From: Hydrogenivirga caldilitoris
GTDB lineage: Bacteria > Aquificota > Aquificia > Aquificales > Aquificaceae
Length of the DNA stretch: 64,000 nt
NCBI RefSeq assembly: GCF_003664005.1
Contig: NZ_RCCJ01000001.1
Coordinates: forward strand, 1,116,001-1,180,000
Reading direction: 5' to 3'
Shown one piece after another: positions 1 through 64,000 of the stretch; within the stretch, counting starts at the first letter, position 1, and every line of letters starts with the position of its first letter. Both the position numbers and the translations under genes were made by a program. The notes below the pieces were generated by a model. That model saw only the letters and a program-made list of their open reading frames with translations. It ran no database searches and was not told the origin of the DNA.

Positions 1-666
1 ACTCGCCGTGAAAGATTGATTCTTTCAGGTATAAGGTTGATGCCCTTCGGTCTGGGTAGAGAACCTATACTCATATCCCTGTGGAGAAGTGAATACCTGG
101 GTTTCTATGAGGTGGAAGACCTGCTTAGAAAGGAAGGACCAAGAGCTCTCCTCAAAGTTGTAGAGGACCTACCCGAAAAAGTTGAGTTTGGACAGAGGGA
201 GTTCAGGTACCTGTTAGTTCCCCCAGCGGAGGAGTTCACCAGGCTTACCTCATGGGTATTTAAACTCGGTAGAAAGGCTCCGGATATATTCGGCTGGCCT
301 GAGGTAAAACACCCACCTCCCCAACAGGTGGAGAGAATCATAAAGAAAATGGAACTTGAAGGCATAAGACAACCTGAGAAGTATAAACCCCATCCCTCCT
401 ACAGACCTACAAACCTATCCTTCTTCCTGAAACTCTTCATCGTGGTATGGAGGAACGCCTTTCTTAAAGCCTACGGTCTGTCTATAAAGAAGGAAGGGGA
501 AAGACTTATATATCTTGCGAGCCCTTATGAGGCAGAGGACTTACCCTTACCAACGCCCCTGAAGGAGATAGAGGGCATTGAGTTTACGAGCATAGGAAGT
601 GGGGGTGTTGATAGGACTCTGGAGGAGGAAGCTACCGACCTCCTCTTTAACCTTGGCATCTGGTGA
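1..666 (+). CDS. Hypothetical protein, 5' end outside the window
   Basis: I do not recognise this protein. The frame is open to the left edge, so the gene probably begins upstream; within the window the first possible starts are TTG at 16 and ATG at 40. About 220 residues are visible. The chain is soluble and mixed in charge, with a proline-rich stretch near the middle (HPPPQQ) and one hydrophobic segment (LKLFIVVWRNAFL) that looks like a buried helix rather than a membrane span. I see no metal-binding cysteines, P-loop or signal peptide. It ends 31 bases before a small ORF on the same strand, so they may be co-transcribed. Confidence 0.6.
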   Translation, partial: TRRERLILSGIRLMPFGLGREPILISLWRSEYLGFYEVEDLLRKEGPRALLKVVEDLPEKVEFGQREFRYLLVPPAEEFTRLTSWVFKLGRKAPDIFGWPEVKHPPPQQVERIIKKMELEGIRQPEKYKPHPSYRPTNLSFFLKLFIVVWRNAFLKAYGLSIKKEGERLIYLASPYEAEDLPLPTPLKEIEGIEFTSIGSGGVDRTLEEEATDLLFNLGIW

Positions 667-697
667 CTATATTAAGAAAGGAAAGGAGGGTTTAGCT

Positions 698-838
698 ATG
701 GAAGAGAAACCCAAGATAGAACCTACCGTTCCCGTTGAGCCTATAGACCCGGACGTGCATCCCGAATGGGAGCCAAGAAGACTCTGCCCTGACCAGAAGA
801 TAGACCATACAGTTCCAGATGAACCTACGGAGCCCTAA
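698..838 (+). CDS. 46-residue acidic, proline-rich repeat protein
   Basis: This small gene has its own Shine-Dalgarno sequence (AAAGGAGGG, 8 bases before ATG 698). The longer frame from 599 overlaps the previous gene and is not needed. The product is only 46 residues and very rich in Pro, Glu and Asp. It contains an imperfect duplication: KIEPTVPVEPIDP near the start and KIDHTVPDEPTEP at the end, joined by a linker with the only cysteine (RRLCPDQ). No signal peptide or membrane span is present, and it is probably disordered. It sits 18 bases upstream of metK. The function is unknown; the strong ribosome site and internal repeat are the evidence that it is real. Confidence 0.6.
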   Translation: MEEKPKIEPTVPVEPIDPDVHPEWEPRRLCPDQKIDHTVPDEPTEP

Positions 839-843
839 TACTT

Positions 844-856
844 TAAAATATTAAGC
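844..856 (+). promoter_or_regulatory. metK -10 element, leaderless arrangement
   Basis: TAAAAT at 844-849 is followed by seven bases and then the metK ATG at 857. There is no Shine-Dalgarno sequence, so transcription would start at or next to the A of the ATG. No good -35 hexamer is visible. Confidence 0.5.
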
Positions 857-1984
857 ATGTACTCCCTCAGAATGGCAGAGTCGGTGACGGAAGGTCACCC
901 TGACAAGATAGCCGACCAGATAGCGGACACTTTACTTGATGAGTTCCTCAAAAAGGACCCATACAGCAAGGTATCCCTTGAAATACTGGTCACCACAGGG
1001 CTCGTTATGGTAGGAGGCGAGCTCTCTACAGAAAGCTTTGTGGATATACCTAAGGTGGTCAGAGGTGTCGTAAAGGATATAGGTTACACAAAACCCGAGC
1101 TTGGTTTTGATGCGGACACATGCGCAGTAATAACATCTATAGATGAGCAGAGTCCAGAGATAGCCCTGGGTGTGTCTGGTGAGGGTGCAGGAGATACAGC
1201 CATAGTTGTTGGTTATGCAGTGAAGGAAGCTCCTAACCTTATGCCATGGGCTATAACCATTGCTCACAGGATAACCCGGAAGATATCAGAGCTTAGAAAA
1301 ACTGGTAAGTGCCCATTTCTTAGACCTGACGGGAAGGTTCTGGTAAGCATGATATACGAAGACGGCAAACCCCAGTTCATCAAAGATATAGTAGCCTATG
1401 TGCACCATGACCCAGATATATCAATCCAGAATCTGCGAGAGCTTGTGATTGAAGAGGTTATAAGGAAGGAAGTTCCTTCTGAGCTCCTTGGGAACAGAAC
1501 TAACATAAGGGTAAATCCAACGGGAAGATTCGTTATAGGAGGACCCGTTGCTGATACAGGACTGACAGGAAGGAAGATAGTTTCTGACGCATACGGGGAT
1601 ATAGGTTTTTCTGGAGGGAGTGCCTTTTCTGGCAAGGATCCCACAAAGACAGACAGGTCTGGCTCTTACATGGCAAGGATGATAGCCAAGCATATCGTCG
1701 CGGCGGGTTTGGCGGACAAATGTGTTGTTCAGATAGGGTACGCCTTTGGACTCACCGAGCCTGTGGCTTTTGATATAGAAACCTTTGGAACTGAGAAGGT
1801 GGATAAGGAGAGGATAGAGGATGCTGTTCTAAAGCTGTTCCCTTTGAAACCTTGCGACATAATAGAGCTCCTAGACCTAAGAAGACCTATATACAGGGAC
1901 ACTGCCTGTTATGGGCATTTCGGAAGGGAGAAGTTCCCCTGGGAGAGGCTTGATTACTTAGACAAGCTTAAGGAACTCCTCTAA
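857..1984 (+). CDS. metK: S-adenosylmethionine synthetase
   Basis: MetK joins ATP and methionine to make S-adenosylmethionine, releasing phosphate and diphosphate, in the cytoplasm as a homotetramer. The 375 residues are typical of the bacterial family. Visible signatures are the N-terminal ATP-binding ESVTEGHPDK, the DEQSPEIA motif, and the P-loop-like GGGSAFSGKDPTK region, here GGSAFSGKDPTKTDRSG. The usual GAGDQG motif reads GAGDTA, a substitution at the substrate loop. The gene lies downstream of the 46-residue ORF but has its own -10 sequence. Its 3' end overlaps hisZ, on the opposite strand, by 27 bases. Confidence 0.97.
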   Translation: MYSLRMAESVTEGHPDKIADQIADTLLDEFLKKDPYSKVSLEILVTTGLVMVGGELSTESFVDIPKVVRGVVKDIGYTKPELGFDADTCAVITSIDEQSPEIALGVSGEGAGDTAIVVGYAVKEAPNLMPWAITIAHRITRKISELRKTGKCPFLRPDGKVLVSMIYEDGKPQFIKDIVAYVHHDPDISIQNLRELVIEEVIRKEVPSELLGNRTNIRVNPTGRFVIGGPVADTGLTGRKIVSDAYGDIGFSGGSAFSGKDPTKTDRSGSYMARMIAKHIVAAGLADKCVVQIGYAFGLTEPVAFDIETFGTEKVDKERIEDAVLKLFPLKPCDIIELLDLRRPIYRDTACYGHFGREKFPWERLDYLDKLKELL

Positions 1985-3130
1985 GCTCACAAGGTAGTAG
2001 TCCTTTACCGTCGTGTATACCTTAACGTCCTTCTCGTCAGTTACAACCACGACCTTTTTGTATCCCTCGGAAAAAGCGTAATCTAAGGAATGCTCAAGGG
2101 CTCTCCTTACTATATCCCTACCAACCTTGTACCCCTTTGAACGTAGGAGTGAGGCTACTTTAAAACCGAACTTCTTTTTATGGGATAGGTCTATCACAAA
2201 GAAATCCTTCTCCTCAGGTTTGGGTTTTAACAGAGGGAGGAGTTTATCTATGTATACACTTCCACCTGTTGCAGGAAAACTCTCACCGTAAGCTTGGGAT
2301 AGGGTATCGTATCTGCCACCCCCTGCTATGGGTGAGCCGATATTTGGATGAAAGAACTCAAAGACCACACCTGTGTAGTAAGGGAAATCTCTAACCTCAG
2401 AAAGGTCATAAATAAAATCAATCCCAGCTTCCTCCAGATGCCTGCCGAGCTCTTCAAGTTCAACCCTCTCCTCTTCAAGTCCCAGCTCCGACAAGACCCT
2501 CAAAGCCTCTTCCTTTCCTTGAATCAGCGGAAGCCGGGATATCAGCCCGTTGTCAAAAATCTCTCTTAAAAGGCTAAGGTTCCTCTCCCTAAAGGCTTCT
2601 CTCACCTCGTCCCTAAGTTCATCCTTCAGATTTTCCAAAAGCTTCCTGACTATGTTTACATGACCTATGGTTGCAACCACGCCCTTTATACCTAGGGTTT
2701 TTATATACTCCGCTGTTGCGGATATAACCTCGGCATCACCTTCAACATTTTTTACTCCTATAAGTTCAAGCCCTACCTGAAACCTCTCCCAGGTGTTGTT
2801 CTCTGAGGAGAAGAGAGTTCCAAAGTAGTAAAGCCTAAGGGGGAAGTGCCAGACCTTAAAGAAGCTAACGCTCCTCACAACTTGTGTAGTAAAATCTGAC
2901 CTCAAGCCTATCAGCTCGCCCTCCTGTGTATCTTTAAAGACTATCGTCCCCGAAGATTTGCTCCCCAGGGCTTTCACGTGAACCTCATAGTGGTCAAAGG
3001 CAGGCAGTTTTATATAGTTATAGCCCCATCTTTCAAAAACCTCCATTGCGGTCAGTATGCTTCTCTTTATAAGGTTTGATTCAGGGACGGTAAGAATTCT
3101 CTCAAAGGGTAGGAGTGTAGGTTTTGTCAT
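1958..3130 (-). CDS. hisZ: ATP phosphoribosyltransferase regulatory subunit
   Basis: HisZ is a histidyl-tRNA-synthetase-like protein that binds the short form of HisG and allows feedback control of the first step of histidine synthesis. The N-terminal 300 residues show the class II synthetase-type fold signature, including LRSDFTTQVVR (the motif 2 region) and the late GGGRYDTL motif, but the protein lacks the full anticodon-binding domain. At 390 residues it fits the HisZ family. It is the last gene of a grpE / small protein / NYN operon; its ATG overlaps the preceding stop (ATGA). No hisG is adjacent. A true HisRS is the alternative, but the length and motif loss favour HisZ. Confidence 0.87.
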   Translation of the reverse strand: MTKPTLLPFERILTVPESNLIKRSILTAMEVFERWGYNYIKLPAFDHYEVHVKALGSKSSGTIVFKDTQEGELIGLRSDFTTQVVRSVSFFKVWHFPLRLYYFGTLFSSENNTWERFQVGLELIGVKNVEGDAEVISATAEYIKTLGIKGVVATIGHVNIVRKLLENLKDELRDEVREAFRERNLSLLREIFDNGLISRLPLIQGKEEALRVLSELGLEEERVELEELGRHLEEAGIDFIYDLSEVRDFPYYTGVVFEFFHPNIGSPIAGGGRYDTLSQAYGESFPATGGSVYIDKLLPLLKPKPEEKDFFVIDLSHKKKFGFKVASLLRSKGYKVGRDIVRRALEHSLDYAFSEGYKKVVVVTDEKDVKVYTTVKDYYLVSLEEFLKLV

Positions 3131-3624
3131 TTCACAGCTTCCTCCAGCTTTATCTCTTCTATTATGTCCCTTAACTCTATATATCTATCCGCTGCGTTAA
3201 CCACCTCTATGGAAGAACTATCCCTGGTGGAAACACATACGACCTCTTTTCCAAAGGAGCGTAGAACGTTTATAAGCTTCTCAAAATCGCTGTCTCCGGA
3301 GCACAGGATAGCAACATCGTAGTTATCCTTAGTAAGGAGCATATCTATAGCCATTTCAACGTCAAGATTTCCCTTAAAGCTCCCATCCGGCAGGTGTTTT
3401 ATCGGCTTTCTGACTACGGTTATACCACTGAAAGCCAACATCCTGTAAAACTTCTCTTGCTTTTCATCTTCCTCCCTGTAAGCCAGGTAAAAGAAGACGT
3501 TGTATATTGAGTAAAACCTCTTGAAATACTCCACAAATTTGACCAGGTCTATCTTCACATTCAGGTAGTTTCTCTGTATGAAGTACAGGTTTGTACCGTC
3601 TATGAATATACCTGCCCTCCTCAT
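3127..3624 (-). CDS. NYN domain protein, LabA/DUF88 family, probable ribonuclease
   Basis: The 165-residue protein is a single NYN domain, a PIN-like nuclease fold. Conserved acidic residues appear in order: GIFIDGTNLYF at the N-terminus (first Asp), LDVEMAIDML near residue 90, and LCSGDSDFEKLI near residue 110. These are the metal-binding Asp residues of the family. Known relatives cleave RNA or are called LabA/DUF88 proteins; the target here cannot be told. It overlaps both neighbours by four bases in the grpE-hisZ operon, so it is likely made together with a chaperone cofactor. Confidence 0.85.
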   Translation of the reverse strand: MRRAGIFIDGTNLYFIQRNYLNVKIDLVKFVEYFKRFYSIYNVFFYLAYREEDEKQEKFYRMLAFSGITVVRKPIKHLPDGSFKGNLDVEMAIDMLLTKDNYDVAILCSGDSDFEKLINVLRSFGKEVVCVSTRDSSSIEVVNAADRYIELRDIIEEIKLEEAVK

Positions 3625-3821
3625 TTCTCTTCACCGACTGTGTACCATACCCTTATCCCCACAGAAACATGGGAATTTCTCTGCCAGAGGGTTTCAACAT
3701 TTATAACCTTTACCCTGTTGAGTCTTATCCATTCATTTACCTGCTCCTCCAGAAGCTGTTCCATGCTTTCATCTTTAAAGGGTGCCAGCTTCCTGTGAAA
3801 GTCCTTAAACCTTATCTCCAT
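3621..3821 (-). CDS. Small conserved-context protein of the grpE operon
   Basis: A 66-residue basic/acidic soluble protein of unknown function. ATG at 3821 overlaps the grpE stop as TGATG, and GAGGAG lies about eight bases upstream; a GTG one codon earlier (3824) is also possible. The sequence begins MEIRFKDFHRKLAPF and ends with a beta-rich section (VSVGIRVWYTV). No cysteines or membrane span are present. It overlaps the NYN gene by four bases. Its tight placement between grpE and the nuclease argues for a real gene. Confidence 0.65.
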   Translation of the reverse strand: MEIRFKDFHRKLAPFKDESMEQLLEEQVNEWIRLNRVKVINVETLWQRNSHVSVGIRVWYTVGEEK

Positions 3822-4393
3822 CACGTTATCTCCTCTTCCGGCAGGGATACAACCACCTTTGCGGGTCTTATAACTTTCCCGTGAAGTTTGTAACCTTTCT
3901 GAAGAACCTTGACGACAGTGTTTGGTGGGTGTTCCTGAGCCTGGACGGTCTCAACCGCCTCTGCCAGGTAAGGGTCAAATTCTTTTCCTTGAATGTCTAT
4001 CTCCTGAACATTGTACCTTTCAAGAATTCTTCTGAGCTCTGAATAAATCATTTCAACTCCTCTGAGCAAGGAGTCAAAGTCCTTCGTGGTAGCGGCAGCC
4101 GATAAAGCCCTTTCAAAGTTATCAAGCACATTGAGTATATCAAGGGTCAGAGCCTCATAACCAAACTTTCTCTGCTCCTCAATGTCCTTCCTGTACCTCT
4201 CTTTCAAGTACTCTATCTCTCTCTGGAGTTCCGCTGCCCTTATGTTTGAGTTCTTAGCTATGGTTTCAAGCTTCTTTACCTTTTCTTCCAGTTCTCTTAT
4301 CCTGTTTTGGAGTTCTTCAACCTCTTCCTCTTCTTTCTTCAATTCTTCTTTAACCTCTTCAATTTCCTCTTTAAGCTCTTCCTTCCTTTCCAT
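3821..4393 (-). CDS. grpE: GrpE nucleotide exchange factor
   Basis: GrpE releases ADP from DnaK and so drives the DnaK-DnaJ chaperone cycle. The protein has 190 residues. The first 75 residues are a long, highly charged coiled coil full of Glu and Lys, followed by the four-helix and beta domain with the family signature near DFDSLLRGVEMIYSELRRIL and the C-terminal PNTVVKVLQKGYKLHGKVIRPAKV. The start has a strong AGGAGG seven bases upstream. It is the first gene of a four-gene minus-strand operon. dnaJ is far away in the window (about 45 kb) and dnaK is not here. Confidence 0.97.
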   Translation of the reverse strand: MERKEELKEEIEEVKEELKKEEEEVEELQNRIRELEEKVKKLETIAKNSNIRAAELQREIEYLKERYRKDIEEQRKFGYEALTLDILNVLDNFERALSAAATTKDFDSLLRGVEMIYSELRRILERYNVQEIDIQGKEFDPYLAEAVETVQAQEHPPNTVVKVLQKGYKLHGKVIRPAKVVVSLPEEEIT

Positions 4394-4485
4394 TCCTTAC
4401 CTCCTGGTTCAATTCTAAGTATAAGGATAAGTTTAAGCTCAGCGATTTACAAGAGTTTGAGATGAGAGTGACGCCCTATACAGTT
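4394..4485. other. Divergent intergenic region between grpE and pncB
   Basis: About 90 bases separate the divergent grpE and pncB starts. I see a repeated TAAG/TAAGT pattern near 4416-4434 but no CIRCE or HAIR operator of the kind expected for heat-shock genes, so control of grpE is not evident from the sequence. Confidence 0.35.
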
Positions 4486-4498
4486 TAAAATAAGTCAA
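4486..4498 (+). promoter_or_regulatory. pncB -10 element, leaderless arrangement
   Basis: TAAAAT at 4486-4491 ends seven bases before the pncB ATG at 4499. The intervening bases (AAGTCAA) are not a ribosome-binding site. The spacing is identical to that at metK. Confidence 0.5.
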
Positions 4499-5767
4499 AT
4501 GGAGAAACTGGGGCTCTGCACAGACCTGTACGAACTCACTATGGCTCAAAGCTACCTTGAACATGGAAAGACCGGCAATGCCGTCTTCAGCCTCTTTGTC
4601 AGAAAACTCCCGGAAGCGAGAAACTTTCTTGTATCCTGTGGACTGGAAACGCTCCTTGAACAGTTAGAGAGGTTTCGGTTCGGAGATGAAGAACTCAAAT
4701 ACCTCAAGAACCTGGGCAGGTTCTCCACAGACTTCCTTGACTATCTTAGGGACTATGAGTTCAGGGGAAACATATATGCGATACCTGAGGGAAGAATATT
4801 CTTCCAAAACGAGCCCATAGTTCAGTTTGAGGGGAGTCTCCCTGAAGTTCAGATACTTGAAACCCTGGTGATAAACATTATTCACTTCCAGACAGTTATA
4901 GCCTCAAAGGCTGTAAGAAGCTTCCTGGTTTCAAGGGGAAAAGCTCTGGTTGACTTTGGATTCAGGAGAGCCCACGGGCTTGAAGCGGGCATATACGCTG
5001 CAAGGGCTTCCTACATAAGCGGTTTTGCAGGGACATCTAACCTTGAAGCGGGAAGGAGGTTTGGCATACCTGTGTTCGGAACGGTTGCCCACTCCTACAT
5101 AATGATCTTTGACCGGGAAGAAGAAGCCTTTAAGGCTTTCGCTGAAAGCTTCCCAAAGAACGCTGTCTTCCTCCTTGATACCTACGATACGATTGAAGCG
5201 GCAAAGAAAACCGTCCAACTCGCAAGGAAGGGGGTTCCCGTCGTGGGTGTGCGGCTTGACAGTGGGGATATAGAGTACCTTTCAAAGGAGGTGAGGAGAA
5301 TCCTTGACGAAGGGGGACTAAAGGAGGTGAAGATAATAGTCAGCGGTGGTGTTGATGAGTACAGGATAGATAAGTGGCTCTCTAAGGGCTGTCCTATAGA
5401 CGCCTTCGGGGTCGGAACCAAGTTCATAACCTCCGCAGATGCCCCATACCTTGACATGGCTTACAAACTGGTAGAGTACGAGGGCAAACCCAAGGTCAAG
5501 ACAAGTCCAGGAAAAGCTACCTTCCCCTTTAAGAGACAGGTATACAGGTTTTACGGGGAAAAGGGGATGGAGCGGGATGAGGTTGTGATTTACGGAGAGG
5601 AGGCTGAAGGGGAAAGTCTCGTAGATAAGGTGATTGAGGGAGGATCTCTGAAGATAAAGCTACCGAGTTTGAACGAGATAAGAGAGAGGATGATGGAGGA
5701 CATAGAAAGGCTACCCCCGGAGTTAAAGTCTTTAGAGAAACACGATTACAGGGTTATCATAAAATAA
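4499..5767 (+). CDS. pncB: Nicotinate phosphoribosyltransferase
   Basis: This enzyme makes nicotinate mononucleotide from nicotinate, PRPP and ATP, salvaging the NAD precursor. Its 422 residues fit the family. Signatures are the N-terminal CTDLYELTMAQSYL, DFGFRRAHGLEAG around residue 155, GTVAHSYIM near residue 198, the PRPP-site VRLDSGD near residue 252, and FGVGTKFITS near residue 300. It is a stand-alone gene, with tRNA-Arg starting only three bases after its stop. The two could share a transcript, with the tRNA cut out. Confidence 0.93.
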   Translation: MEKLGLCTDLYELTMAQSYLEHGKTGNAVFSLFVRKLPEARNFLVSCGLETLLEQLERFRFGDEELKYLKNLGRFSTDFLDYLRDYEFRGNIYAIPEGRIFFQNEPIVQFEGSLPEVQILETLVINIIHFQTVIASKAVRSFLVSRGKALVDFGFRRAHGLEAGIYAARASYISGFAGTSNLEAGRRFGIPVFGTVAHSYIMIFDREEEAFKAFAESFPKNAVFLLDTYDTIEAAKKTVQLARKGVPVVGVRLDSGDIEYLSKEVRRILDEGGLKEVKIIVSGGVDEYRIDKWLSKGCPIDAFGVGTKFITSADAPYLDMAYKLVEYEGKPKVKTSPGKATFPFKRQVYRFYGEKGMERDEVVIYGEEAEGESLVDKVIEGGSLKIKLPSLNEIRERMMEDIERLPPELKSLEKHDYRVIIK

Positions 5768-5770
5768 TCA

Positions 5771-5844
5771 GTGCCCGTAGCTCAGATGGATAGAGCACGG
5801 GGCTCCGGACCCCGGGGTCGCGGGTTCAAGTCCCGCCGGGCACG
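5771..5844 (+). tRNA. tRNA-Arg (anticodon CCG)
   Basis: The cloverleaf is clear. The acceptor stem GTGCCCG pairs with CGGGCAC. The D arm is GCTC/GAGC, the anticodon stem is CGGGG/CCCCG with loop CTCCGGA (anticodon CCG), and the T arm is GCGGG-TTCAAGT-CCCGC. The discriminator base is G at 5844. CCA is not encoded (TGAA follows), so it must be added by a nucleotidyltransferase. It lies between pncB and a polyprenyl synthase gene that starts 11 bases later. Confidence 0.95.
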
Positions 5845-5854
5845 TGAAAGGAAG

Positions 5855-6781
5855 ATGCTGTTTCTGGAGAGTATAGAGAGAAGGCTTATTGAGGAGCTAA
5901 ACCCAAAGGTACGGCTCGTTTTAGAAACCGGCAGATACCTTATAGAAGGCGGCGGGAAGAGGTTGAGACCACTTGTAACGGTCTTAGCCTGCGGTATGTG
6001 TGGGGGTGAACCCGAAAGAGCTCTCCCCTTAGGGGTAGGTCTTGAATACATACATGCTGCCTCGCTTCTTCACGATGACGTTGTAGATGGAGCTAAAAAG
6101 AGAAGAGGTAGGGAATCAGCAAACCTTATATTTGGAAACGAGGTGGCCGTTCTTACAGGAGACTACATGTATGCGAAAGCCCTTCACTTATTTTCAACTT
6201 ACGGTACTATGGAGATGATAAAACTTGTCAGTCAGGCTGTTATGGACATGGCTGAAGCTCAGGTGCTTGAGTTGAGCAAGGTTGGTGAGCTTATAACGGA
6301 GGAGGAGTACTTTCAGATTATAGATGGAAAAACGGCAGTCCTGTTCGGGACATGTATGGCTGTCGGAGGTATGTCCGGAGGATGCGATAGTAAGGAAAAG
6401 CTCTACGAGGCTGGTTTGAGAATGGGGAGGGCATTTCAGCTCATTGACGACCTTCTGGACTACGCCGGAAATCCAGAAAAAACAGGCAAACCTGTGGGTA
6501 ACGACCTCAGAGAGGGGAAAACCACCTATCCCCTACTATCTGTCCTAAAAGGTCTGGATGAAGATGAGGTCAGGAAAGTTTTAAGGGATACAAACCCATC
6601 ACAAGAAGCTATAGATGACCTCAGAAGGGCGGTTCTAAGCCTTGGAGGCGACCTAAAAACTAAAGAAAGGGCAATACTGGAGCTTTCTGCAGCCAAGGAC
6701 ATACTGAGCGAGTTTCCGGACAACCCGTATAAGGAAGAACTTCTCAAAATCATGGACTTCGTAGCCTTCAGAGAACTTTAG
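5855..6781 (+). CDS. ispB: Polyprenyl diphosphate synthase (octaprenyl-type)
   Basis: A trans-isoprenyl diphosphate synthase that extends farnesyl or geranylgeranyl diphosphate for the side chain of a quinone. The 308 residues carry both aspartate motifs: LLHDDVVD (first) and LIDDLLDYAGN (second), plus GGGKRLRP and the GKTTYPLL motif. The true start is ATG 5855 after GAAAGGAAG; the frame remains open upstream only because it runs through the tRNA gene. Chain length cannot be judged with certainty; the small residues before the first motif favour a long-chain product. It overlaps the PP2C gene tail to tail by 14 bases. Confidence 0.9.
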   Translation: MLFLESIERRLIEELNPKVRLVLETGRYLIEGGGKRLRPLVTVLACGMCGGEPERALPLGVGLEYIHAASLLHDDVVDGAKKRRGRESANLIFGNEVAVLTGDYMYAKALHLFSTYGTMEMIKLVSQAVMDMAEAQVLELSKVGELITEEEYFQIIDGKTAVLFGTCMAVGGMSGGCDSKEKLYEAGLRMGRAFQLIDDLLDYAGNPEKTGKPVGNDLREGKTTYPLLSVLKGLDEDEVRKVLRDTNPSQEAIDDLRRAVLSLGGDLKTKERAILELSAAKDILSEFPDNPYKEELLKIMDFVAFREL

Positions 6782-7520
6782 CGAGAATAAAGCTTATATT
6801 ATCACTCCCCCCACGGTAAGCTTTCTCAAAAAGACACACGGACCCTTCAAAGGTTGACATGCCCGTACAGAGACTCATATCACCTTCGTGGAGCTCTCCC
6901 CATAACCCGTCCGAGCATATAAGGAACAGGTCTCCGGGGTTTACGTCAACCTCATGAACGAACACTTCAAATTCCTCAAAGTACCCACCCGTAATAGCGG
7001 AGGTAAGGATGTTCCTGTAAGGATGATTTCTAATTTCCTCTTCGCCTATTATCCCCCCCTCATAGAGTTCGTAAGCCTCTGTATGGTCTCTTGTCAGTCT
7101 CTGGAGCTGTTCCCTCTTCCTATAAACCCTGCAATCTCCAACGTTGAAAACCACCGCTTTAGAGCTCTCAATAAAGATACCCGCAACGGCTGTACCCATA
7201 CCCCTGCAGCGCCCATGGACTTCAACGTAGCTGTCAAGATGTCTTTTTGCTTTCTTTAAAAGTATCAGAAGCTCCTCCCTATCTGAAACATGAAAACCTC
7301 TGAGGTATTCAAGGGTGAGCCTGCTGGCTTCCTCACCACAGGGAAGACCTCCCATACCGTCCGCAACAGCTAAGGAAACTTGGCGTTCAACATGAAAGGT
7401 TTTCAGGACAGGCTTATCCAGGGACAGCCCACAGATAACTTCCTGGTCTATAAGCAAAGCATCTTCATTTTTGCTTCTTACCCTGCCCCTGTTTGTTAAA
7501 TAGGAAACTTCCAGCCTCAC
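6768..7520 (-). CDS. PP2C-family serine/threonine protein phosphatase
   Basis: A metal-dependent phosphatase of the PrpC/Stp1 type that removes phosphate from Ser/Thr of proteins. The 250 residues contain the family motifs in order: RSKNEDALL near residue 15, VADGMGG near residue 53, GDCRVY near residue 123, ICSDGLW near residue 200, and SDNISFIL near the C-terminus. The Asp residues that bind the two metals are all present. It has no membrane segment. The start overlaps the stop of a Spy-like periplasmic gene by four bases, so the two form an operon. No partner kinase is nearby. Confidence 0.9.
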   Translation of the reverse strand: MRLEVSYLTNRGRVRSKNEDALLIDQEVICGLSLDKPVLKTFHVERQVSLAVADGMGGLPCGEEASRLTLEYLRGFHVSDREELLILLKKAKRHLDSYVEVHGRCRGMGTAVAGIFIESSKAVVFNVGDCRVYRKREQLQRLTRDHTEAYELYEGGIIGEEEIRNHPYRNILTSAITGGYFEEFEVFVHEVDVNPGDLFLICSDGLWGELHEGDMSLCTGMSTFEGSVCLFEKAYRGGSDNISFILAKVL

Positions 7521-7942
7521 TGTTGAAGCTCAAAGAGTCTCACCACAATTATATTTTTAAGCTTCTCAAACTGTTCGGGAGTAAGAGTCTCCCTTAAAAA
7601 CCTGACACTTCTCGCGTTGAGCAGGGACATCTCCATTTTCACGGAAGCTATGTCAGCAAGCACTTCCCTGAGTTCCTTCTCATCACTTCCCTCAAGGATC
7701 ATAAGTTTGGCTTTTCTGTTAAGGTACTCCAGTATCTTTGTGTTCCTTTCAGTTTCCTTCTCATTCTCCTTCACAAAGTTTTTTATCTTCTCCATCTGGG
7801 AGTTATCAAGTCCTATCTCATCTGCATATTTGAATACGAAGGGCATAAGGAACACCCTCTCTACAAGGTAATACTTACTCAAGCCTTCCTGAGAAAATGA
7901 GACTCCGATAAGAAGCATCAGCGAAAGCACCACTCTCTTCAT
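7517..7942 (-). CDS. Spy/CpxP-like periplasmic protein
   Basis: A 141-residue secreted helical protein. The N-terminal 17 residues (MKRVVLSLMLLIGVSFS) are a signal peptide. The mature part is almost all charged helix, ending with the LTPEQFEKLK motif typical of the LTxxQ (Spy/CpxP) family. Family members act as ATP-independent chaperones or stress sensors in the periplasm; some bind metals. Here no metal-binding His/Cys cluster is visible. It is the first gene of a two-gene operon with the PP2C phosphatase. Function is inferred from the motif only. Confidence 0.65.
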   Translation of the reverse strand: MKRVVLSLMLLIGVSFSQEGLSKYYLVERVFLMPFVFKYADEIGLDNSQMEKIKNFVKENEKETERNTKILEYLNRKAKLMILEGSDEKELREVLADIASVKMEMSLLNARSVRFLRETLTPEQFEKLKNIIVVRLFELQQ

Positions 7943-7946
7943 ACCG

Positions 7947-7959
7947 TAGAATATTATAG
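7947..7959 (+). promoter_or_regulatory. hisA -10 element, leaderless arrangement
   Basis: TAGAAT at 7947-7952 ends seven bases before the hisA ATG at 7960, with no ribosome-binding site between. TATTAT at 7952-7957 is an alternative but sits too close to the start. Confidence 0.4.
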
Positions 7960-8667
7960 ATGGACATAAAGAGCTTCGTTATCCCAGCTATAGATATAAA
8001 AGAGGGCAAAGTCATAAGGTTGTTCAGGGGTGAGTTTGATAAAGCCAAGGTGTATCCATACATTCCGGAGGAGCTTGCAGGAATTTTTGGTGCCGCAGGT
8101 TTCAAAAGGATACACCTGGTTGACCTTGACGGAGCTGAAGGCGGAAAGCCAAAGAATATCCAGCATATAAAAAGAGTCCGAGCCGTTTTTAACGGGGAGA
8201 TAGAGTTCGGTGGAGGCGTAAGAAGCTACGGGCTTGCAAAAGCACTTTTTGATGAGGGGATAGACTACGTTGTAATAGGTACGCTTGCTCTGAAAGACCC
8301 TGATGAATTTGAGAGGATAATTTTAGACTTCCCCGGCAAGGTGATACTTTCCATAGATTCAAAGGAAGGAAAGGTGGCTGTCGGTGGGTGGAGAGAGGAG
8401 AGTTCCACAACCCCTGAAGAGCTCGCAAGTGCTTATGACAGCAAACCTATATGGGGCTACCTTTATACGATAATTGAGAGAGATGGAAGTCTTGAAGGCG
8501 TGGATGTTAAACCTTACAGGGAGATAAAATCGGTGGTTAAAAAGCCTGTCCTTGCATCCGGAGGCGTATCCTCTCTGGAGGACGTTGAAAAACTCTACGG
8601 TGTGGTTGATGGTGTGGTCGTAGGAAAGGCGATCTACGAGGGAAGGATCCCCGTAGAAGGGTTTTAG
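7960..8667 (+). CDS. hisA: ProFAR isomerase (histidine biosynthesis)
   Basis: HisA converts ProFAR to PRFAR, the fourth step of histidine synthesis, in a TIM barrel. The 235 residues begin FVIPAIDIKEGKVIRL, with the catalytic Asp in PAIDI, and continue with HLVDLDGAEGGKPKN, EFGGGVRS, and the second-half phosphate site LASGGVSSLED. The other catalytic Asp is in YLYTIIERDGSLEG. It stands alone on the plus strand with no other his genes beside it, as expected for scattered histidine genes in Aquificales. A small TnpB-like ORF and corA follow. Confidence 0.95.
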   Translation: MDIKSFVIPAIDIKEGKVIRLFRGEFDKAKVYPYIPEELAGIFGAAGFKRIHLVDLDGAEGGKPKNIQHIKRVRAVFNGEIEFGGGVRSYGLAKALFDEGIDYVVIGTLALKDPDEFERIILDFPGKVILSIDSKEGKVAVGGWREESSTTPEELASAYDSKPIWGYLYTIIERDGSLEGVDVKPYREIKSVVKKPVLASGGVSSLEDVEKLYGVVDGVVVGKAIYEGRIPVEGF

Positions 8668-8680
8668 GAAAGGAGTGAGA

Positions 8681-8887
8681 ATGCCCTACGTTTACAGGTT
8701 CAGACCCTGTCCCAATAAAAAGCAAGAAGAGCTCTTCAATAAACAGGTGAGACAATGCAGGGCAGCGTTAAATTCCTTGAAGGAAGGCTTCACCCGCCTT
8801 AAAAGGGTGGTAGGGGTGGACTGTTCCAAGCTCATACCTGTGGAGGGAATGCTTGTTCCCTGTGAAGAGGTGAGGAAGCCACAATGA
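8681..8887 (+). CDS. 68-residue protein resembling fused pieces of IS605 TnpB
   Basis: ATG 8681 has GGAAAGGAG six bases upstream; GTG 8675 is an alternative start. The stop overlaps the corA ATG (ATGA), so the two are probably translationally coupled. Residues 3-31 (YVYRFRPCPNKKQEELF then CR and N) match the pattern of the N-terminal helix-turn-helix of IS200/IS605 OrfB/TnpB. Residues 43-66 (VVGVDCSK, EGMLVP, RK) resemble the first RuvC strand of the same protein. That would make it a TnpB with the middle and C-terminus deleted. This is my reading of the pattern and needs a profile search. It could equally be an unrelated basic protein. Confidence 0.55.
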   Translation: MPYVYRFRPCPNKKQEELFNKQVRQCRAALNSLKEGFTRLKRVVGVDCSKLIPVEGMLVPCEEVRKPQ

Positions 8888-9933
8888 TATGGAAGAGGAG
8901 ACTCTCTAAAAAGGTCGGTGTACCTCCTGGAACGCTGGTCTATACAGGTGAAAAGGAGGAAGAGTTTGAATTAAGCCTCATCACTTATTCTCCAGATAGT
9001 TACAGCGAGCGCAATCTTGAAAGGGTTGAGGAATTAATGCCCTTCAAAGACACCCAGACTGTAACGTGGATAAGGGTTGTGGGACTTCACAGGGTAGAGC
9101 AGATTGAGAAGCTCGGAGAGCTTTTTGGTATACACCCTCTGACCCTTGAGGACATTCTCAACGTACACCAGCGTCCGAAGATAGAGTTCTTTGAAGACTA
9201 CATATTCGTCGTTATGAGGACACTCAGCTACGAGAAGGGTATGAAATCCGAGCAGATAAGTTTGGTCCTCGGGAGAAACTTCCTCATATCCTTCCAGGAG
9301 AGAAAGAGTGATATCTTCAAACCTGTAGAGACAAGGCTAAGGAATAACAAGGGGAGCATCAGAAAGAAAGGGGCTGACTACCTCCTTTACTCCTTCCTTG
9401 ATATTGTGGTTGACAGCTACTTCGTCCTGCTTGAGACACTTGGAGAGGTCATTGATACCCTTGAAGATGAGGTCCTTTCTGAACCTTACCCACATATAGT
9501 TAAGGACATACACCTCCTTAAAAGAGACCTTAACTACGCCTTTAAGGTTTTCTGGACTACAAGAGATGAAATGAACAGGCTCCTGAGGGAGGATTCAAGC
9601 CTTATAAGGAAGAGGAGTCTTATATACTACAGGGACGTTTATGACCACATCATAAGGGTCATAGACATCACGGAAACTATGCGTGATACCGTGAGTGGGC
9701 TCCTTGACGTTTACTTTTCAAGCGTGAGTAACCGTATGAACGAGATAATGAAGGTTCTTACCATAATAGCCACGGTCTTTATACCTCTGACCTTCATAGC
9801 TGGCGTGTACGGTATGAACTTCAAGTACATGCCCGAACTTGAGTGGAAGTACGGATACCCGGCTGTTCTACTTTTTATGCTGCTCATAGGAATGGGGCTT
9901 CTTTTTTTCTTCCGCAGGAAGAGATGGCTGTAA
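8884..9933 (+). CDS. corA: CorA-type magnesium/cobalt transporter
   Basis: CorA forms a pentameric channel for Mg2+ (and Co2+ or Ni2+) in the inner membrane. The 349-residue protein has a large cytoplasmic N-terminal domain with long helices and two C-terminal transmembrane segments. The signature GMN is present as VYGMNFKYMPE between them. The last residues are basic (FFFRRKRW), as usual for the cytoplasmic end. It is coupled to the preceding small ORF. Its 3' end overlaps the convergent psiE gene by 66 bases, which is long for this window. Confidence 0.95.
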   Translation: MIWKRRLSKKVGVPPGTLVYTGEKEEEFELSLITYSPDSYSERNLERVEELMPFKDTQTVTWIRVVGLHRVEQIEKLGELFGIHPLTLEDILNVHQRPKIEFFEDYIFVVMRTLSYEKGMKSEQISLVLGRNFLISFQERKSDIFKPVETRLRNNKGSIRKKGADYLLYSFLDIVVDSYFVLLETLGEVIDTLEDEVLSEPYPHIVKDIHLLKRDLNYAFKVFWTTRDEMNRLLREDSSLIRKRSLIYYRDVYDHIIRVIDITETMRDTVSGLLDVYFSSVSNRMNEIMKVLTIIATVFIPLTFIAGVYGMNFKYMPELEWKYGYPAVLLFMLLIGMGLLFFFRRKRWL

Positions 9934-10341
9934 AGAAAAACGTATGGTAATTAATCTGAGCAACCCAAGAGCCAGAATTATTCCTCCAAAGGTTAAAGCT
10001 GACTGAGTGGGAATCTCCTTGTTGGAGAAGGTAAGGACTATCAGCTCCCTTATGAAAAACACTATAGCTGTGTCAACCACGTAGGTTAGCTTTATCCTCT
10101 GAAGTTCAAAGGCACTGGTAAGGGTAACGAATATCTCATAGATAATCAAGATGTTTAAAAGCTTAACTACAAGCCTGTAAGTGAAGTCTGGAGTGCCGGG
10201 GAAGTTCTGGAGAGCCTGGAGTATAAAGCTCCCTATCTTCAACAACTCCAGGGCTATAACGAACCACATTAAAAGCTTCATCAGAAAGAAGAAAACCCTG
10301 TTTACATTTACAAAGAAAACGTCAGGTAAGCTCCTCTTCAT
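9868..10341 (-). CDS. psiE: PsiE-family membrane protein
   Basis: A 157-residue protein with four predicted transmembrane helices, matching the phosphate-starvation-inducible PsiE family. Membrane helices lie at about residues 17-38, 58-82, 86-108 and 115-135; the C-terminus is a short charged tail with a Lys run and His. Its biochemical role is unknown in the family. Context is supportive: its start lies 7 bases from a tandem TTAACA box shared with the divergent phoB gene, so phosphate limitation probably controls it. The 3' end runs 66 bases into corA on the other strand. Confidence 0.75.
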   Translation of the reverse strand: MKRSLPDVFFVNVNRVFFFLMKLLMWFVIALELLKIGSFILQALQNFPGTPDFTYRLVVKLLNILIIYEIFVTLTSAFELQRIKLTYVVDTAIVFFIRELIVLTFSNKEIPTQSALTFGGIILALGLLRLITIRFSLQPSLPAEEKKKPHSYEQHKK

Positions 10342-10347
10342 GACGGT

Positions 10348-10364
10348 TTAACAGAATTTTAACA
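10348..10364. promoter_or_regulatory. Pho-box-like tandem repeat between psiE and phoB
   Basis: TTAACA occurs twice, at 10348-10353 and 10359-10364, exactly 11 bases apart (one helical turn), each followed by GAA. Nine bases further on is TTTATT (10374-10379), a possible phoB -10. The same arrangement occurs upstream of pstS. PhoB/PhoP regulators of the OmpR class bind 11-base direct repeats, so this is probably the autoregulatory PhoB site, also serving psiE. Confidence 0.7.
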
Positions 10365-10394
10365 GAAGGTTTCTTTATTTTTATTTTAAAGGTT

Positions 10395-11081
10395 ATGGAA
10401 GACAGGGAAATGAAAGTTTTCCTGATTGAGGATGATGAGGATATCGCCCTCGTTGTTCAGGAAGCCCTTAAGAGAGAGGGATTTGAGGTTACTCACTTCA
10501 AAAGAGCTTTAGAATTCTTCTCCCATATTGAGAAGGAAGTTCCGGACCTCGTGGTCATAGACATAATGCTCCCGGACTTTGACGGCTTCCGGATAGCGAG
10601 GTTTTTAAAGAACAGACCGGACTTTGCGGACATACCCGTTATCTTCCTGACCGCTAAGGTCTCCGAAAAGGACAAGCTGGAAGGCTTCGGGCTCGGAGCG
10701 GACGATTACATAACTAAACCCTTTTCCATAAAGGAGCTTGTAGCAAGGGTGAAGGCGGTTCTGAGGCGGGCAAAGGGGAAGAAGGATACCAAAGTCTTCA
10801 AGTTCGGCGGGCTTGAGGTGGACACGGAGAGGGTGAAGGTCACCGTTGAAGGTAAAGAGATAAAACTGACTCCTTCTGAGTTCAGTATCTTAAGGTTCTT
10901 GCTTGAGAACTACGGAAAGCCTGTGAGCAGAGAGAGAATAATAGAGGAGGTTTGGGGCTTTGATAGAGATTCAACCGACAGGACTGTGGACGTTCACATA
11001 AAGCACCTGAGGGATAAACTGGGGGAATACGGAAGGTTTATAAAGACAGTGAGGGGGTTTGGTTATAAGATTGAGGATTAA
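10395..11081 (+). CDS. phoB: Phosphate response regulator PhoB
   Basis: A 228-residue OmpR-class response regulator. Residues 6-120 are the receiver domain, with the acidic pair in IEDDED, the phosphorylated Asp in VVIDIMLPD near residue 55, the Thr in FLTAK and the Lys in TKPF. Residues 133-228 are a winged-helix DNA-binding domain, with LTPSEFSILRFLLEN and the recognition region STDRTVDVHIKHLR. A later ATG at 10410 is possible. PhoB identity rests on its place next to psiE, phoR and pst and on the tandem TTAACA box in its promoter. It is convergent with phoR, overlapping by four bases. Confidence 0.88.
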   Translation: MEDREMKVFLIEDDEDIALVVQEALKREGFEVTHFKRALEFFSHIEKEVPDLVVIDIMLPDFDGFRIARFLKNRPDFADIPVIFLTAKVSEKDKLEGFGLGADDYITKPFSIKELVARVKAVLRRAKGKKDTKVFKFGGLEVDTERVKVTVEGKEIKLTPSEFSILRFLLENYGKPVSRERIIEEVWGFDRDSTDRTVDVHIKHLRDKLGEYGRFIKTVRGFGYKIED

Positions 11082-12019
11082 CTCTCAGGTAAAGAAACCC
11101 TCACCTTAGTTCCCTTTCTCTCCTCGCTCTCTATTTCAAGTTCAGCTCCAAGGAAGTTTGCTATCTTCTTGCTTATCGCAAGCCCAAGACCCATACCCTT
11201 TTTATTTTTTCCTCCCACGAAGGGCTGGAATATCAGGGGCAGCTCCTCTTTGGATATCCCCTCTCCTGTGTCTTCAATTCTTACCTCAACCCCGTTAGGG
11301 GTTCTCTCAAGCTCAATAAGAACCTTTCCTCTCTCTCTGTTGTATCTGACGGCGTTCTCTATCAGGTTCTTGAGCAGAACGTATAGCTTCTCTCTATCGC
11401 TCTCAATCTCTACTTCTTCACCCTCTATCTCCACGCTCACCCCTCTGGTGTCTATCTCCTCTCTCAAGTCCTGAATCACGCTGGAAATCAGAGATTTCAG
11501 GGGAAGCCTTTCTCTGTTCAGCACAGCTCTGGTATCCAGCAGGACGAGAAACCTAAGAGCTTTTATAAGATTCTCTAAACCCTCCACACGCTTTAAAGCT
11601 TTCTCAACAAACTCCCTCTTCGGAGGTTCGTCCAGGAGTGCAGTCTCAAGGAGTCCCCTTATCGCGGTTATGGGCGTGCTAAGTTCGTGACTCACCGATG
11701 CGGCAAACTCCTTCTGGAGCTTTTCAAACCTGACGAGCTGTGTGATGTCCTCTATCTGGAAAGCCGGAATGTTCTCTAAAGGAACAGCTTTAAAGGTTCT
11801 TCCAGAAAGCTCAAAGTTCATAGGCTTTGCCTTACCCTCTAGAAGCTCCCGCACGAAACCTATGAGGTCAAGGCTTCTCATTACTTCATAGTACTTCCTT
11901 CCTGCGTAGTCTGGTGGGGTTATTCCTCTTTGGGTGCAGAATTCATTTGCATACTCTACAACTCCCTTTTTAGAGAGGATCACAACTCCTATTGAAACCT
12001 TATCCAGCACTTCCCTCAT
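11078..12019 (-). CDS. phoR: Phosphate sensor histidine kinase PhoR-like
   Basis: A 313-residue histidine kinase without a visible transmembrane segment, which is unusual for PhoR; known PhoR proteins have one or two N-terminal helices. Residues 1-70 form a PAS domain (VSIGVVILSKKGVVEYANEF). The HisKA motif FAASVSHELSTPITAI carries the phosphorylated His. The ATPase domain has the N box (LLKNLIENAVRYN), DTGEGIS, and GMGLGLAI. It is oriented tail to tail with phoB, not in an operon, and head to head with pstS, sharing the region with the TTAACA box. It may sense phosphate through the Pst complex. Confidence 0.85.
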   Translation of the reverse strand: MREVLDKVSIGVVILSKKGVVEYANEFCTQRGITPPDYAGRKYYEVMRSLDLIGFVRELLEGKAKPMNFELSGRTFKAVPLENIPAFQIEDITQLVRFEKLQKEFAASVSHELSTPITAIRGLLETALLDEPPKREFVEKALKRVEGLENLIKALRFLVLLDTRAVLNRERLPLKSLISSVIQDLREEIDTRGVSVEIEGEEVEIESDREKLYVLLKNLIENAVRYNRERGKVLIELERTPNGVEVRIEDTGEGISKEELPLIFQPFVGGKNKKGMGLGLAISKKIANFLGAELEIESEERKGTKVRVSLPES

Positions 12020-12043
12020 GACTTAAGGTAATAAAGATAAGCT

Positions 12044-12075
12044 TTAACAATTCCTTAACAATTCCTCCATAAAAT
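12044..12075 (+). promoter_or_regulatory. pstS promoter with Pho-box-like tandem repeat
   Basis: TTAACA is repeated at 12044-12049 and 12055-12060 (11-base period), within the exact tandem TTAACAATTCC. Nine bases after the second copy is the -10 TAAAAT (12070-12075). The repeat therefore takes the place of the -35 element, the usual position for PhoB activation. It lies between the divergent phoR and pstS genes. Confidence 0.75.
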
Positions 12076-12113
12076 TAGCTCAGTTATGAAACAAACTACA
12101 AGGAGGTGTTAAA

Positions 12114-13118
12114 ATGAAAAAGGGAATGCTGAAGGCTGCCGTTCTCTCCGTAGGAACCGTTGCGCTGGTGTCCGCACCGGCAAAGGCGGTGCCCGTTATA
12201 AAGATTGACGGCTCTTCTACAGTTTACCCAATAACTGAGGGCGTAGCGGAGGAGTTTCAGAACGCCAAGAGGGGCAAGGTCAGAGTTACCGTAGGAATCT
12301 CTGGAACGGGAGGAGGTTTTAAGAAGTTCTGCAGGGGAGAGACTGATATATCTAACGCCTCAAGACCTATCCTTAAAAAGGAAATGGAAAAGTGTAAAGA
12401 GAACGGTATAGAGTACATTGAGCTTCCCGTTGCCTACGATGGTCTTGCGGTTGTCGTTAACCCTGAGAACAACTGGGCTAACTGTATGACTGTCCAGCAG
12501 CTTAGGGAGGTATGGAAGCCCGAATCTCAGGGTAAGACCTTCAAGTGGTCAGACCTAAATCCCAAATGGCCCAACGAACCTATCAAGCTATGCGGAGCGG
12601 GTTCAGACTCGGGGACCTTTGACTATTTCACGGAAGCTATCGTCGGAAAGGCAAAGGCAAGCAGAGGTGATTACACAGCCTCCGAAGATGATAACGTCCT
12701 GGTAAACTTTGTTTCCAGAGACAGGTACGCTCTCTGTTACTTTGGTCTTGCCTACGTTGTTGAAAACAAGGGAAAGGTTAAACCTGTTGCCATAAAGAAT
12801 CCCAAAACCGGAAAGTGCGTATTGCCTTCAGAAAAAACGGTTAAAAGTGGTGAGTATCAGCCACTTTCAAGACCTCTCTTTATATACGTTAACGCCAAGA
12901 AAGCAAAGGAAAGACCTGAGCTTAAGGAGTTTGTTGAGTTTTACCTGAAGATAGCTCCTGAAATAGCCAAGGAGGTAGGCTACATACCCTTGCCAGAAAA
13001 GGCGTACGAGATGGCATTAGAGAGGTTCAGGAAGTTTGAGACGGGAACAGTTTTCGGAGGTCACCCAGAGGTAGGTCTTACGATAGAGGAACTCTTAACC
13101 AGAGAGCTTAAGAAATGA
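12114..13118 (+). CDS. pstS: Periplasmic phosphate-binding protein
   Basis: PstS captures phosphate in the periplasm and delivers it to the PstCA channel. The 334-residue precursor has a signal peptide (about 26 residues; cleavage is likely after the VSAPAKA region). The mature start [13 protein letters not shown] contains the phosphate-binding loop, followed by [25 protein letters not shown] and the [12 protein letters not shown] motif. AAGGAGGTG precedes the ATG. It is the first gene of pstSCAB, overlaps pstC by four bases, and follows a Pho-box-like promoter. It has six cysteines, which may form disulphides in the mature protein. Confidence 0.96.
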
Positions 13119-14032
13119 GGTTAGAGACGAAGAGGAGGCTGGACACTTTCCTTTACGCCTTTCTCTTCCTTATGGGTAGTGCCACCATACTGGTAACCTT
13201 AGGTATAATCTACGTTCTCCTAAGCGACGCCATAAGGTTCTTTACCCACCCCGATGGGGGTGGGTTTCCAAGTTCTCTAATAAGGTTCTTCACAGAAACC
13301 GAATGGTCTCCTACCTTCGTCACGAAAAAGATAGGCATATGGCCCCTGCTTTCTGGAACCTTTCTGATAGCAGGAATAGCCTTGCTTGTATCTTTACCCT
13401 TAGGTATTCTGATAGCGGTGTATCTGAGCGAGTATGCTTCTGTAAAGGTCAGAGAAACCGTAAAACCTTTCCTTGATTTCCTTGAAGCTGTCCCAACGGT
13501 AGTTTACGGATATTTTGCCCTCTTGCTTGTTACACCTTTACTTCAAAAATTACTGAGTCCTTTAGGTCTTACCCTTGAGGGCATGAATGCGCTGTCTCCG
13601 GGCATAGTCTTAGGTATCATGATACTTCCCTTCACCGCCTCTATGGTGGAGGATGCCCTCAAAGGGGTGCCCCAGTATCTGAGGGAGGCTTCCTATGCGC
13701 TGGGGGCTTCCAAACTGAAGACAGCTTTCTCAGTGGTTATACCCGCTGCCCGCTCCGGAATACTCGCCGCTTATCTACTCGGTGTATCAAGGGCTATAGG
13801 TGAAACGATGGTGGTTGCCATAGCCGCGGGTATGTATCCCCAGCTTACCTTAAACCCTCTTCAACCCGTTCAGACGATAACGGGATACATAGTGCAGGTA
13901 GCTCTGGGAGACCTGCCTTTTGGCTCCTTTGAATACCTATCCATATTTGCAGCTGGACTTACCCTGTTCGTTATTACACTTGTATTTAACTCTCTTGCCG
14001 TTTACGTGAAATCAAAGGTGGTAGGGTACTGA
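13115..14032 (+). CDS. pstC: Phosphate ABC transporter permease PstC
   Basis: PstC is one of the two inner-membrane channel subunits of the high-affinity phosphate importer. The 305-residue chain has about six transmembrane helices, the first at residues 14-36, and a periplasmic loop with the PDGGG turn. The coupling motif for PstB is LREASYALGASKLKT, and IGETMVVAIAAG follows. It overlaps pstS and pstA by four bases and one base. Near its 5' end the DNA holds a perfect 9-bp hairpin, listed separately. Confidence 0.96.
   Translation: MRLETKRRLDTFLYAFLFLMGSATILVTLGIIYVLLSDAIRFFTHPDGGGFPSSLIRFFTETEWSPTFVTKKIGIWPLLSGTFLIAGIALLVSLPLGILIAVYLSEYASVKVRETVKPFLDFLEAVPTVVYGYFALLLVTPLLQKLLSPLGLTLEGMNALSPGIVLGIMILPFTASMVEDALKGVPQYLREASYALGASKLKTAFSVVIPAARSGILAAYLLGVSRAIGETMVVAIAAGMYPQLTLNPLQPVQTITGYIVQVALGDLPFGSFEYLSIFAAGLTLFVITLVFNSLAVYVKSKVVGY
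13244..13265 (+). other. Perfect GC-rich hairpin inside pstC
   Basis: ACCCACCCC (13244-13252) is fully complementary to GGGGTGGGT (13257-13265) with a GATG loop, followed by TTTCC. It lies about 130 bases into the pstC coding frame. It could slow or partly end transcription so that PstS is made in excess over the membrane subunits. Protein coding (THPDGGG) alone could also explain it. Confidence 0.45.
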
Positions 14033-14967
14033 TGGAACCGGTTGATGTAAGGCTGAGAGAAGAGATACTTAAGTTTGACGTGAACTCATACATATCTGGA
14101 GTTAAAAGGAAAGACCTTCTCTTTAGATTTCTCGGAGCCCTCGCGGTTTTCTTCGTTATAACGTTCCTCTTTGCGGTAGCTATAGACCTGCTTATAGACG
14201 GCTGGTCTAAGATCACAGACCCCAAGTTTTATACCTCCTTCCCCTCAAGGAAGGCTGAAAGGGCAGGCATCCTTTCGGCATGGGTCGGAACGATTTACGT
14301 GATGGGGGGAGCTATATTCTGGTCCATCCTATTGGGAATACCTGCAGGTATTTACCTTGAGGAGTACGGAAGCAAAGGTAAGATCGCAAGAATTATAGAG
14401 GCGAACATAGCAAACCTCGCTGCGGTTCCATCAATAGTTTACGGTCTCTTAGCTCTCGGAATATTCGTATACAGGCTCGGCTTCAGTGAAAGCATATTAA
14501 CCGCTGGACTGACCCTAGGTCTTTTAATGCTCCCCGTTGTGGTAGTGGCAACGAGAGAATCTATAAGAAGGATACCCCGTTCCATAAGGGAAGCTGCTTA
14601 CGCCTTAGGAGCAACCAGATGGGAAACGCTTTTTCATCATATACTTCCCTACTCTTCTGGAGGCATCCTGACTGGCGTGATAATAGCGGCTTCAAGGGCG
14701 GTGGGCGAAACTGCACCACTTATAACTATCGGAGCTCTCACCTACATAGCCTTTCTACCCCCAGCCCCATGGGAAGATTTTATAGGTATGCTCAAGTCTC
14801 CCTTTACCGTGTTGCCCATACAGATGTTCAACTGGGTATCCCGTCCGCAGGCTGAGTTCCACACAAATGCAGCAGCTACAGGCTTTGTCCTCCTTGTGGT
14901 AGCCCTTATCATGAATTCAGTAGCTTTCTATCTGAGATACAAAATAAGGAGGCGCTACGTTTGGTAG
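14032..14967 (+). CDS. pstA: Phosphate ABC transporter permease PstA
   Basis: PstA pairs with PstC to form the phosphate channel. The 311 residues contain a cytoplasmic N-terminal stretch, a first transmembrane helix at about residues 32-56, and a five-helix core. The coupling helix reads [15 protein letters not shown], and [14 protein letters not shown] matches the PstC counterpart. Its ATG directly overlaps the pstC stop (TGATG), and its end overlaps the presumed TTG start of pstB by seven bases. Confidence 0.95.
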
Positions 14968-15779
14968 TACAGTCCGATAAGATATTTAAGGAGGAGAAGA
15001 AAGAGAGAATGGGCAAGGAGACTTTGAAGCTTGAGGTGAGAAACTTGAACTTTTACTACGGCAGCTTTCATGCCCTCAAGAACATAAACCTTCCCATATA
15101 TGAAAAGAAGGTCACAGCCATAATAGGACCTTCAGGGTGTGGAAAAACAACCCTGCTCAGATGTTTCAACAGGATGCACGACCTCTATGAGGGGGCAAGA
15201 TACGACGGTGAGGCTATACTTCATCCTGATGGCATAAACCTGATAAGCCCGAACGTTGATCCCCTCAAAGTCAGGATGAGGGTGGGGATGGTATTTCAGA
15301 AACCTAACCCCTTCCCAAAGTCTATATACGAAAACGTTGCCTACGGACTCAGGATAAGGGGGATAAAAAACAAAAATTTGCTGGACGAAGCGGTTGAGTT
15401 AGCCCTCAGAAGGGCAGCTCTCTGGGACGAAGTTAAAGATAGACTGCATATAAACGCCTACTCCCTATCGGGTGGACAGCAACAGAGACTCTGCATCGCA
15501 AGGGCTATAGCAGTTGAGCCTGAAATACTTCTCTTTGATGAACCGACCTCCGCCCTTGACCCAATATCAACCTCAAAGGTTGAAGACCTTATAGTTGAAC
15601 TAAAAGAGAGAGTTACTATCATTATAGTCACCCACAACATGCAGCAGGCTGCAAGAATATCCGACTATACAGCCTTTATGTATATTGGAGAACTTGTGGA
15701 GTTTGGAGAAACTGAGAAGATATTCACGAAACCAAATGAGAAACTCACCGAGGACTACATAACCGGAAGGTTCGGCTGA
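14961..15779 (+). CDS. pstB: Phosphate ABC transporter ATPase PstB
   Basis: PstB hydrolyses ATP to drive phosphate import. Domain motifs are the Walker [14 protein letters not shown], the Q loop [11 protein letters not shown], the ABC signature [14 protein letters not shown] and the Walker [15 protein letters not shown]. Two starts are plausible: TTG 14961, with AAGGAGG eight bases upstream, and ATG 15009, with AAGGAGGA about 13 bases upstream. I give the longer form (272 residues); the shorter (256) is closer to the family length. No phoU follows; instead a membrane protein gene begins two bases after the stop. Confidence 0.94.
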
Positions 15780-15781
15780 GT

Positions 15782-16237
15782 ATGAAAAGAGAGGAAAGGA
15801 CAGAGTATATAGGGAAAACGTGGAACATCTTAAACTTGATATGGTTTGCAATGTTCTTTTCAGTCTTAGGGTACACTGTTTTAGGGCTTTTTCTGAAAGG
15901 TTACGTGGGCTTTGAGTTCGGAGAAGAATCCCTGAATAGACTGAGGACGCTTTTCTACCTCCTGAGTATAGGTACAATTACCTACTCGGTTTACGCAAGG
16001 AGAAGTTACCTAAGAAGGGCTGGGAAGGAGAAGAAATTAGAAAAGGCTCTTGAAGTTTACAGGATAGCGGTCATAGTCTCTTTAGCCATATCAGAGTTTA
16101 TAGGTATATTCGGGTTTCTACTGCTCGTATTGGGAGACAGATTCTACGGCTTTCCTCTTCTGATAACCTCCGGACTCACGATGCTCTACCACAGACCTAA
16201 GAGGTCAGAGATACTTTCCCTTCAGTCTCTTAAGTAG
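15782..16237 (+). CDS. Unknown four-helix membrane protein after pstB
   Basis: I do not recognise this 151-residue protein. It has four likely transmembrane helices, at about residues 14-38, 56-70, 92-113 and 120-136, and basic loops (RRSYLRRAGKEKK). There are no cysteines or other catalytic motifs. It begins two bases after the pstB stop, in the position where phoU is usually found, so it is probably part of the pst transcript. It shows no resemblance to PhoU, which is soluble and helical. Its end overlaps the convergent nor accessory gene by eight bases. Confidence 0.7.
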   Translation: MKREERTEYIGKTWNILNLIWFAMFFSVLGYTVLGLFLKGYVGFEFGEESLNRLRTLFYLLSIGTITYSVYARRSYLRRAGKEKKLEKALEVYRIAVIVSLAISEFIGIFGFLLLVLGDRFYGFPLLITSGLTMLYHRPKRSEILSLQSLK

Positions 16238-16550
16238 TCTGGGAGCGTTTCCTTTCCTCCTCTTCAAACTTATGAATCCTGACCACAACCCACCACATAC
16301 CGTGGGGTATCAGCAGGTAACCCAAAGTAGCAAAGGAAAGGAGTCCCTTCCAGAAGGAGCTGAAGACAGGACTTGAAACCATAACGTAAGCACAGTAGAG
16401 CATGAGCCCCATAAAGGCAAAAGCCACGTACTCGTACTTTCCGTCTCCCTTCAGTCTTTTGTAGGTATAGAAGAAAGTGTATCCACCCGCACCAAGGATG
16501 TAAAAGAAGCCGGCGGCGAGCAGCGCCACCACCTCATAAGGACTTATCAT
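16230..16550 (-). CDS. Small membrane protein of the nor operon
   Basis: A 106-residue protein with three predicted transmembrane helices (about residues 5-28, 42-60 and 66-90) and a charged C-terminal tail (KFEEEERKRSQ). It overlaps norB by four bases and is the last gene of the norC-norB operon. It lacks heme or copper ligands apart from one His in the third helix region (PHGMWW). It is not a recognisable NorD, NorE or NorQ. It may be an assembly or stability factor of nitric oxide reductase; this is inferred from position alone. Confidence 0.7.
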   Translation of the reverse strand: MISPYEVVALLAAGFFYILGAGGYTFFYTYKRLKGDGKYEYVAFAFMGLMLYCAYVMVSSPVFSSFWKGLLSFATLGYLLIPHGMWWVVVRIHKFEEEERKRSQTT

Positions 16551-17956
16551 GCCGGTTTCACCTCCGCAACAGTTACCTTTTTACCTATCGTGGCAAGGTC
16601 ATATAGGAGTACCAGATAGGATAGGAAGAATATAACCCCAAAGCCGAACCTCCAGAGGTAGGGTACGCTGACCCATGGGTGCATCTGGGCAGTTATGAAG
16701 TCCTGCCAGGTAGCACCGCCTACGGCTCTTTCAAAGAAGGTCTGGGCAAAGCCTGCCACCAACAGTGCACCAACCATTCCCACCATGGACACTATCATTC
16801 CTATATAAGCCACCTTCCAGGTCTTACTGTCAAGTATAGGACCTTCTGGGGCTCTTATGTGCTGGAGGGCTATATATATAAGGGCTACGTTCGTTGCAAC
16901 GTAAGCTCCAAAGAAGGCAAGGTGCCCGTGGGAAGCTGACATTTGCGTTCCGTGGGAGTAGAGGTTTATCTGAGGGAGGGTGTGCATGAAACCCCATACG
17001 CCTGCTCCGAAGAAGTTCCCGAAAGCCTGAAGGAATATCCAGAAGAGGGCTGGTCTGTTGACTGTCTGGAGCTTGTGAACGCCAGCATCGTAAACGGCGT
17101 GGACTATCATGGCAACGAGAGGGAGGGGTTCCAAGGAAGAGAAGAAGCCGCCTATACCGAGCCAGTACTCGGGAGTTCCTATCCAGTAGTAGTGATGTCC
17201 AAGTCCTAAAATCCCTGTTCCAAAGACGAGGAGAACTTCAAGGTAAAGCCACCCCTCAACTATCCTTCTCGGAGTTCCCAAAACGGTCATTAGGGCGTAG
17301 CCCATAAGGACACCGACAAGAACCTCCCAGGTAGCCTCAACCCAGAGGTGAACAACCCACCACCACCAGAACTGATCATGAGTTATGTTCGGTGTGAAGA
17401 ACATACCTGCCACGTACAGTCCGGCGAGGGCAAGGAGGTCTACAAGCAAGACGCCGAGAAGACCGGTTATCTTCCCCGCCTTGAGAACTGTAGCAGCCAC
17501 GTTGAAGTATATTATGAGCATAACCGCGACTATACCAAGGTCTGCCCACCTCGGTGCTTCTATATACTCTCTCCCTTCCGTTATAAACCAGAGGGTAAAG
17601 ATATCTCCCTTACCTATCTGCTTGAATAAGTAAACCAAAACAACGATGCCAACCGCTGCGGTCAGCAGGAACCAGGCGAGTTTACCGAGCTTAGCCCCCA
17701 CAACGTCCCTGCCGGTTTCCGAGGGAAGGAGCCAGTATATACCGCCTATGAACCCCATCAGCAACCACACGACCATTGCGTTTATGTGAAGCATCCTGGT
17801 TACAGAGAAGGGAAGGATACCGTACAGGAAATCCGGGTTTATGTACTGGTAGGCGGCAATCAAGCCAAAGAAGAGCTGTGCCCCAAAGAGCACAATAGCC
17901 ACGGAAAAGTAAAGGAGAGCTATCTTCTGACTTTCATAGAGTTTGCCCATCTTCAA
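16547..17956 (-). CDS. norB: Nitric oxide reductase catalytic subunit NorB
   Basis: NorB reduces two NO to N2O at a heme b3/non-heme iron centre in the inner membrane. The 469-residue protein has about 12 transmembrane helices. The metal ligands can be read: His and Glu of HLWVEATWE (FeB), the His pair of LGHHYYW, and the two His of SHGHLAFFG for hemes b3 and b, with another heme b His in HINAMVVW. The PEYW and SLEP segments also match NorB. The FeB Glu ligand marks it as nitric oxide reductase and not a cbb3 oxidase. It lies eight bases downstream of norC and overlaps a small membrane gene. Confidence 0.93.
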   Translation of the reverse strand: MKMGKLYESQKIALLYFSVAIVLFGAQLFFGLIAAYQYINPDFLYGILPFSVTRMLHINAMVVWLLMGFIGGIYWLLPSETGRDVVGAKLGKLAWFLLTAAVGIVVLVYLFKQIGKGDIFTLWFITEGREYIEAPRWADLGIVAVMLIIYFNVAATVLKAGKITGLLGVLLVDLLALAGLYVAGMFFTPNITHDQFWWWWVVHLWVEATWEVLVGVLMGYALMTVLGTPRRIVEGWLYLEVLLVFGTGILGLGHHYYWIGTPEYWLGIGGFFSSLEPLPLVAMIVHAVYDAGVHKLQTVNRPALFWIFLQAFGNFFGAGVWGFMHTLPQINLYSHGTQMSASHGHLAFFGAYVATNVALIYIALQHIRAPEGPILDSKTWKVAYIGMIVSMVGMVGALLVAGFAQTFFERAVGGATWQDFITAQMHPWVSVPYLWRFGFGVIFFLSYLVLLYDLATIGKKVTVAEVKPA

Positions 17957-17964
17957 ACCTCCCT

Positions 17965-18645
17965 TTAATCAAGCTGGACAAGCTTTGAGTTCCCAAAGTG
18001 GTCAGGAAAACCGTTGGTATTTATGGCGGACATCCACTTCAGGTATGCAACCACTGCCTTAGCCTCATCCTCACTTAGATGGAGGTTTGGCATCCTCCTC
18101 GTCCAGGTAGCGTACCTGTCCGGGTGCATAAGAAACCTCACCATAGCTTCTTCTCTGGTTTTTGCTCCGGTCATCGGAATCATGATTTTCTCCCACTTGG
18201 GGTCAAGCCAAGCCTTCGTAAGGTCGGGAGCGTAGTAAGCTCCATTGCCCAAAAGGGTATGACAGTCCATACAGTTCCTGCTCTGTATAACGAGTTTTCC
18301 TTTAACAAGGAGGGCGGTAGCCTCCTCCTCACTGTAGGTTTTTCCAAAGAGGGGTTCATCACCCAGAATAACGGGAGTGAAGTAGCCCTTTTCAGCGTTC
18401 AGTTCATATCCTATCCTCTTGTTTATAACCGTGGGGTTTGGAACTCTGTCAGTTCCAACGGAAGTTTTGCTCAGGGTATCAAAGGTCAGAATCCATAAGA
18501 ATACGAACATCACCAACGAGCCTATTATGGCAAATCTCTTCCAGAACACCGGGTCAAGCCAGCTTCTGCCTCTGGTAAGTATGGTGCCGCCAACAAGGGT
18601 GAGAAGTAAGGACGCTATGACTACTTCAAGCCATCCAAAATCCAT
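17965..18645 (-). CDS. norC: Nitric oxide reductase cytochrome c subunit NorC
   Basis: NorC is a membrane-anchored c-type cytochrome that passes electrons from soluble cytochrome c to NorB. The start chosen is ATG 18645, with AGGAGGGAAG just upstream; a frame open to 18693 has no such site. The 226-residue protein has one or two hydrophobic N-terminal segments (residues 5-20 and 33-49), then a periplasmic heme domain with the CMDCH site and the NGAYYAPDLTKAW motif characteristic of NorC. The axial Met is in RRMPNLHLSEDEA. It is the first gene of the operon. Confidence 0.93.
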   Translation of the reverse strand: MDFGWLEVVIASLLLTLVGGTILTRGRSWLDPVFWKRFAIIGSLVMFVFLWILTFDTLSKTSVGTDRVPNPTVINKRIGYELNAEKGYFTPVILGDEPLFGKTYSEEEATALLVKGKLVIQSRNCMDCHTLLGNGAYYAPDLTKAWLDPKWEKIMIPMTGAKTREEAMVRFLMHPDRYATWTRRMPNLHLSEDEAKAVVAYLKWMSAINTNGFPDHFGNSKLVQLD

Positions 18646-18660
18646 CTCTCTTCCCTCCTG

Positions 18661-18693
18661 ATATAAAAGTAAACACTTACTTTCAGATGTCAA
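18661..18693 (-). promoter_or_regulatory. nor operon promoter region with perfect palindrome
   Basis: AAAGTAA-N4-TTACTTT, a perfect 7+7 inverted repeat, occupies 18666-18683. On the minus strand TTATAT (18661-18666) may be the -10, so the palindrome lies between -35 and -10, as expected for a repressor. TTGACA (18688-18693) is also present but 21 bases from that -10. The palindrome is not a standard FNR/DNR (TTGAT-N4-ATCAA) site. Confidence 0.5.
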
Positions 18694-18706
18694 GGGGTAA
18701 AAAACT

Positions 18707-18718
18707 TAAAATTAAGGT
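18707..18718 (+). promoter_or_regulatory. fba -10 element, leaderless arrangement
   Basis: TAAAAT at 18707-18712 ends six bases before the fba ATG at 18719. The bases TAAGGT between them are at best a weak ribosome site. The nor palindrome lies 24 bases upstream, so one regulator could affect both genes. Confidence 0.4.
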
Positions 18719-19645
18719 ATGCCTCTCGTGTCGGGGAAACTTCTATTTGAGAGGGCTAATGAATTCGGCTTTGCAGTTGGTGCTTTTAACTTCAACAATA
18801 TGGAGTTCCTAAAGGCTATCCTTGAGGCTGCTCAGGAAGAGGAAGCCCCGGTCTTTCTCCAAACTACAGAAAGTGCCATAGGATACGCCGGGATAGAGTT
18901 CCTTGCAGGTATGGTCCATGCGGTAAAGGACTCTTACAAGGTTCCCTTCGCCCTTCACCTTGACCATGGCAGGAGTGTGGAAAGTGTCTTGCTCGCGATT
19001 AGGTACGGATACACATCGGTGATGATAGATTATTCGGACAAACCTTACAAGGAAAACCTTGAAGTCACAAGGAAGGTTGTCTCCCTGTGTTCTCCACTGG
19101 GCATATCAGTTGAAGCCGAGCTTGGAAGGCTTGTTGGTAGGGAGGATGAGGTGGAGAGTGTGGAGGAAGTTTTAGTAGACCCGGAGCAGGCTAAGGAATT
19201 TGCCCTGGGCACTGGCATAGACGCCCTCGCACCGGCAATAGGAACAGCCCACGGAGCTTTTAAGTTTAAAGGGGAGCCAAGACTTGATTTTGAAAGGCTT
19301 AGAAGGGTGAAAGAGAGAACCAACCTTCCCTTAGTTCTTCACGGAGCTTCTGGCGTTTACTATGAATATGTGAACGAGATAAACATGTACGGCGGAGAAC
19401 TGAAAGGTGCCAGGGGCGTGCCTGACGATGATGTAAGAAGAGCTATTGAACTCGGCATAAACAAGGTAAACACCGATACAGACCTGAGACTTGCCTTCAT
19501 ATCAACATTGAGAAGGATGATGAGTGAAGAAAGACGAAACGTTGACCCAAGAAAGTTCCTAAAACCTGCCATGGAAGAGGTAAAGGAGGTTGTCAAGAGG
19601 AGGATTCGCCTTTACGGAAGCTCAGGGAAGGCTTCTCTTTTCTGA
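18719..19645 (+). CDS. fba: Class II fructose-bisphosphate aldolase
   Basis: A zinc-dependent aldolase that splits or forms fructose 1,6-bisphosphate, used in gluconeogenesis in autotrophs. The 308 residues show the class II signatures: AFNFNNMEFLKA at the N-terminus, ALHLDHGRS near residue 80 (Asp and zinc His), EAELGRLVGRED near residue 137, GTAHGAFK near residue 178 (zinc His), and LVLHGASGV near residue 207 (zinc His). NKVNTDTDLR is the substrate phosphate loop. It is divergent from nor. Its 3' end overlaps a cytochrome gene on the other strand by 24 bases. Confidence 0.95.
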   Translation: MPLVSGKLLFERANEFGFAVGAFNFNNMEFLKAILEAAQEEEAPVFLQTTESAIGYAGIEFLAGMVHAVKDSYKVPFALHLDHGRSVESVLLAIRYGYTSVMIDYSDKPYKENLEVTRKVVSLCSPLGISVEAELGRLVGREDEVESVEEVLVDPEQAKEFALGTGIDALAPAIGTAHGAFKFKGEPRLDFERLRRVKERTNLPLVLHGASGVYYEYVNEINMYGGELKGARGVPDDDVRRAIELGINKVNTDTDLRLAFISTLRRMMSEERRNVDPRKFLKPAMEEVKEVVKRRIRLYGSSGKASLF

Positions 19646-20119
19646 TTGCACTCTTCTTTGAAGTTCCTTTACCCTTTTGAAAAAGTCATCCCATACGTCA
19701 CTGTATCTGTAATACATCCACTTGGCAACGGCTTCCCTTTCTTCCTCGGACATTCCCTGACCTATGGGTGGCATGGTTCCAAAGAATAGGTAAGCTGCAG
19801 GTTTACAAACACCTTTTACCCTTGAAGGGTGTGTTATATAGTCGTTTACAAACTGTACAAACTCAAGCTCAGTGGGATAGAACTCCTTAATCCTCGCGGA
19901 GACAAGGTTCATAGGAGGGGCATCTATGTTTTCTGGCTTCTGACCATTCAAGACGTTAAGACGAGCTTTCAGGAAGTCCCACAGGGTTGCCTGTTCCATA
20001 TGGCATATAGAACAGTTGTTCTTGTAAACTTCGTAACCTTTCTCCAGGTCTTGCTTTGAGATCTCCTGCGGAAAGGAGAAGCTTACCAATAACAGGAATA
20101 AGTAAATAAGTATATTCAT
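19622..20119 (-). CDS. Periplasmic monoheme cytochrome c, 165 residues
   Basis: A secreted c-type cytochrome with signal peptide (NILIYLFLLLVSFSF) and one heme site, CSICHMEQ, near residue 37. The downstream region has several possible Met ligands (FGTMPPIGQGMSEEE, near residue 127). The start is set by the promoter: TTGACT and TATATT leave no room for the upstream TTG. The C-terminus after the heme domain is a helical, charged tail. Redox partner is unknown; nor or other terminal reductases are possible. It is preceded by a leaderless promoter and divergent from the P-loop kinase gene. Confidence 0.82.
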   Translation of the reverse strand: MNILIYLFLLLVSFSFPQEISKQDLEKGYEVYKNNCSICHMEQATLWDFLKARLNVLNGQKPENIDAPPMNLVSARIKEFYPTELEFVQFVNDYITHPSRVKGVCKPAAYLFFGTMPPIGQGMSEEEREAVAKWMYYRYSDVWDDFFKRVKELQRRVQSEKRSLP

Positions 20120-20155
20120 ATTTTCTAATATATGAAATCCTGAGCCTTTAGTCAA
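20120..20155 (-). promoter_or_regulatory. Sigma-70 promoter of the 20.1-kb cytochrome, leaderless
   Basis: On the minus strand TTGACT (20155-20150) is followed by 17 bases and TATATT (20132-20127). Seven more bases lead directly to the ATG at 20119. This is a near-consensus promoter whose transcript would begin at the start codon. Confidence 0.7.
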
Positions 20156-20156
20156 T

Positions 20157-20169
20157 TAAAATCCTCCTT
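20157..20169 (+). promoter_or_regulatory. -10 element of the P-loop kinase gene, leaderless arrangement
   Basis: TAAAAT at 20157-20162 ends seven bases before ATG 20170. The spacer is CCTCCTT, the reverse of a ribosome-binding site, so none is available. It overlaps the promoter of the divergent cytochrome. Confidence 0.5.
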
Positions 20170-20691
20170 ATGAGGGAAGTTGTTGTAGTTTTTGGGCTTT
20201 CAGGTTCAGGAAAATCTTTTGTCTCAAGGATACTCCATGAGGAATTCGGATACGAGTGGTTGAGGAGTGATGTGATAAGGAAGGAGCTTATGGGTATGAA
20301 ACCGGAGGAGGAGGCTAAGGCTGAGTTCGGAAAAGGTATATATACGGAGGACATAACCAGAAAGGTTTACGAAGAGCTTGTAAGAAGGGCAAAAGAGCTT
20401 TTGTCTGAAGGTAAGAGGGTGGTTCTTGATGCAACCTTCTTAAAGAGGTGGCAACGGGAGCTTGTGAAGGAGAACTTTAAAAACCCCCTCTTCATACTTG
20501 CAACGGCAGGTGACAGTGAGATAAGGAAAAGGCTCTCTGGCAGAAAAGACGTTTCAGATGCAGATTACAGGATATACCTAAAACAGAAACAAGTCTTTGA
20601 GCCACCCGAGGAAATTCCCTATATCCCGCTCAGCACAGAAAGAAGACGAGATGAGCTCAGGTCAGTCCTTGAGAACCTGGTCAAGGATTAA
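20170..20691 (+). CDS. P-loop kinase-like ATPase (AAA_33 type)
   Basis: A 173-residue nucleotide-binding protein. The Walker A GLSGSGKSFVSRIL begins at residue 9, with an acidic EWLRSDVIRKEL after it and a VVLDATFLKRWQRE segment near residue 80 that supplies the second acidic site. These match the AAA_33 family (small kinases related to gluconokinase, polynucleotide kinase and the C-terminal half of some aminoglycoside-phosphotransferase fusions). The substrate is unknown. A zeta-toxin-like role is conceivable but there is no antitoxin gene. It overlaps murG tail to tail by 30 bases. Confidence 0.75.
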   Translation: MREVVVVFGLSGSGKSFVSRILHEEFGYEWLRSDVIRKELMGMKPEEEAKAEFGKGIYTEDITRKVYEELVRRAKELLSEGKRVVLDATFLKRWQRELVKENFKNPLFILATAGDSEIRKRLSGRKDVSDADYRIYLKQKQVFEPPEEIPYIPLSTERRRDELRSVLENLVKD

Positions 20692-21720
20692 CTCCGTTGC
20701 CTTTGGATTTGCAAAGGCTCCTATGGAATTCCTCATTCTCTTGAGGTTTGCAAACACTCTATCCACAAAGGCGATCAGCTTTTCAAGGTTCACCTCTTCC
20801 TGCCGCACTACGAATCCACCCCCAAGGTCTTCTATCTCTTTAGCGTTGTAATACTGGTGGTCTCCAGCTGCGTGAGGGAAAGGAATGAAGACTGCAGGAA
20901 CCTTAAAGAGAGACAGTTCAGTCACAGTCCCAGCACCAGCCCGGCAAACGGCAACGTCTGACGCCGAGTATATAAGTCCCATATCAGTCCTGAAGGGGAA
21001 AACCTTCACCTTTTCAAGCTTAGTTGACAGCTCAAGAGTTCTCTCATAATCTTGCTCACCGGATAGTATCAAGACCTGTACCCCAGTCTTTCTGGCGAAG
21101 TCAATCCCTAACGTGTTAAGAAACCTCGCCCCTTGACTTCCTCCCATAAACAGGACCAAGGGGGACTTGGATTCAAAACCTAAAGCTTCCTTTGCGTTAC
21201 CCTTTTCCATACTGAACTCTAAAAGCTCCCTTCTCACGGGCACTCCAGTCTTGACCACATGCTCTCCCCTGAAGAACCTCCTTGTATACTCAAAGGTTAT
21301 GAAGACACTTCGGGCGAAGGGATAAAAGCTCCTATTGGTCATACTGGGCACGGAGTTCTGCTCATGGAGGAACAGTGCTCTCCTTTTAAAAAGGGTTAAA
21401 ACACCCACCGGTACACTGGCGTAACCTCCGAATATCAGGGAACGAAAATCCCCACCTACCACACGCCTGAGCTCCATAAAACCTCTTACGTAACTAAGGA
21501 GGGCTCTCAGCTTATATTTAACGGAGACACCTCTGTAAGGGTAAATCTCCAAGAAGAGCTTTTCAGAGGGTATCTGGGATTCAAGCTTCTTTTCTATGCC
21601 CCTCTGAGCTCCAACGTAAAGCAGGTTTAGCTTTCTTTCCTTTGCAGACCTCAAAACTTCAAGAGCCGGGAAGAAGTGCCCTCCGGTACCTCCACCTGAA
21701 ACAACCAAACGCATAGGCAT
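20662..21720 (-). CDS. murG: MurG, lipid II-forming GlcNAc transferase
   Basis: MurG adds N-acetylglucosamine to lipid I, making lipid II for peptidoglycan, on the cytoplasmic face of the membrane. Motifs are GGGTGGHFFPALEV at the N-terminus, LHEQNSVPSMTNR near residue 122, GGSQGARFLN near residue 192, and the UDP-GlcNAc site CRAGAGTVTELS near residue 265. The long open frame extends to 21819 but overlaps the divergent cytochrome; I take ATG 21720 (or 21714). There are no other mur genes next to it. Confidence 0.92.
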   Translation of the reverse strand: MPMRLVVSGGGTGGHFFPALEVLRSAKERKLNLLYVGAQRGIEKKLESQIPSEKLFLEIYPYRGVSVKYKLRALLSYVRGFMELRRVVGGDFRSLIFGGYASVPVGVLTLFKRRALFLHEQNSVPSMTNRSFYPFARSVFITFEYTRRFFRGEHVVKTGVPVRRELLEFSMEKGNAKEALGFESKSPLVLFMGGSQGARFLNTLGIDFARKTGVQVLILSGEQDYERTLELSTKLEKVKVFPFRTDMGLIYSASDVAVCRAGAGTVTELSLFKVPAVFIPFPHAAGDHQYYNAKEIEDLGGGFVVRQEEVNLEKLIAFVDRVFANLKRMRNSIGAFANPKATELILDQVLKD

Positions 21721-21745
21721 AAATTCTAAAGGAAGGAGGTGAGTT

Positions 21746-21997
21746 ATGGTTGCGATAATAACCCTTTTATTCTTGATAAACGCCGCCTTTGCTGTACATG
21801 AAGGGGAAATCCTGTTCAAGAATCACTGCATAAAGTGTCACGCTCAGGACAGCAAGAAGCCCTTGAAGTACCTCAGGCAGAAGTTTCAAAATAACCCAGA
21901 GGGTGTAATCCAGCTCGCTAAGAGGTGTCCGTGGGGGCAGGGACTCTCGGATATGGAGGTAAAGCTGATAGCGGAGTGGTTGTCGGGGAGTAAATAA
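21746..21997 (+). CDS. Small monoheme cytochrome c, 83 residues
   Basis: A short exported cytochrome. A signal peptide (ITLLFLINAAFA) is cut near residue 16. The heme site CIKCH lies near residue 28 and the mature chain is only about 67 residues. The C-terminal helix WGQGLSDMEVKLIAEWL contains Met as possible sixth ligand. Strong AAGGAAGGAGGTGAG precedes the ATG. It is divergent from murG. It is probably a soluble periplasmic carrier, perhaps for nitrogen oxide or oxygen respiration; the partner is unknown. Confidence 0.82.
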   Translation: MVAIITLLFLINAAFAVHEGEILFKNHCIKCHAQDSKKPLKYLRQKFQNNPEGVIQLAKRCPWGQGLSDMEVKLIAEWLSGSK

Positions 21998-22003
21998 GGA
22001 ATT

Positions 22004-22017
22004 TATAATATAAGATA
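22004..22017 (+). promoter_or_regulatory. -10 element of the DUF202 gene, leaderless arrangement
   Basis: TATAAT at 22004-22009 ends eight bases before ATG 22018. The bases ATAAGATA hold no ribosome-binding site; an AAGGA at 21996 is 18 bases away. Confidence 0.45.
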
Positions 22018-22671
22018 ATGCTTATAGCAAAGCATCTTCCTTCCGCAAAGGACGCCCGAATATACATGTCCGTGGAAAGAACCTACCTGGGTTACATTAG
22101 GTTCTCCCTTTATACCCTCTCCTTCGGCGTGTTTCTGAGGAAGCTGGAGATACTTTCGGACTTCAAGCAGGTTATACACGTTTCCGTGCTGATAGACTTT
22201 CTCGCTAAGGCTTCTGCAGTCATTGGAGTTATTCTCATAGTGACCGGTCTTTTGACCTTTTACCTGGACTTAAAATACCTTGATGGAGGTGTTGAAGTGT
22301 CGCCCAAGGAAACCACGGACCCAAGGATATACATGGCTTCAGAGAGGACCTTCCTCGCCTGGATAAGGACAGCTATAGCACTGATAGTTTTTGGTTTCGT
22401 GATAGAAAAATTTGAGTTCTTCCTGAAGCAGCTAAAGGAGGTTTTTAACTTCCCCATAAAGGGAAACCATGACAGTTTGATAGGCATAGGGCTATTCATA
22501 ATAATCGTGGGTCTTTTGACCCTTGCTCTTGGAACCCTTAACTTCTACAGGACGATAAGGCAGGTTGACGAGGGTAGATACAGGACCCACACCTGGCTCT
22601 ACAAGGCATATGGACTCATAATATTCTTAGCCTGTCTGGTTCTTACCTTCCACATCTTGAGGGTGATATAA
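22018..22671 (+). CDS. Tandem DUF202 membrane protein
   Basis: A 217-residue inner membrane protein made of two DUF202 domains. The domain start is repeated: RIYMSVERTYLGYIRFSL (about residue 14) and RIYMASERTFLAWIRTAI (about residue 102), each followed by two hydrophobic helices (total about five to six transmembrane segments). The first copy has changed more from the family pattern (YIRFSL in place of WIRT). DUF202 proteins have no assigned activity; some carry SPX-linked or polyphosphate roles in eukaryotes. It stands alone between a cytochrome and a DksA-type gene. Confidence 0.83.
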   Translation: MLIAKHLPSAKDARIYMSVERTYLGYIRFSLYTLSFGVFLRKLEILSDFKQVIHVSVLIDFLAKASAVIGVILIVTGLLTFYLDLKYLDGGVEVSPKETTDPRIYMASERTFLAWIRTAIALIVFGFVIEKFEFFLKQLKEVFNFPIKGNHDSLIGIGLFIIIVGLLTLALGTLNFYRTIRQVDEGRYRTHTWLYKAYGLIIFLACLVLTFHILRVI

Positions 22672-22733
22672 CTTCCGGAGTGTTGTTCAGAGGAGCTGAA
22701 GCTATATACTAATTATATTAAGAGAGGTATAAA

Positions 22734-23096
22734 TTGAAACATTTGACCGAGGAACAGGTAAAGGAGCTCAGGGAAAGTCTCCTCAAGATGAGGGAGAAGC
22801 TGATAGAATCTGCCCAGGAGCAGATAAGAGACCCTTCAAACGTCACCTTTGAGGGTGGAGACGAGATAGACAGAGCAGACCTTGAAGAGGAGAGGTATCT
22901 GACCTTCAGGATAAAGGGAAGGGAGGCAAAGCTGATACACAAGATAGACTATGCCCTCATGAGGATAGAATCGGGAACCTACGGTATATGTGAGAACTGC
23001 GGCGCTCAGATTCCTTACGAGAGGTTAAAGGCAAGACCTGTGACCACGATGTGTATTGAGTGTAAGGAGCTTGAGGAGGAATACGAGAATGACTGA
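22734..23096 (+). CDS. DksA/TraR-family zinc-finger protein
   Basis: A 120-residue protein with a charged coiled-coil N-terminus ([20 protein letters not shown]) and a C4 zinc finger, CENCGAQIP and CIECK, near the C-terminus. These fit DksA, which enters the RNA polymerase secondary channel and works with ppGpp. The two acidic tip residues typical of DksA (DxxDxA) match [11 protein letters not shown]. The start is TTG 22734 with GAGAGGT upstream. Its end overlaps alaC by eight bases, so they are co-transcribed. Confidence 0.85.
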
Positions 23097-24309
23097 CAAA
23101 GAGATGGAGTGGGCTTTTCCAAGGATAAAGAGACTCCCCCCTTACGTGTTCGCTGTTGTGAATGAGCTCAAACACAAGCTTAGGAGAGAGGGAGAGGACA
23201 TTATAGACCTGGGCATGGGGAATCCAACGACCCCTCCAGCCCCCCATATAATAGACAAGCTCTGCGAGGTTGCCAAGCGTCCTAATGTCCATGGTTACTC
23301 AGCTTCAAAAGGTATCCCCAGACTGAGAAAGGCTATATGTGATTTCTATGAAAGGAGGTTTGGAGTAAAACTAAACCCAGAGAAGGAAGCGATTATGACC
23401 ATAGGAGCCAAAGAGGGCTACTCACACCTTATACTTGCAATGATAACTCCAGGAGACTCAATCTTAGTTCCTAACCCCACTTACCCGATACACTACTACG
23501 CACCCATAATAGCCGGGGGTGAGGTGAGAACCATCCCGTTGATATTTGGGGACGATGAAGATCCCCAGGAGGGTTTTTTGAGAAGGCTATATCAAACCGT
23601 AAAAGAGTCTATGCCGTCGCCAAAGGCAGTTGTTGTGAGCTTTCCCCACAATCCCACAACAATATGTGTTGAGAGAGAATTCTTCAAAGAGCTGGTTGGG
23701 TTTGCAAGAGAAAAGGGCATGTGGATAATCCACGACTTCGCTTACGCGGACATATCCTTTGACGGCTACAAGCCCCCCTCTATCCTTGAAATAGAAGGGG
23801 CAAAGGACGTAGCTGTTGAGCTTTATTCTATGTCAAAGGGTTTCTCAATGGCAGGCTGGAGGATAGCCTTTGCCCTTGGCAACGAAAGGATAATAAGGAA
23901 CCTTGCCCATCTTAAAAGCTATCTTGACTACGGTGTATTTACCCCTATTCAGGTTGCAGCGGTTATAGCCTTAGACAGCCCTTACGAGATAGTTGAGAAA
24001 AACGCCAAAATTTATCAGCAGAGGAGAGATGTCCTCGTTGAGGGGCTTAGAAGTGCGGGTTGGGAAGTAGAAAAGCCAAAGGGCTCCATGTTCGTATGGG
24101 CAAAGATACCCGAATGGGTGGGCATGAACTCCCTGGACTTCTCCATGTTCCTGCTCAGGGAGGCAAAGGTTGCGGTCTCCCCCGGGATAGGTTTCGGAGA
24201 GTATGGTGAGGGGTACGTAAGGTTTGCCCTGGTTGAAAATGAACTCAGGATAAAACAGGCAATAAGGGGTATAAGGAGAGCCTTCAGAAAGCTCCAGGCA
24301 AAGGTATGA
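23089..24309 (+). CDS. alaC: AlaC-like alanine aminotransferase
   Basis: A PLP-dependent class I aminotransferase of 406 residues, very like AlaC (pyruvate/alanine, glutamate). Motifs include [59 protein letters not shown] and [13 protein letters not shown] with the PLP Lys. The start ATG 23089 is inside the end of the DksA-type gene. LL-diaminopimelate or glutamate-oxaloacetate transaminase would be alternatives, but the N-terminal sequence matches AlaC best. The next gene overlaps its stop by four bases. Confidence 0.85.
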
Positions 24310-25040
24310 ACAGGACCCTTTACTTCGGAGAAGGGCTCTTTGAGACTATAAAGTGGTTTGGTGAAAACGAGAAGCTCAAGCTCCACTACGAGAGACTTAA
24401 AACCTCCGCAGATTTTTTAGGGTTACCCTGCCCAAGTTATGAGGAGTTCCTGGCTTACATAAAGACCGTAGTGGGGGAAGATTCGGGGCTTTACGTCAAG
24501 TTTCTTCTTCTATCAAAGGGGAGCAGTTATTACGTAGACAAACCCGAAAGTTATGAGGTGAGGGTGCTGGTCCGAGAACCTTCTCCACCGCCCAAAAGTG
24601 TGGAGCTTGCCCTGTCTTCCTTTAGAAGACATTCCCAGAATCCTGTGTTTAGACACAAAACCACCTCTTACCTTTTTAACGTTTTAGTTAGGAGGGAAGC
24701 CAAGGAAAAGGGCGCCTTTGACTGTATAGTACTCAACGAGAGAGAAGAGTTAACAGAGTGCTCAGCGTCAAACCTGATACTTTTGAAAGGGAAAAGGTTT
24801 TACACTCCAGACAGGGAGAGCGGACTTCTATGGGGCACGACTCTGGAGTATTTGATAAGGAAGGGGGTAGATATACGGGAGAAGTCCTTAAAAGTTAAGG
24901 AGCTATCTGAGGCGGATTCGGTCTTTATAACAAACTCTCTAATGGGTGTTGTCCCGGTGAGGAAGTTTTTGGAGAGAGAGTTTACCGTCAATGAGAGCCT
25001 TTGCAAAGAGCTTAACAGCTTACTGGAACCTTCAGGGTGA
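24306..25040 (+). CDS. pabC: Class IV aminotransferase, probable aminodeoxychorismate lyase
   Basis: A 244-residue fold-type IV PLP enzyme. The PLP Lys lies in RHKTTSYL near residue 117, the conserved Glu in [13 protein letters not shown] near residue 155, and the phosphate-binding turn at [14 protein letters not shown] near residue 213. The family includes PabC (para-aminobenzoate from aminodeoxychorismate), IlvE and D-amino acid transaminase. The short size and [11 protein letters not shown] beginning favour PabC. It overlaps alaC by four bases. No pabA/pabB is visible here. Confidence 0.72.
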
Positions 25041-25045
25041 GGAGC

Positions 25046-25708
25046 TCATCTCGGCTCCCAAAGTCCAGCCTCCTTAGCCTTCTCTATATAGCTCAGGGTT
25101 TCCTCATCCGATAATTGATGGAAATCCTTGTAAAACATACCCACAGCAAAACTCATCTCAGACGAGGAGTGATAGCAAATGAACTCATCCGCGTATCCCA
25201 TGAACCTCTTTGCCGTTCCCTTTGGACACACAGGCACCGCAACTATAACTCTCTTGGCACCCCTCTTCTTGGCGAACCCTGCGCTCGCGACTGCGGTGTA
25301 GCCGGTAGCAACTCCATCGTCCACAACTATAACCTCTCTACCCGAGAGCTCTGGATATCCGTTGGGGAGAAACTTACGTTCCCTCTCTTTGAGCTCCTCC
25401 AGCTCTTTCTTGGCTATGCTTTCTATAGTTTTTTCATCAAGCTTTGCGTAACTTACCAGTTCCTGATCTAAATAAGTCTCTCCATCGGAATCTATGGCTC
25501 CAAAGCCTGCCTCCTCATTCCATGGCAGACCAAGCTTTCTGACCACAACTATGCTCATAGGTATCTGGAGCTTCTGGGAAACAGAGTAGGCTATAGGTAT
25601 CCCGCCCCTGGGGATCGCAAGGATTATGGGTCTATCGTCAGGATGTATCTTATCTCTAAGAGCTTCAGCCAGTAAACTCCCTGCTTCCTCTCTGCTTTCA
25701 AAGATCAT
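25046..25708 (-). CDS. Phosphoribosyltransferase-like protein
   Basis: A 220-residue type I phosphoribosyltransferase fold. The PRPP site VIVVDDGVATGYTAVAS (residue 126) is intact. A hood region with PRGGIPIAYSVSQKL (residue 33) and a flexible loop region with GAIDSDGETYLD matches a family of uncharacterised PRTases often found in thermophiles and actinobacteria. The acceptor substrate is unknown. It follows a 117-residue helical gene with four-base overlap, so the two are coupled. Confidence 0.75.
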   Translation of the reverse strand: MIFESREEAGSLLAEALRDKIHPDDRPIILAIPRGGIPIAYSVSQKLQIPMSIVVVRKLGLPWNEEAGFGAIDSDGETYLDQELVSYAKLDEKTIESIAKKELEELKERERKFLPNGYPELSGREVIVVDDGVATGYTAVASAGFAKKRGAKRVIVAVPVCPKGTAKRFMGYADEFICYHSSSEMSFAVGMFYKDFHQLSDEETLSYIEKAKEAGLWEPR

Positions 25709-26058
25709 ACCAACTTCTCAAAGAGAGAATTTATGCTGTCAAGTTTCCTGTAAGCTTGCATAACAACATAACTCAGCTGGTCACCCTCCGCTATGGAGAG
25801 GTCGTAAAGTATTGAGCTTACATCTTTCAACACCTGATAAAGGGTTGTGTAAAGTTCTTCTCCGAGCTTTTTACTAGGGTTGGGTATCTCCTTGTAAACT
25901 TCTAACACCGTATCGCTTATTCCCTTGAGATGCTGGGCAAGGGAAAGTATCTCAAAATCGTTTCTGTATATGTCAACTACATCGTTGTATCTCTCCTCAA
26001 TCTCGGAGAACATAGTATTAAAGAGCATCTGTTCCAAAAAGCCTATTTCTTGATTCAT
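25705..26058 (-). CDS. Helical 117-residue protein upstream of phosphoribosyltransferase
   Basis: I do not recognise this protein. The start ATG 26058 has GGAGG six bases upstream; the frame runs to 26109 but without a ribosome site. Nearly all residues are helical (EERYNDVVDIYRNDFEILSL and more), with no Cys, no membrane span and no catalytic motif. It overlaps the PRTase by four bases. A structural or regulatory partner of that enzyme is the simplest reading. Confidence 0.65.
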   Translation of the reverse strand: MNQEIGFLEQMLFNTMFSEIEERYNDVVDIYRNDFEILSLAQHLKGISDTVLEVYKEIPNPSKKLGEELYTTLYQVLKDVSSILYDLSIAEGDQLSYVVMQAYRKLDSINSLFEKLV

Positions 26059-26136
26059 AAAACTCCTCCGTTCCCTTAATAATTTCGTCATAGAAAGGGA
26101 ATATTTCAAGCTGTTATTAATCAGTAATTTTTAATA

Positions 26137-26598
26137 TCAATTGCCCGCGGTAGTTTTAAAGAACTCATCTACCTTCCCCAAGATTTCTTCCTTTGTACGT
26201 GCAAAATCCACACCTTCTATACCGTGGGTTTTGTATCCAACTATATACTTTCCCAGGATGAGAGCGTAGGCTATCTCCGAGAGAGTTCCCCAATGACCAC
26301 CTATGGCGATCACCATCTCACCAGAAGCCACGACTATCGGGTTCCTGTTCCAGCCCATACCTGTATTTATCTTTATATCAACGTAAGGGTTTGCTTCATT
26401 CCCCTCGTAAGAAGGCATTATACCTATCGTAATGCCTCCCTCCTCCTTGGCTCCTCGGCACACAGCTTCCATCACCCCGGTCCTCCCACCACACACCACA
26501 GCTAAACCCCTCTTAGCCAGCTCTTTGCCAACCTCATAGGCTATCTGATACTCCTCCTCTGTAGAGTTAGAAGACCCGATTACAGCCACAACCCTCAT
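26137..26598 (-). CDS. LOG-like Rossmann protein (TIGR00725 type)
   Basis: A 153-residue single-domain Rossmann protein of the TIGR00725 family, related to LOG/lysine-decarboxylase-like nucleotide-binding proteins. The N-terminal VAVIGSSNSTEEEY, VVCGGRTGVMEAVCRGAKE and the GGHWGTLSEIAYAL motif are visible. The catalytic PGGxGT(x)xE pattern of LOG phosphoribohydrolases is here GGHWGTLSE, so cytokinin-type hydrolysis is not assured. It starts one base before the aspS stop end, so it is co-transcribed with aspS. Confidence 0.8.
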   Translation of the reverse strand: MRVVAVIGSSNSTEEEYQIAYEVGKELAKRGLAVVCGGRTGVMEAVCRGAKEEGGITIGIMPSYEGNEANPYVDIKINTGMGWNRNPIVVASGEMVIAIGGHWGTLSEIAYALILGKYIVGYKTHGIEGVDFARTKEEILGKVDEFFKTTAGN

Positions 26599-26599
26599 G

Positions 26600-28411
26600 C
26601 TACTCCATAACCTTTATGTGAACCTCTTTCAGCTGTTTTGGTGTCACATAATCGGGAGCGGACGTGAGCATGCATATCCCCTTCTGGGTTTTCGGGAAGG
26701 CTATCACATCTCTTATGGATTCAAGCCCCCTCATTAAAGCCACGAGTCTGTCCAGACCGAAGGCTAACCCTCCATGGGGAGGCGCCCCAAACTTGAGAGC
26801 CTCAAGCAGAAAGCCGAACTTCTCCTGAGCTTCTACCTCACCTATGCCCAAAAGCTTAAATATCAGTCCCTGAAGGTCTGTCCTGTGAATACGGATTGAG
26901 CCGCCACCTACCTCTTCACCATTTATAACAAGGTCGTAAGCCCTAGCCCTGACAGAATGAACAAGCGCCTTCTTTTCTGCAAGGTCCTGGACCTTTACAG
27001 CCTCTTCAAGCTTTGGAATGTCTTCCTCTACCGGAGCGGTAAAGGGGTGGTGAAGGGAAAGGAATCTACCTTCCGTCTCATCCCATTCCATAAGGGGAAA
27101 GTCCACAACCCAGAGGACATCCCATTTACTCTTATCTACAAGCCCGTATGTCTTTGCAAGCTCAAGCCTAAGAGCTCCGAGTATCTTGTAGACCATCTCC
27201 TTAGTATCTGCCGAAAAGAATATAACGTCCCCTTCCTCAGCATTGACACGCCTAAGGAGGTTGTCGGTCTCCTGCTGGGAAAAGAACTTGACTATGGGCG
27301 ATACGAGTTTTCCTTGCTCTACCTTTATCCAAGCAAGCCCCTTAGCACCGAGCTTCTGGACAAAGAGCGTTAGGTTGTCTATCTCCTTCCTTGATAGGTT
27401 GCTCCCTTTGAAGTTTATAGCCTTTATTACCCCTCCTTTATCAAGCACACTTCTGAAAACCTTAAATTCTGTATTCCCGAATATGTCAGAGAGCTCTATA
27501 AGCTCAAGACCAAACCTCCTGTCAGGCTTATCTGTACCGTAACGCTCCATGGCTTCCCGATAGGAAACCCTCTCAAAGGGGGTCTTCAGCTCAACACCCA
27601 GAAGCTCCTTAAAGAGTCTAACCACCAGCCTCTCAGCAATGTCCATAACTTCTTCTTCTCTCACAAAGGACATCTCATAATCTATCTGGGTAAACTCCGG
27701 CTGTCGGTCTGCCCTCAAGTCCTCGTCACGGAAGCACTTAACTATCTGGAAGTACCTGTCAAAACCGGAAATCATAAGTATCTGTTTGAACAGTTGAGGA
27801 GATTGGGGAAGGGCGTAAAATTTGCCTGGGTGTAACCTAGAAGGAACTATAAAATCCCGGGCACCCTCAGGAGTGGATTTGGTGAGGAAAGGGGTCTCTA
27901 TCTCAATAAAACCCTCCTCTTCAAAAAACCTTCTCGTAGTCTGGTAAAACCTGTGCCTAAAGAGCATGTTCTGGCTCATGGAGAACCTTCTCAGGTCTAT
28001 ATACCTGTACCTGAGCTTGAGCTCTTCAGAAACATGGGTTTCCTCCTCTACCGGGAACGGGGGAACTTCAGACGTATTGAAGACCTTTATATCGCTCGCA
28101 AAGACCTCCACATATCCTGTTCTCAGCTTTGGGTTCTCTGTACCTTCTGGTCTCTTCCTAACCTTACCCACTACACCTATAACCCACTCGGGTTTAACCC
28201 TGTCCGCCTTCTCATAGGCTTTCGGGTTGGTTTTTTCCTCAATCACAACCTGGACTATACCTTCACGGTCCCTCAGGTCTATGAAGACAACGCCGCCGTG
28301 GTTCCTGACCCTGTGAACCCAACCGCACAGTCTGAGCTCCCTATCCACATCCTCTAAGGAGACTTCTCCACAGTATTTGTCCCTCTTGAAGTTTCCGAAG
28401 TCCTCTATCAT
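26600..28411 (-). CDS. aspS: Aspartyl-tRNA synthetase
   Basis: A 603-residue bacterial-type AspRS. The OB anticodon domain starts with VRNHGGVVFIDLRDREG; class II motif 2 is FRDEDLRADRQPEFTQID; the bacterial insertion domain follows; motif 3 is GGLAFGLDRLVALM. It charges tRNA-Asp with Asp; in Aquificae it may also charge tRNA-Asn, with GatCAB making Asn, but that cannot be read here. It stands first in a unit with the LOG-like gene. Its -10 hexamer is eight bases from the ATG with no ribosome site. Confidence 0.97.
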   Translation of the reverse strand: MIEDFGNFKRDKYCGEVSLEDVDRELRLCGWVHRVRNHGGVVFIDLRDREGIVQVVIEEKTNPKAYEKADRVKPEWVIGVVGKVRKRPEGTENPKLRTGYVEVFASDIKVFNTSEVPPFPVEEETHVSEELKLRYRYIDLRRFSMSQNMLFRHRFYQTTRRFFEEEGFIEIETPFLTKSTPEGARDFIVPSRLHPGKFYALPQSPQLFKQILMISGFDRYFQIVKCFRDEDLRADRQPEFTQIDYEMSFVREEEVMDIAERLVVRLFKELLGVELKTPFERVSYREAMERYGTDKPDRRFGLELIELSDIFGNTEFKVFRSVLDKGGVIKAINFKGSNLSRKEIDNLTLFVQKLGAKGLAWIKVEQGKLVSPIVKFFSQQETDNLLRRVNAEEGDVIFFSADTKEMVYKILGALRLELAKTYGLVDKSKWDVLWVVDFPLMEWDETEGRFLSLHHPFTAPVEEDIPKLEEAVKVQDLAEKKALVHSVRARAYDLVINGEEVGGGSIRIHRTDLQGLIFKLLGIGEVEAQEKFGFLLEALKFGAPPHGGLAFGLDRLVALMRGLESIRDVIAFPKTQKGICMLTSAPDYVTPKQLKEVHIKVME

Positions 28412-28425
28412 GGAGGAATATTATA
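28412..28425 (-). promoter_or_regulatory. aspS -10 element, leaderless arrangement
   Basis: On the minus strand TATAAT (28425-28420) is followed by eight bases (ATTCCTCC) and the aspS ATG at 28411. The spacer is the opposite of a Shine-Dalgarno sequence. Confidence 0.5.
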
Positions 28426-28444
28426 GGAGGTATTGGGTATTGAA

Positions 28445-28464
28445 GGGGGACGTGAGAGTCCCCC
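28445..28464 (-). terminator. Probable terminator of the cytochrome c gene
   Basis: A perfect 7-bp stem, GGGGGAC and GTCCCCC with a six-base loop, begins nine bases after the cytochrome stop on the minus strand. The trailing sequence is TTCAATA, a poor U tract. On the plus strand it is followed by TGGCGGTTTT. Confidence 0.5.
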
Positions 28465-28472
28465 TGGCGGTT

Positions 28473-28787
28473 TTACTTGTGGCTGAGAATGAAATCGGCG
28501 AGAGCCTTGAGCTGGTCTTCGGGAAGGTTCTTAACCATGGTGAGCTGAGCCTTCATTATGGCTTCTTTCGCCGGGTCAACTATGGCAGGTGCTTCACCTT
28601 TCAGAAATTTAACAAGCTCACCTTCCTTACCTGCATAAGCCTGAGCTATCTTTTTAAGTCCGGGTCCAACGGTATCGGCTGCAGGTTGGTGGCAGGATGC
28701 ACATCCCTTGGATTTGAATATGGCTGCACCATCAGCGGCAAAAGTCATTCCTCCAGCGATAAGCATTACTGCGAGTAGTTTCCTCAT
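28473..28787 (-). CDS. Small soluble cytochrome c (c552/c555 type)
   Basis: A 104-residue precursor with signal peptide (RKLLAVMLIAGGMTFA) and mature domain of about 86 residues. The heme site is CASCHQP near residue 30. PADTVGPGLKKIAQ follows and a Met in QLTMVKNLPED is the likely sixth ligand. This fits the soluble cytochrome c-552/c-555 group that donates electrons to terminal oxidases or reductases. GGAGGTGCGA precedes the ATG; a frame extending to 28847 has no ribosome site and overlaps the SDR gene. Confidence 0.87.
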   Translation of the reverse strand: MRKLLAVMLIAGGMTFAADGAAIFKSKGCASCHQPAADTVGPGLKKIAQAYAGKEGELVKFLKGEAPAIVDPAKEAIMKAQLTMVKNLPEDQLKALADFILSHK

Positions 28788-28831
28788 ATTCGCACCTCCG
28801 TTTAAGGAAATTCTAATAATATGATAGCACA

Positions 28832-29500
28832 TCAGAGGTATTCCCATACGTCCACATCGCTGCCTGAGGGTTTCCTTATCCCACCTGTTGCCACCTTAAA
28901 AATCACCTTTGCCACCTTTTCCGGGTGTACTCCACTGTAACCCGTCATTCTGGTAGCGGTCATCCCTGGATTCACCGCGTACACCTTTATGCCCCTCTCC
29001 TCCTCAGCAAGAGCCTGTGTAAAACCCCTCACACCGAACTTGGTAGCGCAGTAAGTGGTGAGCTCGGAAAAGCCTGTCTTGCCTGCACCGCTCCCTATGT
29101 TTATCACCATTTCCTTCACGTAGGGTAGTGCTGTTTTTGTAAGTTTTATCAGACCCTCAAGGTTGACCCTTATCTGGGTCTCTATCTCAAGGAAGCTCTG
29201 TTCCCTGAGGGGTTTCCAGGCAAGGACACCGGCGTTGTTTATCAGTATGTCTATGTTTCCATACCGCGAAGCGGTCTCTTTAACACAACTCATTATACTT
29301 TCGTTATCCAGAAGGTTCAGGTAAAGTAAGGTCGCACTCTGGGCTCCGAGTTCAAGGCATTTCTCCAGGGTCTTTTCCCCTTCCTCTTTGTCCCTGTAGT
29401 AAGTAAGCACAACGTTTGCCCCGGCTCTTGCAAACTCGTAGGCTGTGTACCTACCTATACCTACGCTTGAACCTGTTATCAGAACTACCTTACCCTTCAA
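28832..29500 (-). CDS. Short-chain dehydrogenase/reductase
   Basis: A 222-residue NAD(P)-dependent SDR. The Rossmann motif is TGSSVGIGRYTA, the NNAG motif is LINNAGVLAW near residue 87, and the catalytic triad is Ser in INIGSGAGKTG, Tyr and Lys in TYCATKFG. C-terminal PGMTATRM binds the cofactor. The substrate is unknown. It overlaps the upstream Cys-rich gene by four bases and precedes a cytochrome c gene by 45 bases. Confidence 0.88.
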   Translation of the reverse strand: MKGKVVLITGSSVGIGRYTAYEFARAGANVVLTYYRDKEEGEKTLEKCLELGAQSATLLYLNLLDNESIMSCVKETASRYGNIDILINNAGVLAWKPLREQSFLEIETQIRVNLEGLIKLTKTALPYVKEMVINIGSGAGKTGFSELTTYCATKFGVRGFTQALAEEERGIKVYAVNPGMTATRMTGYSGVHPEKVAKVIFKVATGGIRKPSGSDVDVWEYL

Positions 29501-29841
29501 CTCTTCTCTTCAATTGGAGTACACCTGTTGACGTCTCCAAAGCACTCAGGGCAGAGGTCAAAAAATACAAGGAGACCCAAACCTCCAAGCATCATGTTTA
29601 CCTGCGTTACCACGAGGTTTTCCTGTCTGTCAGGGAGTATCTGGTAGTTTTCCAGCTCCTTTCCGCATCCGGTTTTGTTCTCCGCATCTCCGAGTTTATG
29701 AAACTGGAACACGATTCGTTTCGTCCTCCTGCACTTCATCCACTTAGGACTAAGGTCAAGGATGACGAAGTTTATCTGAAGGTTCTCATCGGCAAGCTTT
29801 GCCTTCTGCATAAGCTTCTTAACCTTTTCCGGGTCAGTCAT
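29497..29841 (-). CDS. Cysteine-containing 114-residue protein, unknown
   Basis: I do not recognise this protein. Five cysteines occur as CRRTK, GCGK, and CPEC with a last NRC, which could make one zinc site. A hydrophobic segment (MMLGGLGLLVFFDL) lies near residue 83 but is short for a membrane span. The start at 29841 has GGAGG eight bases upstream. It is coupled with the SDR gene by a four-base overlap and divergent from the rhomboid gene. Confidence 0.6.
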   Translation of the reverse strand: MTDPEKVKKLMQKAKLADENLQINFVILDLSPKWMKCRRTKRIVFQFHKLGDAENKTGCGKELENYQILPDRQENLVVTQVNMMLGGLGLLVFFDLCPECFGDVNRCTPIEEKS

Positions 29842-29891
29842 TGTTATACCTCCGCTCTGTAGTATTATATGTGTTCACAGAGGATGCAAAA

Positions 29892-30580
29892 ATGATACCG
29901 ATTAGAGACATAAACCCCTCAAGAACTTTCCCAGCCATGAACGTCACCATAATAGTCTTGTGCTCTATCGCCTGGCTTTACGAGTGGGGTTTGTCCCAGA
30001 AGGTGATAATAACTATACAGGGTCAGGTGAACGCCCTTGAGGTCTTCATAAGAGAGTTTGGTCTGGTACCGGCAAAAGTTCTTGAAAAACCCTATACACT
30101 GCTTACCCACATGTTCCTACACGGTGGCTGGTTCCACATTATCGGAAACATGTGGTTTTTGTGGGTTTTTGGGGACAACGTTGAGGACAGGTTAGGTAAG
30201 TTCAGATATCTGCTATTTTATCTAAGCGCAGGTTTATCCGCCGCACTGGTTCAGACCCTTATAAGTCTCCTTTTTGGAGGGGGGCACGTACCGATGGTTG
30301 GTGCGAGTGGTGCAGTCAGCGGTATCCTGGGAGCCTATATAAGACTTTTCCCCCACGCAAGGATACTTGCACTGGTTCCTGTTTTCTTCTTTATGACCTT
30401 TATGGAGCTTCCCGCAGCGGTATTCATAGGACTATGGTTCTTCATACAGCTTGTGAATGGTTTTGTATCCCTTCCCCTGGTAGGAATAGGAGGGGTAGCC
30501 TGGTGGGCTCACATAGGGGGGTTCCTCGCTGGATACTTTTTAATTGATAAGTTCCTTGGAAGGCGTAGATATTATTATTA

Positions 30581-30581
<1 letters not shown>
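29892..30581 (+). CDS. Rhomboid-family intramembrane serine protease
   Basis: An inner membrane protease with about six transmembrane helices in 229 residues. The catalytic Ser is in GASGAVSGILGAY and the His in AWWAHIGGFLAGY. The HGGWFHIIGNMWFLWVFG region matches the loop preceding the active site. It probably cuts single-pass membrane proteins; substrates are unknown. ATG 29892 is preceded by AGAGG; the open frame to 29841 lacks a site. The stop overlaps polA by one base. Confidence 0.9.
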
Positions 30582-33450
<2,869 letters not shown>

Positions 33451-33478
33451 TTATTACTCAAAGAGAGGAGGGTGAGCC

Positions 33479-34372
33479 ATGAAACTGTTGGTTTTTCTTT
33501 TATCGGTATTCTTCTCCGTATCCTGGGCTGATGAGTTCATAGAAAACATGATAAAGAAGCTTGATGAAAGGGGGGACAAAGCCTGGTGGTGGGATGAGAG
33601 GTGGTGGAACGATGGATACATAGAGCCTCCTAAGAATTATCAGGTTGAGGTTAACTGGGTTACCGTAAAGAACGGAGAGGTTGAGATTCCCGTGATGGTA
33701 GCCAGACCCAGAGAGAAAGGTAAGTTTCCGGGCGTTCTCTTCCTTCATGGAAGAAGGGGTTTAGATGAGTTATTCCAGCTCCACGCCAAAAGACTGGCGG
33801 CGAGAGGCTTCATTGTTGTAGCACCAGACCTTTACACGGGAAGGTTTATAGAGAAGTTTCCAATTGAGCACGACCCAGTGGTTGAAGAGGACGCCAACAA
33901 GGTGCTGGACTATGCCCTATCAAGGGAAGATATAGAGCCTAAAAAGGTCTGCGTTTACGGGCTTACAAGGGGAGGTTTTTACTCCCTCAGGCTTCTCGTG
34001 GCAAAGAACAGGCAGGTTAGGGACATAGCTTGCTGGGTTGGATACTATCCTCACCTGCAGGACCCAAACAGACCAGAACCCATGCAGGTTTACAGGTATC
34101 ACGAAGATATAGAGAAGGTTACAGTTCCCGTAATGTTCTTCGTTGGAAGCGAGGAGCAGTATCAGCGGCTTAGACCAGCTCTTATGGCGATTGACTACCT
34201 GAAGAGCCATGGGAGAGAGGCATATATAGTCGTTTACCCAGGAGTTGGAAGGGGCTTTGACTTCAGGGATGGGAACAGAAGAAGGTTTGCCGATGACCTT
34301 GCCTCAAAGGACGCTATAGTGAGAGCGGCAAAGTTCATGGAAAAAAACCTTAAAGTTAAAGAAAGTCCTTGA
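33479..34372 (+). CDS. Secreted dienelactone-hydrolase homologue, catalytic triad altered
   Basis: A 297-residue alpha/beta hydrolase of the dienelactone hydrolase family with signal peptide (LLVFLLSVFFSVSWA) and a start preceded by GGAGGGTGA. The fold motifs FPGVLFLHGRRGLDE and FIVVAPDLYTGR are clear. The nucleophile elbow, normally GxCxGG or GxSxGG, reads GLTRGG, so Cys/Ser is Thr. The His motif, normally PGxxHxF, reads PGVGRGFDF, so His is Arg. The Asp position is EE. It is probably not a hydrolase; a binding role in the periplasm is possible. The tryptophan-rich AWWWDERWW stretch near the start is unusual. Confidence 0.83.
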   Translation: MKLLVFLLSVFFSVSWADEFIENMIKKLDERGDKAWWWDERWWNDGYIEPPKNYQVEVNWVTVKNGEVEIPVMVARPREKGKFPGVLFLHGRRGLDELFQLHAKRLAARGFIVVAPDLYTGRFIEKFPIEHDPVVEEDANKVLDYALSREDIEPKKVCVYGLTRGGFYSLRLLVAKNRQVRDIACWVGYYPHLQDPNRPEPMQVYRYHEDIEKVTVPVMFFVGSEEQYQRLRPALMAIDYLKSHGREAYIVVYPGVGRGFDFRDGNRRRFADDLASKDAIVRAAKFMEKNLKVKESP

Positions 34373-34397
34373 CTTATATAGAGCCTTAATCTATATT
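34369..34397 (+). promoter_or_regulatory. Cold-shock gene promoter
   Basis: TTGACT (34369-34374), a 17-base spacer and TATATT (34392-34397). The -35 overlaps the stop of the dienelactone-hydrolase gene. Transcription would start near 34404, giving a leader of about 85 bases before the cold-shock ATG at 34489. Confidence 0.7.
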
Positions 34398-34403
34398 GTT
34401 CAG

Positions 34404-34488
34404 TGAACTTGGAGCCTAACGATAGGGGAGGGCGCCTTACCCTTTCGCGGTTTCAGGTTCAAAGAAATTTTTAGGAGGTTTTAGTTCC
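34404..34488 (+). other. Long 5' leader of the cold-shock gene
   Basis: About 85 bases between the predicted start and the ATG. It has a GC-rich middle (GGGGAGGGCGCC) and a strong AGGAGG nine bases from the start. Long leaders that refold with temperature control some csp genes; whether this one does is not visible by eye. Confidence 0.4.
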
Positions 34489-34704
34489 ATGGGTCTCACA
34501 GGCACAGTTAAGTGGTTTAGCAAGGACAAAGGATACGGGTTTATCACCCGTGACGACAACGAGGGCGATGTTTTCGTCCACTTCACAGCCATCCAGAGAG
34601 AAGGCTTCAAGACCCTTGAGCAGGGTCAAAGAGTGGAGTTTGAGATTGAAGAAGACGCAAAGGGTCCAAGAGCCAAGAACGTCGTAATCTTAAACGGTCA
34701 GTAA
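34489..34704 (+). CDS. csp: Cold-shock domain protein
   Basis: A 71-residue single cold-shock domain that binds single-stranded RNA or DNA as a chaperone. RNP1 reads KGYGFITRD and RNP2 reads DVFVHFTAI. The typical GTVKWF motif starts at residue 5. It is preceded by a strong promoter with a long leader and followed by a probable terminator, so it is a single-gene transcript. Its last seven bases overlap the convergent DUF58 gene. Confidence 0.96.
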
Positions 34705-35552
34705 AGAGCAAGCTCTCTAAGTATGTGAAGTTTTTGGAGGTTCCCCCTCTCCGGGGGAACTTCTTTATCACCTAATTTCAAACCCACCGGATAACCCAGT
34801 CTGATTAGCTCAATTGTAAGGTAAGCGAGTTTTGATAACCTTGTTTCTATGTCTCCCTCAACCATATCAAGGGTAAGCACAACAGGTTCTTTCTCCTCGT
34901 CAAGCATCTCTCTAACCAGCAGTTCATCCTTCTTAGCACTCAACTTCCAGTGAATGAGCTTTATAGGTTCGCCCGCATACTCCCTTATGCTCTTGAGTTC
35001 TTCATAGCCTTTGGTAAGAAAAGGATAGGGAGAGTGTCCCTCCATTGACGAACCTGAGCTCAATATGCGAAGGGAAGTTACGATAGGAGCAGGAAAGACC
35101 ACAATCGGAACGTCCAGGGATATATCCATAGACCTTACAAACATACCGAGTGGGAAATCGGAGCTGAGGGTGAGCCTAACCCTATCAACTCTTCCCCGCT
35201 TTTCAAATAGAAAACCTAAATGTGTCTCCCTTTCCCTTCTGTCTACAATCGGGAACAGTGTCTCGTCTATTCCGGAGGAGACCCTTATCAAAAAGGAAGG
35301 AATAACACTGCTCTTTCTAGCGATAACCCTGAAGGATGCTCTCCTGTGGGCATAAATTTCTGGTGGTGGGATGAGGCGGACTTCTATGTTTTTAAGGTTT
35401 ATTATTGAGCTAATACCAGATGTGAGCATAAGGGCAAGCATTGATGAGACAAGTATGTAAAGAAGGTTATTGCCCGTGTTTGCTGCAGCAACTCCTAAAA
35501 ACACAGTTATCCCTATGAATATAGCCCCGGACCTCTTTACCTTAACCTTCAT
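34698..35552 (-). CDS. DUF58 domain protein
   Basis: A 284-residue membrane-anchored protein with two N-terminal transmembrane helices (residues 9-25 and 29-48) and a C-terminal DUF58 domain, with the signature [14 protein letters not shown] and [17 protein letters not shown] around residues 180-210. DUF58 proteins often stand beside MoxR ATPases and VWA proteins, but none is here. It overlaps the orphan permease gene by four bases. Function unknown. Confidence 0.85.
34740..34760 (+). terminator. Probable cold-shock gene terminator
   Basis: GTTCCCCC (34740-34747) pairs perfectly with GGGGGAAC (34753-34760), loop TCTCC, followed by TTCTTTATC. It starts 36 bases after the csp stop and lies inside the 3' end of DUF58, whose coding sense is opposite. 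Confidence 0.55.
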
Positions 35553-36526
35553 CTCTTCTTTATCAAATTGTCTCCCAGTATATTGAAGGCAAGTATCGTT
35601 AAGAATATAGCCATGCCTGGAGAAAGCATCCAGGGGAAAGAGGAGAGTATGTTCGTATTCCTGACCTCTGAGAGCATGTTTCCCCAGCTTGGTTCTGGTT
35701 CCTGTATGCCCAGACCCAGAAGACTCAAAGCAGCTTCGCCGAGTATGTAAGCAGGTATAGAAAGGGTAGCAGATACAATGAGGTAGTAATAGGTGTTTGG
35801 AAGGATATGTTTTCTGAGTATTCGGAAAGTTCCAGCACCGTAAGTTTTAGCTGCTAATACAAACTCCCTCTCTCTTATGGATAGGACCATACCCCTTACA
35901 ACCCTTGCAAGTCCAGCCCAACCCAGGAGAGACAGAATGAAAACGATCATCAGAAATATCTGTCCACTGGAAAGTTCCAATGGGAATACAGCTCTCAGGG
36001 AGAGAAGTAGGTAGAAGGTCGGTATGGACATGAGAATTTCAACAAGTCTCATCGTAAGGGAGTCTATCCTTCCCCCGAAGTATCCAGAGATTCCTCCCAC
36101 GATTGCGCCTATGAAGAAGGTCACCAATGTACCTATTATCCCCACACCGAGAGAGTACCTCGCTCCGTAAAGGAGTCTTGAGAATACGTCCCTACCCAGC
36201 TTATCACCTCCAAGCAGGTAGAGCTTACAGGGCTTTTCAACGCTTACGAGCTTAAAACCGAACTCCGTCTTTGATAAGAACCTCAGCCTACAGGATATAC
36301 TTTCATTCTCCCTGTACACTTTAAACAATGGGTCCTGCAGCTCATAGAGATTAACGTAAGGTAAGGTGAGCCTTCCTTCCTTCACGATATGTACCCTTGT
36401 AGGAGGATGGTAAGGAGACTTCCTATTCTGAAGGTCGTAAGGATATGGAGCTATAAAGTCCGCAAGCAGGGCAGACAGGAAGAGCAAAATGATAAGTGTA
36501 AGAGAGAATTTGACCCCTGCGTTCAT
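35549..36526 (-). CDS. Dipeptide/oligopeptide ABC permease (DppC-like), no partner genes nearby
   Basis: A 325-residue ABC permease of the DppC/OppC type. The first transmembrane helix (residues 9-27) and a long periplasmic section with GGDKLGRDVFSRLLYGARYSLGVG precede the core; the coupling motif is FVLAAKTYGAGTFRIL and the C-terminal SLLGLGIQEPEPSWGNML is typical. Partner genes (DppB, DppD, DppF, binding protein) are absent from the window, so it may work with subunits encoded elsewhere. It lies between a helicase and DUF58 on the same strand. Confidence 0.9.
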   Translation of the reverse strand: MNAGVKFSLTLIILLFLSALLADFIAPYPYDLQNRKSPYHPPTRVHIVKEGRLTLPYVNLYELQDPLFKVYRENESISCRLRFLSKTEFGFKLVSVEKPCKLYLLGGDKLGRDVFSRLLYGARYSLGVGIIGTLVTFFIGAIVGGISGYFGGRIDSLTMRLVEILMSIPTFYLLLSLRAVFPLELSSGQIFLMIVFILSLLGWAGLARVVRGMVLSIREREFVLAAKTYGAGTFRILRKHILPNTYYYLIVSATLSIPAYILGEAALSLLGLGIQEPEPSWGNMLSEVRNTNILSSFPWMLSPGMAIFLTILAFNILGDNLIKKR

Positions 36527-36547
36527 AGTCTGTTATTGATTATATCC

Positions 36548-38812
36548 TTACCCAAGTACCCTGCTCAGCAAGCTCTCTTTTTTCATAGAAAGAGCCTCCG
36601 GACCTAAGGAGAAAAGCCCAAAGGTTCTGAGTATGCGGTCATCTATAAGGACTCCTTCCCTGTTCCCCTCAAGCCTTTTGATAACCTGCTTCACCTCTAT
36701 CTCCACTCTCCTCACGTCTCCATGGTACCGGTCTCTTTCAAGTATATCAGCGAGCCTTCTCTCAAGTCCTCCCTCAACGGCATTTAAATTCTCAATGAAA
36801 TCCTTTGTCTTTCCACCTATGGGCGGTGGCTGTAAAGCCTCTTCCCGTATGAGCCTCTTCAAAAGGTTAGCCCTTATATGCCCTATCCCCTTTATACCTC
36901 CTAAGGAGCTGTACTCTTCCGTGAGTCCGTACTTCACCGAGTGGGCTATCCGGAGTATCTCTTCGTTTGACCAATCCAAGTCCCCAAAGCTCCTTATATC
37001 AAGGAGAATTCTCAGGAGGTGCAAGGCATCCGTCCCAAGATAGGAGAACTCACCGGGTGGGTTCTGAATATTCCTGTACTTAAAGGTCAGCCCTTCTATG
37101 TAGAAGAGAAACTGGTCCGTGTTGTCCGCAAAGCACTCACCACCGCAGGGTGCAAGCTTACTCCTTATGTAAAACTCATCTTCGGGGAAACTCTCTCCCC
37201 TCTTGACGAACTCGTACAAACCATCAAAACGCTTCACGAAGAGCAAAGGTCTGACAACTGTAAGCTTATCAAGCCTCAGAAGTTTCCTCCTCAGGAACTC
37301 TTCGTAGTTTATCGGGGACATACCTGACCTTATACAGAAGAGCGCTTTGTCTGATAACCTGTTGTTCTCTATGTACCCCCTTTCCTCAAGCCACTCATAA
37401 ATATCATCTATCATGGGGTCTCTTGAATACTCTTTCAGGGAGAAGGTTCTCTTTAGGAAGTTTCTAAACTTCTTCCCCTCATACAGAAAGCCTATGAGAA
37501 CAAATAAACTCAAAACCTTCTCAAGTTCCTCACTGAGCTCGCCTTCCTCAACCTGTTTCTTCATGTAGGGGGTGAATTCGCCCTCAAGGCTTTTCCGTAA
37601 CTCTTCCTCAAGGGTGTGGGGTTTTGCCCCGTAAGGGAGGAGGTAGGAGTATCCCTTTTCCTTTATTCCAAGCCTTCCCGCTCTGCCTTCCATCTGGAGT
37701 ATATCAAGCTGACTCGGAAATACCTTTATCTTCCCTTCCCTTCTGTCATAGAAGGCTCTCACACCTATCATAACGGTGTCGGCAGGAAGGTTTACCCCGT
37801 AGGCTAAGGTGTGGGTAGCCACCAGCACAGGGAGTTCCCCTTTCCTGAAGGCTCTCTCTATCTCCTCCCTCTCCTCCTTGGGTATGTCAGCGTTGTGAAA
37901 GGCAAGCTCCACCTCTTCACGCTCCTCCTTGTCAAAGGGGACGGTCTCGTTCATAACCCCTATCTTCTCCCTGTTGGCAAGTTCAAGAACCTTCCAACCA
38001 ACGTTCTTCTTGTGGACGAAGAGTATAACCTGCTCGTCTGGCTTCTTTAGTTCGTAGAGGGCAGTCAGAAGCTTAGCTGCGAGCCTCTCATCCTGCTCCT
38101 TTACCTTTACAAATTCCCTGAACTCGGTTAGAGGTATGACCTTTCTTTCAAGGGGCACAGGCCTCCAGAAGGATTCTATGAAAAGCTCAGCCTTTATCCA
38201 CTTAGCAAGGCTCACACTCCCGGGGAGAGTTGCAGAGAGTCCAAGGAGTTCAACTCCCCTCTCCAGAAGGTGAGTGATTATCTCCTCAAGAACCCAACCC
38301 CGTGAACCCATGAGGTGGTGAACCTCATCTATAACTATGCTCCCAGCCTCCATAACCCACTGGAGCTTGTTCCTCAAAGCAAGGGCTAAGTTCTCGTAGG
38401 TTGCTACAACGACTTCCGAGCGGCTCGTTTTATAGAGTTCAATTATGTCCCCCGTTCTGACATCAACCCTTTCACCGAACAAACCTTTGAGCTCAAGGGC
38501 TTTCTCATATACAAGGGATTTTGTAGGAGCCGTATAGACCTTCTTCCCCTTTTTTCCCTTCATAAAGGCAAAGGCTATCAGGCTCTTTCCTGCCGAGGTG
38601 GGAGCTGTCACAAGGGCGTTGCCTTTTCTGTATTTTTTGAAGAAGAGTGTCTGGATAGGGTTAAGAAACTTGAAGGGGACCCTTTCATCAAGGGTTCTCC
38701 CCTCCACAAGCTCCTCCCTTATGGGTTTGCCCGCAGGGGTTTTGTAAAGTAGCATTCCACCCGGAGGGTCTATGCTGAACTCGGAGCTCTCAAGGACAAG
38801 GTAGTGTTTCAT
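36548..38812 (-). CDS. Ski2/Hel308-like DEAD-box helicase
   Basis: A 754-residue superfamily 2 helicase. Motif I is TAPTSAGKSLIAF, motif II is VIDEVHHL (DEVH), motif III is SATLPG, motif V is ATHTLAYGVNLPA, and motif VI is QMEGRAGRLG, the QxxGRAGR form of the Ski2/Hel308 group. The C-terminal part (from about residue 560) has a likely HhH-type SSLGGIKGIGHIRANLL segment. The family is common in archaea and rare in bacteria. It probably acts at stalled forks or on RNA. The -10 TATAAT is nine bases from its ATG. Confidence 0.88.
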   Translation of the reverse strand: MKHYLVLESSEFSIDPPGGMLLYKTPAGKPIREELVEGRTLDERVPFKFLNPIQTLFFKKYRKGNALVTAPTSAGKSLIAFAFMKGKKGKKVYTAPTKSLVYEKALELKGLFGERVDVRTGDIIELYKTSRSEVVVATYENLALALRNKLQWVMEAGSIVIDEVHHLMGSRGWVLEEIITHLLERGVELLGLSATLPGSVSLAKWIKAELFIESFWRPVPLERKVIPLTEFREFVKVKEQDERLAAKLLTALYELKKPDEQVILFVHKKNVGWKVLELANREKIGVMNETVPFDKEEREEVELAFHNADIPKEEREEIERAFRKGELPVLVATHTLAYGVNLPADTVMIGVRAFYDRREGKIKVFPSQLDILQMEGRAGRLGIKEKGYSYLLPYGAKPHTLEEELRKSLEGEFTPYMKKQVEEGELSEELEKVLSLFVLIGFLYEGKKFRNFLKRTFSLKEYSRDPMIDDIYEWLEERGYIENNRLSDKALFCIRSGMSPINYEEFLRRKLLRLDKLTVVRPLLFVKRFDGLYEFVKRGESFPEDEFYIRSKLAPCGGECFADNTDQFLFYIEGLTFKYRNIQNPPGEFSYLGTDALHLLRILLDIRSFGDLDWSNEEILRIAHSVKYGLTEEYSSLGGIKGIGHIRANLLKRLIREEALQPPPIGGKTKDFIENLNAVEGGLERRLADILERDRYHGDVRRVEIEVKQVIKRLEGNREGVLIDDRILRTFGLFSLGPEALSMKKESLLSRVLG

Positions 38813-38830
38813 ACAGAGGTAATTATAAGC

Positions 38831-39271
38831 TTACGGGCAACCGCTACCATCAGTTTCAAAATACTCACCAAGGCACGCGTCAAAACAGAAACCCCAGTTG
38901 GGGAGCAATGCATGAACACCGTGTATTTTATAAACCTCTCCCCCAGTCCCAGCACAGCTCGCTAACTTTTCATAGGACAATTGGACATTTTTAGAAACAG
39001 AAACTACGTTCTGCATGGTATTTGTTCCGTCGGTCAAACTGCATACTGAGGGACCGAATCCAGAAGCCGGACAGGAGAAGTTCGTAGGAACCGTTTTATA
39101 ATCGGATAGAAAAGCCTCAACGGCAAGAACTGCATTTTTAACATCGGATATGACCGTTCCTCTGTAGGCTTTGGTAACGTACCTTGTATATGCGGGTATA
39201 GCTATGCTGACGATTATCCCTAATATGGCAAAGACAACAAGTATTTCTATAAGAGTAAAACCTTTCCTCAC
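38831..39271 (-). CDS. Type IV pilin-like protein (minor pilin)
   Basis: A 146-residue prepilin. The cleavage site is MRKGFTLIEILVVF, with Gly before Phe and Glu at +5, followed by the hydrophobic helix to about residue 27. The globular part has six cysteines (two near residues 67 and 77, one near 107, two near 127-132, one at the end), probably forming disulphides. It ends the ABC-transporter operon by a four-base overlap with the TPR gene. It differs from PilA in size and sequence and may be a minor pilin or pseudopilin. Confidence 0.87.
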   Translation of the reverse strand: MRKGFTLIEILVVFAILGIIVSIAIPAYTRYVTKAYRGTVISDVKNAVLAVEAFLSDYKTVPTNFSCPASGFGPSVCSLTDGTNTMQNVVSVSKNVQLSYEKLASCAGTGGEVYKIHGVHALLPNWGFCFDACLGEYFETDGSGCP

Positions 39272-40143
39272 ATTCTCCTCCTTTCTTCAAGAAGCTTTTT
39301 CTTTATCGGGAAAAGCTCGCTTTCACTCCTTACTTTCCCATCTGGAGTTATATAAAACTTTCCACCCGCACTATCCTTCAAACCTTTCGGTATAAGTCCA
39401 GCAGTCTCAAGCTCTTCTATGCTTTTAGGGTTCCTTCCAAATTTAAGCCTGAATTGGTCTATGGCTTTACTTATCTCGTAAGCGGTCTGCAAAGTCTTAA
39501 GTCTTGAAGCCACAGCCTTTTTCATATTTTCATCTTTCATTATCCTGAGCTGCTCTCTGAGTAAAATTATGGCGAGCTCATACTTTCCTTCCTCATAGTA
39601 GAGCCTTGAAGCTAAAAGGGGCAGCAAGTTGTATTCCCTAGCAGATGGATGCCTCGCAGCTATCTTCAGATATTCAGCACCGTTCAGGTTGTCATTCAAG
39701 AAGTAAAAGTATATGAATCCTATATAAAAGGGAATTCGCCAATCGTCTATATGAACCATGCCCCTCTTCAATAGAGTTATAGCCTCCTCATAAAGTCCCA
39801 CATCCCACGTGAGAAAGGCATTTGCCACGTAGTAAGGGTCAAAGTATCTGGGATTGTATGTTGTGATTGCGTCAAGACTTGTGTAAACCTTTAGCGCCAC
39901 CTTTCTGTTGATATGACCTCTCCCCACATCCAGGGAGTAACCAATAAAGGAGAGAGTGTTTACAAAGTTCATGTCGCTAGTCCCGAAGTGGATATCCCTT
40001 GGCACAGCTATCAGGGCAGCCTTGTTTAAGAGAAGGTAACTTTCCGAAAAATCTCTCTTCAAGTCCTTGGCAATAAAATGAGACAGCATAAGATTCATGC
40101 AAAAGAAGAGTAGTGAAATAGAAAGTATAATAAATGACCTCAT
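39268..40143 (-). CDS. Membrane-anchored helical-repeat protein of the pilin operon
   Basis: A 291-residue protein with one N-terminal transmembrane anchor (FIILSISLLFFCMNLML) and an all-helical body with TPR-like repeats (PYYVANAFLTWDVGLYEEAI, then YYEEGKYELAIILLREQL). The C-terminal section (GKFYITPDGKVRSESE) is reminiscent of the extended tails of pilin-like proteins. It is coupled to both the ABC permease and the minor pilin by four-base overlaps. Probable role: assembly factor for the pilin system, by context. Confidence 0.75.
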   Translation of the reverse strand: MRSFIILSISLLFFCMNLMLSHFIAKDLKRDFSESYLLLNKAALIAVPRDIHFGTSDMNFVNTLSFIGYSLDVGRGHINRKVALKVYTSLDAITTYNPRYFDPYYVANAFLTWDVGLYEEAITLLKRGMVHIDDWRIPFYIGFIYFYFLNDNLNGAEYLKIAARHPSAREYNLLPLLASRLYYEEGKYELAIILLREQLRIMKDENMKKAVASRLKTLQTAYEISKAIDQFRLKFGRNPKSIEELETAGLIPKGLKDSAGGKFYITPDGKVRSESELFPIKKKLLEERRRM

Positions 40144-40943
40144 GAGAGCTCCCTTCTTCTAAATACAAGCATGCTAAGTCCTAAAAGGAAACCACTGTAA
40201 GTCAGAGATTTTAATAGCTCCAGCACAACCCTACCTACCTTTAAAGGTTCTGTACCCAGAATAACATCAACCCCAAGAGTTGAAAAGTTGGGCAGTGCAT
40301 AAAACAGAATCTTAACAGCGTAAGCGACTAACGGGCTTACCTTGCCCTCATTAAAAGTTATGAAGTAGTAAAGGTTCTCTATAGAAGAACCTGCCAGGTA
40401 AATCACAACGCTTGCTAAAAAAACTAGAAAGAAGGTACTCATGAAGCTTGAGAAGAATATCACCACCGTGGAAAGAGAAAACAGCTTGACCCATAGAACT
40501 GCAATGACGACAAGCCCTTGAATAAGAAGTACTTCCTTTTTATAAGCATCGGGTATATAAACGTTCAATCCTTTCACAGACACAAGGAATAAAAATCCCA
40601 AAACAGCTGTCAGTATGAGTGTAAAAACTAAGAAACTGAAAGCTCTTCCTACCACATAACCATCCCTTGAGATACCCTTTGATATTATGGTGTATATAGC
40701 CTTCTTCTCTATATCCTTTGCCATTACATCCGTTGTTATAAAGAGCGTAGATACTACCAGAAAGAAGGTCAGGAAAGAGTAAGAAAAATCGGTTAAGAAC
40801 TTGGTAAGGTCCTGAAGTGAAAATTCTGTCAATACCCTTGCAAATAGAAGCGATAAAAAGTATACGATGGCAACACCATAAAAGCTCTTCCTTCTGACAT
40901 TTTCCTTAACCGTTATGTATGCAAAACCCAAGAGCCTGTTCAA
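40140..40943 (-). CDS. ABC-2-type permease of the pilin locus
   Basis: A 267-residue ABC exporter permease with about six transmembrane helices and no substrate-binding protein gene. The N-terminal YITVKENVRRKSFYG is the coupling region; helices follow at about 24-44, 58-76, 104-126, 146-165, 170-190 and 238-258. It is directly preceded by its ATPase and followed by TPR and pilin genes. PilI of the Myxococcus pilGHI transporter occupies a similar place; the comparison is from gene order only. Confidence 0.82.
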   Translation of the reverse strand: MNRLLGFAYITVKENVRRKSFYGVAIVYFLSLLFARVLTEFSLQDLTKFLTDFSYSFLTFFLVVSTLFITTDVMAKDIEKKAIYTIISKGISRDGYVVGRAFSFLVFTLILTAVLGFLFLVSVKGLNVYIPDAYKKEVLLIQGLVVIAVLWVKLFSLSTVVIFFSSFMSTFFLVFLASVVIYLAGSSIENLYYFITFNEGKVSPLVAYAVKILFYALPNFSTLGVDVILGTEPLKVGRVVLELLKSLTYSGFLLGLSMLVFRRRELS

Positions 40944-41663
40944 TCACAAAACCTCCTTCAATCCAGCTTCTTTAACCCTTTCAAGAAATAGCTCTTCTAT
41001 GTTCTCAATATCTTTACCCTCAACTATATCTGTTAAGCGCCCCCCCACAATAACACCTACCCTGTCACACACCCTTTGGACATCGGGAAGTATGTGAGTG
41101 CTGAAGAAAACCGTTTTACCGTTAGCCTTCAATTCCAATATGAGATCCATGACTATCCTTCTCCCTATGGGATCCAAACCTGACATGGGTTCGTCAAGTA
41201 TTATCAGTTCGGGTTCACATACAACAGTCTGAAGTATTCCAAACCTCTGGAGCATACCTTTTGAGTATTCTGACAGCTTCTTATCAAGAGCCCAGCTTAT
41301 CTCCAACTTTTTCCCATAAATGTCAACCCTGTTCCAGAACTCCTTGGGCTCAACCCCTGAAACCAACCGAACAAATTTAAGAAACTCCTTTCCTGTAACG
41401 TTTGTGTAAAAGTAAGGATGCTCAGGAAGGAAGCCAACCTCTCTCTTCAGGTTAGAGTCGGTGTTTTCCTTTCCAAAGATAAAAACTTTTCCGGAAGAGG
41501 GCTTTATGAAACCCATTATTATCTTCATGGTGGTTGATTTTCCGGCGCCGTTTGGACCTATGAAGCCAAAGATCTCACCACGGTGAAGGGATAGGCTTAT
41601 CCCTTTCAGGACCTCACGCTTGTTAAAGGATTTATGTATGTTTTCAAGCTTCAGAATTTCCAT
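40944..41663 (-). CDS. ABC transporter ATPase of the pilin locus
   Basis: A 239-residue ATPase of the exporter DR/CcmA-like group. Walker A is GPNGAGKSTTMKII, the signature is LSEYSKGMLQRFGIL, Walker B is LIILDEPMSGLDPIGR and the His switch is FFSTHIL. It begins 14 bases after the pilA terminator on the same strand, so it is likely expressed by readthrough at a low level. PilH of Myxococcus is a possible functional relative. Confidence 0.88.
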   Translation of the reverse strand: MEILKLENIHKSFNKREVLKGISLSLHRGEIFGFIGPNGAGKSTTMKIIMGFIKPSSGKVFIFGKENTDSNLKREVGFLPEHPYFYTNVTGKEFLKFVRLVSGVEPKEFWNRVDIYGKKLEISWALDKKLSEYSKGMLQRFGILQTVVCEPELIILDEPMSGLDPIGRRIVMDLILELKANGKTVFFSTHILPDVQRVCDRVGVIVGGRLTDIVEGKDIENIEELFLERVKEAGLKEVL

Positions 41664-41676
41664 TAATCATATAAGA

Positions 41677-41694
41677 GCCCCCGCAAGGGGGGGC
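41677..41694 (-). terminator. pilA terminator
   Basis: On the minus strand GCCCCC and GGGGGC form a stem with a short loop (41694-41677), 10 bases after the pilA stop, followed by TCTTATATGATT. It lies between pilA and the ABC ATPase, which suits strong pilA expression with reduced downstream transcription. Confidence 0.7.
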
Positions 41695-41704
41695 AATAGA
41701 TTGA

Positions 41705-42346
41705 TTACTGTACAACCCAACCTACGAGACCACCGCAACCTACACCGTTTAGGTCATCATTATCTGGAGTTGGAGCAGGTGGGTTAACAGGTAGTGCTCC
41801 TGCAGCGTTTCCAACGTAGGTGTCGTCTCTACATATATAGATGGCTGTTGAATCCGCGTCCTTAGCATACTCGGTATTTCCGTTGTTATGGTGTGCAGCC
41901 GCAACATATGTAGAACAGTTGGCATCCGTGTTAGCAACTATATCAACGTTTGCACTAACACCAAAGCCGACACCTGTAACAAGACCATCTGTAGCTCTTG
42001 TTCCTGCAACAGCAGCGCCTGCAACGGTTTGGGTTGCCCCGTTCAGCGGACCCGTGAGCGTAGCTCCGTTACCACAGGTACCTGTTAATCCATTCAATGG
42101 ATTATTCTCTGAGCTACCGTATATCTGAAAGTCCGCATACAGAGCTTCTTCAGCGGTTGCAAGGTTCCTCAGGTCTGATTCTGCCGCGCTGTTGAATGCC
42201 CGCATCCTGTACTTTGCAAACTGCGGAATGGCTATAGCCGCAAGTATGGCGATAATTGCGATGACAACGAGGAGTTCAATCAGGGTGAAACCCCTCTCCC
42301 TGTTAAGCTTCCTTGCCTCTGCAAAGGCTTGGTAAAGGTCTCGCAT
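41705..42346 (-). CDS. pilA: Type IV major pilin PilA
   Basis: A 213-residue major pilin. The start chosen is ATG 42346, with AGGAGGTGTG eight bases upstream; the frame extends to 42379 without a site. The leader is 19 residues, cut before FTLIELLVVIAIIAILA, followed by a long amphipathic helix with AESDLRNLATAEEALYADF. The globular part is rich in Gly, Ala, Asn and Thr and has four Cys (CGNG, NCS, CRDD and GCGG). It has its own promoter and terminator. Confidence 0.92.
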   Translation of the reverse strand: MRDLYQAFAEARKLNRERGFTLIELLVVIAIIAILAAIAIPQFAKYRMRAFNSAAESDLRNLATAEEALYADFQIYGSSENNPLNGLTGTCGNGATLTGPLNGATQTVAGAAVAGTRATDGLVTGVGFGVSANVDIVANTDANCSTYVAAAHHNNGNTEYAKDADSTAIYICRDDTYVGNAAGALPVNPPAPTPDNDDLNGVGCGGLVGWVVQ

Positions 42347-42377
42347 GGCACACACCTCCTGTAAGGTTTGTTTACAC

Positions 42378-42408
42378 ATTATATCTTCATCGTGAAATTT
42401 TTGTGAAA
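42378..42408 (-). promoter_or_regulatory. pilA promoter with direct TTTCAC repeats
   Basis: On the minus strand TATAAT (42383-42378) is preceded at eight bases by TTTCAC (42397-42392) and at 11 bases further by a second TTTCAC (42408-42403). No -35 consensus is visible. The layout is like the pho boxes and suggests an OmpR-class activator. Confidence 0.5.
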
Positions 42409-42560
42409 GTTTAACTCGGCTTATGGCAATCTACCTATAAGGTCAACGGGGACGGGAAGCCCCGTGGTGTCAAACGAGGTGTAAATGGAGAGCCTTTACA
42501 ACCTTTTCCTCCGCTTGCCTCAACCAGTCATAAGCTCTGCCGGGCATAAATTTAAGATAC
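42409..42560. other. Intergenic region pilA-mazG
   Basis: This region holds the HEPN relic and a 6-bp hairpin, ACGGGG/CCCCGT with an eight-base loop, at about 42446-42465. No tRNA, terminator-like U tract or recognisable riboswitch is visible. Confidence 0.35.
42470..42547 (-). pseudogene. Degraded HEPN-domain gene fragment
   Basis: Between pilA and mazG, the minus strand has ATG 42547 and a frame of 25 codons. The peptide starts MPGRAYDWLRQAEE, the typical beginning of HEPN nucleotide-binding or toxin proteins, then continues KVVKALHLHLV, which matches the later AEKAVKALHL helix of the same family. The 25-30 residues that should lie between are missing, and a stop follows at once. It looks like a HEPN gene reduced by deletion. 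The matching nucleotidyltransferase is absent. The match is from memory of the family, not from a search. Confidence 0.55.
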
Positions 42561-42572
42561 TATATTCCCGTT
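42561..42572 (+). promoter_or_regulatory. mazG -10 element, leaderless arrangement
   Basis: TATATT at 42561-42566 ends six bases before the mazG ATG at 42573. CCCGTT between them is not a ribosome site. Confidence 0.45.
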
Positions 42573-43340
42573 ATGGAGAAGCGCACCTTTGAAGAGCTTG
42601 TAAAGGTTATGGAGGAGCTAAGGAGTAAGTGTCCCTGGGATAGGGAGCAAACCCACGAGAGTCTGAAGAAGTACCTCATAGAGGAAGCCTACGAGGTGTT
42701 GGATGCCATAGATTCTAAGGACGACGAAAAACTGAAGGAGGAGCTGGGAGACCTTCTACTCCAGCCCGTCTTCCACGCCCAGATAGCTAAGGAGAGGGGT
42801 GCCTTTAATATTTATGAGGTTATAGACAATCTGGTAAAGAAACTTATAGAGAGACATCCTCACGTTTTCGGAGATGCAAATCCCGAAGAAGTCTTAAAGA
42901 ACTGGGAGAAGAAGAAGATGGAAGGAAGGGAAAGCGTTCTGGAAGGTATCCCCAAGCACCTGCCTGCCCTTATGAGGTCCCAGAAGCTCCAGGACAAGGC
43001 TTCACAGGTTGGCTTTGACTTCACGGACATATCTCAGGTATTTGAAAAGATAGAGGAGGAGATAAACGAGCTGAAGGAGTCCCTTGAAAAGGGGGACAGG
43101 AATAACATTAAACACGAGATAGGAGACATACTCACGGCTGTTGTAGAGCTGGCACGCTTCGTAGGAGTGGACGCGGAGGAAGCCCTGCAGGAGGCAAATG
43201 ATAGGTTTATAAGAAGGTTCAGCTATATAGAGGTAAGGGCAAGGGAAGAAGGAAGAGACCTAAAGGATATGAGCCTTGAAGAGATGGATAAGTTGTGGGA
43301 GGAAGGAAAGAGGAAACTGGAAGGGGGTTCTCAGGGGTAA
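42573..43340 (+). CDS. mazG: MazG nucleoside triphosphate pyrophosphohydrolase
   Basis: MazG hydrolyses NTPs and dNTPs to the monophosphates, cleaning the pool. The 255 residues contain two MazG domains. CPWDREQTHESLKKYLIEEAYE starts the first, with EELGDLLLQPVFHAQIA carrying the ExxxD metal ligands; the second has EEINELKE and EIGDILTAVVELARF. It overlaps the convergent queH-fusion gene by ten bases. It is divergent from the HEPN relic. Confidence 0.93.
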   Translation: MEKRTFEELVKVMEELRSKCPWDREQTHESLKKYLIEEAYEVLDAIDSKDDEKLKEELGDLLLQPVFHAQIAKERGAFNIYEVIDNLVKKLIERHPHVFGDANPEEVLKNWEKKKMEGRESVLEGIPKHLPALMRSQKLQDKASQVGFDFTDISQVFEKIEEEINELKESLEKGDRNNIKHEIGDILTAVVELARFVGVDAEEALQEANDRFIRRFSYIEVRAREEGRDLKDMSLEEMDKLWEEGKRKLEGGSQG

Positions 43341-44569
43341 TCCAGAACCCTGTCTATCTTCCTGCCTGTTATCTCCTCAAAGTACCTCTGTCCCACGCGT
43401 CCCAAAGAATGGGCTCCGAGAAGGATTATTGAAGTCTTCCCCTCGGCTATATCCTTCGCACTCTTCTCTATAAGTTTGGAAACCTCCTCCTCTTTATATC
43501 CCCTTCCGTCCTGAAGGGTGTCAGCAGGCACACCTATCAGGTTCTCTGCCTCTTCCTTGCCTATCAGGAGAACTCTCGTCTTTTCTGGCACGAACTCGGC
43601 ATTTAATCTTACCTCTATTCTATTTTCAAGAAGCAGACCCTTGTACTCCTTTGGCACTCTGAAAGTAGGGGAGGTATGAGCGGGGATTTCTTCAAGAGGA
43701 CAATCTTTCAGGCTGTCGGTTAAGATAATCCTTACGAATTGTTTGTTGAGGTAAAGGGTGTCTCCTACTACCCTTTCTACGTCTGCCCTTACTTTACCCC
43801 TTATCGGTTGTGAGTAGGGTACCACGATGGAGGGTATGGCTTTGTTATTAACCCAGACTCCTCCTTCCAGGAGTTTCCAGCCGAGGAAGGGAATTTCAAA
43901 CTCCTTTACGGGAAGCTTAAGCTCTTCCACCTTAACTCTCAGGGTCTTTATAAATAGGCTCTCCTCCTTGGAGCCAGGTCTCCTTCCACTGAAGGATACG
44001 AGGTCCCAGAATATCTCCCCCTCTTTCTGTTTGAAGAGTCCATATATACAACCGCAGTAATCCTGCTGGTAAAGCTCGTTCTCCTTAGTCAGACGGAACA
44101 TCTCCTGGGTCCCCCCGCCCTTTCTGTAATCGGGGGCTATGAATCTAACCCCATACTGCGAAGCAGTCTTCTCCCCGCTTTCCTTCAGCTGCTGAAATTT
44201 CTTCTTTGGGCTCATGAGCAGGGTTGTGGTAAAGCCCTCACACCCGAGTTCCTTTGCAAGCTGGGCAGACCTCTGCAGCCTCAGGTCAAAGCAAACGGAG
44301 CATCTTTCTCCCCTTTCAGGTTCATGTTCAAGACCCTTTACCGCCCCAAGCCAGCCCTCCACGTTATACTCACCCTCTATAAGCTTAATTCCCAGTCTAT
44401 TGCAGGTTCTTTGGGTTTCAATGAGCCTCAGTTTATACTCCTCATAAGGATGGATGTTAGGGTCGTAAAAGAAACCTATAAGCTCTGAACCGGGATTGTC
44501 CTGCCGGAACCTTTCAAGGAAGTAAAGGGCATCGGGCGCACAGCAGATATGAACGAGAAACCTTCCCAT
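43331..44569 (-). CDS. queH: Epoxyqueuosine reductase QueH with long C-terminal extension
   Basis: QueH reduces epoxyqueuosine to queuosine in tRNA. The N-terminal ~185 residues have its signatures: HICCAPDALY, YDPNIHPYEEYKLRL, RCSVCFDLRL, TTTLLMSPKKKFQQL and DYCGCIYGL; the paired Cys bind iron-sulphur and iron. The remaining ~225 residues form an extra domain of mixed beta character, ending with a GKTSIILLGAHSLGRVG segment, that I do not recognise. It is the last gene of the dnaJ-hspR group. Confidence 0.85.
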   Translation of the reverse strand: MGRFLVHICCAPDALYFLERFRQDNPGSELIGFFYDPNIHPYEEYKLRLIETQRTCNRLGIKLIEGEYNVEGWLGAVKGLEHEPERGERCSVCFDLRLQRSAQLAKELGCEGFTTTLLMSPKKKFQQLKESGEKTASQYGVRFIAPDYRKGGGTQEMFRLTKENELYQQDYCGCIYGLFKQKEGEIFWDLVSFSGRRPGSKEESLFIKTLRVKVEELKLPVKEFEIPFLGWKLLEGGVWVNNKAIPSIVVPYSQPIRGKVRADVERVVGDTLYLNKQFVRIILTDSLKDCPLEEIPAHTSPTFRVPKEYKGLLLENRIEVRLNAEFVPEKTRVLLIGKEEAENLIGVPADTLQDGRGYKEEEVSKLIEKSAKDIAEGKTSIILLGAHSLGRVGQRYFEEITGRKIDRVLDYP

Positions 44570-44579
44570 GAAAAAGAGT

Positions 44580-44978
44580 TTACCTGCCCGCTTTCTTGGA
44601 GGGTATGATATCGTCCAGCTTCATAACCTTCCTTTTAGGAACGCTCACTATAGCCTTACGGAGGTCTTCACCCTCATAAACCTTTGAAAGTTCTGTCTGT
44701 ATGAACTCAAAGAGTTGGTCTATCTGCTTCTGTAGCTCCTCAAGCTGCTCTTTCATATTGAGTATTATGTCAACACCTGCAAGGTTCACACCGAGCTCCC
44801 TTGTGAGGAATAGGATAAACTCAAGTCTCTCCAGGTCCTCTTCGGAGTAAAGGCGTGTATTCCCCTCAGTTCTTGAGGGTTTTAAAAGCCCCTCTCTTTC
44901 ATAAAGCCTGAGAGTCTGAGGGTGTATATCATACATTCTTGCAACAACACCTATAGTGTAAAGTCCCTTCTTTTTCAT
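44580..44978 (-). CDS. hspR: HspR-like MerR-family heat-shock repressor
   Basis: A 132-residue MerR-family regulator. The N-terminal helix-turn-helix is YTIGVVARMYDIHPQTLRLYEREGL, followed by GNTRLYSEEDLERLEFI and a helical tail. The gene is directly downstream of dnaJ, as HspR genes often are, and dnaJ has a HAIR-like operator. HspR binds HAIR sites and releases when DnaK is busy with unfolded protein. A general MerR regulator remains possible. Confidence 0.82.
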   Translation of the reverse strand: MKKKGLYTIGVVARMYDIHPQTLRLYEREGLLKPSRTEGNTRLYSEEDLERLEFILFLTRELGVNLAGVDIILNMKEQLEELQKQIDQLFEFIQTELSKVYEGEDLRKAIVSVPKRKVMKLDDIIPSKKAGR

Positions 44979-44983
44979 GGCTC

Positions 44984-46126
44984 TTACCTCTTTTTAATTC
45001 TTTCGGGTTCTGGCAATAGCTCCTTAAGTTCTTTCAAGAGCTTCTCTACTTTCTTCCCGTCTTTAAACACCTTTTCCAGCATTCCTATCTTTGGCACTTC
45101 TATGTTTACCCTGACGTACATGTCCCCTCTACCGTTGCCCCTCAACCGGGGCATGCCGTGCCCACTCACCTTTATCAAGTCTCCATGCTGGGTACCCGAT
45201 GGTATCTTTACCTTCACCTTTTCCCCTGAAATCGTCGGTACCTCTATCTCCGTTCCCAGGACTGCCTCGGGGAAGGTAACATTTACATCTATGTAGAGGT
45301 CATCACCTCTTCTCTCAAACATCTTGTGAGGTCTTACCCTGACCTGGATGTACAGGTTTCCGGGTGGTCCACCGAACCTGCCCGCATGACCTTTCCCTTC
45401 CACGAGGAGTTTTGAACCCGTATCAACACCAGGGGGAATTCTAACCTTTATGCTTTCAGTCTTTCTTACGGTTCCTCTCCCGTTACACTCCTTACAAAGC
45501 TCATAAACCACACCCTCACCGTAACAGGTGGGACAAGTCTGAGCTATGGTCATAAAGAACTGCCTCTGGACCACCTGCCCGCTTCCCCCACATGTAGGGC
45601 AGGTCCTCACACCCTTGCTCTGGTCATAACCCATGCCTTTACAGGAGGGGCATTCTACCTCTCTCTCCACGTCAACGTTAACAGTTGTTCCATTAAAAGC
45701 CTCCTCCAAGGACACCTCTACGGTTCTGTATATGTCATCTCCCCGGACAGGTCTGTGTCCTGCCCTTCTCTTTCCACGGGTAGCCCTCTCAAAAATGGTG
45801 TCAAAAAAGTCTCCAAATCCACCTCCACCAAATATCTCGTTGAGGAGTTCATCTATGCTCGGTATGTTCTGGTACACCTGCTCCTGAGCGCCCATACCTT
45901 CAAAGGCTGCGTGTCCATACTTGTCGTACAGCTTCCTCTTTTCCGGGTCTGACAGAACCTGATAGGCTTCGTTTATCTCTTTGAACTTTTCCTCCGCTTC
46001 TGGGCTCTTGTTAATATCAGGATGATACTTCCTCGCGAGCTTTCTAAAAGCTTTCTTTATCTCTTCCTGGCTCGCATTCTTTGGAACTCCAAGTATCTCA
46101 TAGTAATCCTTCTTAGTGGAAGGCAT
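44984..46126 (-). CDS. dnaJ: Chaperone DnaJ
   Basis: DnaJ delivers unfolded proteins to DnaK and stimulates its ATPase. The J domain (residues 5-70) has the HPD motif ([12 protein letters not shown]). A Gly/Phe-rich section with [10 protein letters not shown] follows. The zinc-finger domain has four repeats, [24 protein letters not shown] and CKECNGRG. The C-terminal substrate domains end at about residue 345. AGGAGG precedes the ATG. It starts the unit that includes hspR and queH; the promoter is listed separately. Confidence 0.97.
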
Positions 46127-46162
46127 TTATAAACCTCCTATAAATCTTTCTCCTGCGTTATT

Positions 46163-46192
46163 AAGATAAAATTTGAGTGGGTTTATGTCAAG
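46163..46192 (-). promoter_or_regulatory. dnaJ promoter with HAIR-like HspR operator
   Basis: On the minus strand TTGACA (46191-46186), 17 bases and TATCTT (46168-46163) form a promoter. CTTGACA-N7-ACTCAAA (46192-46172) matches the HspR HAIR element CTTGAGT-N7-ACTCAAG at 11 of 14 positions with correct spacing. It overlaps the -35 and the end of truB. hspR is the next gene after dnaJ. Confidence 0.65.
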
Positions 46193-47063
46193 TTTGTGAG
46201 CCCTCGGGCAAGACCAGCCTCTCCGGTTTCAAGATGGCGCTCTTAACGCTCCCTATCCCAACGAAGAGGCTATCAATGTAAATGGTAACATAACCGTCCT
46301 GCACCTTGTTCTTTATGAGGACAGGATTCCCGTTAAGAATCCTTTTTCCGGTAAAGAAGTCAAGGCTTATCTTGGGCAGAAAATAGAAGGCTTCTTCCAT
46401 AGAAAGTACATAACTCCAGGGGTCAGAGGAGCTAAGGAATTCTTCAAGACCCACACTTTCCTGAAGTGAGAAGGGACCAACAGATTCTCTCACAAGCTCC
46501 TTAACTACAGCTCCTACACCAAGTCTCTGACCGAGGTCGTGGATAAGAGTTCTTACGTAAGTGCCGGAAGATACAACCATCTTCAGTTCAAGCTCAGGAG
46601 GTTCACACCTCTCCATACTCAGCTCGTATACTTTAACCTTTACAGGTTTTAACTGAGGTTGAATCCCCTTTCTCGCAAGCCTGTAGGCTCTCTTCCCCTC
46701 CACCTTTTTTGCCGAGAAGGGAGGTGGCAACTGCTCTATCTCTCCCCTGAAGTCTTCAAGGGCTCTTTTAACCTCACCACAATCTACAGAAACCTCGGCG
46801 GTTTTTAAAATTTTCCCCTCAACATCGTAGGTGTCCGTGCTGAATCCTAAGAGCGCTGTTACCCTGTAAGTTTTATCCATCTCCACAAAGAGCCAGGAAA
46901 AACGGGTAGCTTTCCCTACAAGTAGCACAAGAACACCCGTAGCTAAGGGGTCAAGGGTACCTGTATGACCCACCTTTGCTTTGAGCTTCTTCTTCACCTT
47001 TTCAACTACTCTGGTGGAGGTTATCCCTCTTGGTTTATTTATTACAAGAAGTCCATCCCTCAT
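46188..47063 (-). CDS. truB: tRNA pseudouridine synthase B
   Basis: TruB makes pseudouridine 55 in the T loop of tRNAs. The 291 residues contain INKPRGITSTRVV, GHTGTLDPLATGVL with the catalytic Asp, TATRFSW-like GKATRFSWLF and LIHDLGQRLGVGAVVKELVR. A C-terminal PUA-like tail may be present (residues 240-291). The start overlaps the sigma-factor stop by one base. It is usual for truB to follow other RNA genes; here it closes the bioH-to-sigma operon. Confidence 0.95.
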   Translation of the reverse strand: MRDGLLVINKPRGITSTRVVEKVKKKLKAKVGHTGTLDPLATGVLVLLVGKATRFSWLFVEMDKTYRVTALLGFSTDTYDVEGKILKTAEVSVDCGEVKRALEDFRGEIEQLPPPFSAKKVEGKRAYRLARKGIQPQLKPVKVKVYELSMERCEPPELELKMVVSSGTYVRTLIHDLGQRLGVGAVVKELVRESVGPFSLQESVGLEEFLSSSDPWSYVLSMEEAFYFLPKISLDFFTGKRILNGNPVLIKNKVQDGYVTIYIDSLFVGIGSVKSAILKPERLVLPEGSQT

Positions 47064-47992
47064 CAGCTCAAAAAGTCCTTGAGGTGTCTCTTCATAGCTA
47101 AACTTCTCAACTTTCTAAGAGCTCTCGTCTCAAGCTGACGGACCCTCTCCCTTGACACACCCAAGATGTCTCCTATCTCTCTAAGGGTTTTAGGCTCATT
47201 TCCCTTCAAACCGAAGCGAAGCTCAATAACCCTTCTCTCCTTCTCGGGAAGCTTATCAAGAAGGTCGTATATTTCCCTCTCAAGTACTTCCTGTATAACA
47301 CTCTCTTCAACCTCAGCTGTTCCGTGTTTGCTGAGGAAGTCTACAAAGAAGGTATCCTCATTCTCCCCCACAGGTGCATCAAGGGATAACGGTATCCTGC
47401 ATACCTGGAGGTATTTTTCAACCTCTTCTGGAGAGACCTTGTAGCCCTCCTCATTGAACTTCTCTTCTATCTCCTCTTCCGTAGGCTCCCTGCCGAGCTC
47501 CTTAGCTAACTCCTTGGCTATCATCTCCTTACTGAGCTGTTCGGCAACCTCTTCCGGTACAGGCTCCCTCTCAAGCTCCTTTGCCAGCTCTGCATATATA
47601 GTGCCTATCTTACTGATAAGATGAGATTGCTTCAGAGGTATCCTCACGGCACCGGTTTGTTGGGAAAGGGCTTGCATTATTGCCTGCCTTATCCACCATA
47701 CTGCGTAGGATATGAACTTTACGCCCCTCTCCGGGTCAAACCTCTTGGCAGCCTCTAAAAGACCTAAGTTGCCTGCAGCTATCAACTCCGAGAAGGGAAG
47801 TCCGTAGCCTATGTACTGCTTCGCCACGCTTACCACGAACCTAAGGTTAGACTCTACTAGCTTCTTCAATGCCTCTTCGTCCCCAGCCTGAGCCTTGCGG
47901 GCAAGCTCTTTCTCCTCTTCAGGCGTGAGTAGAGGTATCTTTGAGATTCTCTTAAGGTACTGATTTATAAGTTCCTGTTCAGTGTCAGGCAT
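47063..47992 (-). CDS. Sigma-70 family factor with duplicated region-3 segment
   Basis: A 309-residue alternative sigma factor, group 2-like. It lacks region 1.1. Region 1.2/2 starts with DTEQELINQYLKRISKIPLL and has RFDPERGVKFISYAVWWIRQAI (2.3-2.4). Region 4 has PKTLREIGDILGVSRERVRQLE. Between them region 3 has two tandem copies of an AKELxREPxxEExxE helix (about residues 133-155 and 157-180), where most sigma factors have one. It recognises -10/-35 promoters; its regulon cannot be read. It is transcribed with bioH, bioC and htrA. Confidence 0.92.
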   Translation of the reverse strand: MPDTEQELINQYLKRISKIPLLTPEEEKELARKAQAGDEEALKKLVESNLRFVVSVAKQYIGYGLPFSELIAAGNLGLLEAAKRFDPERGVKFISYAVWWIRQAIMQALSQQTGAVRIPLKQSHLISKIGTIYAELAKELEREPVPEEVAEQLSKEMIAKELAKELGREPTEEEIEEKFNEEGYKVSPEEVEKYLQVCRIPLSLDAPVGENEDTFFVDFLSKHGTAEVEESVIQEVLEREIYDLLDKLPEKERRVIELRFGLKGNEPKTLREIGDILGVSRERVRQLETRALRKLRSLAMKRHLKDFLS

Positions 47993-48000
47993 AGCTTACC

Positions 48001-49407
48001 TCACCTTAACCTTAAAGCCACGTAAACATTGTTTTCGCCTCTGCGCACAAGGAGAAGGGCTTTCGCCTTCCCAGCCTCCCTTAGGGCTTCTATTATGTTC
48101 TGAAACTCCCTGACACTCTTCACCTCTTTATAGTTTACCCTCATTATAACATCTCCAGGTCTGAGTCCGCTTAAGTCCGCCAAGCTCCCAGGAACCACAC
48201 CAACGACAAGGACACCTTCAACACCCAGACTCGCCTTCTCCTGAGGACTTAAATCTCTGAGGGAGATACCGAGGTCCTCAGAACCTCCTTCAATCTGGCC
48301 ACTTCCCACCTTTTCAGGTAGTTCCCCTATCTTCACCTTTATATTTTTCTCCTTACCGTTTCTAATCACGGTAAGTTCAACTACAGTGCCCGGCTTCGTT
48401 TTCATCACAGTAAACTGGAGGTCTCTAACGCTGTCAATCTTCTTGCCATCCAAGGAAACTATGATGTCTCCCACCTGAAGCCCCGCTTTGTCCGCTGGAC
48501 CACCTTTTACAACCTGTGCTACGAGTACACCCTCCTTTACACCTATAGCCTCCGCTATATCCGGGGTGATGTCTTGAATGACAACGCCAAGCCAGCCTCT
48601 AACGACCTTCCCGTGCTCAAGGATCTGGTCCATTACCCATTTGGCAAGGTTTATAGGAATGGCGAATCCGAGACCCTGTCCGGAAGCCACAATAGCCGTA
48701 TTTATACCTATGACCTCTCCGTATATGTTTATGAGAGGTCCCCCGGAGTTACCTGGATTTATGGCGGCATCTGTCTGGATATAGCTCTCATACTGGGTTA
48801 TGCCTATGCTTCTCCTGAGAGCAGAGACCACACCCACAGTAACGGTCCTCTCAAGTCCGTAGGGATTTCCTATAGCTATGGCGAGCTGTCCAACCTTCAC
48901 CCTGTCCGAATCACCCAGGGTCGCAATCCTGCTCTGGGCATCCTCAATACCCTTAGCATCAACCTCTATAACCGCAAGGTCTGTCTTGGGATCGGTTCCC
49001 ACCACCTTGGCAGGCTTTTCCGTATGCTTATCAAATCTGACAGTTATGCTTTTTGCATTCTCAACCACGTGGTTGTTTGTGAGTATGTAGAGTTTACCCT
49101 TGTCATACTTTACTATCACTCCAGAACCAAGGGAACGTCTTTCCCTCTTAAAGGGTTCTATGGGCAGGTTAAAGGGAAGGTCAAACTGTTCAAAGGGATT
49201 AAACTCTACCTCCTGCCTTGCGAATATGGTGACAACGGAGGGAGAAACCTTATCTATAACTTTTGAAAGTTCATTCTGAAAAGCTTCCAGAACACCTCCG
49301 CTGTTCATCTCATGCCTTGGCTCCGAAACGGTTGATATCTGCGGCTCCGCCTTACATCCCAGAAAGAAGGATAGCGTAAGTATGGAAATAAGGGTTAGGA
49401 CTCTCAT
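48001..49407 (-). CDS. degP: HtrA/DegP-type serine protease with two PDZ domains, lipoprotein
   Basis: A periplasmic protease/chaperone of 468 residues. ATG 49407 has AGGAGG six bases upstream; ATGs at 49425 and 49422 are less likely. The N-terminus MRVLTLISILTLSFFLGC is a lipoprotein signal, so the protein would be attached to a membrane. The catalytic triad is His in LTNNHVVENA, Asp in TDLAVIEVD and Ser in INPGNSGGPL. PDZ domains follow at about residues 265-355 and 375-460. The gene overlaps or adjoins bioC and the sigma gene. Confidence 0.94.
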   Translation of the reverse strand: MRVLTLISILTLSFFLGCKAEPQISTVSEPRHEMNSGGVLEAFQNELSKVIDKVSPSVVTIFARQEVEFNPFEQFDLPFNLPIEPFKRERRSLGSGVIVKYDKGKLYILTNNHVVENAKSITVRFDKHTEKPAKVVGTDPKTDLAVIEVDAKGIEDAQSRIATLGDSDRVKVGQLAIAIGNPYGLERTVTVGVVSALRRSIGITQYESYIQTDAAINPGNSGGPLINIYGEVIGINTAIVASGQGLGFAIPINLAKWVMDQILEHGKVVRGWLGVVIQDITPDIAEAIGVKEGVLVAQVVKGGPADKAGLQVGDIIVSLDGKKIDSVRDLQFTVMKTKPGTVVELTVIRNGKEKNIKVKIGELPEKVGSGQIEGGSEDLGISLRDLSPQEKASLGVEGVLVVGVVPGSLADLSGLRPGDVIMRVNYKEVKSVREFQNIIEALREAGKAKALLLVRRGENNVYVALRLR

Positions 49408-49421
49408 TCTGGTCCTCCTCA

Positions 49422-50075
49422 TCATAGCCTTACATACAAAAATAGCACACGAAAGAAAGCTCTTTCTATAGAGTTTATCAGGTTCAGGATTTCCCTTTTG
49501 GTTAGAGGTCGTTTGCGAAGGGGATTAAGGGAGCTGCCTGTGTAATGAAAGAACTTGACCAACTCCCACCCCTGAAAGGGGACTTCTATATTCTCAAGGA
49601 AGTATGAGCTCTCATAACCTTCTACAAAGTTCATCACACGACTCACACTCGGGAAGGGGAAATTCAGTCCTTGGAGACTCCCCTCCACAGGTACAGCAAG
49701 CCCAATACCTTCCCTCGCGACCCTTAAAGCCTCCGGCAGGCTTCTGGAAAGCTCTGTCCAGTGAAGAGAGAAGTTACTCAGAACGAAGTCAAAACTCTTA
49801 TCCTTAAAAGGAAGGTTCTCCGCATCCCCAACCACAGCAGTGCCGAACCTCTCCCTATAAGCCTGAGCCATCTTATCTGAAAGGTCAAGACCAAGGGTGA
49901 CGCATCTGTCTGGAAGAAGAGAGGACACGAAGCCAGTTCCGCAACCAAGGTCAAGAATTACACCGCTCGGTCTTACAAGCTCAACGAGCCTCAGAGCGGT
50001 CTCTCTCTGGGGGAGAGCCCACTTTTCATAGGTCTTTGCCGACCTTGAGAAGCGTAGAGAGTAAGCCCGTTTCAT
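49422..50075 (-). CDS. bioC: Malonyl-ACP O-methyltransferase BioC
   Basis: BioC methylates malonyl-ACP at the start of pimelate synthesis for biotin. The 217 residues hold the BioC-type N-terminus FSRSAKTYEKWALPQ, the SAM-binding motif VILDLGCGTGFVS, the acidic LGLDLSDKM and the LSNFSLHWTE segment characteristic of BioC. It overlaps the end of bioH by 50 bases, which is unusually long. Alternative SAM methyltransferase functions are possible, but the pairing with bioH supports BioC. Confidence 0.82.
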   Translation of the reverse strand: MKRAYSLRFSRSAKTYEKWALPQRETALRLVELVRPSGVILDLGCGTGFVSSLLPDRCVTLGLDLSDKMAQAYRERFGTAVVGDAENLPFKDKSFDFVLSNFSLHWTELSRSLPEALRVAREGIGLAVPVEGSLQGLNFPFPSVSRVMNFVEGYESSYFLENIEVPFQGWELVKFFHYTGSSLNPLRKRPLTKREILNLINSIERAFFRVLFLYVRL

Positions 50076-50664
50076 CTTCAGCAGGGAAATGACCTCCAGG
50101 GAGGACTATAAGTTTACTCCCTTTTATAAAATTGTAAAGCTTTAAGGCTTCTACAAAAGGAACTATCCGATCTCTCTCCCCATGGATTATAAAGGTCTTC
50201 TTTCCAAGAAGCGATAGCCACGGTCTTAGGTCGGTCTCCACATAGTCATCAAGCATCTTCATAGCTTGGTCCTCTTCAAGCTTGTCTTCAAAATCTCTGG
50301 GGTAGGCTAACTTTCTGAAGTAAGAAAGTCCCTCCTTCTTGATTCTGAGTTTGAATGCCCGCAAGTTCTTCTCAGACCAAGCATCTCCGAAGTAAGGGGA
50401 CGTTCCAACGAGGAACAGTCTGTTAACCTTGGAGGGAAATTTTAACGCAAGCAAGAGTGCTATTGTTCCCCCCATTGACCACCCTACAAGGTCATGCTTG
50501 CCAGGTAAAGAGAGAGCCAGGGAATTGACAAGGGAGTTGAAGTCTCTATAAGGCTCCCTACTCTCACCGTGGGCAGGGAGGTCTATCTTTATCCCCTCTA
50601 ACCTTCCAAAGACCTTTGAGGAGAAAGCCCAACCGTGAATAAACACAGGACTTATCAGAGCCAT
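50026..50664 (-). CDS. bioH: Alpha/beta hydrolase, probable BioH
   Basis: BioH cuts the methyl ester of pimeloyl-ACP once the chain is long enough. The 212 residues have the alpha/beta hydrolase motif HGWAFSSKVF near the start, the nucleophile elbow GWSMGG (Ser), the Asp in HGERDRIVPF and the His in LPGGHFPAEDE. ATG 50664 is chosen because upstream sequence runs into the divergent lptB; ATG 50691 is possible. The pairing with bioC supports BioH. It has a leaderless -10 arrangement. Confidence 0.78.
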   Translation of the reverse strand: MALISPVFIHGWAFSSKVFGRLEGIKIDLPAHGESREPYRDFNSLVNSLALSLPGKHDLVGWSMGGTIALLLALKFPSKVNRLFLVGTSPYFGDAWSEKNLRAFKLRIKKEGLSYFRKLAYPRDFEDKLEEDQAMKMLDDYVETDLRPWLSLLGKKTFIIHGERDRIVPFVEALKLYNFIKGSKLIVLPGGHFPAEDETGLLSTLLKVGKDL

Positions 50665-50676
50665 AGAGGAAATATA
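50665..50676 (-). promoter_or_regulatory. bioH -10 element, leaderless arrangement
   Basis: On the minus strand TATATT (50676-50671) is followed by six bases (TCCTCT) and the ATG at 50664. It supports 50664 as the bioH start. Confidence 0.4.
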
Positions 50677-50689
50677 ATAAGAGAAACCC

Positions 50690-51406
50690 ATGCTCAGAGC
50701 CAAAAACCTGAAAAAGAATTTCAAGGGTAGGAAGGTCATAAAGAACGTAAGCCTACGGTTGGAAAGGGGAGAGGTTGTTGGGCTTCTAGGACCAAATGGA
50801 GCGGGGAAAACAACCCTGTTCAACTCCCTTGTAGGTTTCGTGAAGGTAGATGGAGGTGTCATAGAGATTGACGGGGAGGACATAACCCACCTCCCACCCC
50901 ACGAGAGGGCTAAGAAGGGGATAGCTTTCCTTCCTCAGGAGCATACTCTCTTTGAAGACCTGACGGTGATTGATAACCTACTGATCTTCCTTGAGTTCTT
51001 TACCGACAGCTGGGAAGAAGCTGTAACCAGAGCTGAGGCACTCCTTGAGGACTTTGGTCTTCTGTCCTTTAGAAACCAGAAAGCCTACACCCTATCAGGA
51101 GGGCAGAAGAGAAGACTTGAGATAGCCAGAAGCCTCATCACAAAACCAAAGTATATCTTCTTTGACGAGCCCTTTGCTGGACTTGACCCTATAATAGTCA
51201 GCGACATAAGGAAGATGGTAAGGGACCTTAAACATCAGGACATAGGTATACTCATAACAGACCACAACGTAAGGGAAACCATAAGCATAGTTGACAGGGT
51301 TTACATAATCTCAGAGGGAAAGATAATAGCCAAGGGGCATCCATCGGATGTAGTTGAGCTTGAAGATGTCAGAAAAACCTATCTGGGGGAGGACTTCAGG
51401 CTATAG
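50690..51406 (+). CDS. lptB: LptB, lipopolysaccharide export ATPase
   Basis: LptB powers the Lpt bridge that moves lipopolysaccharide to the outer membrane. The 238 residues have Walker A GPNGAGKTTLFNSL, DITHLPPHERAKKGIAFLPQE (the typical LptB/LivF Q loop region), the signature YTLSGGQKRRLEIAR and Walker B YIFFDEPFAGLDPI. The HNVRETI motif is typical of LptB. It stands alone and its end overlaps the GGDEF-EAL gene by 11 bases. Confidence 0.93.
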   Translation: MLRAKNLKKNFKGRKVIKNVSLRLERGEVVGLLGPNGAGKTTLFNSLVGFVKVDGGVIEIDGEDITHLPPHERAKKGIAFLPQEHTLFEDLTVIDNLLIFLEFFTDSWEEAVTRAEALLEDFGLLSFRNQKAYTLSGGQKRRLEIARSLITKPKYIFFDEPFAGLDPIIVSDIRKMVRDLKHQDIGILITDHNVRETISIVDRVYIISEGKIIAKGHPSDVVELEDVRKTYLGEDFRL

Positions 51407-53990
51407 CCCTTACATCTCCTTTACCGAAGTAGTATCCCTGTCCGAACCTTATCCCTATTCTCTTGACCTCGGTCAATTCCTCCTCGCTCTCTATATATTC
51501 CGCAACCAAGTCTATGGAAAACCTGTCGGCAAGGGTCTTTATGCTCTCAACTATAGCTCTGTTGTAAGGGTCTCTGTGTATGTTCTTAACAAAAGAGCCG
51601 TCCACCTTTATGAGGTCAAGATACTTGACAAAATGCCTTAGCTGGAATATTGAAGAAAAACCACTACCAAAATCATCCAGCACGACCCTGAAACCCATAT
51701 TTTTCAGGTTCTCAATCTGCTTTAAAGCCCCTTCTATGTTTGCAAAAGTCTCTCTCTCTGTTATCTCTATGTATATCCTTGACCTCTGGTGTCTCGGTAT
51801 CAAATTCAGCTCTGAGAGAACCCTACCTCTATCAAGGGAAGAAGGGGAAACATTTACAAAGAAGCAAAGGGACCAGAGTTCTTCATCCTGAAGGAGCTTA
51901 GAGAGCCTGGTTAAGGTAAGTCTGTCAATGTCCTCTATCAAACTCCGGTCTTCCACGTACTTGACAAACTCGCCCATAGAGATGGAGTCCTTCCCGTCAA
52001 AGACCCTGAACAGAAGCTCATATCCGAACACGCTATCGTTATTAAGGTCGTATATAGGCTGGAGGTGATGAACGGTTTCTCCCTTGCGCAGGTGAGCCCT
52101 GAGCTCCTTCTCTTTCCTGAAGCGTTCAAGAAAGAACTCCCTGTCGGAACCATCCAGCAAGGTCACCGTCCTGTCCTTCCCCTCCGACTTAGCCTTGTGA
52201 AGGCTTATGTCAGCCACTGTAAGGAGCTCCTCCGGCTTATCAGTATCCTCAGGAAAATTAGCCACACCAAGGCTCACGGTTATGTAAAGGACCTTACCTT
52301 TACCTATGTGAAGCCTCTTCCTCCTTACCGTTTCCCTTATCCTTTCAGCAAGCTCATAGGCTCCAACCTTATCGGTTTCGGGGCACAGCACCGCAAACTC
52401 TTCTCCTCCGTACCTGTAAACCGAGTCCGTTTCCCTCACGTTCTCCCCTATGAGCCTGGCTATCTTTTTAAGAACCTCATCTCCGGCGGAATGCCCGTAG
52501 GTATCGTTAATTCCCTTGAAGTTATCTATGTCTATCATTATCAAACTTAAGGGTTTTTTATACCTCTTTGCTATTCTTGAGTATTTCAGCAGGTCGTACT
52601 CAAGAACCCTCCTGTTTGGTATACCCGTTAGATGGTCTGTGGTTGCCAGGTAGGTAAGCTTTATAGTGCTAAAGAGATGCTGGCATATAACCTTCATGTA
52701 GCCTTCGTTCACTGAATCCATATCGCAGTCCATGTCCAAAACCACACCACCCCAGGTTATCTCATCTATCCGAAAGAGGGAAACACTGAGGCAACCTCTT
52801 CCACCGCTCTCCCTTATGCAGGCTGGCTCCTCAAGAAAGAGCTGTCCCTTCCTCTTCTCTTTGTAAACCTCAAGTAGGCGGTCAACATCCTCGTCGCTGA
52901 GTCCATCAGAATATACAAGGTAAGGGAACTTCCCACTTAGACCGTCCTCCACAACGAAGAGCGAACCCCTCACACCAAAGATGGTGTTGATCCTGTTTAA
53001 GGCTTCCTTTACGAAGTCGTAAATCTCCTCCGGGGAGCTTATGCTCCCGAGGGCGGTGTCAAGGACCAGCTCCAGCTTATCAAGTTTCCTCTTTGTTTCT
53101 TCAGAGAAAGCTCTGAGTAGCCTGGCTATGCTTCCAAACTCATCCTTAGCCTCCGTCATATCGGAAAATTCAACCCCGAAGTTTCCCCTCTCAAGCTCCC
53201 TGACTATATGCCTGAGCCTGTTTATGGGATAGTTTATGAGCCTCCCCCATATGAGGTAGGAAAGGGAAAGAAAAAGCAGGAATACGAAGTAAAGCCTTAC
53301 ATATAAGAAAACCCTCTCAACCACCAGTGCGCCTATTATGCTCCTGAGGGGAACGACAACGTACATACTGGCGTTGGAGTAATTATTGCTGTAAGAGACA
53401 AATATGTCCCCCTCGGAGACTTGGGGGCGTTTACCGAAATAAAACTCAGCTCCGTACTTAGCTATAGCTCCGAGCTTTTTAGAGAGCAAGTTTTCAATGT
53501 AAGGAACGTTGTGGCAGAAAAGGTAAGCCTTTCCGTTCCACCTAACAACGGATATACCAAGCCAGTTATCAGGAAAAAGATGGAAGTAAAGTACCCTTCC
53601 ATTGGAGCTTTTCAATGCCTCCTCTACAAGCTCTCTCTTGATCTCCCCCAGGTAAAAGCCTTCACCTACAGCGCAGGTAGTAAAGGTACCCATGAATGGT
53701 TCCAGCGCTCTCGTTCCTTTCTCCTCCACTAGCCTTACAAGAGAAACATCAGCCTGGAAAAGACCGAGTATAACGCTCCTTATAGCAGTGGTCCGGAACT
53801 TGGCTCCCCTTTCTGCGGCAAGCTCTATATCCCTACGCACCTCCTTAACGGAATGGAGAACATCAACCACGAAGGCGAGAAACATGGAGAAGAGTATGAT
53901 AAGGGCAAAGAGCAAAATCACCTTCATAGAGTAGCTGTGAATCTTTAGACCTTCCTCAATAAGCCTGTTCAGGCGGTAGTATAGCTTCAC
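51396..53990 (-). CDS. Bifunctional GGDEF-EAL c-di-GMP enzyme with sensor domains
   Basis: An 864-residue membrane protein. Two transmembrane helices (about residues 22-45 and 228-248) bracket a periplasmic sensor domain; a HAMP-like linker, a GAF-like domain (about 310-450), GGDEF and EAL follow. GGEEF is intact with an RETD I-site five residues before it, and EAL has FGYELLFRV, DDFGSGFSS, IKVDGSF and FGQGYYFG, so both activities may work. It follows trxB by 17 bases in the amidohydrolase-trxB-GGDEF/EAL run. Confidence 0.93.
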   Translation of the reverse strand: MKLYYRLNRLIEEGLKIHSYSMKVILLFALIILFSMFLAFVVDVLHSVKEVRRDIELAAERGAKFRTTAIRSVILGLFQADVSLVRLVEEKGTRALEPFMGTFTTCAVGEGFYLGEIKRELVEEALKSSNGRVLYFHLFPDNWLGISVVRWNGKAYLFCHNVPYIENLLSKKLGAIAKYGAEFYFGKRPQVSEGDIFVSYSNNYSNASMYVVVPLRSIIGALVVERVFLYVRLYFVFLLFLSLSYLIWGRLINYPINRLRHIVRELERGNFGVEFSDMTEAKDEFGSIARLLRAFSEETKRKLDKLELVLDTALGSISSPEEIYDFVKEALNRINTIFGVRGSLFVVEDGLSGKFPYLVYSDGLSDEDVDRLLEVYKEKRKGQLFLEEPACIRESGGRGCLSVSLFRIDEITWGGVVLDMDCDMDSVNEGYMKVICQHLFSTIKLTYLATTDHLTGIPNRRVLEYDLLKYSRIAKRYKKPLSLIMIDIDNFKGINDTYGHSAGDEVLKKIARLIGENVRETDSVYRYGGEEFAVLCPETDKVGAYELAERIRETVRRKRLHIGKGKVLYITVSLGVANFPEDTDKPEELLTVADISLHKAKSEGKDRTVTLLDGSDREFFLERFRKEKELRAHLRKGETVHHLQPIYDLNNDSVFGYELLFRVFDGKDSISMGEFVKYVEDRSLIEDIDRLTLTRLSKLLQDEELWSLCFFVNVSPSSLDRGRVLSELNLIPRHQRSRIYIEITERETFANIEGALKQIENLKNMGFRVVLDDFGSGFSSIFQLRHFVKYLDLIKVDGSFVKNIHRDPYNRAIVESIKTLADRFSIDLVAEYIESEEELTEVKRIGIRFGQGYYFGKGDVRAIA

Positions 53991-54007
53991 CGGAGGTGTA
54001 AATTATA

Positions 54008-54925
54008 TCAGGTAGAGTAGGTTATGTCATGGTACAGGGAGAGGAGTGCCTTTGCCCCTTCCCCGGCGGCGGTTATTATCTGTTTGGCAAATATACTTGT
54101 GCAATCGCCAGCAGCGTAAACTCCCCGCTCTGAAGTTCTGTTGTTACAATCTACCACTATCTCACCCCTCTCGTTTCTCAGTATACCGAGCTGCTCTGCA
54201 AGCTCAGTCCTGGGGACAAGACCGATCTCAACAAAAACCCCTTCAACGGGAAGTTCATAAACCTTTCCATCGGTCAAGCTTTCCATAACAACACCTGTAA
54301 CCCTCGCTCCATCTCCCTTTACCTCTTTAACTGCATGTTTCAGAAGGAGTTTAACCTTTGGAGAGGAGAGAACCTTGTCCTTTAGAACCTCATCGGCTCG
54401 CACGCTATCTGTTACCTCAACTATGTACACCTCTTCAGCGTAGTTTATAAGCTGTTCAGCCGCCTCAAACCCTGCGTTACCACCCCCAACAACCACGACC
54501 CTTGCTCCCTTGAAGAAGGGTGCATCACAGGTGTAACAGTAAGAAACCCCGCGACCTGTATACTCGGACTCTCCGGGAACGTTAAGTCGTCTGTGGTCTG
54601 AACCGGTGCAAAGTAAGAGTGTCTGTGAACTTATCTCCTTTCCTGACATAGTTTTAAGTGAAAAGCCATGCCCTTCCTTTCTCACCTCAACAACCCTGTC
54701 CAGGAGGGGTTCTATCTCAAAGTGTTTCATATGCTCCATCATCTTCTCTACAAGCTGAACACCGTCTATCTCCGAATAACCAAGGAAGTTTTCTATCTCC
54801 CCAGAAGTGAGGACCTGCCCACCCACAGCCTCTGTGACAAGGAGGAAGTTCAGTTTCTTTCTTGCAGCGTATATGGATGCGGATATACCTGCGGGACCGC
54901 CTCCGACTATTACAACTTTATACAT
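54008..54925 (-). CDS. trxB: Thioredoxin reductase
   Basis: TrxB uses NADPH to reduce thioredoxin. The 305 residues start MYKVVIVGGGPAGISAS (FAD), have the CxxC site SYCYTCDAPFF near residue 135, the NADPH motif VVVGGGNAGFEAAE and the C-terminal FAD-binding GVYAAGDCTS. The frame runs to 55018, but AAAGGAGGGAAGG before ATG 54925 fixes the start. Eight bases overlap the amidohydrolase. Confidence 0.94.
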   Translation of the reverse strand: MYKVVIVGGGPAGISASIYAARKKLNFLLVTEAVGGQVLTSGEIENFLGYSEIDGVQLVEKMMEHMKHFEIEPLLDRVVEVRKEGHGFSLKTMSGKEISSQTLLLCTGSDHRRLNVPGESEYTGRGVSYCYTCDAPFFKGARVVVVGGGNAGFEAAEQLINYAEEVYIVEVTDSVRADEVLKDKVLSSPKVKLLLKHAVKEVKGDGARVTGVVMESLTDGKVYELPVEGVFVEIGLVPRTELAEQLGILRNERGEIVVDCNNRTSERGVYAAGDCTSIFAKQIITAAGEGAKALLSLYHDITYST

Positions 54926-56039
54926 ACCTTCCCTCCTTTCTCCAACCTCCGTAATAGTATTTTGCCTTCTCCTCCCCCAAAATTTTCTTCGCGTAATCCA
55001 ATCCGTAGTGGGGTTCAAAGGGCATCATATCGGAGCCAAACACCATATCTACCCCCAGAGAATCAAGCATGCTTATAGGTACACATTCCCTGTACCTTTT
55101 CTTCCCCAAAGCTTTCAGGTAGGTTTCTCTGAAGAAGGGTTTAAAGTTAGGTTGGACACAGATGAGAAGGTTTAGGTCCCTCGCCCTCAATGCCTGCTCC
55201 CTGCTCATAAGAACTGCGTGCTCAATCCTGTGATACTTCAGCGTGGGCTTGACCTCCTCAAAGGCTCTCAGGCATTCCTCAACAGCCCCGTCTCCTACAG
55301 CATGCAGAGAAACTCTCAGTCTCCTTTCCTCCAGCTCCCCTATTATCCTAACAAGTTCTTCCTTACCCCTCAGTAGGTTTCCCCTCCAACCCTTTTTATC
55401 TTCGTAAGGCTCAGAGAGATAAGCCGTTCTTGCCCCTACCGAGCCGTCCACGAAGACCTTGACCCAGCCCAGCCTTAGGCTCTTGAAAGCCCTTCCCTCA
55501 AAGAGCTGTACCACATCCATGTAGTTTTCATAGTAGGGCATCAGGACTATCCTTATAGGGAGTTCTGTATCAAGCTCACGGTAAAGCCCCGCAACCTCTG
55601 AATCAACGTAGTCATGAACTTCAATGACTCCCATTTTGAAAGCATACTGGGTTGCCTTTAAGAGCGTATCTCTCATCTTTCTGCCCTTAGGTTTCATCTT
55701 CTCAACAACGCCCCACAGTAAGGTTTCATAGAGAAAACCCCTATCGGGGTCAAAGAACTCCCCCTTTTCCTCTAAACCCATATCCTCTATGAGTTTGCTG
55801 TTGGCAACACCGACGTGGGCATCCATCCTGAGTAAGAGGACGGGAACGTCAACACTGTCAAGGTCTTCTCTGAGGGGTGCTCTGCCCAGTTTCTTCTCAT
55901 CCCAACCCCAGGCGAGGATGAAATCCTCCCTAATATTCCTCAAGTAAGAAAGCAGCTCCTCTACAGAGCTTAAACTATCAAAGGGAACCTTTCTCAGGGC
56001 AAGAAGCTCTAAATGGGTATGGGCATCTACAAGGCTCAT
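54918..56039 (-). CDS. Amidohydrolase-family protein (YtcJ-like)
   Basis: A 373-residue metal-dependent hydrolase fold, with MSLVDAHTHLELL as the first metal site, KVFVDGSVGARTAYLS with the carbamylated-Lys region, SLHAVGDGAVEE, HRIEHAVLMS, and MVFGSDMMPFEPHYG as the last Asp site. It fits the Amidohydro_3/YtcJ-like family, but is shorter than most of them (usually about 500 residues), lacking the first beta domain. The substrate is unknown. It begins a three-gene unit with trxB. Confidence 0.82.
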   Translation of the reverse strand: MSLVDAHTHLELLALRKVPFDSLSSVEELLSYLRNIREDFILAWGWDEKKLGRAPLREDLDSVDVPVLLLRMDAHVGVANSKLIEDMGLEEKGEFFDPDRGFLYETLLWGVVEKMKPKGRKMRDTLLKATQYAFKMGVIEVHDYVDSEVAGLYRELDTELPIRIVLMPYYENYMDVVQLFEGRAFKSLRLGWVKVFVDGSVGARTAYLSEPYEDKKGWRGNLLRGKEELVRIIGELEERRLRVSLHAVGDGAVEECLRAFEEVKPTLKYHRIEHAVLMSREQALRARDLNLLICVQPNFKPFFRETYLKALGKKRYRECVPISMLDSLGVDMVFGSDMMPFEPHYGLDYAKKILGEEKAKYYYGGWRKEGRYV

Positions 56040-56059
56040 GTTTTAAAATAAATTCCATT

Positions 56060-57097
56060 GTGAGGGATAAGGTAGAGTGTGAGTTACACAGAAAGATAGT
56101 AAAGGGGGAGGCTCTGAGCGAGGAGGACTACAAGGTCCTAAGCGGGATAGTAAAGGAAGTTCTCACCTTCATGGCTAAGGAGAAGATACTACCTTCACCC
56201 CAGAACTACGAGAGGTGGTTCAGGATATTCTGCTACGCAAAGGAGAACAATCTCAACCTTTCTAAGAGTGAACTCATAGACCTTTACTTTGACCTTTACC
56301 AGGTGAAGCTGGAAAAGGGTGATTTGGAGTCCGCAAGCGTGGTTGAAAGGATAGCCGAGGAGTTATTTGAAGAGATACAGAAGGTTTTAAAGAGCGTCAG
56401 CGAGCACGATAGAGGGCTCTCTGAAGGGGGACAGAGGCTTGAAAGCATGGTCTCTTCCGTGCAGACGGAAGAACTTCAAAAGCTCCTCAACAGGATAATG
56501 CACGAGGTTAGGGGGCTAAAGAGTGTAAACAGGAAGTTCATAGTGAAGCTGGAAGAGCAGAGGAATGAGATAGAAAGGCTCAGAGAAGAGCTGAGGAGGG
56601 TGAAGGAGGAGGCAAACGTTGACCCCCTGACAGGTTTAAGGAACAGGCGCTCCTTTGAGAGAGCCCTTAACGAGTTCTACCGGGACTTCAAGAAGTTTGG
56701 CTATCCATTCTCCTTAATAATGCTTGACCTTGACAACTTTAAACAGATAAACGATACATACGGACACCTGGTTGGCGATAGGGTTCTGAGGGAGATAGGA
56801 AACATCCTCAGAAACTATCTTCGTGCAAAGGACGTTCCCGCCAGAACCGGCGGGGAGGAGTTCACCATAATCCTGCCCGGCATAACCAAGGAAGAAGCCC
56901 TGATGGTTGCAGAGAGGTTGAGAAAGGTTATATCAAACCACATCATAGAACACGAGGGCAAAAGCATAAGATTGACGTCAAGCTTTGGTGTCGCCGAAAT
57001 GTCAGAGAATATTGAAAACCCCGAGGACCTGCTCAGACTGGCAGACCAAAGACTATACAAGGCAAAGAGGGAGGGCAAGAACAAGGTTGTAGGTTAG
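56060..57097 (+). CDS. Cytoplasmic diguanylate cyclase
   Basis: A 345-residue protein with a helical N-terminal domain (about 1-170, ending in coiled coil) and a C-terminal GGDEF domain. It makes c-di-GMP from two GTP. The active site [12 protein letters not shown] is intact and the I-site RAKD lies five residues before it, so product inhibition is expected. No membrane segment is visible. It starts with GTG 56060. Its end overlaps uvrA tail to tail by four bases. Confidence 0.9.
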
Positions 57098-59877
57098 GCT
57101 ACTTCCTCTTCCCTGCTTACGTACTTCTTCAGATATATACCCGTGTAAGAACCCCTGTGGGAGGCTATGTCCTCAGGAGTTCCTACCGCAACTATCTCCC
57201 CTCCCCTTTCACCTCCTTCCGGACCAAGGTCAATTATCCAGTCTGCGCACTTTATTACATCAAGGTTGTGCTCTATAACCACAACTGTGTTTCCTCTATC
57301 CACAAGCCTCTGGAGAACGTTTATCAGTTTCCTTATATCATCCATGTGAAGACCCGTGGTGGGTTCGTCCAGTAGATAGAGGGTTCTACCCGTTTCCCGT
57401 TTGGAGAGTTCCCGGGCGAGTTTTATTCTCTGAGCCTCACCGCCGGACAGGGTGGGCGCAGGCTGTCCGAGTCTGAGATAACCAAGCCCCACATCCTTAA
57501 GTAACTGGAGTTTCCTTCGGAGGGAAGGGATGTTCTCAAAGAACTCGTAAGCTTCGTCTATGGTCATATCAAGCACATCGGAGATGGTTTTGCCTTTATA
57601 GAGTATATCCAGGGTCTCCCGGTTGTACCGTTTGCCCTTGCAGACATCACAGGTCACGTAAACAGGAGGAAGGAAGTGCATTTCAACCTTAATTACACCT
57701 TCACCCTGACAGGCTTCGCACCTGCCCCCCTTAACGTTAAAGGAGAACCTTCCTGGCTTGTAGCCCCTCGCCTTTGCCTCCGGTGTGCTCGCAAACAGGT
57801 CCCTTATCTGGTCAAAGACCTTCGTATAGGTGGCTGGATTGCTTCTCGGGGTTCTACCTATGGGAGACTGGTCAACGTTTATGACCCTATCAAAGTTTTC
57901 AAGCCCTTCTATCCTGTCCACGTTTCCAGCCTGTTCCCTCAGACCTTGAAACTCTCCCTTCGCATACCTGTAAAGGACATCATATACAAGGGTTGACTTC
58001 CCGCTACCCGATACACCAGTTATGCAGACAAAAAGACCTACAGGTATCTCAACGGTTATGTTCTTCAAGTTATGTTCCTTTGCTCCCACAATTCTTATAA
58101 ACTTATCCCTTGGCTTCCTCCTCTTTTGCGGAAGAGGTATCTCAAGCCTGCCGGAGAGGTAGGCTCCCGTCAGAGACCTTGGGTTCGTGAGTATCTCCTC
58201 AAGGTTTCCCGTTGCAACCACTTCTCCTCCAGCCTTACCTGCGCCCGGTCCGAGCTCAACTATGTAGTCCGCTGACTCTATGGTCTCAGGGTCGTGTTCA
58301 ACCACTATTACCGTATTACCTATATCCCTGAGTTCCTTGAGAGTGTTTATAAGTCTGTTGGTATCTCTCGGGTGCAAACCGATAGAGGGTTCGTCAAGGA
58401 CGTACAGAACACCGGTTAGCTTCGCTCCTACCTGGGTAGCAAGCCTTATCCTCTGCATCTCCCCACCTGAGAGGGTGGTGGCACTCCTTGACAGGGAAAG
58501 GTAGTCAAGACCCACCTCAACCAGAAAACCGAGCCTTTCAGATATCTCTTTTATGAGCCTCTGTCCTATCAGCAGGTCTTTCTCACCGAGTTTACGAGGA
58601 AGCTCCTCCATCCAAACCCTTGCCTTACCAACGGGCATATCCGTCACATCCCATATGCTCTTACCCTCTATGAGAACAGCAAGTGCTTCATCTCTCAGCC
58701 TTGAACCACGGCAGGAGGGACAGGGTTTCTCAAGTATGTAGTCCTGTATTTCTTCCCTTATCCTCTCAGAGTCCTCCTCCAGAAACCTCCTCTCAAGATG
58801 TCTTATTATTCCCTCAAACTCAAACTCCTGGGTGGAACCGTACAGAAGAATCTTCCTTGCCCTTTCTGGAAGGCTTCTGAAGGGCGTCCTGGGGTTCAGC
58901 CCGAGCTTCCTAAGAACGTTAGCAACAGGGAACTTCAGGTAGTTAAAGAGGGCAGAGTCCGCTATTCTAAAGGCATTCACCGCTGGCTCGTTCTCATCAA
59001 TGAGAAGTCCTGGGTCAATCTCCCACTTGACACCGAGTCCCTTACAGCTCGGGCAGGCTCCGTAGGGAGAGTTGAAGGAGAAGAGCCTGGGTGATAGTTC
59101 AGGTATGGTGAAACCGTGGTCTGGACACACCAGCTTCTCACTGAACAGCTCCTCCCTACCGGTTTCCACATCCTCTATCTTTACAAGACCGGTAGCAAGC
59201 TCTAAAGCTCTCTCCAGGTCTGTCAGGAGTCTGGAACGCTCTTCCTCGTCAAGTGTTAGCCTGTCTATGACTATATCTATGCTGTGTTTTTTATTCTTCT
59301 CTAGGGGAGGTACCTCTATAATCCTCCTTAGCTCCCCATCAACCTTTATACGGGAGAAACCCATCCTGTCTATGTCTCTGAGCAGGTCTCTGAACTCTCC
59401 CTTCCTGCCCCGCACGACAGGTGCAAGGATCATAACCCTCCTGCCCCTGTACTTGTCAAAGACCTTTTCCAGTATCTCGTGGGCTGATAAACCCTCAAGC
59501 AGACGGTTGCACACAGGACAGTGAGGTTTTCCTATATTCGCCCAGAGAACCCTCATATAGTCGTATATCTCTGTCACCGTCCCGACGGTTGAGCGGGGGT
59601 TTTTTGAGGTGGTTTTCTGGTCTATCGCAATAGCCGGAGACAACCCTTCAATAAGCTCAACCTCCGGTTTTTCCATCACACCGAGGAACTGACGTGCATA
59701 AGAGGACAGGGATTCAACGTACCTCCTCTGTCCTTCAGCGTATATGGTGTCAAAGGCTAAAGAGGATTTGCCCGAACCCGAAGGTCCGGTTATTACAACA
59801 AACCTGTTCTTCGGTATCTCAAGGTCTATGTTCTTTAGGTTGTGCTGACGTGCCCCTTTTATAACTATCCTGTCCAT
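57094..59877 (-). CDS. uvrA: UvrA, excinuclease ABC subunit A
   Basis: UvrA finds DNA damage and loads UvrB in nucleotide excision repair. The 927 residues have two ABC ATPase halves. The first Walker A is [16 protein letters not shown] and the second [14 protein letters not shown]; signatures are [17 protein letters not shown] and [15 protein letters not shown]; both halves have zinc-finger Cys pairs (CPDHG/CPSCKG and [14 protein letters not shown]). It stands downstream of rph and the CcmI-like gene but has its own -10 nine bases from the ATG. Confidence 0.97.
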
Positions 59878-59919
59878 ATTCTTCTTATTTTAAGTTTTGT
59901 CCAGAACCGCTTCCACCCT

Positions 59920-60369
59920 CTAAGGAACCTCCGTGTCTATAACCACCTTCACGTTCCTATCACCCGCCTTTGCGGTTGCACCCCCAACAAGGTCCCCTTT
60001 CTGGGCTTCCGCCATTGAAGACTTGCTGACCCGGACGCTTATCAGGAGGTCACCCTCAATCAACCTGTCCTGCCTGATTTTGTTTTTCCCGGTGATTTTA
60101 AAGCTAAAGGGAAACTCAGGATTTTTCACTCTGAGGACAGCTATTGGCTGTGGGTCGTCAGGACTCTTAACTGCTATTATCAGGAAGAAGGGTTTCTCGG
60201 GAAGCCTATCCCTGAGTTTGTCATCCAAAACAACTACCCCTTTAACAAACTGGTTTTCATATCTCTCAAGCTTCTTTCTCCCTTCCTCACCCCTGTAATC
60301 CTTTGGAAGTTCTTGGCAGGAAAGGGTCAGAACGCCAAAGAAACTCAGTAAAAGGAGAAGAGCCTTCAT
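59920..60369 (-). CDS. Lipoprotein resembling the C-terminal domain of CcmI
   Basis: A 149-residue predicted lipoprotein (ALLLLLSFFGVLTLSC lipobox). The mature sequence matches the pattern of the periplasmic C-terminal domain of the cytochrome c maturation protein CcmI/CycH: FFLIIAVKSPDDPQPIAVLRV, FPFSFKITGK, LISVRVSKSSMAEAQKGDL and the end VKVVIDTEV. The TPR and transmembrane parts of CcmI are absent. It may hold apocytochrome c. It starts directly after the rph stop. Confidence 0.72.
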   Translation of the reverse strand: MKALLLLLSFFGVLTLSCQELPKDYRGEEGRKKLERYENQFVKGVVVLDDKLRDRLPEKPFFLIIAVKSPDDPQPIAVLRVKNPEFPFSFKITGKNKIRQDRLIEGDLLISVRVSKSSMAEAQKGDLVGGATAKAGDRNVKVVIDTEVP

Positions 60370-61137
60370 TCAGAACCTTGCCTCCTTAACGTCCTTCCTC
60401 TTCCAGTATCCTATCGCTCTGTTTACCTCATATAGAGCCTTCTGCAATTCCACAAGCTCAGATATACCCTTTAGAGCCAGGTCAAGGAGGTTATCCAGCT
60501 CATCTCTCGTGAAGGTGTACTCCTCACCCATAGCCTGCACCTCAGAGAGTTTCCCCTCTCCTGTGCCAACGACATTCATATCCACCTGAGCCACGGAATC
60601 TTCCTCAAAGTTGAGGTCCAGAAGTTGTTTTCCGTTAACTATGCCCACACTCACCGCGGCAACGAAATCCTTTACAGGAACTGTCGGGATAGTACCATTC
60701 TCGTACAGCTTAATCAGGGCATCCGTAACCGCAACAAAGGCACCGGTTATTGAGGCTGTCCTTGTACCACCGTCAGCCTGTATAACGTCACAATCAACCC
60801 ATATGGTTCTCTCACCGAGTTTAGTAAGGTCAACAGCCGTTCTGATGGCACGACCTATCATCCTCTGTATCTCATGGGTTCTGCCACTTATCTTTCCCTG
60901 AACGGACTCCCTTATGTTCCTTGTATGGGTAGCCCTTGGGAGCATTGAATATTCAGCCGTTATCCAGCCCTGTCCCTTCCCCTTCAGGAATGGTGGGACA
61001 CTTTCCACCACAGATGCGGTGCATATAACTTTTGTGTCACCAAACTCAATCAGACACGAACCCTCCGGGTGGTTCAAGAAATCCCTAACGATTCTCACAG
61101 GTCTCAGCTCATCCTCTCTTCTTCCTTCTTTACGCAT
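60370..61137 (-). CDS. rph: RNase PH
   Basis: RNase PH trims tRNA 3' ends using phosphate. The 255 residues show [70 protein letters not shown] and VAAVSVGI, all typical. It is preceded by a diguanylate cyclase gene (6 bases) and followed directly by the CcmI-like gene. Its -10 hexamer is eight bases from the ATG, inside the 3' end of the preceding gene. Confidence 0.96.
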
Positions 61138-61151
61138 GGTGGACTATTTTA
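61138..61151 (-). promoter_or_regulatory. rph -10 element, leaderless arrangement
   Basis: On the minus strand TAAAAT (61151-61146) is followed by eight bases (AGTCCACC) and ATG 61137. It lies within the 3' end of the upstream gene. Confidence 0.4.
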
Positions 61152-62217
61152 AATTAACACGCTCACAAAAGTGCACTACTTTATTCTTTCCACTCCTCTT
61201 AGCTTCGTAGAGAGCCTTATCTGCCTTTAAAAGGAGCCTCACAGGGTCGTCTTCCTGGGACAACTCGGCAACCCCAAAGCTTGCGGTTGAGACGACACCA
61301 TTCTCAAACTCGCAGAGTTCCACCTTTTCCTTCAGTTTCTGAGCGACAAGGACAGCTTGTTCACAGTTGGTCTTCGGAAGTAGAACTATGAACTCCTCCC
61401 CTCCCCAGCGGGCTACTGTGTCTGACTCTCTCACATTTTTCGCAACCATGGAGGCTACCTCTCTCAGAACCATATCACCAAATAGATGCCCGAACGTGTC
61501 ATTAACCTCCTTAAAGTTATCCAAGTCAAATATGATAAGGGAAAGCGGTTCACCGTAGCGTTTAGCTCTTTCCACCTCCTTATTCAGGAGTTCCTCAAAG
61601 AAGGCTCTGTTTAATAATCCCGTGAGGTTATCCTTCTGAGCTATACCCTGCCAAACTTCTCTGTATCTTTCTGACATCCACGCATAGAAATAGAGGATCA
61701 CCGTTATAATTGCGTAGCTTAAGTAGGTATCTATAAGGGATTCAACATACACCCTCCTGACGAATAAGATCAGAGAAAGATGGATAGCCAGATAGGCTAC
61801 GGACAAGAAAAGGGCTTTTCTTCCTTTTAGGATAAAGGATAGGGCGGGGACAACACTCAGCCACAGGAGGCTTGACCTATCTTCTGGGAGCTCGTCAAAT
61901 ACAGCCACTATTAAGACAAATCCAAAAAGCGCTATCGCAACCGTGGCAAGGTTTTCAATGTTTCTATACTTTCTGGCTACAAAGGGAGCAGCAAGGAGAA
62001 AGGAGCTAACCGCAAGCTCCGCTAACGCTACCGCAGTATCACCCTCCCTGAAATCTGCCAGTGAGTAAAACAGAGCCGCAATGGAACCTATGAAGGATAG
62101 GGCTGTCAGCAAACCGATTCTTAAGAAAACTGTACGATATATAAGTGGATTTGTAGCCCTCTCCTCCGGAGGTATAAGCTCAGATATAAAGCGGGAAACT
62201 CTTCCCCTAATCCCCAT
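61144..62217 (-). CDS. Membrane-bound diguanylate cyclase
   Basis: A 357-residue protein with about six transmembrane helices in the first 180 residues and a cytoplasmic GGDEF domain. The active site WGGEEFIVLLPK is intact with an I-site RESD five residues upstream. The membrane part resembles 7TM/MASE-type sensors without clear ligand residues. It makes c-di-GMP. It starts the minus-strand run cyclase, rph, CcmI-like protein, uvrA. Confidence 0.9.
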   Translation of the reverse strand: MGIRGRVSRFISELIPPEERATNPLIYRTVFLRIGLLTALSFIGSIAALFYSLADFREGDTAVALAELAVSSFLLAAPFVARKYRNIENLATVAIALFGFVLIVAVFDELPEDRSSLLWLSVVPALSFILKGRKALFLSVAYLAIHLSLILFVRRVYVESLIDTYLSYAIITVILYFYAWMSERYREVWQGIAQKDNLTGLLNRAFFEELLNKEVERAKRYGEPLSLIIFDLDNFKEVNDTFGHLFGDMVLREVASMVAKNVRESDTVARWGGEEFIVLLPKTNCEQAVLVAQKLKEKVELCEFENGVVSTASFGVAELSQEDDPVRLLLKADKALYEAKRSGKNKVVHFCERVNLK

Positions 62218-62243
62218 TTATTTACTTGGACTATTTTAAGTTA

Positions 62244-62256
62244 TATATTTATCAGT
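62244..62256 (+). promoter_or_regulatory. -10 element of the 86-residue gene, leaderless arrangement
   Basis: TATATT at 62244-62249 ends seven bases before ATG 62257, with TATCAGT between; no ribosome site. Confidence 0.45.
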
Positions 62257-62517
62257 ATGGCAAAGAAGAAGGAAGAACTCAAGGTTGAGAGTTTAGAAGA
62301 GGAAGTTCAAGAGTTAAGGAAAAGCCTTTTTGGTATATTTGAAGCGCTACTACCACCCAAGGAGGTCAGGGAAGAGGTTTTGAAAAACCTTTATACAATT
62401 GAACTTTCCTTTTTAAAGGTCTTTAAAACCCTGCTTGATTATCAGGTTGAGAGCTTAGAGCATAAGATTGAGAAAAAGAGCTCCAGAAAGAGGGCTCAGA
62501 AGATAGAAGTTGAATAG
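62257..62517 (+). CDS. Charged coiled-coil protein, 86 residues
   Basis: I do not recognise this small protein. It starts with a coiled coil (EELKVESLEEEVQELRKSL), has a hydrophobic middle (FGIFEALLPPKEVREEVL), and a basic C-terminus (KIEKKSSRKRAQKIEVE). The overall shape recalls small helical proteins that bind DNA or larger complexes. It has its own promoter and lies between a divergent cyclase and the convergent amrS gene, stopping one base before it. Confidence 0.65.
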   Translation: MAKKKEELKVESLEEEVQELRKSLFGIFEALLPPKEVREEVLKNLYTIELSFLKVFKTLLDYQVESLEHKIEKKSSRKRAQKIEVE

Positions 62518-63537
62518 TTAGAACCTCCCCTTTATCTCGTAGCCACATCTTCCACAGCTGCCGTTTACCAGGTCTATGTCCGTAATCAGGTAACCTCTCC
62601 TCCCTATCACCTTGTTCCCACACTTTGGACAGAATGTGCTCTCGTGGTCATTTCCGAAGACGTTCCCTACAAAAACATACTCTAACCCAGCTTCCTTACC
62701 TATCTGATACGCCCTTTCAAGCTCCTGTATAGGCGTTGGTGGAAGGTCCTTAGCTTTATAATGGGGGAAGAACCTTGATAAATGCCAGGGAACCCACGGA
62801 GCAAGCTCATCAGCTATCCATCTGGCTATTCCCTTTAACTGCTCTTCGTCAAGATAGTTGGGAACCAAAAGGGTTGTAAGTTCAACCCACTTTCCCCTTT
62901 CAAAGACATACTTTATCGTGTCTAAAACAGGTTGTAATCTACCCTTTGAATACTTTCTGTAAGAATCGTCAGAGAAAAACTTTAGGTCTATGCTGTAAGC
63001 ATCCATGTACCTGTCTATTTCCTCAAGGGGTTCACGGTTTATGTACCCAGCTGTGACCATTATGTTTTTAAGCCCTTTTTCCTTAGCGAGTTTTGCCACA
63101 TCAATCATATACTCAGCAAATATGGTGGGGTCTGAGTAAGAGTAAGATATACTCTCACATCCCTGTTCAAGGGCTTTTTCAACTACCAATTCAGGAGGGA
63201 CATTGGTACTGACGAAGAAAGTGTTCTGGATTACTTCACCCTTTGGAACCTGGGAGATCTCCCAGTTCTGGCAACCCTTACAGTGTAGGTTACATCCAGG
63301 TGTGGCTATCGTCAAAGTCCCATGTCCCGGGTAAAAGTGGAAGAGGGGCTTCTTCTCAACAGGGTCAATAGCTGCAGAGATTACAGAGCCGTACGTGTAA
63401 GTGTAAAGCTGACCCCCATGGTTTACCCTCACTCCACAGGAACCTACCTGTCCATCCTTCAACTCGCATTTTACGGGACAGAGGTAACATTCAACCTTCC
63501 CGTTTATAGGCTTCCAAAACTTGGCTACCGTTTTCAT
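62518..63537 (-). CDS. amrS: AmrS-type radical SAM protein (AmmeMemoRadiSam system)
   Basis: A 339-residue radical SAM enzyme. The CxxxCxxC site is in ATPGCNLHCKGCQNWEIS near residue 85, with GSCGVRVNHGG before it and SYSYSDPTIFAEYM typical of the AmrS family. The C-terminal 45 residues form a zinc ribbon (CPKCGN and CGRCGY). The reaction is not known; partner genes (AMMECR1, Memo) are not in the window. It is divergent from glyQ and has a leaderless -10. Confidence 0.85.
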   Translation of the reverse strand: MKTVAKFWKPINGKVECYLCPVKCELKDGQVGSCGVRVNHGGQLYTYTYGSVISAAIDPVEKKPLFHFYPGHGTLTIATPGCNLHCKGCQNWEISQVPKGEVIQNTFFVSTNVPPELVVEKALEQGCESISYSYSDPTIFAEYMIDVAKLAKEKGLKNIMVTAGYINREPLEEIDRYMDAYSIDLKFFSDDSYRKYSKGRLQPVLDTIKYVFERGKWVELTTLLVPNYLDEEQLKGIARWIADELAPWVPWHLSRFFPHYKAKDLPPTPIQELERAYQIGKEAGLEYVFVGNVFGNDHESTFCPKCGNKVIGRRGYLITDIDLVNGSCGRCGYEIKGRF

Positions 63538-63549
63538 TATCTAATAATA
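63538..63549 (-). promoter_or_regulatory. amrS -10 element, leaderless arrangement
   Basis: On the minus strand TATTAT (63549-63544) is followed by six bases (TAGATA) and ATG 63537. TATATT (63551-63546) is an overlapping alternative at eight bases. Confidence 0.4.
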
Positions 63550-63664
63550 TAAAGCTTAAATAATTTTAGTCTAGTCCTATAAAAGATATGCGTTTAACCC
63601 CACCTATCTCTATAACATTCCCAAGGTTCAGCTGAGGAGCGTAGGTGGTCTCACAACTTTAATG
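63550..63664. other. amrS-glyQ intergenic region
   Basis: The region has an inverted repeat, CCACCTA (63600-63606) and TAGGTGG (63642-63648), 35 bases apart. It contains no tRNA and no T-box consensus for the glycine synthetase. A short plus-strand ATG frame (63588-63635) has no ribosome site. Confidence 0.35.
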
Positions 63665-63677
63665 TAAAATACTTGGC
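63665..63677 (+). promoter_or_regulatory. glyQ -10 element, leaderless arrangement
   Basis: TAAAAT at 63665-63670 is followed by ACTTGGC and ATG 63678, a seven-base spacing with no ribosome site. Confidence 0.5.
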
Positions 63678-64000
63678 ATGTATTTCCAGGAGATAATCAT
63701 GAACCTGCACCGCTTTTGGGCGGACAAGGGTTGTTTGATATGGCAACCTTACGATGTAGAAGTTGGAGCCGGGACAATGAATCCCGCCACCTTCCTCAAG
63801 GTTCTCGGCAAAAAGCCCTGGAACGTAGCCTACGTTGAACCCTCCAGAAGACCTCAAGACGGCAGGTACGGGGAGAACCCAAACAGACTCCAGCACTACT
63901 ACCAGTTTCAGGTGATACTGAAGCCTGCCCCGGAAGATCCGCAGGGCATATACCTTGAGAGTCTTGAAAAACTTGGTATAAACGTTTCTGACCACGATAT
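63678..64000 (+). CDS. glyQ: Glycyl-tRNA synthetase alpha subunit, 3' end outside the window
   Basis: The first 107 codons of GlyQ are present. The chain reads [19 protein letters not shown], then [39 protein letters not shown] and [13 protein letters not shown], all characteristic of the alpha subunit of the bacterial alpha2beta2 GlyRS. It charges tRNA-Gly together with GlyS. The frame is open to the right edge. It is divergent from amrS. Confidence 0.95.

Follow-up and report, generated by a model that had tools for sequence, protein, structure and literature searches.

The window, the stretch of 64,000 nucleotides analysed here, covers bases 1116001-1180000 of a single-contig 1.75-Mb Aquificaceae genome; among named records, the closest match to its MetK (90% identity) comes from an Aquificaceae metagenome assembly. 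A sequence-only reading had proposed that fourteen of its genes carry a -10 hexamer ending 6-8 bases before the start codon, and a base-by-base check found this arrangement in 14/14. The spacer is 6 nt in three genes (fba, mazG and bioH), 7 nt in seven (metK, pncB, hisA, the cytochrome, the P-loop kinase, the 86-aa gene and glyQ) and 8 nt in four (DUF202, aspS, rph and amrS). The elements are:

844..849, plus strand: -10 TAAAAT of metK, 7 nt before the ATG (857)
4486..4491, plus strand: -10 TAAAAT of pncB (Pfam NAPRTase), 7 nt before the ATG (4499)
7947..7952, plus strand: -10 TAGAAT of hisA, 7 nt before the ATG (7960); conserved in six genomes of genus g1
18707..18712, plus strand: -10 TAAAAT of fba, 6 nt before the ATG (18719)
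20127..20132, minus strand: -10 TATATT of the cytochrome gene (Pfam Cytochrome_CBB3), 7 nt before the ATG (20119), with a -35 TTGACT at N17
20157..20162, plus strand: -10 TAAAAT of the P-loop kinase gene, 7 nt before the ATG (20170)
22004..22009, plus strand: -10 TATAAT of the DUF202 gene, 8 nt before the ATG (22018)
28420..28425, minus strand: -10 TATAAT of aspS, 8 nt before the ATG (28411)
42561..42566, plus strand: -10 TATATT of mazG, 6 nt before the ATG (42573)
50671..50676, minus strand: -10 TATATT of the alpha/beta hydrolase (bioH-like) gene, 6 nt before the ATG (50664); overlaps the -10 of a divergent ABC transporter gene by 4 bp
61146..61151, minus strand: -10 TAAAAT of rph, 8 nt before the ATG (61137)
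62244..62249, plus strand: -10 TATATT of the 86-aa gene, 7 nt before the ATG (62257)
63546..63551, minus strand: -10 TATATT of the radical-SAM gene (amrS), 8 nt before the ATG (63537)
63665..63670, plus strand: -10 TAAAAT of the gene named glyQ in the sequence-only reading, 7 nt before the ATG (63678)

The narrow spacing proposed for these elements holds for the peak at 6-8, but a real tail reaches 12. The window contains at least eight further cases with spacers of 9-12, among them:

33448..33453, minus strand: -10 TAAAAT of tgt, 9 nt before the ATG (33438)
36539..36544, minus strand: -10 TATAAT of an OppC-like permease gene, 12 nt before the ATG (36526)
38822..38827, minus strand: -10 TATAAT of a DEAD-box helicase gene, 9 nt before the ATG (38812)
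54002..54007, minus strand: -10 TATAAT of a GGDEF-EAL gene, 11 nt before the GTG (53990)
59887..59892, minus strand: -10 TAAAAT of uvrA, 9 nt before the ATG (59877)

The fourteen genes had also been said to lack a Shine-Dalgarno sequence, and its 4-nt core is absent from the 18 nt before the start in 14/14 (glyQ was judged by eye). Their description as first genes was faulted in two cases, with rph lying 6 bp and the DUF202 gene 20 bp behind a same-strand gene. The claim that genes inside operons nearly always have AGGAGG proved too strong: where the upstream gap is ≤10 bp, ∼58% of genes (196/338) have the 4-nt core in range. The TTGACT-N17-TATATT promoter of the cytochrome gene is real.

Two other upstream regions in the window carry repeats of a different kind. 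Pho box-like direct repeats, in which CTGTTAAA recurs, lie at 10342-10394 between a divergent PsiE-family gene and a response regulator gene, and upstream of 12019, ahead of a histidine kinase gene, GGAATTGTTAAGGAATTGTTAAAG forms a repeat resembling a Pho box.

To compare these arrangements with chance, we used 864 kb of the same genome, made up of 40 spread stretches (800 kb) and the window, in which 866 genes were called by a dicodon model blind to upstream signals. Start codons are those of our own gene calls, with ortholog support for a handful of genes, and divergent genes (n = 244) were taken as first genes. The count against shuffled upstream sequences that the sequence-only reading had suggested came out clearly in its favor in this sample: a -10 element ends 5-9 nt before the start in 97/244 divergent genes, compared with 14.2 in dinucleotide shuffles. 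When spacers of 5-12 are taken and the shuffles preserve columns, retaining positional AT-richness and per-column base composition, 102 are observed against a mean of 19.8 and a maximum of 28. A motif search seeded with TATAAT converged on TA[T/A]A[A/T]T. Most of the weight fell on spacers 6-12, and a second hump, at 28-33 nt, is what a minority of leadered genes would produce; the same search on tightly spaced operon genes drifted to a Shine-Dalgarno motif. In all contexts together, 183/820 genes pass where ∼34 are expected, which by this measure puts the leaderless share at ∼18% of genes. The element is found in 42% of divergent genes and 8% of tightly spaced ones. Even among same-strand genes with a gap of ≤10 bp it occurs in 28/338 (expected 5; sample L002-L041), which suggests leaderless promoters inside upstream coding sequence. 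The element and the Shine-Dalgarno sequence are mutually exclusive: of the 102 divergent cases, 100 are without a Shine-Dalgarno sequence and 2 have one, and across the sampled genomes of the family it accompanies 3/219 -10-bearing genes.

To place this trait within the phylum, we compared families in one pipeline, with a mononucleotide shuffle of the 40 nt adjoining the start as background. Here f1 is the family of the window (64 genomes), f2 and f3 are further families in the order, and f4 and f5 are others in the phylum; judged from tree position, f2 appears Hydrogenothermaceae-like and f5 Desulfurobacteriaceae-like. Among divergent genes, the share whose -10 ends 5-12 nt before the start is 29-77% in eight f1 genomes. 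It is 5-12% across three genomes of f2 and 8% in a single f5 genome, values that all match the shuffle background, and 0/38 in E. coli; a g10 genome with 10 genes and an f3 genome with 6, both small samples, were included as well. The start-proximal -10 is a mark of family f1 (Aquificaceae). Loss of ribosomal protein S1 or bS21 was considered as a cause and rejected, with S1-like genes found in 92/92 genomes and S21 in 89/92.

Individual genes show the same element in orthologs. In most g1, g2, g10 and g11 genomes the -10 of metK holds its distance of ∼6-8 nt to the ATG while the upstream gene and sequence differ, and fba, for which the comparison is informative within g1, g2 and g10, has a proximal -10-like element in orthologs L344-L348 too. 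Where hisA has a divergent partner (g1 genomes), TAGAATATTATAG stands directly before the ATG; where it overlaps an upstream gene (most g2 genomes), it has GGAGGT and a TTG start. A -10 as first gene and a Shine-Dalgarno sequence when operon-internal is what transcription, not ribosome binding, predicts. The aspS gene looks leaderless in the f1 genera g1, g3, g4 and g6, and in most f2 and f5 genomes it has TATAAT ∼25-35 nt upstream together with a GGAGG- or GAGAGG-type element. The aspS and hisA comparisons thus allow the same gene to be seen with and without a leader. The aspS starts of g8, g9 and g10 are not a clean fit to the leaderless pattern, nor are those of f3, which have no Shine-Dalgarno sequence and a -10-like element at ∼9-12 nt. 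In a separate observation on f3, UvrA matches in genomes G106-G111 come in two pieces, split near residue 235-240 and on different contigs in several of them; in G106 a single contig holds both pieces, ∼120 bp apart and within the same open frame, and f3 uvrA may be a split gene or one with an in-frame insert.

In three close pairs of the window the genes stand head to head:

7953..7958, minus strand: -10 TATAAT of a 141-aa gene (7942..7517) divergent to hisA; the two -10s are back to back and the ATG A's 18 bp apart
50673..50678, plus strand: -10 TATAAT of the ABC transporter ATPase gene, 11 nt before the ATG (50690), divergent to the bioH-like gene
56040..56059: 20-bp intergenic region GTTTTAAAATAAATTCCATT between an amidohydrolase gene (minus) and a GGDEF gene (plus), with the plus-strand -10 TAAAAT at 56044-56049 and a weak minus-strand -10

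The core TATAATATTCTA of the hisA pair is retained in six g1 genomes, where the gap measures 17-20 bp, and the divergent partner is conserved in g1 as well. The overlapping double -10 of the bioH-like/ABC pair recurs in several g1 genomes; where the ABC gene is in an operon, only the bioH-side -10 stays in place. Median divergent gaps are 50-86 bp in f1 (g10, with five pairs, is an outlier), 101-151 bp in f2 and f5 and 275 bp in E. coli, and the pooled f1 gaps peak at 16-18 bp (16/247 pairs). With a gap of 17 bp, as in the hisA pair of the window, the two ATG A's are 18 bp apart; symmetric promoters of Salmonella and E. coli favor this same distance between their paired start sites (PMC10268837). 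Among f1 pairs with gaps of 8-30 bp, both strands bear a -10 at leaderless distance from the start in 31/47, compared with 5.7 ± 2.0 in gap-wise shuffles, a count that pools related, non-independent genomes.

These close pairs could be a by-product of genome compaction, the reverse -10 reflecting the symmetry of TATAAT-like hexamers with no working second promoter. Unpaired leaderless promoters do show a reverse hexamer in 62-65% of cases, but close pairs show it in 94% (p = 0.009), and the excess over gap-wise shuffles, the conservation of the core across g1 species and the fact that both partners are first genes needing some promoter all speak against symmetry by itself; we regard this explanation as possible but doubtful. 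For roughly one divergent pair in eight, a single very short two-way promoter seems to make up the entire control region. A more specific proposal, to which we give an even chance, is that a single near-symmetric -10 core of ∼15-25 bp would be the complete intergenic and promoter region of two leaderless genes, that polymerase would bind it in either orientation with the genes competing at each initiation, and that such cores would have arisen after a loss of leaders in f1 that is absent in the sister families.

The sequence around the element bears on where transcription would begin. At the position just before the ATG, 77% of genes with spacers of 6-9 and 53% of other genes have a pyrimidine (p = 3e-7), which fits the usual -1Y/+1R initiator if +1 is the A of the ATG. 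A -35-like hexamer at 16-18 bp spacing is found in 39 cases against 24 expected, a weak excess reached by 1/500 shuffles. A free -35 motif search of the leaderless set yielded no -35-like motif; its top motif, gAGctT, is at scattered positions and is probably coding bias. In leadered first genes CTTGAc stands out more clearly, 17 bp from the -10; since leaderless promoters barely have it, the two classes may differ in their dependence on the -35.

Most isolated tRNA genes likewise have a TATAAT upstream, at 10-17 nt, which identifies this hexamer as a promoter element in the genome. At this distance short leaders remain, and the idea that tRNAs are generally leaderless was therefore rejected. 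Ahead of tRNA-Arg(CCG) (5771-5844), TAAAAT at 5760-5765, within the 3' end of pncB, ends 5 nt before the mature 5' end, and this tRNA may be nearly leaderless, unlike most other isolated tRNAs. The RNase P of the family, the protein HARP (PMC10941002), bears on this case.

The -10 element might instead yield very short leaders of 1-5 nt. Spacers of 9-12 make up 75/183 cases and spacers of 10-12 about a quarter, the -1 pyrimidine is weaker at 10-12 (55%), and with a tail reaching 12 some mRNAs may carry such leaders. However, the mode at 6-8 with its strong -1 pyrimidine fits a start at the A of the ATG, and the two classes may coexist; as an account of the whole set, short leaders in place of truly leaderless mRNAs seem unlikely to us. 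It is highly improbable that the AT-rich element is a translational signal on a leadered mRNA, such as an S1 site or an unstructured region, a reading put forward for some phyla that do not rely on Shine-Dalgarno sequences. Every sampled genome has S1-like genes, and Nakagawa et al. 2017 (PMC5397173), who reported a U/A bias near -10 in Aquificae, raise a translational reading for AT bias at -20 to -10, but position-specific composition falls far short of the observed count, the element occurs mainly at first genes and gives way to a Shine-Dalgarno sequence in operon-internal hisA, and it is accompanied by the pyrimidine initiator and the -35 excess.

Thus all the sequence tests favor the proposal that leaderless mRNAs are common at first genes over a ribosome-binding or AT-richness signal, and we consider it very probable that first genes are leaderless through a housekeeping-sigma -10, with two-way cores in close f1 pairs. 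The housekeeping-sigma -10 would have RNA polymerase begin on the start codon or 1-5 nt ahead of it. First genes would then yield leaderless mRNAs, and ribosomes would bind directly to the 5'-AUG, presumably by 70S-type initiation, while operon-internal genes would mostly use a Shine-Dalgarno sequence. In close pairs, one segment of 15-25 bp would act as a two-way leaderless promoter for both divergent genes, whose starts can lie as near as the symmetric -10 core permits (A to A ∼17-19 bp) because no leader is needed.

The comparison provides a clean natural experiment: within one order, one family appears leaderless at many first genes and related families are leadered, which allows a given gene to be studied in either state. 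The origin of bacterial leaderless translation thereby becomes open to testing, as does the idea that it is a relic of an ancestral mode. If real, the two-way leaderless cores would rank with the smallest regulatory regions that two genes could share. At a practical level, annotation pipelines that expect a Shine-Dalgarno sequence may misplace starts in Aquificaceae.

The core leaderless finding is already known in kind: Zheng et al. 2011 (PMC3160421) predicted 20.7-32.4% leaderless genes in 2/5 Aquificae genomes and showed a motif for Aquifex aeolicus. The genes described here resemble the TA-led leaderless class of that work, with TANNNT ∼12 bp upstream (counted from its first T) and no Shine-Dalgarno sequence; here, too, a -10 lies ∼6-8 bp before the start more often than chance allows, the Shine-Dalgarno sequence is absent and the genes are mainly single or operon-proximal. 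Shine-Dalgarno and Pribnow motifs are described in the A. aeolicus dRNA-seq paper (PMC4227106), in which searches turned up no mention of leaderless mRNAs or UTRs. In Mycobacterium and Deinococcus-Thermus, leaderless transcriptomes likewise have a -10 beside the start codon of many first genes (PMC3160421); these belong to other phyla, richer in GC and with a -10 that is less defined, and the present case is known from sequence alone. Compared with the per-genome predictions in the passages of Zheng et al. that were consulted, the present analysis adds ortholog switching, a family boundary and candidate shared two-way promoters. A literature search that covered few subscription journals found no paper on shared two-way leaderless promoters, and the f1 divergent-gap peak at 16-18 bp with -10s on both strands is apparently new. 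The closest relatives of the two-way cores are the bidirectional symmetric promoters (Warman 2021, 2026; Middlemiss 2023, PMC10268837), in which one near-symmetric -10 serves opposite-strand starts ∼18 bp apart; such promoters have a -10 on both strands and start sites 7-25 bp apart, and at the sequence level the cores described here match this, with a -10 on both strands and start-codon gaps peaking at 16-18 bp. Unlike the symmetric promoters of Salmonella and E. coli, however, both directions here would lead into leaderless protein genes, and the core would be the whole intergenic region.

Follow-up and report, generated by a model that had tools for sequence, protein, structure and literature searches.

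What would an apparently exported protein with a dienelactone hydrolase (DLH) fold do when all three positions of the catalytic triad carry other residues? The question is posed by a gene on the forward strand (33479–34372) of the window, the 64,000-nucleotide stretch of the Hydrogenivirga caldilitoris genome analyzed here. Its ORF and translation, a Pfam DLH match, and an AlphaFold2 model describe a DLH-fold protein of 297 aa, apparently exported, whose triad positions read Thr-Glu-Arg. An initial annotation had called it a conserved pseudoenzyme that may bind a ligand or act in the cell envelope.

Fold and active-site positions of the DLH-like protein

The protein matches Pfam DLH (PF01738) at 1.7e-15 (57.6 bits against a cut-off of 21), and AlphaFold2 yields a confident α/β-hydrolase fold (pLDDT, 92.8; pTM, 0.90). 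By Foldseek, the nearest solved folds were DLHs and esterases; 4zv9 matched at E=2.5e-14, and 7jiz and 3f67 were among the top six. With the DLH family (nearest solved members 4zv9, 3f67, 9bld, and 7jiz) the protein shares its fold, the order of strands and loops, the HGxxG and PGVxxGF loops, and the nucleophile elbow. Its best NCBIfam match is the YghX family hydrolase NF041440 (1.8e-08), which is similar in total length; the score of 33.9 bits, however, is far under the curated cut-off of 460.

The protein and its relatives differ from PF01738 by predicted export, an extra Trp-rich N-terminal segment, an invariant set of Arg, and two invariant Cys; the identity to canonical DLHs of related genomes is ~25%. 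The putative signal peptide (residues 1–17; 33479–33529) is a hydrophobic N-terminal stretch ending at SWA/DE. A simple hydrophobicity test picks out such an N terminus in 101 of 105 family proteins, and no lipobox was found in the 105 checked. A conserved tryptophan cluster, WWWDERWW (residues 36–43; 33584–33607), lies further along; in an alignment of 84 family members, W37 is present in all, and W38 and W42 in 82 each.

The substitutions described in the initial annotation were confirmed in GLTRGG (residues 161–166; 33959–33976), GSEEQY (223–228), and PGVGRGF (254–260), which place T163, E226, and R258 on the triad positions. In profile alignments to solved DLHs, using a profile of 70 relatives, T163 aligns with the catalytic Cys of 4zv9 (in GFCYGG) or Ser of 8fjd (in GHSRGG), E226 with the Asp of 3f67 (in GAKD), and R258 with the His of 4zv9 (in YPGVNHGF). 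These residues follow, in the AlphaFold2 model, strands 152–162, 218–223, and 248–253, which by secondary-structure order makes theirs the canonical loops. A proper Ser/Cys-Asp-His set was also sought elsewhere in the protein, and none aligns.

An ordinary periplasmic DLH or esterase with misaligned catalytic residues would account for the Pfam score above cut-off and for the DLHs among the best Foldseek matches. Against this, the alignments to several solved DLHs concur on T163, E226, and R258, and a site of this type is common to 107 family members, whereas 18 of 18 distant DLH homologs, mostly from other Aquificota genomes, have Cys/Asp/His. We consider this explanation highly improbable.

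Extent and conservation of the family

A genome-wide scan returned 232 relatives. The best of these outside Aquificaceae belong to gammaproteobacterial sulfur oxidizers (46–58% identity), and the family reaches genera such as Thioalkalivibrio and Thiohalophilus. The scan may be biased, because its seed peptides contained R258; a profile search of 276 gammaproteobacterial genomes used no R258-containing seed peptides. There the family boundary was sharp, with 27 members at E<1e-125 and the next matches at 1e-11. Within Aquificota, orthologs occur in 17 of 136 genomes, all in one taxonomic family, and form one clade in the tree. Every one of them keeps the substitutions (one with Ser for Thr), the check that the initial annotation proposed for Aquificae homologs, and so do relatives far beyond. 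No family member was found in plasmid records or viral contigs.

Across 107 distinct family sequences, the position of the catalytic His is Arg in all. The nucleophile position holds Thr in 103 and Ser in three, one sequence being unread there, and the acid position holds Glu in 99 and Asp in eight. The Cys/Ser-Asp-His triad that marks PF01738 is thus replaced by Thr/Ser-Glu/Asp-Arg in 107 sequences. Judged by profile and fold, the protein is within the DLH superfamily; judged by its triad residues, it is not a functional dienelactone hydrolase. The family, defined by a DLH fold with a Thr/Ser-Glu/Asp-Arg site, is apparently so far unnamed.

Conservation extends around these positions. Wherever they could be read in the 107 sequences, R92, R164, R230, R232, R263, R268, C158, and C185 are invariant, as are Q194, N197, E200, Q227, Y228, D261, and D272. 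Together with R93 and R258, the six Arg in this set make up eight near-invariant Arg in the family. R92 sits in the oxyanion-loop motif HGRRG (residues 90–94; 33746–33760), and R164 directly follows T163. Q227, Y228, R230, and R232 belong to the acid loop GSEEQYQRLR (34145–34174), and D261 and R263 to PGVGRGFDFR (34238–34267). C158 (33950–33952; 106 of 106) lies ahead of the nucleophile elbow and C185 (34031–34033; 107 of 107) beyond it; both are on core strands, and canonical DLHs have no Cys at the aligned positions. They may form a disulfide or have a sulfur-reactive role. Between congeners, dN/dS is ~0.03–0.07, an approximate value since synonymous sites are near saturation. Such strong purifying selection excludes decay, and by this measure the family is old and constrained, neither a decaying gene nor a chance ORF.

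The protein might still be an enzyme, a noncanonical hydrolase or transferase with a Thr/Ser nucleophile, helped by a relocated H131 or H192 or by Arg258, and acting on a thiosulfonate, polythionate, or thioester. The nucleophile position is Thr/Ser in 106 of 106 sequences and the acid position Glu/Asp in 107 of 107. H131 (33869–33871; 105 of 106) and H192, in the motif YYPHxQDPN (34052–34054; 105 of 107), are almost invariant and lie, in the AlphaFold2 model, in loops just before helix 134–148 and just after strand 183–189. Catalysis therefore keeps a place, as the hydroxyl and acid functions are retained along with these two candidate His. The base position, however, is Arg without exception, and threonine is an unusual nucleophile for an α/β-hydrolase; we regard an altered enzyme as rather unlikely. 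The term conserved pseudoenzyme accordingly fits in part: a conserved, exported-type DLH fold without the canonical triad stands, whereas a noncatalytic status is unproven when Thr/Ser, Glu/Asp, H131, and H192 are all kept. Neuroligins and NDRG proteins are α/β-hydrolase-fold nonenzymes that have lost the triad. The likeness considered here is that of the fold; the present family is bacterial, predicted to be periplasmic, of the DLH branch, and Sox-associated.

Association with Sox genes and a SoxH-like domain

Each of the 27 gammaproteobacterial genomes that carry the family has SoxB above the curated cut-off, compared with 116 of 276 overall (Fisher 1e-11). Among the Aquificota positives, 16 of 17 encode SoxB, and the remaining one has a 507-bit fragment. 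With that fragment counted, the positives in these two sets of genomes are all SoxB-encoding sulfur oxidizers, and they belong to two distant phyla. DsrA was present in 24 of the 27 gammaproteobacterial positives, plus a fragment, versus 35 of 53 SoxB-positive genomes lacking the family. SoxC (2/27 versus 12/53) was dropped as a negative marker because the difference is not significant, and RuBisCO (26/27 versus 45/53) was dropped as a discriminator because it does not separate the two groups within Gammaproteobacteria. Since nearly all of these positives bear RuBisCO, the Sox link is partly confounded by lithoautotrophy at large. The link is a phylogenetic profile whose p-values ignore kinship among genomes; they overstate it, because genomes are not independent and the Aquificota members are one clade. 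Many SoxB-positive genomes lack the DLH-like protein, which is therefore not essential to Sox. With these limits, a genomic link between the family and Sox-type sulfur oxidation is well supported by gene content in two phyla. On this distribution, the family is linked to Sox in two phyla and is not a general envelope protein of Aquificae.

In the window's own genome, the DLH-like gene (at 1.149 Mb) lies outside the sox operon (about 1.571–1.578 Mb). That run combines a thioredoxin-like gene and soxYZAXB with a pair of DUF302 genes and one gene for a SoxH-like metallo-β-lactamase (MBL). The MBL, downstream of soxB, has an intact zinc motif (L162:6101-12554; G000:C1 about 1571100-1577553). The same genome has an sHdr-type run in the order DsrE-HdrC-B-A-(unknown)-C-B-DsrE-LbpA-like-radical SAM (L188:1686-10058; G000:C1 about 445000-453600), with an LbpA-like GcvH and HdrC/B/A-like proteins. 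When all ORFs around 80 loci were clustered, most genomes had no conserved neighbor of the DLH-like gene, and inference from gene neighborhood was dropped, there being no conserved operon besides the MBL fusion or adjacency described below. A secreted-looking amidohydrolase gene (PF04909) occurs shortly downstream of the fused gene at L107:4591-5517 and at four other loci.

In at least 13 proteins from one gammaproteobacterial clade, the DLH-like protein is fused to a C-terminal MBL domain of ~300 aa. The domain is closest to the SoxH-related models TIGR04559 and TIGR04558, with scores under the TIGR cut-offs, and is related to the MBL found downstream of soxB in the window's genome. The THxHxDH zinc motif of MBLs (THYHTDH) reads ENGQGHA in the fused form, so that HxHxDH is replaced. 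The altered motif is also kept in separate-gene relatives from other genomes. At two loci (L085 and L090), the corresponding MBL has a gene of its own, which lies immediately upstream of the DLH-like gene. The altered-motif MBL occurs in 19 of the 276 genomes, all 19 SoxB positive; nine encode the DLH-like protein and ten do not. Because the fusion forms essentially one clade in the tree, with two separate-gene cases nested inside, we counted it once and rejected it as repeated independent evidence. SoxH-like MBLs with NxQxHA for HxHxDH, fused or separate, were seen at L044:5920-7716, L075, L080, L083, and other loci, with further cases at L085:1962-2855, L090:2113-3006, and L164-L182. At one locus inside the fused clade (L056:6794-7035), an MBL remnant lies in two frames downstream of the DLH-like gene, reflecting a frameshift, a sequencing error, or decay.

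A fusion to a second domain with an altered active site would also fit a factor with a structural, chaperone, or protein-docking function in the periplasm of chemolithoautotrophs, serving, for example, c-type cytochromes or Sox carriers and having no small-molecule ligand. The conserved Trp cluster, in an N-terminal segment outside the catalytic core, points the same way. Conservation is nevertheless centered on the canonical active-site loops, where the many invariant Arg have the look of a ligand site, and we judge a purely structural role improbable.

A possible role in sulfur oxidation

Taken from its residues and distribution, the DLH-like protein is probably not an ordinary hydrolase but a periplasmic participant in sulfur oxidation that has so far gone unrecognized. 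Our preferred reading, tentative and a little short of even confidence, is that it is a noncanonical periplasmic protein which serves Sox-dependent sulfur oxidation by binding an anionic sulfur ligand at an arginine-rich site and does not hydrolyze esters. We infer the role in the pathway, the anionic ligand, and the absence of hydrolysis alike.

The protein would work in the Sox-dependent oxidation of reduced sulfur, in hosts that mostly lack SoxC and would hand sulfane sulfur over to rDsr or sHdr in the cytoplasm. From the predicted topology, Arg258 would face Thr163 and pair with Glu226. The pocket would then be lined by these three residues, with Thr163 at the helix N terminus, and by Arg164 and the oxyanion-loop residue Arg92. 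Having the last two around the helix N terminus, such a site would suit an anion. Because the protein occurs in sulfur oxidizers, the simplest ligand would be a thiosulfonate or an oxoanion of sulfur; thiosulfate, a polythionate, or a protein-bound thiosulfonate might be bound without ester hydrolysis.

A literature search found no papers tying dienelactone hydrolases to sulfur oxidation; one purple sulfur bacterium proteome has a "dienelactone hydrolase" entry, matched by name only (PMC6413534). A possible but doubtful formulation is that the family constitutes a new component of periplasmic thiosulfate or sulfane-sulfur oxidation in two phyla, whose Thr/Ser-Glu/Asp-Arg site binds or transforms a sulfur oxoanion or a carrier-protein thiosulfonate and which, in one lineage, is fused to a remodeled SoxH-like MBL.

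Family libraries match the protein as a dienelactone hydrolase alone, a label that misleads for at least 107 distinct proteins. To our knowledge, how SoxYZ-bound sulfane sulfur passes from the periplasm to cytoplasmic Dsr or sHdr in organisms without SoxCD is still unsolved. Conserved, apparently exported, and following the occurrence of SoxB in both Gammaproteobacteria and Aquificota, the DLH-like protein is a concrete candidate for this transfer or for a neighboring step.
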